This document shows positions 1-64,000 of a stretch of 64,000 nucleotides of DNA, one piece after another (within the stretch, counting starts at the first letter, position 1; every line of letters begins with the position of its first letter). Below the pieces are notes generated by a model. That model had not been told where the DNA came from. It did no database searches and worked only from the letters and a program-made list of their open reading frames with translations. Where the stretch lies: positions 57,266,237 to 57,330,236 of the forward strand of contig NC_088302.1 of the NCBI RefSeq assembly GCF_032854445.1, read 5' to 3'. The position numbers and the translations under genes were made by a program. This DNA comes from Liolophura sinensis (Eukaryota; Mollusca; Polyplacophora; Chitonida; Chitonidae).

Positions 1-580
1 TCAAGGCTTGTGTTTCCACGGGTAACCACTACACCAGCCAATCCCAGTTCCCGTAAGATCAAGGCCTGTGTTCCCACGGATAATCACTACACCTGCCAAT
101 CCTAGTTCTCGAAGCATCAAGGCTTGTTTTCCCATGAGCAATCACCACACCAGCCAATCCTATTTCATGTACGATGAAGGCTTGTTTTACCACGGGTAAC
201 CACTACACCAGCCAATCCCAGTTCCCGTAAGATCAAGGCTTGTGTTTCCACGGGTAACCACTACACCAGCCAATCCCAGTTCCCGTAAGATCAAGACTTG
301 TGTTTCCACGGGTAACCACTACACCAGCCAATCTTATTTCCCGTAAGATCAAGGCTTGTGTTTCCACGGGTAACCACTACACCAGCCAATCCCAGTTCCC
401 GTAAGATCAAGGCTTGTGTTTCCACGGGTAACCACTACACCTGCCAATCCTAGTTCCCGAAGGATCAAGGCTTGTTTTCCCATGGGCAATCACTTAACCA
501 GCCAATCCTAGCCCATGTACGATGAAGGTTTGTGTTCCCACGGGAAATCATTACACCCGCTAATCCCGTTTCCTGTACGA
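1..580. repeat. Tandem array, 58-bp unit, about 10 copies
   Basis: Units start TCAAGGCTTGTGTTTCCACG and contain GTAACCACTACACCAGCCAA. Copies from 180 to 480 are nearly identical, while those at both ends drift. The array runs off the left edge of the window, so its true length is unknown. No coding capacity is seen. Confidence 0.9.
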
Positions 581-1009
581 TGAAGGCTTATGTTCCCTCT
601 GCCATCCGTAGAGCACCTGTGCGATGAAGCCGAGTACTCAAGCTCGAGAGGAGTTACATGGAGCCCTGGGTACATACGAACGTGGCATGCCAGAATTTTC
701 TTGTTCTGTCATGAAAGTTACATTTACATTCCTGTAAACAAGACGAGCTCTAACCCATCGCCTTGTGTAATTCCTCCTTCCGGTTTTCATTTGTACCTTC
801 AATTTCAATAGGCAATCCTTCGGTCAACGACAAATATACATCAACGACAAATATACATGCGTGTTTCCTAAAGGCTGAACAAATTGCTAACTGAGACTGT
901 TTTGTTCCAGCCTTATCCCACTCGTCGTAAATATCACTGACTGGTTTTAATATACCGACACACAATTCACCCATCGTGTTGCCTCAGTGACACGTTTTGC
1001 CGAAGACAC

Positions 1010-1900
1010 CCGATATAAGGGCCTCCCCGCAGAGAAAAGGCACTGACCCAAATGCCTATCAGTACTCTTGTGTACGCTTATAGCACCCGACATAAGGGCC
1101 TCCCAGCAGAGACCACGCACTGACCCGAATGTCTATCAGTACTCTGAATACGCTCATTAACTAAAGTGTCTATCCGTACTCTGTGTAAAGGCATAGGACC
1201 ATACATAATGGTCTACCCGCAAAGATTGACAAAGTGTCTACAAGTACTCTGTGTACGCTTATAGCACCAGACGTAAGGCCTACCCGTAAAGATTGACAAA
1301 GTGTCTACAAGTACTCTTGTGTACGCTTATAGCACCAGACATAATGGCTTACCCGCAAACATTGACAAAGTGTTATCCGTACTCTGTGTACGCTTATAGC
1401 ACCAGACATAACGGCCTACCCGCAAAGATTGACAAAGTGTCTACAAGTACTCTTGTGTACGCTTATAGCACCAGACGTAATGGCCTACCCGTAAAGATTG
1501 ACAAAGTGTCTACAAGTAGGCCTACTCTTGTGTACGCTTATAGCACCAGACATAATGGCCTACCCGCAAACATTGACAAAGTGTTATCGGTATTCTGTGT
1601 ACGCTTATAGCATCAGACATAATGGCCTACCCGCAAAGATTGACAAACTGTTATCAGTACTCTGCGTACGCTTATAGCATCAGACATAATGGCCTACCCG
1701 CAAAGATTGACAAACTGTTATCAGTACTCTGCGTACGCTTATAGCACCAGACATAATGGCCTACCCGCAGAGATAGTGACCAAGTGTCTATCATTACACT
1801 TTATATGCTCGTAACACAAGACACAACGGCCTTCCCGCACAGATACTGACAAAGTGTCTATCAGTACTCTGTATGCGCTCATCAATGAAATGGCATCATG
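1010..1900. repeat. Degenerate tandem array, about 66-78-bp unit
   Basis: The repeated core is CGCTTATAGCACCAGACATA, then a block like GGCCTACCCGCAAAGATTGA, then variable spacing around CAGTACTCTGTGTA. About 13 copies; two adjacent copies near 1610-1740 are almost identical, showing recent local duplication. The open frame at 1293-1610 is this repeat translated. Confidence 0.85.
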
Positions 1901-1924
1901 TATTACCAGACTAGCAAGCAATCT

Positions 1925-2164
1925 GGGCCCGGTTGTTCAAAACTGGTTTAAGACTTTATATACCAGATTTAAGCTAAGTCTTTAATTTTGTACTTAGTCT
2001 GAAAACAATTGTACACCAGTGTATTAAAGATGAACTAAAACTGCTGCTCTTATACCTTGAGTTTGAAGAATTACTGCATTGCTTGCTGAGTTTGGTTAAA
2101 ATTTCAAATACAAAATATGACTAAATACGAGTAGTAGCTAACACACTTTTGAACAACTGGGCCC
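1925..2164. mobile_element. MITE with about 18-bp terminal inverted repeats
   Basis: The left end GGGCCCGGTTGTTCAAAA (1925-1942) and the right end read in reverse, GGGCCCAGTTGTTCAAAA, match except for one base and face each other 240 bp apart. The interior is AT-rich and non-coding, with a partial internal inverted pairing around AGACTTTATA and TTAGTCTG. Size and ends fit a non-autonomous DNA transposon. A clear target-site duplication is not visible. Confidence 0.65.
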
Positions 2165-2171
2165 CGGAAGC

Positions 2172-2453
2172 ATTTATTTATTAATTTATTTTTTTATTGA
2201 TTGATTGATTGATTTAATTGGCGCCCTACACAAACAAATAACACTTATACGATGGAGACCAGCATTGCAGTAGGAGGAAACTGGTCTGAGCCAGGGGGAA
2301 ACCTACAACCATCCTCTGTCAGACCTTCCCACGTAGTGCGGGAGAGGAAGCTACATGAGCGGGACTTGAACTCAGAGCAACCGCATTAATGAGAGGCTCC
2401 TGGGTCATTGCACCGAGCAGGCACGCTATCACCTCGGCCACGGAGGACCCCCT
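2172..2453 (-). mobile_element. tRNA-derived SINE, old full-length copy
   Basis: Read on the minus strand it has a tRNA-like head (GGCCGAGGTGATAGCG), a B-box-like GAGTTCAAGTCCCG, the core AAGGTCTGACAGAGGATGG, and an AT-rich tail made of GATT/TTTA repeats. It is the most diverged of the eleven copies in the window. The 77-residue frame at 2389-2622 overlaps it and is not a gene. Confidence 0.75.
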
Positions 2454-3179
2454 GGAAAGAGTGCGAAAGCAAACACATGCCTCCTACCTGTTTGACTCAT
2501 ACACAGCATGGAAGAGCAGTAAAAAAACCCTTCTAAGCAAAAACAGAACAACTCAGCAACAATCTGAATGCGTTCAATCTTTATATCAACCTTATACTAA
2601 CAGCTCACAAACAGCTCACTAAACCCCCAAATGTCGTACCACCACCAATGTTGTAGAGAATCAAACTTGTATCCAACTAAACTTGAGTAAGTTTTGAAAT
2701 AAGACCGAAAATCAATAAGCCAGATTTATTAGTAGACTATACATGAATGTACGTATACAACCATGATACAGCGGTATTATGCCACCAACAAAACTTTGAA
2801 AACTTAGCCACAGGAATACATTCAGGAAAACTACATGGTCATTTGTTTGTTCCTTAATTAACTGATTTAATTTAGGAATAAGCATACCCAATGAATTTAA
2901 CTCTGAATCTCCATCGGTGCAAAAACTTTAGTGAAAAAACATATGCTGTGATTCTGTGACTGTGACTCTGTTGGTGAAAAAGCTTTAGTGACAAGACATA
3001 TACTGAACATGTAAGTAAACAAACGTACCGCAACGTACATGTAATATAAAGAAATGATTTATTTTACTCCATCACATTTCTAGAGCTACCATGCAGTAGT
3101 CTATCAAGTATCAAGCCATACAATTATACTGAAATGTGTGACACAGGTTTACTATACACTTCAAAGGCAAAAAAACTAA
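2454..3179. other. Unassigned AT-rich intergenic DNA
   Basis: No coding signal, RNA gene or clear repeat could be supported. There is a small imperfect duplication around 2917-2990 (GTGCAAAAACTTTAGTGA and TGAAAAAGCTTTAGTGA). Confidence 0.5.
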
Positions 3180-4869
3180 AAGTAACATGCCACATACTAA
3201 GTACATGTAGATGGTGCAAACAAACAGAAGTAACATGTCACATACTAAGTACATGTAGATGGTGCAAACAAACAGAAGTAACATGCCACATACTAAGTAC
3301 ATGTAGATGGTGCAAACAAACAGAAGTAACACGTCACATACTAAGTACATGTTGATGGTGCAAACAAACAGAAGTAACATGTCACATACTAAGTACATGT
3401 AGATGGTGCAAACAAACAGAAGTAACATGCCACATACTAAGTACATGTAGATGGTGCAAACAAACAGAAGTAACACGTCACATACTAAGTACATGTAGAT
3501 GGTGCAAACAAACAGAAGTAACACGTCACATACTAAGTACATGTAGATGGTGCAAACAAACAGAAGTAACATGTCACATACTAAGTACATGTAGATGGTG
3601 CAAACAAACAGAAGTAACATGCCACATACTAAGTACATGTAGATGGTGCAAACAAACAGAAGTAACATGTCACATACTAAGTACATGTTGATGGTGCAAA
3701 CAAACAGAAGTAACATGTCACATACTAAGTACATGTAGATGGTGCAAACAAACAGAAGTAACATGCCACATACTAAGTACATGTAGATGGTGCAAACAAA
3801 CAGAAGTAACATGTCACATACTAAGTACATGTTGATGGTGCAAACAAACAGAAGTAACATGCCACATACTAAGTACATGTTGATGGTGCAAACAAACAGA
3901 AGTAACATGTCACATACTAAGTACATGTTGATGGTGCAAATAAAACAGAAGTAACATGTCACATACTAAGTACATGTTGATGGTGCAAACAAACAGAAGT
4001 AACATGTCACATACTAAGTACATGTTGATGGTGCAAACAAACAGAAGTAACATGTCACATACTAAGTACATGTAGATGGTGCAAACAAACAGAAGTAACA
4101 TGTCACATACTAAGCACATGTAGATGGTGCAAACAAACAGAAGTAACATGTCACATACTAAGTACATGTTGATGGTGCAAACAAACAGAAGTAACATGCC
4201 ACATACTAAGTACATGTTGATGGTGCAAACAAACAGAAGTAACACGTCACATACTAAGTACATGTAGATGGTGCAAACAAACAGAAGTAACATGTCACAT
4301 ACTAAGTACATGTAGATGATGCAAACAAACAGAAGTAACATGCCACATACTAAGTACATGTAGATGGTGCAAACAAACAGAAGTAACACGTCACATACAA
4401 AGTACATGTAGATGGTGCAAACAAACAGAAGTAACATGTCACATACTAAGCACATGTAGATGGTGCAAACAAACAGAAGTAACATGCTACATACTATGTA
4501 CATGTAGATGGTGCAAACAAACAGAAGTAACATGTCACATACTAAGTACATGTAGATGGTGCAAACAAACAGAAGTAACATGTCACATACTAAGTACATG
4601 TAGATGGTGCAAACAAACAGAAGCAACATGCCACATACTAAGTACATGTAGATGGTGCAAACAAACAGAAGTAACACGTCACATACTAAGTACATGTAGA
4701 TGGTGCAAACAAACAGAAGTAACATGTCACATACTAAGTACATGTAGATGGTGCAAACAAACAGAAGTAACATGTCACATACTAAGTACATGTAGATGGT
4801 GCAAACAAACAGAAGTAACATGTCACATACTAAGTACATGTTGATGGTGCAAACAAACAGAAGCAACAT
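3180..4869. repeat. Homogeneous 48-bp minisatellite, about 35 copies
   Basis: Each unit reads AGTAACATGTCACATACTAA then GTACATGTAGATGGTGCAAA then CAAACAGA. Differences are almost all at three positions (TGTCAC/TGCCAC/CGTCAC, TAG/TTG before ATGG). A one-base insertion near 3940 shifts the minus-strand frame and splits it into two open frames of 283 and 319 residues. Because 48 is a multiple of three, the array is open in several frames; these are not genes. Confidence 0.95.
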
Positions 4870-5104
4870 GCCGAATGGATCCGAATCCTTTATCGGTAGC
4901 GGTCGGGCAATGGTCGTTTGTAAACAAACATGCTGTCCCCTGAAAAATTCGGCCCGAAAAGTGAAAATTTGAAGCCTTACTACACACTTTGCACATAGCC
5001 TGTACTCAACGGACTATGGAGTTCTAATTTTTAAACCTTGACCTGACAACTCTTATCTCACTTTCAAGATTACATTAATGTATACTTCGGTTTAACGTGA
5101 TACT
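4870..5104. other. Unique sequence between two arrays
   Basis: About 235 bp of non-repetitive DNA containing TTTATCGGTAGCGGTCGGGC and short AT-rich stretches. No frame or RNA signal recognised. Confidence 0.4.
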
Positions 5105-6312
5105 TTATAGGCACCTGTACCTGGGAAGGAGTGTAGTGCTGTTTTCCAGGCTCTGCCAGCTTTGTTAGGTACCTGTACCTAGAAGGAGTGTGGTGATGTT
5201 TCCAGGCTCTGCCAGCTTTGTTAGGTACCTGTACCTAGAAGGAGTGTGGTGCTGTTTCCAGGCTCTGCCAGCTTTGTTCAGTACCTGTACCTATAAAGAG
5301 TGTGGTGCTGTTTCCAGGCTCTGCCAGCTTTGTTAGGTACCTGTACCTAGAATGAATAGGGTGCTGATTTCCAGGCTCTGCCAGCTTTGTTAGGTACCTG
5401 TACCTAGAAAGAGTAGGGTGCTGATTTCCAGGCTCTGCCAGCTTTGTTAGGTACCTGTACCTAGGAGTAGGGTGTTGTTTTCCACGCTCTGCTAGCTTTG
5501 TCAGATTCCTGTACCTGGGAAGGTGTGTGGTGCAGTTTTCCAGGCTCTGTCAGCTTTGTCAGGTACCTGTACCTAGGAAGCTGTGTGGTGCTGTTTTCCA
5601 CGCTCTGCCAGCTTTGTCAGATTCTTGTACCTGGGAAGGTGTGTGGTGCGGTTTTCCAGGCTTTATCAGCTTTGTCAGGTACCTGTACCTGGGAAGGTGT
5701 GTGGTGCTGTTTCCACGTTCTGTCAGCTTTGTTAGGTACCTGTACCTAGAAGGAGTGTGGTGTTGTTTCCAGGCTCTGCAAGCTTCAGGCTCTGCCAGCT
5801 TTGTTCGGTACCTGTACCTAGATGGAGTAGGGTGCTGTTTTTCTACGCTCTGCCACCTTTGTCAGATTCCTGTACCTGGAAAGGTGTGTGGTGCAGTTTT
5901 CCACGCTTTATCAGCTTTGTCAGGTACCTGTACCTGAAAAGATGTGTGGTGCTGTTTTCCAGGTTCTGATAGCTTTGTTAGGTGCCAGAACCTGGGAAGA
6001 TGTGAGGTGTTGTTTCCACCCTCTGCAAGCTTTCTTAGGAAGCTGTGTGGCGCTGTTTCCCACGCTCTGCCAGCTTTGTCAGGTACCTGTACCTGGGAAG
6101 GTGTGTGGTGTGGTTTTCCACACTCTGCCAGGTTTGTTTAGTAACCGTACCTGGGAAGGAGTGTGGTGCTGTTTTCCAGGTTCTGATAGCTTTCTTAGGT
6201 GCCAGTACCTAGGAAGATGTGTGGAGCTGTTTTCAATGCTCTGCCAGCTTTGTTAGGTACCAGTACCTGGGAAGGCGTGTGGTGCTTTTTTTCCAGGTTC
6301 TGTCAGCTTTGC
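5105..6312. repeat. Degenerate tandem array, about 57-62-bp unit, about 20 copies
   Basis: The core is GGTACCTGTACCTGGGAAGG, GTGTGGTGCTGTTTTCCAGG, then CTCTGCCAGCTTTGTTA. Many indels scatter the periodicity across three frames, which gives several overlapping short frames. The unit carries the perfect palindrome GGTACCTGTACC-like half-sites (GGTAC...GTACC). Confidence 0.88.
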
Positions 6313-6465
6313 CCCACCCAATACATATAACAGTCTAAATGAAAGTACCCTAGCTACTGAAGTTACATGAATTCATATGCCTGGTAACCACCTCCTCAAT
6401 GAACATTACATAGGGCAAATCACCACACAGACACCATCAATTGCTTATTGTCACCCAGGCCCCAC
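6313..6465. other. Short unique spacer between arrays
   Basis: Non-repetitive sequence with no recognisable feature. Confidence 0.35.
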
Positions 6466-7108
6466 AAGCAATGTGAGCAGGGAAATCACAAACAATGTGA
6501 GCAGAGAATCACAAACAATGTGAGCATGGAAATCACAAGCAATGTGAGCATGGAAATCAAAAGCAATGTGAGCAGGGAAATCAAAGGCAATGTGAACATG
6601 GAAATCGAAAGCAATGTGAGCAGGGAAATCGCAAGCAATGTGAGCAGTCACAAACAATGTGAGCATGGAAATCACAAGCAATGTGAGCACAGAAAACAAA
6701 AGCAATGTGAGCAGGGAAATCAAAAGCAATGTGAGCATGGAAATCGAAAGCCATGTGAGCAGGGAAATTGCAAGCCATGTGAGCAGGGAAATCACAAACA
6801 ATGTGAGCATGGAAATCACAAGCAATGTGAGCACGGAAATCAAAAGCAATGTGAGCATGGAAATCAAAAGCAATGTGAGCAGGGAAATCACAAACAATGT
6901 GAGCATGGAAATCACAAGCAATGTGAGCAGGGAAATCACAAACAATGTGAGCATGGAAATCGCAAGCAATGTGCGCAGGGAAATCATAAACAATATGAGC
7001 AGAGAAATCACAAACAATGTGAGCAGGAAAATCGCAAACAATGTGAGCAGGAAAATCGCAGGCAATGTGAGCAAGGAAATCACACACTATGTGAGCAGGG
7101 AAATCCCA
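6466..7108. repeat. 24-bp minisatellite, about 26 copies
   Basis: Unit AATGTGAGCAGGGAAATCAC plus AAGC, with alternation of GAGCAGGG and GAGCATGG. The 24-bp period keeps both strands open in several frames (up to 223 codons). These frames have no start context, domain or non-repeat extension. Confidence 0.93.
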
Positions 7109-8050
7109 ATCTACTATAAACAAGAGGCTTCAACAGTCCAGTTTAAAGAGCTGTATATTTCAACGTCATGTTGGCATAGTAATCTGAAGTACTTTGTACC
7201 ACTCAAAACGTACATGGACATGGACAACTGGACATCAACAATTATTTTTTATTTTAGTTTGTTTCAGAGTGTCATCAAAAATACATAACAAAGGGAGAAA
7301 AGCAAACCCAAAAAGAAAATCACGCATTTATCACTACTGTTAAGTACATGTAGCAGGATTGTTCAGAAATCACAATTTATAGAATAGTCTTACCACATAC
7401 ACCATTTGTAATACTTAAACAAATTAACACTGTATAACATATAGTATCAGTAACACTGAAGTCCATGTGGAACTCAGCAATAAAACACCTACATGTTCAT
7501 ACCAGCAATGCCTGAAAGTATTTCACTTTTTTCTGAATTAAATGCCATGTGATACAACATCTGATATAAATTATTTGATATTGGAGATAGAATTATGTAT
7601 ACATATACTACCACCATTTGGGTTGGAAGACTCCAGGGTTTTACCAGAAAGAGGAAACAAGTATAAAAACAAATATAACATAAAGACGAAGTATTACCTG
7701 CAAAGACTAGCACTATAACATGGCTCAGTTAGCAAATCAAACCACTCATCAAATTATGGTGATCAATAATGTAATGTGACCAATCAGAAAGAAGCTTATA
7801 GCACATACACTGTATATCACATGGTATTTATCACCGCAAAGTTATTAAAGACAATCTACTTATAATACATATAACATTGCTCCGTAGATTTAACTGTACA
7901 CCAAAAAGAATAGAACCTCCTTCTTTTTTTTTGAAGAAAGAAGGCACAAACCTTGACATTATCTATCATGAAGATTTGCTGTTGTCTCACAAAGCAAAAA
8001 GACAACAAACTTTTATGGAATCAGCCCTGAGATTTCCTCCTAAACTTCCA
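7109..8050. other. SPART 3' flank, no gene seen
   Basis: AT-rich unique DNA downstream of the SPART stop codon (SPART runs on the minus strand). It should hold the SPART 3' UTR and poly(A) site. A minus-strand AATAAA core lies near 7249-7254, too far for confidence, and no closer canonical signal is evident. Short open frames here show no protein-like features. Confidence 0.4.
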
Positions 8051-11000
8051 CTAATGTTTACCCCCAGGTTTACCCTTATCAGGACCCAGAGGCTTCTCCG
8101 CTGATGTTGCACTTGGCTTACTTTTGGTGGGGTCCTCCTTACTCCGCTTGTGATCTAATAGCACTGCTTTGCCTGTATCTTTGGCAGCACGTTTTGCGAT
8201 GGCTTTGACACCCAGATGGTTCACATTGTAGCCAGTCATGGCTAGATTCCCTGTGGCATACAAAGTGTGGTCTGCAAACTTTGCAGCATCTGCACCATAC
8301 CTGCAAATAAGACAAACCACAATGTCATTTATATAGTCCTAACAACAAATAGAGGGTATGTTTGACCATGTCCTGGTTTGTCATAAAAAACACAGAGTTA
8401 ACACTTATAATTCTAAAACAAATAACAAACTATGCTAAAATCCAGCAATGTTTTTTCACGAAAATAGTTGTTTTTCACACAACCCTAACTGGATGGTGTA
8501 TCCCATTACTTACTTATGATTCACAACTTGGACAGTTTCATTGGCCAGGTTTCTTGCCAGAGCCTTAGCTGCAGCCTCTAACCCCATGTAGACTGTACCA
8601 AAACCTGCAAATACAAAGAATCACACCTTTATCCCAAAACCTGCATGTACATGTAAACAATATCAAACATACATGTGCATGTACCAAAACCTGCATATAC
8701 ACAGAATCAACCATACCTGTATGTGTACCAAAACCTGCATATACACAGAATCAACCCTACATGTGCATGTACCAAAACCTGCATGTACATTAAATCAACC
8801 ATACATGTACATGTACCAAAACCTGCATATACACAGAATCAACCATACCTGTACATGTACCAAAACCTGCATATACACAGAATCAAACCTACATGTGCAT
8901 GTACCAAAACCTGCATGTACATTAAATCAACCATACATGTACATGTACCAAAACCTGCATATACACAGAATCAACCATACCTGTATGTGTACCAAAACCT
9001 GCATATACACGGAATCAACCCTACATGTGCATGTACCAAAACCTGCATATACACAGAATCAACCATACCTGTACATGTACCAAAACCTGCATATACACAG
9101 AATCAACCATACCTGTACATGTACCAAAACCTGCATATACACAGAATCAACCATACCTGTACATGTACCAAAACCTGCATATACACAGAATCAAACTCTG
9201 GTGTATACGTGTACCCTAACCTGCACAGACACAGAATAAAACCATGATGTATACATGTATCAAAACCTGCATGTACACAGAATCAAACCTTGGTGTATAC
9301 GTGTACCAACACCTGCATATACACAGAATCAAACCTTGGTGTATACATGTACCAAAACCTGCATATACACAGAATCAAACCCTGGTGTATACATGTACCA
9401 AAACCTCCATGTACACAGAATCAAACCCTGGTGTATGCTCGTACCAAAACCTCCATGTCCACAGAATCAAACCTCGGTGTATACATGTACCAAAACCTCC
9501 ATGTACACAGAATCAAACCCTGGTGTATGCTCGTACCAAAACCTCCATGTCCACAGAATCAAACCTCGGTGTATACATGTACCAAAACCTCCATGTACAC
9601 AGAATCAAACCTTGGTGTATACATGTACCAAAACCTCCATGTACACAGAATCAAACCCTGGTGTATGCTCGTACCAAAACCTCCATGTCCACAGAATCAA
9701 ACCTTGGTGTATACATGCACCAAAACCTCCATGTACACAGAATCAAACCTTGGTGTATACATGTACCAAAACTTGCATGCACACAGAATCAAACCTTGGT
9801 GTATACATGTACCAAAACCTGCATGCACACAGAATCAAACCCTGGTGTACACATCTACCAAAACCTCCATGTACACAGAATCAAACCTTGGTGTATACAT
9901 GTACCAAAACTTGCATGCACACAGAATCAAACCTTGGTGTATACATGTACCAAAACCTCCATGTACACAGAATCAAACCCTGGTGTATACATGTACCAAA
10001 ACCTCCATGTACACAGAATCAAACCTTGGTGTATACGTGTACCAACACCTGCATGTACACAGAATCAAACCTTGGTGTATACATGTACCAAAACCTCCAT
10101 GTACACAGAATCAAACCTTGGTGTACACATCTACCAAAACCTGCATGTACACAGAATCAAACCTTGGTGTATACATGTTCCAAAACCTGCATATACACAG
10201 AATCAAACCAAGGTGTATACATGTACCAAAACTTGCATGCACACAGAATCAAACCCTGGTGTATACATGTACCAAAACCTGCATATACACAGAATCAAAC
10301 CTCGGTGTATACATGTTCCAAAACCTGCATATACACAGAATCAAACCCTGGTGTTCACATGTACCAAAACCTGCATGTACACAGAATCAAACCCTGTTGT
10401 TCACATGTACACAGAATCAAACCTTGGTGTATACATGTTCCAAAACCTGCATATACACAGAATCAAACCAAGGTGTATACATGTACCAAAACCTGCATGC
10501 ACACAGAATCAAACCCTGGTGTTCACATGTACCAAAACCTGCATGTATACAGAATCAAACCCTGGTGTTCACATGTACCAAAACCTCCATGTACACAGAA
10601 TAAAACCCTGATGCATACATGTATCAAAACCTGCGTGTACACAGAATCAAACCCTGGTGTATACATGTACCAAAACCTCCATGTACACAGAATAAAACCC
10701 TGATGCATACATGTATCAAAACCTGCGTGTACACAGAATCAAACCCTGGTGTATACATGTACCAAAACCTGCATGTACACAGAATCAAACCTTGGTGTAT
10801 ACATGTACCAAAACCTCCATGTGCAAAGAATCAAACCTTGGTGTATAAATGTACCAAAACCTCCATGTACACAGAATCAAACCTTGGTGTATACATGTAC
10901 CAAAACCTGCATATACACAGAATCAAACCCTGGTGTATACATGTACCAAAACCTCCATGTGCAAAGAATCAAACCTTGGTGTATAAATGTACCAAAACCT

Positions 11001-14000
11001 CCATGTACACAGAATCAAACCCCTGGTGTATACATGTACCAAAACCTGCATGCACACAGAATTAAACTACATGTATACCTAGCACTCAAGAATATATCAC
11101 ATCTGAAACTAAAATTTAAGTTATTCTAAATGACCCTAAATTTCATCCATGATGAACTCCCTGACCTTTCCTCATTCTAAGAGCTCTACTGATTTTACAA
11201 AGGTGTTTTGAGGTTTGCTTGGAACATGGGATGATATTTTACTGGAAGCATGCAAGTTTCAACACCAAATATATTTTGTAACATTTATTTGCATCTAAAA
11301 TAGTACTTTTTGCCTTTTGATATGCTTACCATGAAGTCCACTAGCAGCCACTTCTACAAAGTCGTCCATCTTAGAGTGTCCATCTTGACTCTTCTGAGAG
11401 AAGGAGCGGGGAAGTATCCTCTGTCCATGTCTCTTCACATGAGGTGCCAAATACCTGCCTAAAGCCATTGTAGCCTGGCCCAGCTTGTTTACTGTTATGA
11501 CACAGAAAGTTGTGGACATGGAAAATGTGTCAAATATTAAAACAATCAGTGATCGACGATAAAGCCTGCAAGCAATGTGTAGGATATTAAAACAATCAGT
11601 TATCGGTAGCTGATCAAGCCTGCAAGCAATCAGGTGGACACGTGAAATGTGTAGGATATTAAAACAATCAGTTATCGGTAGCTGATCAAGCCTGCAAGCA
11701 ATCAGGTGGACACGTGAAATGTGTAGCATATTAAAACAATCAGTTATCGGTAGCTGATCAAGCCTGCAAGCAATCAGGTGCACATGTAGCCACTAAACTT
11801 CACTGTGTGATGATTTCAGTTTGCCGTATTTAGTTAGCTGTACATACCCAGAAATCCACTGGCTGTGACAGCTACGTGTGTGGCTTGTCTGGCCCTTTCC
11901 ACGCCCTTCTGGTATTTCTCGGGGATTTCCCGTGGTTTCTCCTCTGTTGTCAGCCTGCTGCGGAGCTGCGCAGACCCACGGCGGATCATCTCTCCAGCCT
12001 TTTCAGCTCCTTTCCCCACCCCCCACGACATCCACTCAGCAGCTGTGGATTAAACAACAGATCACAAGTCTGAGTGAAAAAGTTCAATTGTATTTTAATA
12101 TCTCACTGATGTTTAACGAGTATCCAAGGAGCTTTCCACTTCCATATGGACAGTGTTCAGGTTTATGGAAGGAGCTTTCCACTTCCATATGACAGTGTTC
12201 AAGTTTATGGATGAAGGAAACCAGACTGCCTGCAGTAAATCAAAGCCCTTCATCATGCCAAAAAACTTCACTGAAAACTTTGGCTTGAACCATGTTTTCA
12301 ATATCATTTCTGCCAAATCATGACAGTGTCTCCATGAAACATGTGTAGGATGGTCTGGATGACATGTACAATATTTACAGTCATGCCACATGACTGTCTT
12401 GCCAAAGATACCGAGTTGACACCAAACATGTGTAGGATGGTCTGGATGATATGTACAACATTTACAGTCATGCCACAGGAATGTCTTGCCAAGGATACCA
12501 GAGTTGACACCAAACATGTGTAGGATGGTTGGAATGACATGTACAACATTTACAGTCATGTCACAGGAATGTCTTGCCAAGGATACCAGAGCTGACACCA
12601 AACATGTGTAGGATGGTTGGAATGACATGTACAACATTTACAGTCATGTCACAGGAATGTCTTGCCAAGGACACCAGAGTTGACACCAAACATGTGTAGG
12701 ATGGTCGGAATGACATGAACAACATTTACAGTCATGTCACAGGAATGTCTTGCCAAGGACACCAGAGTTGACACCAAACATGTGTAGGATGGTCGGAATG
12801 ACATGTACAACATTTACAGTCATGTCACAGGAATGTCTTGCCAAAGATACCATAGTTGACACCAAACATGTGAAGGATGGTCTGCATGACATGTACAACA
12901 TTTACAGTCATGTCACAGGGATGTCTTGCCAAGGATACCAGAGCTGACACCAAACATGTGTAGGATGGTTGGAATGACATGTACAACATTTACAGTCATG
13001 TCACAGGAATGTCTTGCCAAGGACACCAGAGTTGACACCAAACATGTGTAGGATGGTCGGAATGACATGAACAACATTTACAGTCATGTCACAGGAATGT
13101 CTTGCCAAGGACACCAGAGTTGACACCAAACATGTGTAGGATGGTCGGAATGACATGTACAACATTTACAGTCATGTCACAGGAATGTCTTGCCAAAGAT
13201 ACCATAGTTGACACCAAACATGTGAAGGATGGTCTGCATGACATGTACAACATTTACAGTCATGTCACAGGGATGTCTTGCCAAAGATACCAGAGTTGAC
13301 ACCAAACATGTGTAGGATGGTCTGAATGATATGTACAACATTTACAGTCATGTCACAGGAATGTCTTGCCAAAGATACCAGAGCTGACACCAAACATGTG
13401 TAGGATGGTCTGAATGATATGTACAACATTTACAGTCATGTCACAGGAATGTCTTGCCAAAGATACCAGAGTTGACACCAAACATGTGTAGGATGGTCTG
13501 CATGACATGTACAACATTTACAGTCATGTCACAGGAATGTCTTGCCAAAGATACCAGAGTTGACACCAAACATGTGTTGGATGGTCTGAATGATATGTAC
13601 AACATTTACAGTCATGTCACAGGAATGTCTTGCCAAGGATACCAGAGTTGACACCAAACATGTGTAGGATGGTCTGAATGATATGTACAACATTTACAGT
13701 CATGTCACAGGAATGTCTTGCCAAAGATACCAGAGTTGACACCAAACATGTGTAGGATGGACTGAATGATATGTACAACATTTATAGTCATGTCACAGGA
13801 ATGTCTTGCCAAATTTACCAGAGTTGACACCAAACAATGCCAAAGGTGAGCAGTGGCTTTCCCTTAGATGAGTGTATGTTTTTAAAAACACTTTGCCTGG
13901 TGTCAGATTGCTAAGTATATGACCAATATTTTCTCAAAATAGGCCTACTTACATTTAGTAAATATGATTTTCTGTTGTAAGGAGATATATTTTTTTAGAC

Positions 14001-17000
14001 AAGTGTACTTTGTAACTCGGCATCATGTAATCCTGCCAAAACGCAATATAGTCAAACAAATATATTGCACAATTTATGAGTGAAGAAATGTGAAGATAAT
14101 TCTGAATCTGTGTAAATACAGTCTAATCCTCATTAGACTGGCGTCACTTATTCCAGTCTTTGGACTTAGCGAACAGTGAGAATTTGGGCTGTCAACCCAT
14201 AGATTGTATTGTTATCAAACGTACATGTAGATGAACTTCTTGAGCGCTCTTCCATTAAAATGGATTGTGTAAGGTATCACACTGGGCTTTATACAAGTAT
14301 GGCTGAGTGACAACAGTGATTACCCTACATTGTTATGTAAACCAACACAATACAGATTAATATAAAGTATTATTTTGTTTTCTAGAATTTAGTTTGTACT
14401 ATTACTGTGGACAACTGTGTAAATCAAGCAGACTGTTTTGTAACCAGAGAGCTGTATGAGTGATTTGAATATGCTATGAATTAATAATGATGTATTAGAC
14501 TTTGTGTAATGGGTCTCTAACATAACGGGTCTCTAACATACTGTGTCATGTTCTACAAGAGGAGCCGGTACAATATATCGATATTTGGTTACCTAGAACT
14601 GGGCACTAATAAAGTCCAGTAGAAACCAATGACAGCTGGTTGAGTTGATCTATCATCATGATCCTCGATTACACTCCTCTTACATATACATGTCAGATGT
14701 GCGTTACACTCCTCTTACATATACATGTCCGTTGTGCGTTACACTCCTCTTACATGTACATGTCCCATGTGCGTTATGCTCCTCTTACATATACATGTCC
14801 GATGTGCGTTACACTCCTCTTACATATACATGTCCGATGTGCGTTACACTCCTCTTACGTATACATGTCCGATGCGCGTTACACTCCTCTTACATGTACA
14901 TGTCCGATGCGCGTTACACTCCTCTTACATATACATGTCCGATGTGCGTTACACTCCCCTTACATGTACATGTCAGATGTGCGTTACACTCCTCTTACAT
15001 ATACATGTCCGATGTGCGTTATACTCCTCTTACATATACATGTCCGATGTGTGTTACACTCCTCTTACATGTACAGGTCCGATGTGCGTTACACTCCCCT
15101 TACATATACATGTCCGATGTGCGTTACACTCCCTTTACATATACGATGTGCGTTACACTCCTCTTACATATACATGTCCGATGTGCGTTACACTTCCCTT
15201 ACATATATATGTCCAATGTGCATTACACTCCCCTTACATATACATGTCTGGTGTGCGTTACACTCCTCTTACCTATACATGTCTGATGTGCATTCCACAG
15301 TTGACTTACAAAAGCTTTTGGCCATGATTTCATACAAGTACATGTATATACACTGTATTATCTTACAAGTGGTACTGACAAATGTAAGGGCAGACTGACA
15401 TACATGTAGTCAATACACATATGTGGTTTTCATTAAGTCACTGCAAAAACTTTATTTACAGCAGTCATCGTACGTGAGAAGGTCTTGCAGCAACCTGCAG
15501 ATGGCTGTGGGTTAGAGCCTGGAATCCTTTAACTATGAAAAAGCTGGCCGTCATTATGTAAGTGAGGCATGCTTGAGTGGATTAATTGTCCTTCTTTCTC
15601 TCATCATCCATAAAACACTACATGTACCTGTAACAATTCTCTGCTGGCAGGACACAGGTCTTTCTCTCATCATCCGCAATACAGTACATGTACCTGTAAC
15701 AATTCTCTGCTGGCGGGATACAGGTCTTTCTCTCATCATCCGCAATACAGTACATGTATTTGTAACGATTCTCTGCTGGCAGAACACAGGTCTTTCTCTC
15801 ATCATCCGCAATACAGTACATGTACCTGTAACAATTCTCTGCTGGCGGGACACAGGTCTTTCTCTCATCATCCGCAATACAGTACATGTACCTGTAACAA
15901 TTCTCTGCTGGCAGGACACAGGTCTTTCTCTCATCATCCGCAATACAGTACATGTACCTGTAACAATTCTCTGCTGGCAGGACACAGGTCTTTCTCTCAT
16001 CATCCGCAATACAGTACATGTACCTGTAACAATTCTCTGCTGGCGGGACACAGGTCTTTCTCTCATCATCCGCAATACAGTACATGTATTTGTAACAATT
16101 CTCTGCTGGCAGGACACAGGTCTTTCTCTCATCATCCGCAATACAGTACATGTATTTGTAACAATTCTCTGCTGGCGGGATACAGGTCTTTCTCTCATCA
16201 TCCGCAATACAGTACATGTATTTGTAACGATTCTCTGCTGGCAGAACACAGGTCTTTCTCTCATCATCCGCAATACAGTACATGTATTTGTAACGATTCT
16301 CTGCTGGCAGAACACAGGTCTTTCTCTCATCATCCGCAATACAGTACATGTACCTGTAACAATTCTCTGCTGGCGGGACACAGGTCTTTCTCTCATCATC
16401 CGCAATGCAGTACATGTACCTGTAACAATTCTCTGCTGGCAGAACACAGGTCTTTCTCTCATCATCCGCAATGCAGTACATGTACCTGTAACAATTCTCT
16501 GCTGGCAGGACACAGGTCTTTCTCTCATCATCCGCAATACAGTACATGTACCTGTAACAATTCTCTGCTGGCAGGACACAGGTCTTTCTCTCATCATCCG
16601 CAATACAGTACATGTACCTGTAACAATTCTCTGCTGGCGGGACACAGGTCTTTCTCTCATCATCCGCAATACAGTACATGTACCTGTAACGATTCTCTGC
16701 TGGCGGAACACAGGTCTTTCTCTCATCATCCGCAATACAGTACATGTACCTGTAACGATTCTCTGCTGGCGGGACACAGGTCTTTCTCTCATCATCCGCA
16801 ATACAGTACATGTACCTGTAACAATTCTCTGCTGGCGGGACACAGGTCTTTCTCTCATCATCCGCAATACAGTACATGTATTTGTAACAATTCTCTGCTG
16901 GCAGGACACAGGTCTTTCTCTCATCATCCGCAATACAGTACATGTATTTGTAACAATTCTCTGCTGGCAGGACACAGGTCTTTCTCTCATCATCCGCAAT

Positions 17001-19811
17001 ACAGTACATGTACCTGTAACAATTCTCTGCTGGCAGGACACAGGTCTTTCTCTCATCATCCGCAATACAGTACATGTACCTGTAACAATTCTCTACTGGC
17101 AGGACACAGGTCTTTCTCTCATCATCCGCAATACAGTACATGTACCTGTAACAATTCTCTGCTGGCAGGACACAGGTCTTTCTCTCATCATCCGCAATAC
17201 AGTACATGTACCTGTAACAATTCTCTGCTGGCAGGACACAGGTCTTTCTCTCATCATCCACAATACACTACATGTACCTGTAACGATTCTCTGCTGGCAG
17301 GACACAGGTCTTTCTCTCATCATCCGCAATGCAGTACATGTACCTGTAACAATTCTCTGCTGGCAGGACACAGGTCTTTCTCTCATCATCCGCAATACAC
17401 TACATGTACCTGTAACGATTCTCTGCTGGCAGGACACAGGTCTTTCCCTCATCATCCGCAATACAGTACATGTACCTGTAACAATTCTCTGCTGGCAGGA
17501 CACAGGTCTTTCTCTCATCATCCGCAATACAGTACATGTATTTGTAACGATTCTCTGCTGGCAGGACACAGGTCTTTCTCTCATCATCCGCAATACAGTA
17601 CATGTACCTGTAACAATTCTCTGCTGGCAGGACACAGGTCTTTCTCTCATCATCCGCAATACAGTACATGTATTTGTAACGATTCTCTGCGGGCGGGACA
17701 TAGGACACAGGGCCCACAAACCTACTGTAATCCTGAGTAAAATCTTTGTGGCCACTCTCTGCTAGTAGGACACACAACCCACGAAACTGCTGTAGACCTG
17801 TGTAAAATCTTTGTTGCTACTTTCTGTTCTCTGTTAGCTGGACATAGGATCCACAAACCTACTGTAAACCTTTGTAACATCTTTGTTACTACTCATTTAA
17901 TTACTCTCTCTTCTCAGCTAGCAGGACACAAGACACACATACCTACTGTAATCCCATGTGAAATCTTTGTGGCTACTCTCTCTTCTTCTTTTTTGGTTCC
18001 AGCGCCGGCAGTCTCTATGGCAACCTGTTCGCCTGCCTCCCCAAGGTCCTCAGCACTGATTGGTTCTTCCTGCTCGTGCATTGCTGTCAGGGATTCCATA
18101 AGATCCTCAAAACGTTGGCGATCAGCCGGGGACACAGTGTCAGGGAGGATAACTCCTACAGATGAACCTGGGCAAACAAGTTAAGGTTATTCAACTGAGG
18201 TTTAGGGTTTAGACAACTGCAAGAGGGCACATGAATGGTAGTTGTGTAGATACAAACAGCTTGCAATGGACCTGGGAATTACATCACAGGCAAGAAAGCA
18301 GTCCTTAGTTCTATAAGAGTTCTGATCGAAATCATGTGAAATTACAGGTATAATATCTGTCTGAAAAACGGGACATGAAGCTCTAGACTAGTGATATGAT
18401 GTGTGTGGGCTAAGCGGAGACTCTCTGAGTACTGTTCTCGCTCCAGTGTTTTATACACAGGATACTGTTTCTGCCATCCTCGTGTTTATCTAACACATTA
18501 ACAAGAAATGATGACTGATTGGTGCTCAGGTTTTCCAGGGAAGGAAATCTGGTACAATATAGTGCAGGTCACCACAGCTTGCAACATGTATGTCTTATCC
18601 AGTGGCTGTCACAAAATAAACGCCTTAACAATTTGCCCAACAAAGCTTATTTTTACAGAATCCCAAAATATCCCTTCTGGTACTGACATTTTTCCAGTAA
18701 GATACATGTATGATACTAGATTCAAAACAAAACGAAAACATCTTTCAATAATGAATGGAACTCTCAGAATCAGGCTAAACCAGTAACTTTATCAGAATCA
18801 GGAAAACTAGTAACTTTATCAGAATCAAGCAAGACCAGTAACTTTATCAGAATCAGGCAAAACCAGTAACTTTATCAGAATCAAGCAAAACCAGTAAATT
18901 TATCAGAATCAGGCAAAACCAGAAACTTTATCATTAAGAAATTTCCGATCATATACAGTAACAATAAAACAAAGTATAGATATCTGCAATTCCAAAGCAT
19001 GTAAATCATGTTTACATTTGAAATATGACACAGTCTTACCTTCATATGGGTTACCAACATCTGGAAAGATGTAAGCTCCATAGCTTGCATGTAGAGCTGG
19101 AGAGACACCAGGGACGAGCGGGTAAAACCAGTCTCCGACCTGAAGAAAGGCAGGGGGCCGCTGCACGGGGTTAGCTACTTCCGCATCCTGCTCAAACTTG
19201 TAGGCCCTCAGAGCACTAGGGTAGGATGGGGCACTGACAAACCCCTCAGGGGTGATGTAGAATATCTGAACGCCCTCAGGGATGCTGTACAACTCAGTGG
19301 CATTGGCTGCCAGTGGACTGCAGGCTGCTGCGCTCTCTTCATTGTATAGGCTATCGCCCAACTCCAGGAAGGACGTGTGACCAGTGCTGGTGGCTTCCTC
19401 GTAAGAAGGGGGCTGCTCCTCTGACAAGTCCATGGCACCTGCTCCTGTTTCCGCCAAGGCAGCCGCAGGCCGCAGGCTCTCAAGGCGGCTCTCAATCTGG
19501 AGCTTAGATTTTGTCATTTTGCTAAGAAGTTTTCTAGCCGTATCTTTGTGCTGGGCGGGAATGTCTGTTGTCTCTGTACCTAGTCCCAAGGCTTGCTCAA
19601 TCACAACAAGACCTTTGACGTAGCACTCAATGGCCTCCTGGATACTTCCCTGCTCATCCAATGACAGCCCTCGGTCAATGTGTTCATAAGCTTCATCATG
19701 GATGCGTTTAAGTCTGGAGTAAGTGTCACTTCTGACAGCGGACTGGCTGTCTGCAGACACTGTGGGTGGGGGAGGACGAGGGGGGCGTGACCGCTCTTCC
19801 TGACACTCCAT
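8051..19811 (-). CDS. SPART: Spartin (SPART/SPG20) orthologue, six coding exons
   Basis: Coding exons in order: 19811-19040, 18167-17943, 12042-11848, 11491-11330, 8604-8514, 8300-8051. All introns are GT-AG, phases agree, and the product is 564 residues (human spartin is 666). Residues about 30-110 form the N-terminal MIT domain (DEAYEHIDRGL). PPSY at 134-137 is a WW-domain ligand of the kind spartin uses to bind Itch-type ubiquitin ligases. GVQIFYITPEG and RPPAFLQVGDWFYPLVPG are the conserved central region. Residues about 325-510 (AEWMSWGVGKGAEKAG, YLAPHVKRHG, YNVNHLGVKA) are the senescence domain, followed by a short charged tail. Known role of the family: endosomal trafficking, cytokinesis and lipid-droplet turnover. 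An in-frame TAG lies eight codons before the ATG, which has a purine at -3. A strong acceptor at about 19875 suggests at least one upstream non-coding exon. The link from exon 2 to exon 3 crosses a 5.9 kb repeat-filled intron, but phase and family alignment (KISHGITVAAEWMSWG) support it. Confidence 0.93.
8640..11065. repeat. Array of SPART exon 5 acceptor junctions, 44/46-bp units, about 50 copies
   Basis: It lies in SPART intron 4 (8605-11329). On the SPART strand each unit reads GATTCTGTGTATATGCAG followed by GTTTTGGTACA. The real junction at 8605/8604 reads AGAATC-complement, TTTGTATTTGCAG, then GTTTTGGTACAG of exon 5. So each unit repeats the intron end plus the first 11 exonic bases. Units near the exon (8690-9200) are 44 bp and the rest (to 11065) 46 bp. 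Plus-strand open frames of 437-482 codons are read-through of this array. Confidence 0.9.
11540..11790. repeat. About 73-bp tandem repeat, 3-4 copies, in SPART intron 3
   Basis: The unit contains AAAACAATCAGTTATCGGTA, CTGATCAAGCCTGCAAGCAA and TCAGGTGGACACGTGAAATG. On the SPART strand each unit carries CACATTTCACGTGTCCAC followed by TTGCTTGCAGGCT, an acceptor-like end. The sequence just upstream of the genuine exon 4 acceptor (CACATTTTCCATGTCCAC) is a diverged relative. Confidence 0.8.
12320..13830. repeat. 88-bp minisatellite, about 17 copies, with higher-order structure
   Basis: Unit: CAGGAATGTCTTGCCAAGGA, TACCAGAGTTGACACCAAAC, ATGTGTAGGATGGTCTGAAT, GATATGTACAACATTTACAG, TCATGTCA. It lies in SPART intron 2 near exon 3. 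A four-unit block (about 12600-12950) recurs almost identically 352 bp later (about 12952-13300), so part of the array grew by block duplication. Plus-strand frames of 65 codons that repeat every 352 bp are by-products. Confidence 0.92.
13831..14660. other. Unique stretch inside SPART intron 2
   Basis: AT-rich non-repetitive DNA between two arrays. I searched it on the minus strand for an additional SPART exon and found none. A tiny duplication CGGGTCTCTAACATA occurs at about 14508-14540. Confidence 0.4.
14661..15295. repeat. 35-bp minisatellite, about 18 copies, in SPART intron 2
   Basis: Unit ACACTCCTCTTACATATACA then TGTCCGATGTGCGTT, with a few shorter copies. The three staggered plus-strand frames (200-246 codons) come from a 35-bp period cycling through all frames. 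Confidence 0.92.
15466..15581 (+). mobile_element. tRNA-derived SINE, partial copy
   Basis: It matches the middle and tail of the SINE family: GCAACCTGCAGATGGCTGTG and CTGGCCGTCATTATGTAAGT, ending TGCTTGAGTGG. The tRNA-like head and the A-rich end are missing. It sits at the border of the 66-bp array. Confidence 0.6.
15590..17690. repeat. 66-bp minisatellite, about 32 copies, in SPART intron 2
   Basis: Unit CAGGTCTTTCTCTCATCATC, CGCAATACAGTACATGTACC, TGTAACAATTCTCTGCTGGC, AGGACA. Copies are nearly identical; variation is confined to a few sites (CCTGTAACAA/TTTGTAACGA, GCAGGAC/GCGGGAC/GCAGAAC). A period divisible by three makes both strands open (730 codons plus, 547 and 503 minus). None has domain content or an independent start context, and all lie inside a SPART intron. 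Confidence 0.95.
17690..17965. repeat. Degenerate copies of the SPART exon 2 donor junction
   Basis: On the SPART strand the end of exon 2 and the start of intron 2 read GTAGCCACAAAGATTTCACA, TGGGATTACAGTAG, then GTATGTGTGTC. Three diverged copies follow within the intron at about 75-80-bp spacing (GTAACAAAGATGTTACA..., CAACAAAGATTTTACAC..., GCCACAAAGATTTTACT...), each ending in ACAGTAGG or ACAGCAGT at the junction position. They pass directly into the 66-bp array, whose TCCTGCCAGCAGAGAA block resembles the TCCTGCTAGCTGAGAA just after the true donor. Confidence 0.75.
18780..18925. repeat. 28-bp tandem repeat, about 5 copies, in SPART intron 1
   Basis: Unit CAGAATCAGGCAAAACCAGT plus AACTTTAT. 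Short and homogeneous. It does not reach either splice site of the intron. Confidence 0.85.
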
Positions 19812-19954
19812 TTTCTGGGGCAGTACAACAATCTACAAAACACAACAAATATCAGGAATGTGTAGAGAAACAAACTGAAAGAAAACAAAAAAAATATGTC
19901 AGCATTAAGACCATTAAAAACTACCTTAGCCCTAGTGTGCCATATGTGTGATAT

Positions 19955-20205
19955 CCAGGGAATGAATTACATGTACCAGCATTACATGGGAATGAATTAC
20001 ATGTACCAGCATTACATGGGAATGAATTACATGTACCGGCATTACATGGGAATGAATTACATGTACCAGCATTACATGGGAATGAATTACATGCACCGGC
20101 ATTACATGGGAATGAATTACATGTACCAGCATTACATGGGAATGAATTACATGTACCAGCATTACATGGGAATGAATTACATATACTGGTATTACATGTA
20201 TATAG
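19955..20205. repeat. 30-bp minisatellite, about 8 copies, upstream of the SPART start
   Basis: Unit GAATGAATTACATGTACCAG plus CATTACATGG. It lies about 150 bp upstream of SPART exon 1, in the presumed 5' UTR intron. Open on both strands for about 95-105 codons because of the 30-bp period. Confidence 0.92.
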
Positions 20206-23200
20206 CAAGGTGAAGGGTATCTAAAGCATGGTACAGCCCAGGAAATACCATTCTGTCAGTGCATTCCAGCCAGTCAAAGATATTTTCAAACAAACATGTT
20301 TTTGACAATTTGAGAGTGTCATCATATAATACATTTTACAACCTGACAAACTGTACATCGGAAAGGAAAATTGCTTTAGCTTTGAACTTCCATCCACTGC
20401 TAGTATTCTACAGTTTATTCTTCATTGTTGACAAACTAAATGTAAATCCACTCATTTAACACAGCACGCAGCTATTGTTTTCGCATGCGGCGCATGTCCA
20501 CCTGTGGTTGACATTTTGGTGGGGGAAAGAAAATAACTGGCTGTCAAGCACCAATTTGTTGTCACTTTAAAAGCATCGGGCACTTCATACTTCTACTTCA
20601 CTCTAGAATAAGCTTTCCAAACGACATCATCGTCCGCTTTTGCATGTTGCATGTTCTATAGATTGGTTTACGTAAATAACACTGTGACATATTTTACATG
20701 ATGCCTAGATTCTAAATATCAACCTGACTGACATACCAATTGAAGTCAAGTAGGCAGACCTCATCACAGGATGTGTATCTCAAAACAAACCTTATTTTCC
20801 AGTCCACCCGAGATTTTCTGAGGAAATACCCGATAATGGTAAGTGTCAATAGTTGAAAAAAAAAAAAAACGAGAAAATGAGACCATGTATTAAGTGGATT
20901 TGAATGTTAAGTATCCCGCACGCAGTAAGCTTAGCCAATGGCTGATGAGGTAGCTAAATACTGACATAATGTGATAATCGGGCCAAGGAGTGAGTGGGTG
21001 CTTGGGGTTTAACGTTGTACTCAACAATTTTTCAGTCATATGACGATGAAGAAATCTTTAGGGTGTATGTGTGTAATGTGCCTCCTTGTTGCAGGACGGA
21101 TTTCCACCACTCTTTTAACTAGCGCTGCTTCACTGAGACGACTTATCGAAGGCAATTAAGCCGCCCTGCCTAAGCCATTATACTAATACAGGTCAACCAG
21201 TTGTTGCACTATCCCCTTCATGCTGAATGCCAAGCAAGGAAGTTACAACTTCCTCTTTTAAAGTCTTAGGTGTGACTCGACCCAGGCATAAGCCTGGATC
21301 TACCGCTCCAGGGCCAAAGATGGCAGCAGTCTCCATGTATGAGTAAATATATAAGCTATCCTTAGACCAGATTTACCATTTTCCTGTCAGCAAGGTTGAT
21401 ACTTGCTACAGACTTTGTGATCACCCATGCTTCACTGTACATATAAAAGTCTTCAAAAACCTTATACCACTGCAATAAACATATGACATGATCAGTGTGC
21501 TTTCACTGATGTTTGTTTCACAAACAAACAGGCAGCTGAAAGTCACTGAGCTATCAGGCAATACTGGTGATTGCGAAAGAGGCCAAACAGCTTGACAACA
21601 CTAAACACATCAACATGCAGGGAGTTATTTTTTATTCTAGCTCTTCTACACCTAGTGCCAAATCAATTTTTTTTCATACACCACATATTTGTCACTACAG
21701 CCACATGCCTCCCATGTAGTTTTGAACTCCTGTCAGTGTCAACAAGTTAGGTGAAATCTGATTGGTCCATGGATCATGCATGTTCAAGGCGGAAAGGTCG
21801 GGGTTTTGAAGTTAATAGTTTTGAAGAGCTCAGTAAATCAAAGTACATGATGTCGGACCGCTACCTTGATTAAATGAAAATGGGATTCACGAGCTACTCG
21901 ACATTCGCCTAATGGTTTGTGATAATTGAGATACGCACCTGTGTAGATGAGACTTCATTAGAAAGCTGTAGGCTATATATTTAAAAGACCACGGTTAAAA
22001 CATAAATACGAGGAGATCGTAAAACACATTCCACACGTCATCTTATTTTAGACTATCATGGGCGCGTGTAAATGTAAACAAAGAGTCAGTCTATCACTCT
22101 GTCACACACTCACAATCACAGATGTAGAAACGTCATGACATTCAGTTCAACTGTTTTGTAAACTGTTACTTACCACCCTCTGGAAGGATACGTTAGTTAC
22201 GATAGGATTCACAGATAAGATAAGTGCCTCAGAATCACACGTGTCTTCACGTAAACACAGGTTAAGTACAATAACCGAATACTCATCTAGGTTTAGCTGA
22301 CGAGTCACTCGTCAGGCCATACTATCCCCATGTTTGTGAATCATGTCTAAACTCTCGCCACAACATCCACCTACGTCCGGTATAGACCATTTCATATAAT
22401 CAGGCCAGAACAATCGCTCCAGAACATTCCGAGTTCTGTATAGGGCCTATTGTTTTGGCTGCAGACTTTTCTAAGGTTCCTTACAAAGGATAGATGTACC
22501 TCTCATAAAACGGAATTCGCCTGCTTTGGTGCATTTTTGTTTTGTAAAAAAAATTCCATTTTTGCATTTTACACGTTTATTAAGAAATGCTTTATAGGAA
22601 ACCGATTTCTAGTATGTGTGAAATGTAGTATAGTACATGTCACATGATAGGGAAATGGCAGACGTGCGTCACATCGCAACAAAAGGTAAAAAGAAGGTTG
22701 TAAATTATTTCGCTTCACTGGTAATTTTTGGCATACAAAATAATGGGATCCATAGCGAAATAGCAAGGTTTGAATGCATGATTGGTAAGAGGGTTTTAGT
22801 CCACATAAACCAGTAATAACAACGTATCTGTCACATGTATGCTACAGGTATCTCGATCAGTATCTCTGGTTTAGGTGCTACACGAGCTCTCTTTAACTTA
22901 AAGTTTTCTGTTTACTGCTGTGATTTTATCGCGGCTTGTACATGGGCTTTTGGGCGGATACTAGTATTTATCCCAAAACTAGTGAAATCCACACCATTGC
23001 ACAACTTGCATGTTAACCCAGCTTGTAGGCCTACAGTGTGGCTTGAACAGTCTAGACTTTTGAGGCTTGGCTCTAGGGGTCCGCTGCCTGTACAGCCTTT
23101 ACTCAAATCTGCGTGCATGGGTCCTGTAGAGAGCGTGCAGAATAGATGGGTTACTTTTATGTTGGCTAACCAAATATCTTACAAGTGTTGATATCCAAAG

Positions 23201-23908
23201 AAACCTAGTTACATACATGTATTTGGTTTTGGTACATTTGGGTACACATGCTGTAGTTTTCAAATTCTTATTCTTTTGGAATTTTCATCCATGTCACAAG
23301 AATACAATGTACTCTTCATTGATCGTTTCTATAGGTCAATTCCTGGTTGAGCTTTTATCTCACAGTCATGACTGGCAGTGACAACATTAGAAATTACACA
23401 ATTTTGTGGACACATTTAAAAGTGACAGAAATCAGACAGTAAAATCGCTTTGACTGACCAATCACATGAGAAACTTTGGTTAGGTGAACAAGAAATTAGA
23501 AGTGTTGGAATTTGCAACTATACTGCACTTACAAAAGTTTGACAAATAAAGAGTTGAATTTTGCATATGTATTTGGATCTAGTATGTTTTTTTGTTGTTT
23601 TTTTTTTTTTTTGCTTGATTTGTGACATATTTTATTTTGGCAGGAGGAAGGGGGGAGATTCATACATGCTGCCCATTGCAGGCCTGTGTACATTAGTTTG
23701 TAACTAAAATATCATTTCCTCTTGATTTTTTTAACTTCCAGGTGGACTTGAAATCTAATTGACATAAACCCGTACTTGAGTAATTCCAACTATTATTACA
23801 AGCATTTCACCATTTCTGATAATTTCAAGATCTAAATTATTTATTTTGACAGTGGCAAATTAGACAGACCTGTTAGACCAGTTCAACAATGTGTGTGTGT
23901 GTTTACAG
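20206..23908. promoter_or_regulatory. Divergent promoter region between SPART and TMEM184C
   Basis: The two genes point away from each other with start codons 4.2 kb apart, so both promoters and first non-coding exons should lie here. The sequence is mostly unique. Two acceptors bound it: the SPART 5' UTR acceptor near 19875 (pyrimidine run, minus strand) and the TMEM184C 5' UTR acceptor at 23908. I cannot place either transcription start. The 118-codon frame at 22835-23191 shows no protein-like features. Confidence 0.45.
20985..21325 (+). repeat. Probable non-coding interspersed repeat
   Basis: The stretch beginning GTGGGTGCTTGGGGTTTAAC and ending GACTCGACCCAGGCATAAGC then CTGGATCTACCGCTCC resembles an interspersed repeat I associate with molluscan genomes. 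It has no open frame and a tRNA-like end on the minus strand (GGTAGATCCAGGCTTATGCC). There is only one copy in this window, so the repeat status rests on recognition alone. Confidence 0.4.
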
Positions 23909-23998
23909 AGGGACACAAAAAGTTCAGCGCACCTTTGCCATTCCTGTGGTTTGGATGTAGCAATGGCATACAGGTGGACTCAATAAAGTACAGACAAA

Positions 23999-34393
<10,395 letters not shown>

Positions 34394-35339
34394 CCTGACT
34401 TTTCCCCCTTTTCGTATGTGCATGTAGGTGTACATGTAAAGTATATATTTATACCCAGTCTGTTGGGACAGTTCCTTTGTCCTTCTCATTTAAGGGAGTA
34501 ATCAGGATTACTGCACTCCTGGTTACAACATCCACCATACCTAGAACAGCTGTGAGAATTACACCTTCATGTGCATTAGCTGTACATGTACTGTTTTCTT
34601 ACAGGTGGATCATTTGTATACCAGATTGTGTTTTATACTGTACAGTATTATACATTGTCAACATGTTCAAGGTGGCATCCGTTTTAACTTGTTATATGAA
34701 ATCCATATTTTTAAATGCCTTTATGGGGATTCTGTACAGCAGTTCTTCCACTGATCAGGTTTAACCTCATACACATGTTGAGGAAATGGAAGTTTGGACT
34801 TCAGCCAAACTTCTGATAGCTTGATAGATTATGATAATACATTGTTTAAACATTCCAATGTGAAAAGCTTCCTATTTCGAATGTCAGTCCAGCTGTTGAA
34901 CTTTTTTGAGATAGCTGTTTGTCTGATGGTTTTCACACTCACGCCATGCTCACACATACATATAACTGTATGAAGAGACAACTTAAGTATTGAGTAGGGA
35001 CACATTTATCCTGGACATAACAGAGTTTGCTGTCAAGCTGTGTAGCTTAATATCTGACACACTCCACACTGTTTACAGAGAATATATTTGGGTTTAGCCT
35101 GGTTTATCTGTGATCATGTTACTGAAGATCATCATTGCATAGTTGTACAGGCTTGATTTATGTTTAAATTGTCATTGTACAAAATTACATTTTCTACTTG
35201 GCTGTAAGAGTACCGGAATATACAGTGTACATCATTAGCTGTGCTATTCATGGTTAAAATCACCAATGGCATTTGTTGTTAAGATTACCAGTTGTAATGT
35301 TGTTTTGGAGGGTGGTATGGAGACATAATTTACATGTAT
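34394..35339. other. TMEM184C 3' UTR / downstream flank
   Basis: Unique AT-rich DNA following the stop codon, with TTTGTATACCAG-like and TACATGTA motifs. The first clear AATAAA is near 36476, so the 3' UTR could extend over this stretch and the following array. No further gene is seen. Confidence 0.45.
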
Positions 35340-35935
35340 GTTGGTTCCTGTCATTAGAGGTCACTACATGTACTTGCGGGAAAACGTGATAACCACCCAT
35401 CAGTCATGACAGTGACACAAACGATGCCATCAAACTCTGGGTTCCTCTGTTATCAGAGGTCACTACCTGTACATGCGGGAAAACGTGATAACCACCCATC
35501 AGTCATGACAGTGACACAAACGATGCCATCAAACTCTGGGTTCCTCTGTCATCAGAGGTCACTACCTGTACATGCGGGAAAATGTGATAACCACCCATCA
35601 GTCATGACAGTGACACAAACGATGCCATCAAACTCTGGGTTCCTCTGTTATCAGAGGTCACTACCTGTACATGCGGTAAAACGTGATAACCACCAATCAG
35701 TCATATCAGTGACACAAAGGATGCCATGAAACGCTTGGTTCCTCTGTCATCAGAGGTCAGTACATGCACATGCGGGAAAACGTGATAACCACCCATCAGC
35801 CATGTCGGCGACACAAACGATGCCATCAAACTCTGTGTTCCTCTGTTATCAGAGGTCACTACCTGTAGGCCTACATGCGGGAAAACGTAATAACCACTCA
35901 TCAGTCATGTCAGTGACACAAACGATGCCATCAAA
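35340..35935. repeat. About 99-bp tandem repeat, 6 copies
   Basis: Unit contains CAGAGGTCACTACCTGTACA, TGCGGGAAAACGTGATAACC, ACCCATCAGTCATGACAGTG, ACACAAACGATGCCATCAAA. It lies 1 kb downstream of the TMEM184C stop and may be in its 3' UTR. The 107-codon frame here is the array. Confidence 0.9.
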
Positions 35936-36500
35936 CTCTTTTGACATATTTTCATGAACATATTTATTTATGAATGTATGTCAGACTCTTACAATTTCAC
36001 ATGAGGAAAATTGTTAAATAACTGCGCTCTTGCGGAAAAATGTGCTTTCTTTAAAGCGGATATTTTCTTCTTGTCAGATTTTTAACTGCCTTGAAATTTC
36101 TTGTAGGATTTTTTTCAGTGAAACTTGAACTGTTTAATCAATTGAATATTGGCAGCCATGTTTAATGTTTTCTAGCCAGAAGGTTTCTTTTTGTGACATG
36201 CTTATTTAATGTGCAGTTCAATGGTGAGACGGTTTGTTATCAAAAAATAGAAAACATACCAACTTACCTGTAGTTTACCTTGAAAGATTAACCACCGGTT
36301 GTTGAGAACCTGTGTGTTGAGGTCGATGGCATCCTGAACAATATTCAAGATATTTCAGGCAAGGCAGGAGTGCCGTTGGTGGTTTTACTTTTTTCGAAGA
36401 AAAATTTCTTCGAAACGTCACATGTGAAGTGTGTCTATTTCTGTCTTTTACAGCGTCGTCTTATTAACCGGATTTAATAAAAAGCCCCATTAAGAAGATT
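35936..36500. other. Unique intergenic stretch with candidate poly(A) signal
   Basis: No gene seen. GGATTTAATAAAAAGCC near 36470-36486 includes AATAAA and could end a long TMEM184C transcript. Confidence 0.35.
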
Positions 36501-36619
36501 CTCCCCGGGCTCTGTCCGGTTTCCTCCCACCATAATGCTGGCCGTCGTCGATTAAGTGAAATATTCTTGAGTATGGCGATCCAAAAACACCATTGAAGTA
36601 TATAAACAAATAAATATTT
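36501..36619 (+). mobile_element. tRNA-derived SINE, 3' part
   Basis: CCCCGGGCTCTGTCCGGTTT, CCTCCCACCATAATGCTGGC, AAGTGAAATATTCTTGAGTA and an AAACAAATAAATA tail. The head is absent (5' truncation). Confidence 0.85.
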
Positions 36620-36724
36620 AAGAATAACCCTGTCTTATATGAAAATACATGTGTTTTTCACCTTTGTGTCTTGTCTCGTGATTATTGTCGTAGTTATACT
36701 TGGACCACTTATCTCACCTGCGAT

Positions 36725-37330
36725 TGTCTGTCATCCACTGTATATCGCTCTGCCGACATCTCACCTGTCGTTTTCGTGTCCAGTCTATAGAATATACCGT
36801 ATTAATTGAGTTGTTCGCTCGCTCTGTCGACATTTCACCTGCCGTAACAGGGTCCTTCGCTCGCTCTGCCGACATCTCACCTACCCGTTGTCTGACATGT
36901 GATCTATAACATATACAGCATTACTCGGATGTAATAGGGTTATTCGCTCGCTTTGCCGACATGTCACCTGCCGTTGTCTGGCGTGTGATCTATAACATAT
37001 ACCGTATTACTCGAACGTAATAGGGTTCTTCGCTCGCTTTGCCGACATGTCACCCGCCGTTTTCTGGCATCCGATCTTTGATATATGCCGTAATACTCGG
37101 ACGAAATCGGGCCCTTCGCTCGCTCTGCCGACATCTCACCTGTCATTGTCTGGCGCCCAAACTGTAACATATTTGCCTACCTTATTAAGCGTACAATATA
37201 GAGTTCTTTGTTCGCTCTGCAGACATCTCATCAACCGTTGTCTGGCGTCCGATCGTATTACTCAGACGTAATACAGTTCTTCGATCGCTCTGCCGATATC
37301 TCATCTACCGTTGTCTGGCATCCGATATCT
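36725..37330. repeat. About 84-bp degenerate tandem repeat, about 7 copies
   Basis: Core TTCGCTCGCTCTGCCGACAT, CTCACCTGCCGTTGTCTGGC, then CGATCTATAACATATACCGT. Copies are well diverged, with indels, so this is an older array than most others here. Confidence 0.82.
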
Positions 37331-37612
37331 AACGTACTATTATTAATAGGGTCTTCGCCATGACATGTTCGAGGCTCGGACATGAATGTCCAAACTGAAC
37401 AAATTATAGCCATTTTTGTCCACAGTTCTCTGGATTTCATTTCCCAAGCGGACCGTAGCACTGAATTGGACCTTGATACTTGCCTTTAAGCAGGGCCTAC
37501 AGGTCGACTTGCGATCGTAAGCATCTGTGTACAACTAGACGCAGTCAACCTGCACGTAGCGCTTATGTCGACAAGTTTGACAAAACCTTACGATAGTGAG
37601 CAATTGGCGGCG

Positions 37613-37722
37613 GGGGCCTCCATGGCTCAGTTGGGTGCCTCGCTAGCGCAGCGTGATGACCCAGGAGCCTCTCACCAGTGTAGTCGCTATGAGTTCAAGT
37701 CCAGCTCGTGCTGGCTTCCTGT
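37613..37722 (+). mobile_element. tRNA-derived SINE, head only
   Basis: It shows the tRNA-like promoter: GGGCCTCCATGGCTCAGTTG (A-box region), then TATGAGTTCAAGTCCAGC (B-box region) and GTGCTGGCTTCC. The core and tail are missing, which is the reverse of the usual 5' truncation. Confidence 0.75.
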
Positions 37723-38465
37723 GATTGTCTGTTATCGCTAGCACGCGTAGATCGTCTAAAACCAGCGTCCAATCGTATGCTCCCAGTTGCTCCTAGTTGC
37801 TTCCAGTGGCCAAAAACCCAGCTCTTCCTCCAGTCAGCAAGTTACAGATTACGTTAGAGTTTCGAACCCCTATTTCCTAGGGAACATTATGGCCGGTTTC
37901 GTCATGATCATAAGAATGCACAACTGGCCTATAATCTCCATCTCCTCACCAACTCCACACAAGCTAACTATCCACCCACACACTCAACCAACCAACCAAA
38001 AAACCCACACACTTGAACACAACCATCCAACCAAACGAACGCGCCCAAACACACACACAACCAACCAAACATCCACACCTAACCCCAAACCCTAACCCCT
38101 CCACTCCCTTAATTACTGTTAAAAAGTTGCAAAGATGCGAAAGTGTACATCTGCAGGAATGTCTGGAATTTATCATGATTATTTAAATTACACGTCTCGT
38201 GTGCCATGCCAGAATTAATGGATAGGCCTTATGAAAATAAATGTTTCATTAAGCGCTGCAAATGTATCGAATATAGAAATATTTTTTCAGTAAGGATTGT
38301 TATTGCAACGCTTTATGAAATAATTATTTCATTCACCCAATAATAATGATTATTAATATCACAAGTAACGTTTAATGACACACAATTGTTACAATAGAGC
38401 TACATGTATACCAATATGAGCGGCAACACCGGACTAAGCATCGCATATATCGTATGTTTTTTCAG
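37723..38465. other. Unique DNA with a C/A-rich strand-biased patch
   Basis: Between 37950 and 38110 the plus strand is almost free of G (runs such as CCAACCAACCAAAAAACCCA and CAAACACACACACAACC). The rest is AT-rich with no gene signal until the candidate exon at 38466. Confidence 0.4.
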
Positions 38466-38630
38466 CCGGTCATCCAGTACTTTGAGCGGTTAAAAGTTCT
38501 ACCGGTGTCCTTGACAGAAGACATCGATTGTTGTGGAGAGGTGAAGCACCAGGGGCCGAGGTTATTCCGTGTGTTGCTATCCAAGCTTTGTAACAGACTG
38601 ACGGCCCACAACCCGATTAGTTGTCTTTAG
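38466..38630 (+). CDS. Possible terminal coding exon, unrecognised gene
   Basis: A 55-codon open stretch follows a good acceptor (pyrimidine-rich run ending TTTTTTCAG at 38457-38465) and ends at TAG. It translates to a balanced, non-repetitive peptide beginning PVIQYFERLKVLPVSLTED and ending RLTAHNPISCL, with three cysteines apart from the last one. GC content is higher than in the AT-rich flanks. No start codon lies in the frame, so it would need an upstream exon, which I did not find in the repeat-rich DNA before it. I do not recognise the family. It could equally be a decayed fragment. Confidence 0.3.
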   Translation, partial: PVIQYFERLKVLPVSLTEDIDCCGEVKHQGPRLFRVLLSKLCNRLTAHNPISCL

Positions 38631-39190
38631 AGTTATCTTTATTTATCGTATCAGCAGACTAATAGTAAAATGAAGCGGTTCTTTTCGGAATTCTTTGAAT
38701 CGATATATACAGAGTGCAATAAATTTATCGTTTCTAATATAGTTCACTTGTGGCAATTGACAATCACTATCTCATTGGAATGATTCGATTTTGCGTCTAG
38801 TTTTACGTAATTATAACTACAGCAAGTAGAACTAACAAAGAGCTAAACAGCGGTCTTGCAAATCCATGTAAAAGAGGGTTGTGGGAAATTGCGTCGTATT
38901 CCTTGGTCAAAGACAGACATCAGGCCTCTGGGGTTAAAATTAGCTTTCTTAGGACGTTAATTAAATGGCCTAGGCTCTCTTTTCAAAACATCGCTTACAT
39001 CTAATTCATGCTCTCGATAACCAGCAGTCAACGACGATAGGAAAAAAGACGATGACCATGGAGTTGTGAGTTCAAATGTGGCCTGCATCTTTCCCTGAGT
39101 CACTCCTGGGTTTATATACACTATACATGTAATGGAACTGACATCGCCTTTCTCTGACGATATGTCTGAAGTCATGAGGTAAATGATAAT
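38631..39190. other. Unassigned intergenic DNA
   Basis: Nothing recognisable. The 101-codon minus frame at 38957-39262 shows no protein-like features and its start lies in the adjacent AT-rich repeat. Confidence 0.4.
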
Positions 39191-39194
39191 AGAC

Positions 39195-39420
39195 AAACTA
39201 AAAATACACACATTAACAAATAAGTAAAACAAGCAATACATTAACAAGTAAAAAAAAAACAAACAACAAACACACTAACAAGTAAATAAACCAACCAATA
39301 CACACATTAACAAGTAAATAAACCAACCAATACACACATTACCAAATAAATAAAGTATTAGGTCCAAATACACACATTACCATTTCAACAAATACATACA
39401 TGAAACCAACATTTCAACAA
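39195..39420. repeat. AT-rich about 33-bp tandem repeat, about 5 copies
   Basis: Unit approximates AACAAGTAAATAAACCAACC then AATACACACATT. Two central copies are identical, the outer ones decayed. Confidence 0.75.
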
Positions 39421-39721
39421 GTCAATAAGTGAACATATAATGTAAATTAGCCAACAAATGTAATAAATCAAGCAATAAATAAGCCAACAAAAAAGAAATA
39501 ATATATTTTCCATATATGTCTGACATTTGAATTGTAATGCCTTGCAAATAATAATTGTATTTTACACCCTTAACATCTTGGAATGGTATAATAGGACAAT
39601 GGGACAATAAAATACTCTGTTTATTCATTGCTCGCTGTCAGTAATTGATGCCAAAGGCTATTAAACAGGGCCAATGATTAATTCTAGCTAACGAGAAGAT
39701 TTCTGCAAATTAAAAGAATCA

Positions 39722-41552
39722 GCAGTCGGGAACGTGTGCTGATGGTGGAGGCTTAGCGATAATGCCATCCGAAATTGGTTTTGTTACAGTCTGGGACGTG
39801 TGCTGATGGGGAAAACCTGGATATAATGCCAGCCGACACTGGTTTTGTTACAGACGGGGATGTGTGCTGATAGGGAAAGCCTAGAGACAATGCCAACCGA
39901 CATTGGTTTTGTTACAGTCGGGAACGTGTGCTGATGGGGAAAGCCTAGAGATAATGTCATGAGGCATTGGCTTTGTTACAGTCGGGAACGTGTGCTGATG
40001 GGGAAAGCCTAGAGATAATGTCATGAGGCATTGGCTTTGTTACTGTCGGGAAGGTATGCTGATGGGAAAGGCTTAGAGATAATGCCATCAGACATTGGTT
40101 TTGTTACAGTCGGGGACGTGTGCTGATGGGGAAAGCTTAGAGATAATGTCATCAGACATTGGTTTTGTTACGGTCGGAGAGGTATGCTGATGGGGAAAGC
40201 TTAGAGATAATGTCATCAGACATTGGTTTTGTTACAGTCGGGGACGTGTGCTGATGGGGAAAGCTTAGAGATAATGTCATCAGACATTGGTTTTGTTACA
40301 GTTGGGGACGTGTGCTGATGGAGAATCTTAGAGATAATGTCATCAAACATTGGTTTTGTTACGGTCGGGGATGTGTGCTGATGGGGAACGCTTACAGATG
40401 TCATCAGACATTGGTTTTGTTACAGTCGGGGACGTGTGCTGATGGGGAAAGCTTAGAGACAATGTCATCAGGCATTGGTTTTGTTACAGTCGGGGACCTG
40501 TGCTGATGGGGAAAGCCTAGAGATAATGTCATGAGGCATTGGCTTTGTTACTGTCGGGGATGTATGCTGATGGGAAAGGCTTAGAGATAATGTCATCAGA
40601 CATTGGTTTTGTTACGGTCGGGGACGTGTGCTGATGGGGAAAGCTTAGAGATAATGTCATCAGACATTGGTTTTGTTACAGTCGGGGACGTGTGCTGATG
40701 GGGATAGCTTAGAGATAATGTCATCAGACATTGGTTTTGTTACGGTAGGGGACCTGTGCTGATGGGGAAAGCCTAGAGATAATGTCATGAGGCATTGGCT
40801 TTGTTACAGTCGGGAAGGTATGCTGATGGGAAAGGCTTAGAGATAATGCCATCAGACATTGGTTTTGTTACAGTCGGGGACGTGTGCTGATGGGGAAAGC
40901 TTAGAGATAATGTCATCAGACATTGGTTTTGTTACAGTCGGGGACGTGTGCTGATGGGGAAAGCTTAGAGATAATGTCATCAGACATTGGTTTTGTTACA
41001 GTCGGGGACGTGTGCTGATGGGGAAAGCTTAGAGATAATGTCATCAGACATTGGTTTTGTTACAGTCGGGGACGTGTGCTGATGGGGATAGCTTAGAGAT
41101 AATGTCATCAGACATTGGTTTTGTTACAGTCGGGGACGTGTGCTGATCGGGAAAGCTTACAGATAATGTCATCAGACATTGGTTTTGTTACGGTAGGGGA
41201 CCTGTGCTGATGGGGAAAGCCTAGAGATAATGTCATGAGGCATTGGCTTTGTTACAGTCGGGGACGTGTGCTGATGGGAAAGGCTTAGAGATAATGTCAT
41301 CAGACATTGGTTTTGTTACGGTCGGGGACGTGTGCTGATGGGGAAAGCTTAGAGATAATGTCATCAGACATTGGTTTTGTTACAGTCGGGGACGTGTGCT
41401 GATCGGGAAAGCTTACAGATAATGTCATCAGACATTGGTTTTGTTACGGTCGGGGACGTATGCTGATGGGGAAAGCTTAGAGATAATGTCATCAGACATT
41501 GGTTTTGTTACAGTCGGGGACGTGTGCTGATGGGGATAGCTTAGAGATAATG
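39722..41552. repeat. 64-bp minisatellite, about 29 copies
   Basis: Unit GTTACAGTCGGGGACGTGTG, CTGATGGGGAAAGCTTAGAG, ATAATGTCATCAGACATTGG, TTTT. Copies at the left edge are more diverged; the centre is homogeneous and shows repeated short blocks (variants AGGCATTGGC and GTAGGGGACC recurring together), pointing to block duplication. No frame of interest. Confidence 0.93.
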
Positions 41553-42042
41553 CTAACAGTTTTGTCACCTTTAAAGAATATCTACACTTCCAAGGCAGTT
41601 AAATTCGATTTAAACAGAACATTATTGACAGTTTATAAATATCACGTGATATCTATAGATATGGCCCCAAGTCGACGATAACTACAGGAACCTCAGGCTC
41701 TCTTGTCCATAAGCCCATGCCTCATAAGTGACATACTCTAGTTTAAATGTTAATCAATATGGTATGTACAGTAGATTGAAGTCGTTTGAGGGAAAGAAAC
41801 TTTAGTATTGAATTATTCTTGAATACCAGGCAAAATTTTCCTCTTGGCTATTCTGCACTGTCAACCAGGACCAATGATAAAGCCGCAGTTATCGCCGAAA
41901 AGAAAATATCCATACAAAAAGCTGAAGACCAACGTAAATGGCCAGTTTTAGAGTTCAAGTAATCAGTTTTTTTTCTGTCATGTTTTGGCTGATGTCCGAG
42001 AGCATTTGTGGCCTTTCGTTGTGTGATGGTGCTTCAGTATGT
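41553..42042. other. Unassigned intergenic DNA
   Basis: Unique AT-rich sequence; no gene or repeat supported. Confidence 0.35.
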
Positions 42043-42112
42043 GCTTCAGCCGCCGTCGTATAAGTGAAATACCCTTCAGTACGGCGTAAATTCTAATGAA
42101 ATAAATTAATCA
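42043..42112 (+). mobile_element. tRNA-derived SINE, short 3' fragment
   Basis: Only GCCGCCGTCGTATAAGTGAA, ATACCCTTCAGTACGGCGTA and an A/T tail remain. This is the shortest recognisable copy of the family here. Confidence 0.7.
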
Positions 42113-42114
42113 GA

Positions 42115-42830
42115 TCAAATAAAATCAGTATGAGATGCTTCGTTACGTGGTGCTTTGTTACGTGGTGTTTCGCTATGTGGTACTTCGTTATGTGGAGCTT
42201 GATTGTGTGATGGTTCATTACGTGGGACTTTTTTATGTGCTGCTTCGCTGTGTGGGCTTCGTTGTGTGGGGCTTCTTTATGTGGTGCTTCATTGTGTGAT
42301 CCTTCGTTCTGTGGCGCTTCGTTGCGTGGTGCATCGATATGCGTATACGCAGGAAGGGCTGTCTGGAGTTCTGTTACGTCCATCACCATGAACACTTGTC
42401 AAAATGGCGTTCTGTTACGGGTCAAAGTGGCGTTCTGTTACGTCCATCAGCATGAACACTGGTCAAAGTGGCGTTCTGTTACGTCCATCACCATGAACAC
42501 TTGTCAAAATGGCGTTCTGTTACGGGTTAAAGTGTCGTTCTGTTACGTCCATCAGCATGAAGACTGGTTAAATTTGCGTTCTGTTGCCGGTCAAAGAGGC
42601 ACTGTGTTACGTCCATCACCATGAACACTGGTCAAAATGGCGTTCTGTTACTGGTCAAAGTGGCGTTCTGTTACGTCCATCACCATGAACACTGGTCAAA
42701 GTGGCGTTCTGTTACGTCAATCACCATGAACACTTGTCAAAGTGGCGTTCTCTTACGTCCATCACAATGAACACCGGTCAAAATGGCGTTCTGTTACGTC
42801 CATCACCATGAACACCACTCAAAGTGGCAT
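42115..42830. repeat. Two adjoining arrays: about 15-16-bp and about 41-bp units
   Basis: From 42130 to 42335 a short unit near GTGGTGCTTCGTTAC repeats with drift. From 42370 to 42830 the unit CAAAGTGGCGTTCTGTTACG plus TCCATCACCATGAACACTGGT repeats about 11 times, some units lacking one half. The open frames on both strands here are array read-through. Confidence 0.85.
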
Positions 42831-43165
42831 TTTCTTGTGCCCATTGCCATGAAATAGAGCCAAACAAACGTCCCAATCCTGTAGTTGTGCCAGTCGATAT
42901 ATTTATCGATATTGAATATTCTTTGATGTATTGGATGGGCGTGTAACACACATTTTTAACGCCGTCGGCAAACCTACCGGACCGAAAAGAAACAAGAAGG
43001 GGCTTAACCAAACCTTCGTGATAAGATGGAATATCAACAAAGCATTGTAAGTAGCTATCGAGATGGCGAGCGAGGGGGACAATGGCGTTACAGCTAAAAC
43101 ATTGATGTGAGGTCACGTTCGATGGACAGGAATTGATCGGGTTGTACATTGGGTCACTGGTTACC
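42830..43165 (-). CDS. Possible coding exon, unrecognised, abutting an array
   Basis: An open frame reads down from about 43165 with an acceptor-like TCTTCACTAG just upstream. It gives a non-repetitive peptide with clustered cysteines (SCPSNVTSHQCFSCN, YLQCF, VKNVCY) and hydrophobic/charged alternation, unlike the nearby repeat translations. Below about 42840 the frame runs into a 41-bp tandem array and is no longer credible, so a true exon would have to end earlier; I could not choose a donor. No family recognised. Only composition and frame length support it. Confidence 0.22.
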
Positions 43166-43394
43166 TAGTGAAGACAAACCAGGCTTATTTAAGCGAAAAA
43201 TCATCAATAGCCTTGTAACTCTGCACATATTTCCTGCAGTTTGTACCATATTCGTGTAAACTTTGGTATTTCTTTCATCATTAATTTATACAACAAGGAA
43301 TGTTTTGCCCGCACTTTTGTTTTTAAAAAAAGCATAATTGTGTATATGTATAATAATAAGACTCTGTGCTGTACAGATAATAAAAATAGGGAGC
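43166..43394. other. Unique spacer
   Basis: AT-rich; nothing supported. Confidence 0.3.
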
Positions 43395-45200
43395 GTGAAA
43401 TAAAGCTTACAGGAAACTAAAGCAAAGTCTACAGGATACTAGCTTCCACCATCAGGGACACCTGCCGTAAAGTAAAGTCTACAGGAAACTAACTTCCACC
43501 ATCACGGTCATCTGCCGTATAGTAAAGCCTACAGAAAACTAACTTCCACCATCACGGACATCTGTCGTAAAGTAAAGTCTACAGGAAACTAACTTCCACC
43601 ATTACAGACAACTGCCGTAGAGTAAAGCGTACAGGAAACAAACTTCCACCATCACGGACATTTGCCGTATAGTAAAGCCTACAGGAAACTAGCTTACACC
43701 ATCACCGACATCTCCCGTAAAGTAAAGTCTACAGGTAACAAACTTACACCATCACCGACATCTGCCGTAGAGTAAAGCCTACACGAAACTAGCTTCCACC
43801 ATTACGTATATCTGTCGTAAAGTAAAGTCTACAGGAAACTAGCTTCCACCATCATGGACATCTGCCGTAAAACAAAGTCTACAGGAAACTAGCTTACACC
43901 ATCACGGACATCTGCCGCAAAGTAAAGTCTACAGGAAACTAGCTTACACCATCACGGACATCTGCCGCAAAGTAAAGTCTACAGAAAACAAATTTTCACC
44001 ATTACAGACAACTGCCGTAGAGTAAAGCGTACAGGAAACAAACTTCCACCATCAGGGATCTCTGCCGTATAGTAAAGCCTACAGGAAACAAACTTTCACC
44101 ATTACAGACATCTGCCGTATAGTAAAGCCTACAGGAAACAAACTTTGACCATTACGTATATCTGTCGTAAAGTAAAGCCCACAGGAAACAAACTTCCTCC
44201 ATTACGGACATCTGTCGTAAAATAAAGCCTACAGGAAACAAACTTCCACCATCACGGACATCTGCGGTAGAGTAAAGTCTACAGGAATCAAACTTCCACC
44301 AATACGGATATCTGTCGTAAAATAAAGCGTTCAGGAAACTAACTTCCACCATTACGAACATCTGCCGTATAGTAAAGCCTACAGGAAACAAGCTTCCACT
44401 ATCACGGACATCTGCCGTATAGTAACAGGAAACAAACTTCCACCATCACGGGCATCCGCCGTATAGTAAAGTCTATAGGAAACTAACTTCCACCATTACG
44501 GACATCTGCCGTATAGTAAAGTCTACAGGAAACTAGCTTCCACGATTACGGACATCTGCCGCAAAGTAAAGCCTACACGAAACTAGGTTCCACCATCACC
44601 GACATCTGCCGTATAGTAAAGCCTACAGGAAACAAACTTCCACCATCACGGGCATCCGCCGTATAGTAAAGTCTACAGGAAACTAGCTTCCACGATTACG
44701 GACATCTGCCGCAAAGTAAAGCCTACACGAAACTAACTTCCACCATCACGGACATCTGCCGTAAAGTAAAGTCTACAGGAAACTAGCTTACATCATCAGG
44801 GACACCTGCCGCAAAGTAAAGTCTACAGGAAACAAACTTCCACCACCCTGGACATCTGCCGTATATATAGTAAAGCCTACAGGAAACAAACTTTCTCCAT
44901 TACGGACATCTGCTGCAGAGTAAAGCCTACAGGAAACTAACTTCCACTATCACGGACATCTGCCGTAAAGTCAAGTCTACAGGAAACAAACTTCCACCAT
45001 TACGGATATCTGCCGTAGAGTAAAGCCTACAGGAAACTAGTTTCCACGATTACGGATATCTGTCGTAAAGTAAAGCCTACAGGAAACTAGCTTAAGCCCT
45101 CACGGACATCTGCCGTATAGTAAAGCCTACAGGAAACAAACCTCCACCATTACAGACATCTACCGTATAGTAAGGCCTACAAGAAACTAGCTTCCACCAT
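43395..45200. repeat. 50-bp minisatellite, about 36 copies
   Basis: Unit AGTAAAGTCTACAGGAAACT, AACTTCCACCATCACGGACA, TCTGCCGTAA. More diverged than the 48-, 64- and 66-bp arrays; frames are broken by a period that is not a multiple of three. Confidence 0.92.
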
Positions 45201-46393
45201 ATCCTACATCTGAAAAAGCTTAACTTTAATTACAGGTATTATACAAACTTAACAAGTATCCAGATGATAGTAAAATAACAGAACAGAAATCCTCTGTTTG
45301 AAACGGCATACAAAAAGACAACATTTGCTGTATTAGGCTTAACGGGTTTCTGATTTTACAAAAGTCCATTAAAATTGTAAGAAGCCGATAAAGGACGCCA
45401 TGTAATTATTACAACGTTTTCACACAAGAAGCAACAGCATTTCCTTTAACATCAGATTTTACCTGGCGAGATATGTGTTTACTAGGGTAATTGTCGGCGT
45501 ACATTAAGCGTTTAAAGAAGAAATAAAATGAATAATACAAATTATTCGATTAAACATTCATTGCTTTCAAATGCGTTTGTATCGAACCGTTAGAACAGAC
45601 TCCGTATTATGGAATATTGTGACTGTCAATGGCTGTGCTAGAGTTTCATGTACAGGTGACGGTTTGATCTTGCTGTTCTCATTGTAGCCATAACTGCCTT
45701 GGTATATATGAGGAGACCGATGTTTACTGGGCGAATAGAGTGAACTCTTTGCTACTTATTGGTTGTCAGAGAGTCTCAGGTCAGGAGAATCGATTGTCCA
45801 CAAGCAAAGGCAAAAATTGAACGCTGTCTAAACATGGAGAAGGGATCAAATTTCGGATACCCACGCCTTACATATCCGCACGTTCGTTTAATCAGTGGTG
45901 GGTGAGTGGAAGATTTAGTGCGTAAAAGGGGATAGCGACTGACTGCCTTACTTCGGTTACATTCGTGATCATCTGGAGTGGATACATTGGCAAAGTGCTG
46001 AGAAGAGCCGGAGAGACGGACAAGGCTTCGTGACTAGGTACAGTGATACCTGCACGTCAGAGCTATTACGTACCGAATTGTTCGATGTATCGACAACGAA
46101 AAATTGCATTTTATATAACCAATCAATAGAATTGAGGAATGTTGTCGCTAAAATAACAGAAGTATCCTGACTGAGTCCATTGTGTCCGGAAATTATCTGA
46201 CTTTGTCAGCGCTGGCTAAGGCGGATATTAAAATCGAGGAAGCGCCTGTATGTACGAGCTGACTATCTAAGTTTGTGCGTGTTAGGTTGCCGTGCTAGGC
46301 GTAACATAACTTACAATGGAGTGATAACACTGAGCATTCGGAAGAGCAAAAATTAGGCGAGTATCAGCAGTAGCAGGGGAACGTGATATCACC
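45201..46393 (+). promoter_or_regulatory. Presumed promoter and 5' UTR of the C-type lectin gene
   Basis: Unique DNA directly upstream of the lectin start codon. TATA-like stretches occur at about 45701 (GGTATATATGAGG) and 46111 (TTTTATATAACC), either of which could be used. A short upstream open frame (ATG near 45834, about 23 codons) lies between them. The transcription start cannot be fixed. Confidence 0.4.
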
Positions 46394-49300
46394 ATGGTCA
46401 GCTCGCTGCTATTCGTCAGGTGTGGAATCTACTGCCTTCTCCTTCTCACTTTGTGTCAAACTATGATATCAGCAGGTAAGAAATCGTCAGTGTCAAACTA
46501 TGATATCAGCATGTAAGAAATCTTCATTGTCAATCTAAGATATCACCTGGTAAGAAATCATCATTTTCAAACTGTGACAGCCGTTGCAAGGTTGTCAGAC
46601 TGTGATAGATGTAGGCATGAAATCATCATTGATAGCATTGGCAGAGTGTGATAGCTGCAAGTAAGAAATCATCATTGATAACATTGTCAGACTATGATTG
46701 CCGTACATAGCAAATCATCATCGATAACATTGTCAAACTATGATATCTGCAGATAAGAAATCATCATTGCTAACATTGTCAAACTGTGATAGCTGCAGGT
46801 AAGAAATAATCATTGATAGCGTTGTCAAACTGTGATAGCTGCAGGTAAGAAATCATCAGTGATAACATTGTCAAACTGTGATAGCTGCAGGTAAGAAATC
46901 ATCATTGATAACATTGTCAAACTGTGATAGCTGCAGGTAAGAAATCATCATTGACAACATTGTCAAACTGTGATAGCTGCAGGTAACAAATCATCATTGA
47001 TAACATTGTCAGACTGTGATAGCTGCAGGTAACAAATCATCATTGACAGCATTGTCAAACTGTGATAGCTGCAGGTAAGAAATCATCATTGATAACATTG
47101 TCAGACTGTCATAGCTGCCGGTAAGAAATCATCATTGATAACATTGTCAAACTGTGATAGCTGCAGGTAACAAATCATCATTGATAACATTGTCAGACTG
47201 TGATAGCTGCAGGTAATAAATCATCACTGATAACATTGTCAGGCTGTGATAGCTACAGGCAATAAATCATCATTGATAACATTGTCAGACTGTGATAGCT
47301 ACAGGTAAGAAATCATCATTGATAACATTGTCAGACTGTGATAGCTGCAGGTAAGAAATCATCATTGACAACATTGTCAGACTGTCATAGCTACAGGTAA
47401 GAAATCATCATTGTCAGGATTATTAACCATAATTTTGTGGGCCCGTAACAGAGAAAAAAGCCAGATCAAATGTGCAGAAACTTAACACGGTTCTTGCCTA
47501 TAAAGTGTTTATTCATCTTTTGTTGGTGTATTATACCGTACCCAAGAATATTTCACTTATACGACGACGGCCACTAAAATGGTGTTAGGATACCGTGCAG
47601 ATATGGGATCTGAAGTAGTGCATATACAAAATATGTTGCCCCATGTCACATGACTTGGCGGCCATATTGGATTTATATGAAAACCCTTTAAGAATGTTCT
47701 TCTCTAGAGCCACGAACAGATTTTTTTCCAATTTGGCATTTGTGACTATAACTGGGTGACAATCAAAACTTCTTAATACGTAAATTAGGCTTGGGTGGAC
47801 CAATGAAAATAGGACGCTAGTAAGTCAACTGTAAAAACTGCGCAACTGGATTGAACTAAAATATTTCTGAGACTTCCCTCACCTCAGGATCATGAATTGT
47901 AATGAATTATTCCAGTTCAAACTGTGGTTTCACGGAATTGCCAAAATTTTCAAAAATTACCAAGCAGGCTTTGTGTAAGGCCTACGTAAAACTTACGTCT
48001 TATTTTACCAATAGTGGTAATAAATTCCATCCGATTTTAAAGAAATTAAGTATGTTTTGTGGGCGGCTTAAAAACAGTGACGTGTAAATACGGAGTAAAG
48101 TTGGTAGCGTGGTTTGGAGGTCATTTTCTATTTCGTGAAACCAAGACCTTTGTTAAACGCCTTTTTCTCAAGGAATAATAAAGCGATTGCTATAAAGTTT
48201 TATATTTTTGTAGACCGACCAGCAGTACATAAAGTTTTAGAAAGGCATTGAATTTCGTATGCAACTTCTAATGCTCGCCATTGGTTGGACATTTGACATC
48301 ACAAAAACTTTTGAATTTTTATATAACCTTGACGAGTTGTCACACTTAGGGACTGTAGGCCGCTAATTTACATTCTGCTCTCAATGTTTTTCCATTTTTG
48401 TCTAGGTTTCAAAAAATCATCAACGAAAACTGTTGACTTCAAAACACTTCAAAAATTCTCTCATGTATGTAAAGTGGGAAGGGGGGTGCGGGGGGGGGGG
48501 GGCTTCGTGCAAGACTACTGTCGGAACAGGCATTTGGCTATGAGCAGAAGATCAGGGCCACATAATCTCTATGTTTTTATGGTAATAATCCCTTCATACG
48601 TGATACCTGTCACAGCAACAAAAGTTTTCAAAACTGTTCAAAAATCTCTCATTTATGTAAACTGGGGGTGGGGACTTCGTGCAAGGCTGCCTGAAACTGA
48701 TTACTGCAGCTTACCTGTCGGAACAGGCATCAAGCTCTGCAGCAGTGTATTTATTTTAAGTCTTTTGTGTTTGGCTATGAGCAGAGGATCAATGTCACTT
48801 AATCTTTATGTTTGCCTATAGTAATAATTCCATTGTACGTGATACCTGTCTAGGGTTCTCGGTTTCAAATCCAAGACACCCCTTTTCGTTTTTTTTTCTT
48901 CTTGTCCTTTTAACCATAGTTATCATTACTATTACCAATATAATTTATGCACTGCGCACAGAGCCAATGTACGGAGCCTGTGTCCTCCACAGCTAATTTT
49001 TTTCTTTATCAATGTTAATCGTTGCTGAAGAAATGATCCTTTTAACCATCTACACTATCGAATTCGTAATCTACATTGATCTACGCCCTGCAAACAGCCT
49101 GACATTCCGGCTATTATAGGATGCCCACATCTGTTTAGTCTGAGGTAAACCTGAATTTGACGGTAGCAAACTAAATTGTTTGTCTGAAGTTATGTCTGTT
49201 AAATATTGAAGAGGTAAACTGTACCACATGGAACTGCATTTGCTGAAGTCGATAATTAGTTAATATTTTATCTTTCATTCGCAGATGGACAAAACGCGTA

Positions 49301-52300
49301 TCCGATCCGCCCTAAGCAGTGTGCCTATTTGTAAGGCGTCTCTGCGGTGGTTTTGCGCACAGGTTTCGTCTTAATTTTTATTTATTTTGGGGGGGGGGGG
49401 GGTCCAACCTTTTACACTTTAGTAATATTATTCGGCTGAAATCACAGCGTATTTATTCGTAAACCTAGTTCACATAGTAACACGATATCATCTGTCTCTG
49501 CGTATAGTTCATGGTACCGACCACTACATCAAACATTTCGGGCCTAAAACATCACGGTGTTTCTTTACTCTTTCATCCCTAAAATAAAGAATAACTTACA
49601 AGCACAATATCGTCTACCTGTATTTTAAGTACCGTCAAGAGTTTCACTTCGGCTTTTCTGAAAGATTCCCAACAAAACATGCAATATTTGAAGAATAGCG
49701 CTGAGTGGAGTGATTGCATGGCTATTCAATAAAGTGTTTCTTTAAGTTGACCATATTCCGCATTTGCCCCAGCCGGATCTTAAATTAACGCTGCCCTACT
49801 AACTTCCAGTCAAAGCGGAACCTGGGCATGACCATAGGCTTGCATCTGTAACTAGCACACCATGTTATTTAAACAAACCCATATTTACTTAGTCCTCTGT
49901 ATATAAACGCACACTGCCTCACCTAACGATCCTAACGTCAACATTGTTATGTTTTACTACTATCACTTCATAGTGTAACAGTGAATTTATTTACATCGAA
50001 CATTTATTTGTGTGTAATAATTCCGACAAGGTATTACATTAAGTCATTGTATAGGATAGACTGAGTCTATCAAATCCTCGTATCACATACTTTTTTTTTT
50101 GATACGTCCCATTTCTGAATACTGGATAAACTTACAGCATTAGAACAATCCTGGCGTCTTTGTGGTGCCATTAAAAAAATTGGCTCTTCTTTGATGAATA
50201 CGCTCTCTTTTCTTACTTTATATACTTTTCTTATTTATCGGGTGGTTTGTTTCGAGGATTCACGATTAGTATACGATGGTCTGTTTCCACGCCTGGAAAA
50301 ATAAACGGTATGTAACCCATTCTGTTAGGTTTGGAACATTGAGCACGTGATAGGCCTATTTATCGGATGAAATATCAGGAGACGCAGCACTGCAAAATAT
50401 AACCCGTGGTGTTTTGTTAGCAGGTTTGTGTGACAGTGGGTGGCTGCAGTACAAGGGGAGCTGTTATGGGATATATACTGATCAAGGATTGGTCGGAAGT
50501 ATGAACAACGCTATCCGGTTCTGTCGCTCTCGCGGAGCCCATGTTGTCACAGTGGAAACCCCGGAGGAAAACTACTTTATTCAGGTGGCATTAAACGTGA
50601 GTACCATAGTGTACAACCAACATTAGAATTTGTCTGTGTGGGTAATATTATTTAAGATCAATGAAGAATGTCAGCTCGGCTGATGTGTAGTTTGACACAC
50701 TACCTGTCTCACTTTGGTAAAACATTAAAGTCATGAAGACGTCATGGTTTACAAGAACAAAAAATAGGAACAAAAAAATAACTGATTTTAGAAAACTAAG
50801 ACCGATTCCGCAACTCCATTTCTTACTTGAGTCGGTGTTCGAAATCAGATTTTTATAGCCTATTTAGAAAATTAAACTTGTAGCCACCTTATAAATGTTA
50901 TCTAAGTTGAATGTGTGAAAATATCAGATTTCTGTACAGAACATTAAGCATTGTGACCATGTTTGAAGTTTGACATGACTTTGTGTAGTTGACCCCTGCA
51001 TTACGGTGAAATATTTATGTGCAAAAAGCTGTGAGCAGGCTTTTTGTCTTATACAAAACTCATGGACCACACGGCTTCGTCTGCACGGCGACTACCTTCA
51101 CATATTTATGTAAGAAAGTCAGTGAATTAGGGTGAATGAACGATTATGGCCTTATATCACATCGCCAATATTTCAGCCTTATCGTGAAGAACATTGTGTT
51201 ACAGACAGTGCATTCGATTCTAACGGCAGTTTATTAGAGATATTGTATTAAATACATGAGCAGTATGTTAGTGAGAGTGTTTTAGAACGTATTGACTGAT
51301 TGAGTATCAGAGGTTACTGACGTCGCACAGAGGCAATGTATTACTGTGCATTGAGATTTTATTGAGAGTATATTATGCTGTATGGAGAGTGCGCTAGAGT
51401 GTATTAGAATGTATTTACAATGTATTCGAGTGTATTGACAGTGTATTATAGTGTACGGACGATGTATGAGAAAAAGTGTATAAAAGTGCATTGGCGGTGT
51501 ATTAGAGACAATGTACATTTATTAGAGTGCATTGGTAGTGTATTGGAGTGCATTGGTAGTGGAGTGTACTGGCAGAGTATTAGAAATAATGTTCTAAATG
51601 TTTTAGGGTGTATTGGCAGAATATTAGAGTGTATGTAAAGCATATTCGAGCGTATTGACAGTGTTTCTAGACAATATAAAGACATTAATAATATATAATA
51701 TAATATTATAGACAATACTGATAGTGTATTAGTGTATTATACAGGACAATCCGCAAACTGAGAGAACTACTCATATCTCAGACTGTATGCATGCCTATTC
51801 ATAACTGGACAATCCGCAAAATGGCAGATCTAGTCATATCTCAGACCGTGCGAATAGCTATTCATAACAGGACAATACACAAACTGGCAGATCTAGTCAT
51901 ATCTCAGACTGTACGCATGCCTATTCATAACTGGACAATACGCAAAATGGCAGATCTAGTCATATCTCAGACTGTATGTATGCCTATTCATAACTGGACA
52001 ATACACAAACTGGCAGATCTAGTCATATCTCAGACTGTACGCATGCCTATTCATAACTGGACAATCCGCAAAATGGCAGATCTAGTCATATCTCAGACCG
52101 TGCGAATAGCTATTCATAACAGGACAATACACAAACTGGCAGATCTAGTCATATCTCAGACTGTACGCATCCCTATTCATAACTGGACATCCCTAGTCAT
52201 ATCTCAGACCGTGCGAATAGCTATTCATAACAGGACAATACACAAACTGGCAGATCTAGTCATATCTCAGACTGTACGCATGCCTATTCATAACTTGACA

Positions 52301-55300
52301 ATCCGCAAAATGGCAGATCTAGTCATATCTCAGACTGTACGAATGGCTATTCATAACAGGACAATACACAAACTGGCAGATCTAGTCATATCTCAGACTG
52401 TACGAATAGCTATTCATAACAGGACAATCCCCAAACTGACAGAACTAGTCATATCGCAGACTGTACGAATAGTTATTCATAACAGGACAATACCCAGACT
52501 GACAGAACTAGTCATATCTCAGACTGTACGAATAGTTATTCATAACAGGACAATACCCAGACTGACAGAACTAGTCATATCTCAGACTGTACGAATAGCT
52601 ATTCATAACTGGACAATCCCCAAACTGACAGAACTAGTCATATCGCAGACTGTACGAATAGTTATTCATAACAGGACAATACCCAGACTGACAGAACTAG
52701 TCATATCTCAGACTGTACGAATAGCTATTCATAACAGGACAATACCCAAAATGACAGAACTAGTCATATCTCAGACTGTACGAATAGCTATTCATAACAG
52801 GACAATACCCAAAATGACAGAACTAGTCATATCTTAGACAGCTCGTAGATCGTAGATAGCTCTAGAATAGCTATCATTCACAGGACAATCCCAAGACTGA
52901 CAGAACTAGTCATATCTCAGACTCTACGAACAGCTATCGTTTACAGGACAATCCCCAAACTGACAAAACTAGTCATATCTCAGACTGCAGGACCAGCTAT
53001 CGTTTACAGGACAATCCCCAAACTGACAAAACTAGTCATATCTCAGACTGCAGGACCAGCTATCGTTTACAGGACAATCCCAAACTGGCAGTACTAGTTA
53101 TACCTCAGATGTTAAGAGCAGGTATCATTACCAGGACAGTCCCCAAACTGACAGAACGTCATATCTCAGACTGTGCGAATGCCTATTCATAACTGGACAA
53201 TTCCCAAACTGACAGAACTAGTCATTTCTTGAACTGCCCTAATAGCTATCACGTACATGACAGTCCCCAAACTGGCATAACGTCATATGTCAGACTGTAC
53301 AAATGGCTATTCATAACTGGACAATCCCCAAAGTCAAAGAATGAGTCATATCTCAGACTGCATGAACAGTTATAATTTACAGGACAATCCACAAACTGAC
53401 AGAATGAGTCATATCTCAGACCGTATGAACGGTTATCATTTACAGGACAATCCCCAAACTGACAGAAATATTTATACCTCAGACTGTACGATTTTTTTTT
53501 TTTTTTGATTGTTGTTTTACGCCGTACTCAAGAATATTTCACTTATACGACGGCGGCCAGCATTATGGTGGGAGGAAACCGGGCACAGCCCGGGGGAAAC
53601 CCACGACCATCCGCAGGTTGCTGGGAGACCTTCCCACGTACGGCCGGAGATGAAGCCAGCATAAGCTGGTCTTGAACTCACAGCGACCGCGTTGGTGAGC
53701 AGCTTCTGGGTCACTACGCTGCGCTAGCGCGCTAACCGACTGAGCCACGGAGGCCCCCTGTGAGCCACGGAGGCCCCCAGACTGCACGAACTCTTGACTA
53801 CTTTTACAATCTTTTACTTCAGATATATCTCATTATATTAGTAAAATGTAGAATGTTAGGCTGCGTCATGGCTCAATATTGAATCTCGTAAAACGGCGCT
53901 ATGGTCATTTAAGTAACCTTCCTTTGTCGAGGCATGTTGAACTTTGATTTCTTCCCACAGAATTCCAAGCAGTTATCTCGCTGTTTCATGGGAATAACTG
54001 ACTTTTGGTCTGAAGGAGAATTCCAGACATTACGGAGAGAACAGATTCCTTACGAAAACTTTAAAGGTAAGTTTTTGTTCAGTTTGTCTCTACTGTGATA
54101 TTGAGTAGCGTTTTCCGCTATAGTCCTGCATCGTAATTACCACACATACCACACAATTAAGTCTTCTCGCTAGCTCATTGATGTAAAGCGTTCTTATCGA
54201 CTCTTAACACGTGAGGTCGAAAAAGGTCTCACTAGGAGGCCCTCCTTCGATAGATCTAAATCACTTCATATCATTTCCAAAACATACGTCCATAAATATT
54301 TAATACAGCCTTAAAACTAGAGATTTGTTGTTGTAAGATTTTACAACTGATGAAAGCTACAATAAGTTAAAACCAAAGTTTTTGATAACTTCTTTGAGTG
54401 TGAGGATAACGGTTTCCATACCTCGATTAGCTATATGTCACAGCATACACACTCCCGCCACCACAATAGCTGTAAGTCACAGCATACACACTCCCGACAC
54501 CACAATAGCTGTAGGTCACAGCATAAACACTCCCGCCACCACAATAGCTGTAGGTCACAGCATATACACTCCCGCCAATACAGCAGCTGTAGGTCACAGC
54601 ATATACACTCCCGCCACCACAGCAGCTGTAGGTCACAGCATATACACTCCCGCCAATACAACAGCTGTAGGTCACAGCATAAACACTCCGGCCAATACAA
54701 CAGCTGTAGGTCACAACATATACACTCCCGCCACCACAACAGCTGTAAGCCACGGCATACACACTCCAGCCACCACAATAGCTGTAAGTCTCGGCATACA
54801 CACTCTCGCCACCACAACAGCTGTAGGTCACAGCATACACACTCCCGCCACCACAACAGATGTAAGTCACAGCATATACACTCCCGCCACCACAACAGCT
54901 GTAGGTCACAGCATATACACTCCCGCCAATACAACAGCTGTAAGTCACGGCATACACACTCCCGCCACCACAATAGCTGTAAGTCACAGCATATACACTC
55001 CCGCCAATACAGCAGCTGTAGGTCACAACATATACACTCCCGCCACCACAACAGCTGTAAGTCACAACATACACACTCCCGCCACCACAATAGCTGTAAG
55101 TCACAGCATGCACACTCTCGCCACCACAACAGCTGTAGGTCACAGCATATACTCTCCCGCCACCACAACAGCTGTAGGTCACAGTATACATACCCCCGCC
55201 ACCACTATAGTTGTAAGTCATAGCATACACACTCCCGCCACCACAATAGTTGTATGCCACAGCATGCACACTCCCGCCACCACAATAGTTGTAAGTCACA

Positions 55301-58300
55301 GCATATACACTCCCGCCACCACAATAGTTGTAGGTCAAAACATACAAACTCTCGCTATGACGATAGTTGTAGGTCACAGCATACATACTCCCGCCACAAT
55401 AACAGCAGGAGGTCAGAGCATGTACACACCGGCCACCACCATAACTGTATACCCTGCTTTTCTCATCTACCAAGTTAGAACATACACACTGCTGTCACAT
55501 CAGGGCGCAATGCCCTACTTGTCCAGTGCACCTAAAAACACACTTCATGTCACAAAATTCAACCTTTCCGGCATCTAGGGGTAATGTCCTGATAAAAAAA
55601 TTTTTTACAGAAATATTGTGGTCTAAAATCTAGAAAGTGTTTTGATGGCACTGCCATACCACACTCTTCTGTACTTTCTGCATTCACAGCTTGTACATAT
55701 AGACAATTAATTGTCTGAGTAAGCAATGGTTACCCTAGCAAGGATTGTCTAAAATATTCGTCACGCCACATTACGTCGCTCTCTCAAATCTAGCTCTTAA
55801 CCAGGAAAGTCAGGTCATAGTTACCCTGGCAAGGATTGTCTAAAACATTCCTCTCGCCACATTACGTCACTCTCTCAAATCCAGCTCTTATCCAGGAAAG
55901 TCAGGTCATAGTCACCCTGGCAAGGATTGTCTAAAACATTCGTCTCGCCACATTACGTCGCTCTCTCAAATCCAGCTCTTATCCAGGAAATTCAGGTCAT
56001 AGTTACCCTGGCAAGGATTGTCTAAAACATTCGTCTCGTCACATTACGTCGCTCTCTCAAATCCAGCTCTTATCCAGGAAAGTCAGGTCATAGTTACCCT
56101 GGCAAGGATTGTCTAAAACATTCGTCTCGTCACATTACGTCGCTCTCTCAAATCCAGCTCTTATCAAGGAAAGTCAGGTCATAGTTACCCTGGCAAGGAT
56201 TGTCTAAAACATTCGTCTCGCCACATTACGTCGCTCTCTCAAATCCAGCTCTTATCCAGGAAAGTCAGGTCATAGTTACCCTGGCAAGGATTGTCTTAAA
56301 CATTCGTCTCGCCACATTACGTCGCTCTCTCAAATCCAGCTCTTATCAAGGAACGTCAGGTCATAGTTACCCTGGCAAGGATTGTCTAAAACATTCGTCT
56401 CGCCACATTACGTCGCTCTCTCAAATCCAGCTCTTAACCAGGAAAGTCAGGTCATAGTTACCCTGGCAAGGATTGTCTAAAACATTCGTCTCGTCACATT
56501 ACGTCGCTCTCTCAAATCCAGCTCTTAACCAGGAAAGTCAGGTCATAGTTACCCTGGCAAGGACTGTCTAAAACATTCGTCTCGCCACATTACGTCGCTC
56601 TCTCAAATCCAGCTCTTAACCAGGAAAGTCAGGTCATAGTTACCCTGGCAAGGATTGTCTAAAACATTCGTCTCGCCACATTACGTCGCTCTCTCAAATC
56701 CAGCTCTTAACCAGGAAAGTCAGGTCATAGTTACCCTGGCAAGGATTGTCTAAAACATTCATCTCGCCACATTACGTCGCTCTCTCAAATCCAGCTCTTA
56801 ATCAAGTAAGTCAGCTACATGGCAAAGTGTGGTGGCAAAGTGTGGTGGCAAAGTGCGCTGGAAAAGTGTAGTAGCAAAGTGTAGTAGCAAAGTGTGGTGG
56901 CAAAGTGTGGTGGCAAAGTGTGGTGGCAAAGGTTGAAAGCTGACGTGTAAGTGAAATTTTTCTCTTTTCTCATTAGTCGAGAGGCTTGATACACCATTCA
57001 CAAAAATTATCTGAGCTGAAGTAACAATAAAATGGTAATGGCCTGTTTTCCCCAGTTCCCGACCCCGATAATGGAGGACGATCTCCTATTCCTGAAAACT
57101 GTGTGTGCCTGTTGGCAAAATCGGGCCTGTGGAAAGATCAAGCCTGCACCAACACCAAAACCGACGCTTTCGTTTGTGAAAAGGGTATGTGGAAGCCTAA
57201 CAATAGATCTCTTCTTTCGATTGATTTGAAGATTTTTATTAGGCTAAAATGGGCGCTGCAGGGTGTTAGCTTTTAAACCATGCTAAGCACCGAGTCAGAA
57301 CCAACTTTTATATAGACGCGTGAAATTGTATTCATTTATAAAGATTTTCCCCAAAATAACAAACAAACACCACTTGCCTAATGAAACGTCAATTGACTAC
57401 GAAATATCATCTCAGTACCATTAATCCTATCTGTGCAAATTCATGTATATGACGTCTGAAGTCAAATCCTTTTGGGAGTTTTCACGCAGATATTAGGAAA
57501 CTGTTTGCAAAATGTAATTCTGATTCATGGAATCATACTTTTATGCAAAAATTAAAAATTTTGTAAACTGAAAAACGAATCTTTGACGATAATTTTCAAC
57601 CTGTGACTATTCTACTGTTGGTTCAGTCCTATACTTAACTTGCTGCAACGAAAAAGCTGTCGTTTCGACCAATTTTATGTCTCCGTTACGTTGCCTATAT
57701 TACAGGTGTTATGTTAAATCTTGTCCATGCATTTGGGATGTATCATTGAGGTAGATTTGAACCTCCATTTGAACTGACTCTTACAACTGTCTATTTTTTA
57801 GTGTGTTGATCCACCAATAAGCTTAGCATAATACAGAACCATAGATAATCCGAAAACCCCGGGAAGTGGCATGTTTGGCATTTCTGAATTTCGACAAAAT
57901 TTTATTTGTCATCTTCAGAATACGTCAAAAGTCACAAAATGAGGTGGTATGTATACACAGTTTAGTTATGCAAACAAACAATAGCAGATTTAGATTGATG
58001 AATGATTTAGTGGATGTAGTCAGTGAACAAGAGCGATAGGTATAGGGGGCTGTTAAGTTGGGGAAGAGGGGGTGTGGGGGGTGGGTGACAGTAACATATT
58101 TATTTATTTGATTGGTGTTTTACGCCGTACTCAAGAAATATTTCACTTATACGACGGCGGCCAGCATTATGGTGGAAGAAAACAGGGGGAAACCCAAGAC
58201 CATCCGCAGGTTGCTGCCAACCTTCCCACTTACGACCGGAGAGGAAGCCATCATGACTTGAACTCACAGCGACCGCATTGGTGAGAGGCTTCTGGGTCAT

Positions 58301-59552
58301 TACGCTGTGCTAGCGCGCTAACCATCTGAGCCACGGAGGCCCCGCTGACAGTAACAGGTATTCTGTAGACACTGACAAACTATATGGTGGTTAGAATTAA
58401 CAGTCTTTCATCGAAATGAGGCAAAAAAAAAACTGGTAACAGGGTATACTAATGGGATTAGAGGATTAGGCTAGTAAATATAAATGTACTGTAAAAGCAA
58501 CCTAACGACACACAGCGAATGGAAATACACAATTCAGACAACCTGGAGATAAGTACAGTAGTATCAATGCAATGAGTAGAGGATAAAATACAAATGTCTA
58601 TGGCAAGTATAATGTCAGCAAATTAACTTAAGTAAAAAAGGGAAACAAAGCTTAACACTTATATTTTGTCAATGTCCTAAATATTAACGAAGAGAAAAAA
58701 TATTGTGGTTGTTTAGAAGGCGGTTATTTCGTTGGATGGTTAGTTCCTCCCTAAGTGAAAGTACATTCCAGTTGTCCGAGGTGTCAATAACCCTGGCATT
58801 CAGGAGAATGGCTGCATAAAGAGGACTCACAGCCTTATTACTCAGTCAGGGAGGTCCAGTAGATCTATGTACTCTTGGAATGATTCACAAAAATACAAAC
58901 TTGTGAGAATGGGTGCTCTTTGGAGCAAGGTAGAAGGCAGTTCATCTTTTCCAATGTAAGAGGGATTGCAATCGGGACAGTCAAACCGGTAAACCGCATT
59001 GCTTCTTTCGTCGAGGGATGTGTAGTTTTGGCATTTAATTATCCTGCCGGTTTCTAAATCTGCTAAGCCGTCTATTGTTTGTTTACATAACTAAACTGGG
59101 TATACATACCAGCTAATTATGTGACTTTTAACGTATAGTGAAGATGACAAATACAATTTGGCCGAAATACTGAAACGTCAACGTTTTTTCGGATTATCTA
59201 TGCTTTTGCATTCTACTTTTTAGTTTTGAATTGTTTTAACAGCACATCTGTTGCCAAGACTTGTCTTTTTCTCTTGTCAGCCCTTTATCACAGGTCCTCA
59301 CAAGGTTTAGAAATTATGTATGGGAAGCGCCTTGATGATGCGAGCTGTCAGCTTGAATCCTATACTGTCACGTCTCCGGTGGAGTGTGCAGCCAGATATC
59401 TCCAGTCCGGCGTAGCGCTCGCCTTCAACGTCGCACGTGTGCTGTCAGGGACAACGCCCAATTGTCACGTGATGAACTGTACACCAATGGACGTCAGCGC
59501 CGTGAAGACCGATCCGGACTGGATATTACACCATTATCCTGAAATTTATTAG
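46394..59552 (+). CDS. Secreted C-type lectin with PAN/apple-like C-terminus, five coding exons
   Basis: Coding exons: 46394-46475, 50424-50596, 53961-54066, 57056-57184, 59281-59552. All introns are GT-AG, phases 1,0,1,1, and the product is 253 residues. The ATG sits in a strong context (ACCATGG). Residues 1-27 are a signal peptide (CGIYCLLLLTLC). Residues 29-163 are a long-form C-type lectin domain: CDSGW and GSCYG give the extra N-terminal disulfide, FCRSRGAHVVTVETPEEN the first core cysteine, and ENCV, ACTN and FVCEK the remaining three. The Ca-site triplet is DPD rather than EPN or QPD, and the WND motif reads WKD, so calcium and sugar binding may be altered or lost. Residues about 170-253, one exon, resemble a PAN/apple-like module (SPVECAARYL, AFNV, CHVMNC) with one sequon NCT. 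A candidate AATAAA lies at 60893-60898. By family it would be an extracellular recognition protein; the ligand cannot be inferred. Confidence 0.87.
46455..47410. repeat. 46-bp array of lectin exon 1 donor junctions, about 20 copies
   Basis: Exon 1 ends GTCAAACTATGATATCAGCAG and intron 1 begins GTAAGAAATC. The array unit is GTCAAACTGTGATAGCTGCA, G, GTAAGAAATCATCATTGATA, ACATT. So each copy repeats about 20 exonic bases with the donor. Copies close to the exon are the most irregular; from 46790 on they are uniform. Some have lost the donor core (GTAACAAATC, GTAATAAATC, GCAATAAATC). Confidence 0.92.
47515..47584 (-). mobile_element. tRNA-derived SINE, short 3' fragment, in lectin intron 1
   Basis: ACCGTACCCAAGAATATTTC, ACTTATACGACGACGGCCAC on the plus strand is the reverse complement of the SINE tail. 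Head and core absent. Confidence 0.75.
47585..48399. other. Unique lectin intron 1 sequence
   Basis: No repeat or exon recognised. Short open frames show no domain content. Confidence 0.35.
48400..48850. repeat. Two-copy tandem duplication with G-tracts, in lectin intron 1
   Basis: Two diverged copies of about 200-240 bp share CAAAACTGTT, CTCTCATTTATGTAAACTGG-like, CTTCGTGCAAG, GTCGGAACAGGCAT, TTGGCTATGAGCAGA and GTGATACCTGTC in the same order. The second copy has an insertion of about 60 bp. A G-run lies at 48481-48503 in the first copy. The 145-codon frame across it is not coding-like. Confidence 0.75.
48851..50423. other. Unique remainder of lectin intron 1
   Basis: Mostly AT-rich, with a run of 13 or more G at about 49389-49402. 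One exon-like segment (49285-49330) is described in the findings. Nothing else supported. Confidence 0.4.
51230..51740. repeat. Degenerate short tandem repeat, lectin intron 2
   Basis: Irregular repeats of GTGTATTAGAGTGTATTG-like units of about 18-25 bp. Too decayed to define one period. Confidence 0.65.
51752..53490. repeat. 63-bp minisatellite, about 27 copies, lectin intron 2
   Basis: Unit CTATTCATAACAGGACAATA, CACAAACTGGCAGATCTAGT, CATATCTCAGACTGTACGAA, TAG. Two subtypes alternate in the first half (GGCAGATC with CGCAAAATGG versus ACACAAACTGG), then a third (CTGACAGAACTAG) takes over. Copies after 52840 decay. The 348-codon frame is read-through of the 63-bp period. Confidence 0.93.
53491..53778 (-). 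mobile_element. tRNA-derived SINE, best-preserved copy, lectin intron 2
   Basis: On the minus strand: GGCCTCCGTGGCTCAGTCGG (A-box region) then TTAGCGCGCTAGCGCAGCGT, then GTGAGTTCAAGACCAGC (B-box region), core, GGGTTTCCCCCGGGCTGTGC, CACCATAATGCTGGCCGCCG, GTGAAATATTCTTGAGTACG, and an A-rich end (T-run at 53491-53506). An extra 18-bp repeat of the head (GAGCCACGGAGGCCCCC) follows at 53760-53778, so the head is partly doubled. Confidence 0.92.
54430..55470. repeat. 39-bp minisatellite, about 27 copies, lectin intron 3
   Basis: Unit CACAGCATACACACTCCCGC, CACCACAATAGCTGTAAGT. Units alternate between GTAAGTCACAG and GTAGGTCACAG, the former being donor-like in the sense direction. The open frames on both strands (398, 348, 262 and 245 codons) are array read-through. 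Confidence 0.95.
55730..56812. repeat. 91-bp minisatellite, about 12 copies, lectin intron 3
   Basis: Unit GGTCATAGTTACCCTGGCAA, GGATTGTCTAAAACATTCGT, CTCGCCACATTACGTCGCTC, TCTCAAATCCAGCTCTTATC, CAGGAAAGTCA. Very homogeneous, with single-base variants only. Confidence 0.95.
56818..56936. repeat. 13-bp tandem repeat, about 9 copies, lectin intron 3
   Basis: Unit GGCAAAGTGTGGT with AGTAGCAAAGTGT variants, ending about 120 bp before lectin exon 4. Confidence 0.85.
57185..58097. other. Unique first part of lectin intron 4
   Basis: AT-rich unique DNA; no exon, RNA or repeat supported. Confidence 0.35.
58098..58343 (-). mobile_element. tRNA-derived SINE, near full length, lectin intron 4
   Basis: Head GGGGCCTCCGTGGCTCAGAT, B-box-like GTGAGTTCAAGTCATG, core and tail TATTTCTTGAGTACGGCGTA then AAACACCAATCAAATAAATA on the minus strand. 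A short internal deletion removes part of the CCGGGCTGTGCCCGG block. Confidence 0.9.
58689..59076 (-). pseudogene. Decayed GIY-YIG retroelement fragment (Penelope-like type)
   Basis: Minus-strand reading gives NAVYRFDCPDCNPSYIGK, which matches the N-terminal GIY-YIG (URI) endonuclease motif of Penelope-like and related retroelements (usually VY..xCxxCxxxYIGKT). After the YIGK the frame shifts to NCLLPCSKEHPFSQVCIFV, matching the usual arginine/KEH segment. A third stretch, ARVIDTSDNWNVLSLREEL, matches the C-terminal part of the same domain. At least one frameshift and stop codons (TAG, TGA) separate the blocks, so it is dead. No reverse transcriptase remains next to it. It lies antisense inside the last lectin intron. 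Confidence 0.6.
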
Positions 59553-60898
59553 CCAATCACATCACGACTGTAACGATTATTACACAATAGCGGGAAAAGA
59601 ACACACATTCAAAGAATGGAGAACAAATTGTAAAATGTGATCAGTCCCTATAAACAGTGCCAGAGTAAAGGTGTGAAAATCGATTAACAAAGAAGAAGAT
59701 TTATTTTTTGTGAATAGTGACGGTTAGTGTAGAAGGTGAATGTAACTTCAAAGGAAGTGTCACATATCATGTAACTGCCTTCGCATGAAGTCCGCAGCAT
59801 GTCTATGCTTTCAGAAATAATTGTGATAAGCACACCTGAGACTTAAAATGGGAATGAAACTAATTGTTGAACATTGGCCATCTTCTGTGGAGGTCATCTA
59901 GAACAGCTTTGAATCACTTTTGGTAGGACGTTTCAGTCCATTCCAAACTTTTTTAATCAATCGTTCGGGTTTGATAAACAGCCTATGATCACATGAGGGT
60001 TTACAATAATTTGCCAATCACCAAGTTTGTATATGGTGTATGGCTCCAATATATCGCTTATCGTATTGAAATTGAACACGTGTCATAATACGTGGTAGAA
60101 CAAATTGTTAATTGTCAATGCCTTTTACTGTGGTCAGTTTTAGGAAAAGGTAAATATGAAAAGAAGAAAGAATGCGGTAATTTCAACTGTATTTCAGTTC
60201 CGTGTGATTTAAGGACAGAGGAAAGTTTTTTAATCACCATAGCATTACCGGTACTGTCAGAAAGTGTTGACATCGCTATCAGTCTGTCAGTGTAAGAAGC
60301 GTGTCTGGTTTTTATTGTAAAGACCTATCTTGTTGTGGACGCAGTAGGAGGACCACGTATAGTCAGTCATCACTATGCTTTAAAAAAAGTTGTACAATCC
60401 GTCTATTTAAATTTTCATACCGGTGTAAAAAGAATACTGCATGTATTTACTGTTTCTTTTTAAAATTGCTCATGAGGGCAAAAAGCGCAGCTTTCTTGAA
60501 ATCCCGTACATACTAAGATGTAATGTTGCTTATACATTTCAAAGATATATGTACGTTAAAAAGATGCAAAATTCTGAACAAACAGATGAAAACTACTCAA
60601 TTAAATTTTTCTACAAAAATTCTCTGGAAACAGCTCTAATTTCTAAGTTTAATTTTAAACTACGTATTTTCCACTCATATATCATATCCTATTCTTTTCG
60701 ACGTTCCACGCAAAACCGTCAAGAGCAGCTTATAATCTCCACTTTGTGCTCAACCAAAGTAAGGTCATCAACTCATGGAACATAAAGCTCTCTATATTTC
60801 GATGTATGTAAAGGATCTCTGCATTTTGATAATGCTTCTGGAAAGTACAAAATCAACAGGTCTTTGTTATCCTTTTTTATCTTTTTTTTGACAATAAA
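59553..60898 (+). other. Lectin 3' UTR candidate, ending at AATAAA
   Basis: AT-rich non-coding DNA after the lectin stop. AATAAA occurs at 60893-60898 following a T-rich run; it is the first clear signal I noticed. Several small open frames show no domain content. Confidence 0.35.
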
Positions 60899-62096
60899 AC
60901 TTAGTGAAATACATCGGCTTCAGCAGTCCACGCCTTTCATTCATCCAGACGCGTGTTAAACAGAAACAGGGTATTTACTTTTACAGTAAAATTTCCGGTA
61001 TATACTCGGGAAATAGAAATGTGCCCACTGTTACAGATCTCAGCTACTCGAGCTACATCTGTTTCTTCCGATATGATATCCAGCAGCATATTAAATAGCT
61101 CAAAGTTCCTATCAGTGACTGAAGTCATATATACGCCTCGATTTCGACTTCGCCTTGGTCAAAGGCATGTCCATGTATGCTGGAGATGCAATTTCTACGC
61201 AACAGCATGTTGTACGTCCTTTTTATGTTAGAATGCGCATTTGCGATATCACAGTTATCATAAAACTTTAACTGCATAACGTTTCGAAAAATGACCATGA
61301 GCAATCTCCCTCAGAGCCTAGTTTAAGTTTGTCTTTCGAAATCGGCCCGCTCATGTATTGATGAGATTACCAAATTATGGAGATTGTCACACTTTAACTT
61401 TTATTTCATATTCCCAGATAATCTATCCATACAGAAAAACTTATCCTGGGCCCTTTCATGATTTCGCTCACATACAGTATAGTGAGGCTGGTCTTGTCGG
61501 CATTGGAGGTCTAGCGAACAAGCTTTAATTAAGACCCAGTGCTGAAGCAGTCTCAGAGAGCTAATGATACGTTTGTTTAACGATACGTTTGTTTGACAGG
61601 TCCGGCAAGTCAATATTCTTATGCACTTGTCAATACCACCACAAAGTAACTTTCAAAAGCATTTCCCGATATGATCTTAGAACTTAGGCTTAAATGAGAA
61701 ACTTTCTTCGTCTATTTTCTCCAGGTGTTCGGCTACAAAAATAAAATCAATGCTCTCTTGGAGTAAAATCTTTTGTTTCTCTGGAGGCTTTCGAAGCTGA
61801 ACACAGTCTTGGGAAGGTTGGGTCGATCATCTGAATGGCACCTAATCAATGCTAGTAATGGAATGAAACGTTATTTACTTCATAAATGATAGATATTTTA
61901 TTGACCCATGAGCTAGAGGAGCCAGTCCAAACAGAATGGCGGCACCATTGCGAACACTGTCAAAACTGGTCGTCCCTTGATAGAGCTACAAGCATAACAA
62001 TGCGGACTTATGTACATCTATCATTCGCGGGAAAGTCACTAGTCACTAGTGGAACAGTGCGTACTTATGTGTCACTGTCATTAGTGGAACAATGCG
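60899..62096. other. Unassigned intergenic DNA
   Basis: Unique. A minus-strand stretch at about 60937-61128 (FELFNMLLDIISEETDVARV) has protein-like composition but no convincing splice sites and no recognised family. Confidence 0.3.
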
Positions 62097-62363
62097 TGTT
62101 TATTTATTTATTTATTTGATTGGTGTTTTACGCCGTACTCAAGAATATTTCACTTATACGACGACGGCCAGCATTGTGGTGGAAGGAAACCGGACAGAGC
62201 TCGGGGGGAAAACCGCAACCATCCGCAGATTGCCAGAAGACCTTCCCACGTACTACCGGAGAGCATGAGCTGGACTTGAACTCACAGCGACCGCACTGGT
62301 GAGTAGCTCCTGTGTCATTACGCTGCGCTAGAGCGTTAATCAACTGAGCCACGGAGGCCCCTG
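62097..62363 (-). mobile_element. tRNA-derived SINE, near full length
   Basis: Head GGGGCCTCCGTGGCTCAGTT, B-box-like GTGAGTTCAAGTCCAGC, core AAGGTCTTCTGGCAATCTGC, tail GTGAAATATTCTTGAGTACG then a run of AAATAAATAAAT on the minus strand. It is inserted at the left edge of a 35-bp array whose units flank it on both sides. Confidence 0.92.
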
Positions 62364-63345
62364 TCAGTGCGTGCTTATGTATCTCTATCACTAGTCAAAT
62401 AGTTCGTGTTTATGTATCTTTGTCACTAGCAGTGCAGTGTGTGCTTATACGTATTTATCGCTAGTTGAACAGTGTGTACTTATATAACTCTGCGATTTGC
62501 GGAACAGTGCGTGCTGATGTATATCTGTCACTACTGGCATAGTGTGTACATGTACTTATGTATATCAGTCACTAGTGGAACAGTGTGTACTTATGTAACT
62601 CTGTAATTTGCGGAACAACGCGTGCTTATGTATCTCTGTTACTAGTGGAAGAGTTCGTGCTTAAGTATCTCTGTTACTAGTAGTACAGTATGTGCTTATA
62701 TATATTTATAACTAGTGTAAAAATGCGTGCTTATGTATATCTGTCACTACTGGAACAGTGTGTGTTTATGTATATCTGTAACTAATGGAACAGTGTGTAC
62801 TTATGTATATCTGTTACTAATGGAACAGTTTGTACTTATGTATGTTTGTCACTAGACGAATAGTGTGTACTTGTGTATATCTGCCATTAGTGGAACAGTG
62901 CGTGCTTATGTATATCTGTCACCACTGGAACAGTGTGTACTTATGTATATCTGTAACTAATGGAACAGTGTGTACTTATGTATATCTGTCATTAACGGCA
63001 TATCTGTCACTAGCCGGACAGTGTGTACTCATGTATATCTGTCACTACTGGCACAGTGTGTACATGTACTTATGTATATCTGTCACTAGTGGAACAGTAT
63101 GTACGCATGTATATCTGTCACTAGTGGAACAGTGTGTACTTATGTATATCTGTCACTAGTGGAACAGTGTGTACTTATGTATATCTGTCACTAGTGGAAC
63201 AGTGTGTACTTATGTATATATGTCACAAGTAGAACAGTGTGTACTTATGTATATCTGTCACTAGTGGAACAGCATGTACTTATATATATCTGTCACTACT
63301 GGATCAGTGTGTACTTACGTATAGCTATCACTAGCGGAACAGTGA
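62364..63345. repeat. 35-bp minisatellite, about 28 copies
   Basis: Unit GTGTGTACTTATGTATATCT plus GTCACTAGTGGAACA. Units left of the SINE (62030-62096) are diverged members of the same array, so the SINE landed inside it. Confidence 0.92.
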
Positions 63346-63444
63346 GTTAAGCATATGCTCACATCAGTTTTGATTAAGAGTAAACCGCTGGAAACTGATC
63401 CCGGAAATAGTGAAGGTAGGAGAATCTCGGGGAGTAACCTTTGT

Positions 63445-63535
63445 CCAAGGCTGGGTTTAAACCATCAAACCGTGCGCACATCCTGGCGATTAAAGAACCA
63501 GCTCCTTAACCACTCCTTCAGGCCCTGCCCTTGTG
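63445..63535 (-). mobile_element. Second tRNA-derived SINE family, head region
   Basis: On the minus strand GGCCTGAAGGAGTGGTTAAG (A-box-like) is followed 50 bp later by GATGGTTTAAACCCAGCC (B-box-like). This pairing is typical of a tRNA-derived promoter. The body does not match the main SINE family of the window. Confidence 0.5.
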
Positions 63536-63824
63536 CCAGAGTACCAAATGTAATTAACACATGTACTTTCTATTAATTGATTTGTTCCTCCCCATAGAAG
63601 AATAAATAATATCAACATTATTCAGGAATTAACTCGAGAATCGGCAGAGTTGTTTGTTAGTTTGATTTCCCCCTGCAAGTAAAGGGTATCAGAATTGAGA
63701 TGAACTGTAAGGAGCATGTATCCTGTGTCAGAGTTACAAACAAATGGTTCACTGATTTCATGCATGATTCGATCATTAACTGATTGATGGATGATCAACT
63801 AGTGCTGACGATTTTTACTCAGTT

Positions 63825-64000
63825 TTATGGGTCCGGGAGTAGGCCTACTCTCCCCTGGCACATGTTCAGGCCCAGCTGAAAAAGACGTCCCAAAGCCAGA
63901 GCAAGACTCGAACACATGACCTCACGCATTGGATAAGGCCATACAAGTGGCGGAGACCCACAGCTTTATACACCCGAGACCTGCAGTGAATAGGCGTACA
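63825..64000 (-). mobile_element. Third tRNA-derived repeat, cut by the window end
   Basis: On the minus strand GGCCTTATCCAATGCGTGAG is followed by GTCATGTGTTCGAGTCTTGC, a near-consensus B box (GTTCGAGTC). It continues into GGGACGTCTTTTTCAGCTGG. The A box would lie towards the right edge. Confidence 0.45.

Follow-up and report, generated by a model that had tools for sequence, protein, structure and literature searches.

Tandem repeats that copy the splice junctions of the genes in which they lie belong to a type of structure that is already published. The closest described examples are the 'mirages' of amphioxus, in which exon-intron boundaries of the Adh3 and globin genes are duplicated in tandem in the manner of a minisatellite (PMC3087553). 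In that report, the Adh3 data and the RT-PCR of the globin paper suggest that regular splicing is undisturbed, instability among alleles and in somatic tissue is mentioned, and a route to intron gain is proposed. In humans, the 31-bp VNTR of CBS, c.1444_1467+7(16_21), represents a single-gene parallel, since its name implies 24 exonic and 7 intronic bases across a donor, in 16-21 copies (PMC2630376). Human IFI6 (6-16) carries a minisatellite with multiple splice donors; its repeat units provide several donor sites, and the downstream ones are used in isoforms (PMC4526556). In potato, an intron was created by tandem duplication across an intron-exon boundary (PMC4974935). Within the open-licence papers searched we found no genome-wide count of junction-spanning arrays and, as far as this literature shows, the new elements of the present analysis are the mollusc as a taxon, the sampled rate and the bias toward donors.

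The window analysed here is a stretch of 64,000 nucleotides from the chiton Liolophura sinensis (G000:C8:57266237-57330236, in a genome of 609,464,459 bases on 632 contigs), for which arrays copying exon-intron junctions had been proposed at six junctions in three genes. All six exist when re-derived from open exon models with consensus splice sites, and each junction lies in or beside an array that repeats it together with exonic bases, the weakest case being intron 4 of the SPART-like gene. We consider these arrays to be minisatellites of the amphioxus mirage type, probably formed by local tandem duplication. The three gene models are uninterrupted frames of 495 aa (TMEM184C), 564 aa (SPART) and 253 aa (lectin), with the Pfam domains PF03619, PF06911 and PF00059, respectively. 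These domains fit the names TMEM184C and SPART given in the original prediction, though the paralogue label 'C' is that prediction's own and the genes are called '-like' here. A search of the window for RNA elements returned no Rfam match at gathering scores. Tandem Repeats Finder (TRF) output merged into 38 arrays with a summed length of 45.6% of the window (slightly overcounted where arrays overlap). The published repeat catalogue of this genome assigns only 0.08% to 'Other (simple repeat, microsatellite, RNA)' and leaves 14.04% unclassified (PMC11068029).

The TMEM184C-like gene (23999..34393, plus strand) is encoded by nine coding exons (23999-24243, 24774-24810, 25723-25928, 26411-26485, 26741-26834, 30015-30127, 30516-30615, 30890-31067 and 33954-34393), and its open 495-aa frame matches Solute_trans_a (PF03619) with an E value of 2.4e-105. 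At the donor of intron 5 (GTG/gtaagt at 26834/26835), TRF places a plus-strand array at 26826..28582 with a unit of 54-56 bp that includes 9 exonic bases; more degraded copies continue as far as about 29050, and GT is intact in 28 of the 29 decoy sites. Many units of this array (26826-28582) also present an acceptor-like TTCCCAG just 5' of GTG/gtaagt, resembling a repeated 3-nt micro-exon. The acceptor of the same intron (cttccag/TGGGCT at 30014/30015) lies in a second TRF array, at 29545..30047 on the plus strand, made of seven copies of a 71-bp unit with 33 exonic bases. This unit is unlike that of the donor array, and AG is intact in four of its six decoys. At the donor of intron 8 (ATATAG/gtcagt at 31067/31068), a 29-bp unit with 9 exonic bases is repeated over 31059..33572 (plus strand, TRF), and 67 of 83 decoys keep GT.

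The SPART-like gene lies on the minus strand (8051..19832; coding exons 19832-19040, 18167-17943, 12042-11848, 11491-11330, 8604-8514 and 8300-8051), and its open 564-aa frame contains a Senescence domain (PF06911, E 5e-42), while the MIT domain scores under its own Pfam cut-off. The array at the donor of intron 2 (CAGTAG/gtatgt at 17943/17942) spans 15593..17978 on the minus strand, its TRF edge at 17978 placing 36 exonic bases within the repeat. Its units measure 65-84 bp near the exon and are followed by a diverged 66-bp array that reaches 15593; in the exon-adjoining part, which was the part scanned, two of three decoys have GT. At the acceptor of intron 4 (ttgcag/GTTTTGG at 8605/8604), repeats extend over 8590..11067 on the minus strand, the main TRF array, with a 46-bp unit, occupying 8678-11067. 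The array and its junction copies are present as had been proposed, and AG is intact in all 39 decoys, but the case is weaker than described because a gap of 74 bp separates the TRF array from the exon start at 8604 and only degraded copies at 8590-8680, read by eye, bridge it and enter the exon by about 11 bp. From the TRF and exon coordinates, arrays make up about 87-88% of this intron and of TMEM184C intron 8. The C-type lectin gene (46394..59552, plus strand; Lectin_C, E 2.8e-11) has five coding exons (46394-46475, 50424-50596, 53961-54066, 57056-57184 and 59281-59552) in an open 253-aa frame. The donor of its first intron (CAGCAG/gtaagaa at 46475/46476) lies in a plus-strand TRF array at 46453..47413, with units of 37 and then 46 bp, 23 exonic bases, and GT intact in 16 of 20 decoys.

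Within the window, TRF edges fall at 4 of 17 donors and 1 of 18 acceptors, where permutation predicts 0.40 and 0.44 (P 0.002 for both classes together). Since the window had been selected for showing the pattern, this value is post hoc, and an independent sample provides the fair test. To escape that selection we assembled loci from Pfam exon matches to four families, namely myosin heads, SNF transporters, chaperonins and aldehyde dehydrogenases, and used 215 of 254 matches in 100 loci totaling 268,850 letters. Candidates were scored in part for myosin (65 of 213), SNF (82 of 487) and aldehyde dehydrogenase (13 of 97) and in full for chaperonin (73 of 73), and in the first three families this may have given an advantage to exons present in extra copies. 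Splice sites were set from the match frames, generic scoring tables and the pairing of neighbouring exons, giving 361 modelled junctions (173 donors and 188 acceptors). Among the 215 matches, 43 donor and 27 acceptor ends were not placed at first; two of these were later set by hand and the remainder stand outside all counts. Donors were hand-set in L077, L026 and L073, and a core at L029 (SNF 341-407, with its donor) and the locus L037 were dropped as false or unresolvable matches inside arrays. Exon cores were screened for arrays lying no more than 30 bp away, and alignments were inspected at the unplaced ends in L073, L047 and L026; in L073 and L026 the arrays begin within the intron.

Tandem arrays account for 10.2% of the sampled sequence by summed length. 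The window, measured in the same way, carries a minisatellite load of about 45% compared with about 10% in the 100 sampled loci. Twelve of the 361 sampled junctions lie in arrays, comprising 10 of 173 donors (L003, two in L005, L006, L007, L010, L031, two in L036, and L077) and 2 of 188 acceptors (L011 and L018). The phenomenon is thus not confined to the window, since striking junction arrays recur in loci chosen independently of it. In L011 (G000:C2:5375300-5379900), for instance, an array at 1846-3206, in which a 32-bp unit is repeated about 43 times, ends at the acceptor directly before a myosin motor exon, with AG intact in 40 of 42 decoys. Other arrays reach deep into the exon, such as those of L010, whose 124-bp unit holds 115 exonic bases and occurs at least six times, and L031, with five copies of a 109-bp unit holding 93. 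A chaperonin junction array in L036 (G000:C8:53403600-53408200, oriented 2183-2643) is built of 66-bp units whose reading frame remains open across all six decoy donors, and use of these decoys would add 22-residue repeats.

Set against the amphioxus mirages, the chiton arrays share the defining anatomy. Tandem repeats cover the exon-intron boundary and include exonic sequence at the six window junctions (at one of them through degraded copies only) and at the 12 sampled ones. Many units retain intact splice signals: among copies with no less than 62% identity to the authentic core, badly decayed ones going uncounted, GT is kept in 168 of 194 decoy donors and AG in 85 of 89 decoy acceptors. 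The anatomy also upholds the proposal that these introns hold many sense-oriented decoy sites. In amphioxus the units likewise span a coding boundary, take in exonic bases and often AG/GT signals, and affect 5' and 3' boundaries alike; they measure 10-72 and 150-160 bp there, compared with 29-140 bp in the chiton, where the unit of L007 is also compatible with a period of 267. The two cases differ in that the amphioxus is a cephalochordate and the chiton a mollusc for which a sampled rate (12/361) and a donor bias can be given, and in that the amphioxus account includes RT-PCR and reports of allele instability, whereas the chiton arrays are known from the sequence of one assembly. The CBS repeat is a single polymorphic locus, whereas many genes are affected in the chiton.

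The units also appear to be of local origin. Each of the 18 (12 sampled and 6 in the window) matches its home locus only within the 332,850 bp compared, that is, window plus sample. This bears on the idea that mobile minisatellite elements inserted themselves at junctions, in which case related units should occur at unrelated loci; none did within those 332,850 bp, and every unit contains the local exon edge, leaving this explanation with a negligible probability.

Whether junctions attract arrays more often than chance is a separate question, and here the recurrence at six junctions had been held to argue against coincidence. The competing account, which concerns the donor excess and not the arrays themselves, is that arrays start anywhere in a minisatellite-rich genome and donors are no special target. 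Our first test, with a fixed exon zone of 60 bp, agreed with it: edge density was 0.34 per kb in exon ends (7 edges, 20.5 kb) and 0.32 per kb in introns (63 edges, 194 kb), which is no excess. Inspection of the alignments revealed that the 60-bp zone had missed deeper exon overlaps (L006, L007, L010 and L031) and that one donor had been misplaced onto a decoy (L077). The zone was widened after these overlaps were seen, and the separation of donors from acceptors was unplanned and noticed afterwards. When the exon depth allowed was capped at the length of the unit, intronic edge density predicted 2.35 donors against 10 observed (P 0.0002) and 3.12 acceptors against 2 observed, no excess (P 0.82), and both together gave a P of 0.011. 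When the positions of 59 complete arrays were permuted within their loci, the expectation was 3.11 donors, with 9 observed (P 0.005), and 3.11 acceptors, with 2 observed; for all junctions P was 0.042. Donors in the sample are therefore hit or retained at about three to four times the rate of the placement null and acceptors at roughly the random rate; donors exceed acceptors (Fisher P 0.017), and the donor excess persists under five other TRF settings (P at most 0.0022). The excess is unevenly spread among families, with 4 of 112 donors against 1.38 expected once myosin genes are removed (P 0.051; donors and acceptors pooled give 4 where about 3.0 are expected, P 0.35), 3 of 39 in chaperonins alone (P 0.029), and no excess in SNF alone (1 of 65). 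The argument from recurrence thus finds support for donors, over-represented in the independent sample at 10/173 against 2.4-3.1 expected, but not for acceptors, at 2/188 against about 3.1, nor under the 60-bp test.

A further check compared perfect donor words across the whole genome, counting tandem pairs per single site for each word and for the same word backwards. For CAGGTAAGT at gaps of 20-50 the two are equal (470 pairs for 9,807 sites against 232 for 4,854 backwards; 4.79 against 4.78%, ratio 1.0), as coincidence would have it, while at gaps of 51-81 there are 901 pairs against 203 backwards (9.2 against 4.2%, ratio 2.2). For CAGGTGAGT the first comparison gives 1,188 pairs for 10,097 sites against 75 for 2,731 backwards (11.8 against 2.7%, ratio 4.3) and the second 1,473 against 103 (14.6 against 3.8%, ratio 3.9). 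Three of the four comparisons therefore yield 2.2-4.3 times more pairs, which supports the donor excess but falls short of proof because over-dispersion is strong, with tens of pairs coming from single arrays, because both gap classes of a word share arrays, and because gene density is uncorrected. About 100 of the 1,188 CAGGTGAGT tandem pairs were listed, and all of these lie in the first 6.7 Mb of G000:C1, where one array contributes tens of them (e.g., C1:5471572-5475216).

Coincidence draws additional support from the random rate of acceptors, from the richness of the window in arrays relative to the sample, and from an aldehyde dehydrogenase gene in L047 (G000:C11:29421800-29428300), where an array of three 79-bp copies (oriented 5858-6094) appears, with the frame read by eye, to lie across the stop codon, further copies of which follow downstream together with the last codons. 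This appears to follow the same logic at another coding boundary, as a process blind to junctions would produce. The unit-limited and permutation tests, the stability across TRF settings and most of the word comparisons count against coincidence, and we regard it as less likely than not. That the donor excess is a genome-wide fact we judge slightly more likely than not. Overall, then, the observation of junction copying is confirmed and belongs to a known kind of structure, and its quantitative twist is new but only moderately supported.

A donor-like motif as the cause of arrays was considered and set aside. In a set of 66 arrays away from junctions, those with at least two donor-like words numbered 7 sense and 6 antisense, 2 and 2, and 0 and 2 at rising cut-offs, which in these small numbers reveals no clear sense bias. 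Raw word counts in the 66 arrays leaned toward sense at the first two cut-offs (39 against 23 and 22 against 11) and toward antisense at the third (2 against 10). Given this near balance of orientations among arrays with repeated donor-like words, the motif by itself is unlikely to be the driver. The AG/GT in the units, singled out in the original prediction, is likewise nothing more than the ordinary splice consensus, though most units do contain it.

The anatomy of the arrays suggests how they may arise and persist. A short segment straddling a splice junction would be duplicated in tandem and then expand through unequal exchange or slippage, duplication striking junctions as it would any other sequence. 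The copy beside the coding sequence would remain the working junction and further copies would accumulate on the intron side, lengthening the intron. Selection would retain only arrays with less than one whole unit in the exon, the spliced message being unchanged provided that the outermost site is used, and intron-side arrays would be tolerated because that site still defines the exon. We infer the mutational step, the selective filter and splicing at the outermost site alike. In all 18 arrays (that of SPART intron 4 judged by eye) the exon overlap is below one unit, a pattern that would follow if arrays survived only where the coding sequence was left intact. The anatomy also fits the proposal that introns grow by junction copying, with the authentic junction staying at the exon and the copies extending into the intron, so that these introns may have lengthened in this way.

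Use of the decoy donors would mostly be harmful. Among the 177 that have GT, the phase is preserved in 60, and only 9 of these are also free of stops, six of the nine being in one chaperonin array (L036b) whose 66-bp units are open to the last decoy. The remaining 168 of 177 are predicted to shift the frame or meet a stop, in contrast to the repeat donors of IFI6, the downstream ones of which are used in isoforms.

Intron gain in progress, through duplication of segments containing AGGT, had been linked to these arrays. The presence of AG/GT in most units is in keeping with it, and the potato intron resembles the chiton arrays in that a tandem duplication involving splice signals is at work; the amphioxus authors also propose such a route from mirages (PMC3087553, PMC4974935). 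In potato, however, a new intron was made, whereas in the chiton existing introns are lengthened. Such a gain would duplicate an exonic segment and place a new intron between the copies; the units here contain at least 9 intronic bases, span an existing junction and lie on its intron side, within existing introns, and no new intron is shown. With in-phase, stop-free extension from only 9 of the 177 decoy donors, we find intron gain under way very unlikely, and the link drawn to it is not sustained.

Another reading is that donor arrays are kept because they help. U1 has roles in exon recognition and in the protection of transcripts from premature ends, and repeated U1-binding sites just inside an intron could strengthen the former or provide the latter. 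Most donor words in the arrays are intact, their conservation is not below that of the other core positions, and the excess is on the donor side only, all as such a benefit would suggest. Conservation of the splice columns, however, is only marginally above that of the remaining compared core for donors (0.924 against 0.905; acceptors 0.955 against 0.921), and the decoys of L005b are weaker than the authentic site, which one of 17 matches. We therefore view a helpful role as unlikely.

What we tentatively put forward is that donors are preferred for the birth or retention of arrays in this lineage, about 1 in 17 (10/173) being copied into the intron, often many times, with the outermost of the near-identical sites still spliced, and that acceptors lack this preference, since a decoy acceptor would come before the true one. 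One possibility for the donor excess is the order of transcription, an authentic donor being transcribed ahead of its decoys and an authentic acceptor lying downstream of its own. This would explain the difference between donors and acceptors, though not the excess above the intron background.

Mirages were earlier noted in a few amphioxus genes, and their occurrence at a measurable rate in a mollusc offers a natural experiment, in which introns whose donor is repeated dozens of times, often at equal predicted strength, would reveal which copy the spliceosome picks. The donor-acceptor difference becomes a testable statement on transcription order and site choice, and the arrays suggest a concrete path of intron lengthening. 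They can also mislead gene prediction in genomes of this kind, as our automatic model once chose a decoy (L077). Apart from the arrays, the window contains a dispersed element with a tRNA-like part and, in some copies, a conserved tail, probably a SINE; by eye, its copies look minus-oriented at about 53490-53770, 58100-58350 and 62105-62365 and plus-oriented at 33600-33830 and 37615-37740.
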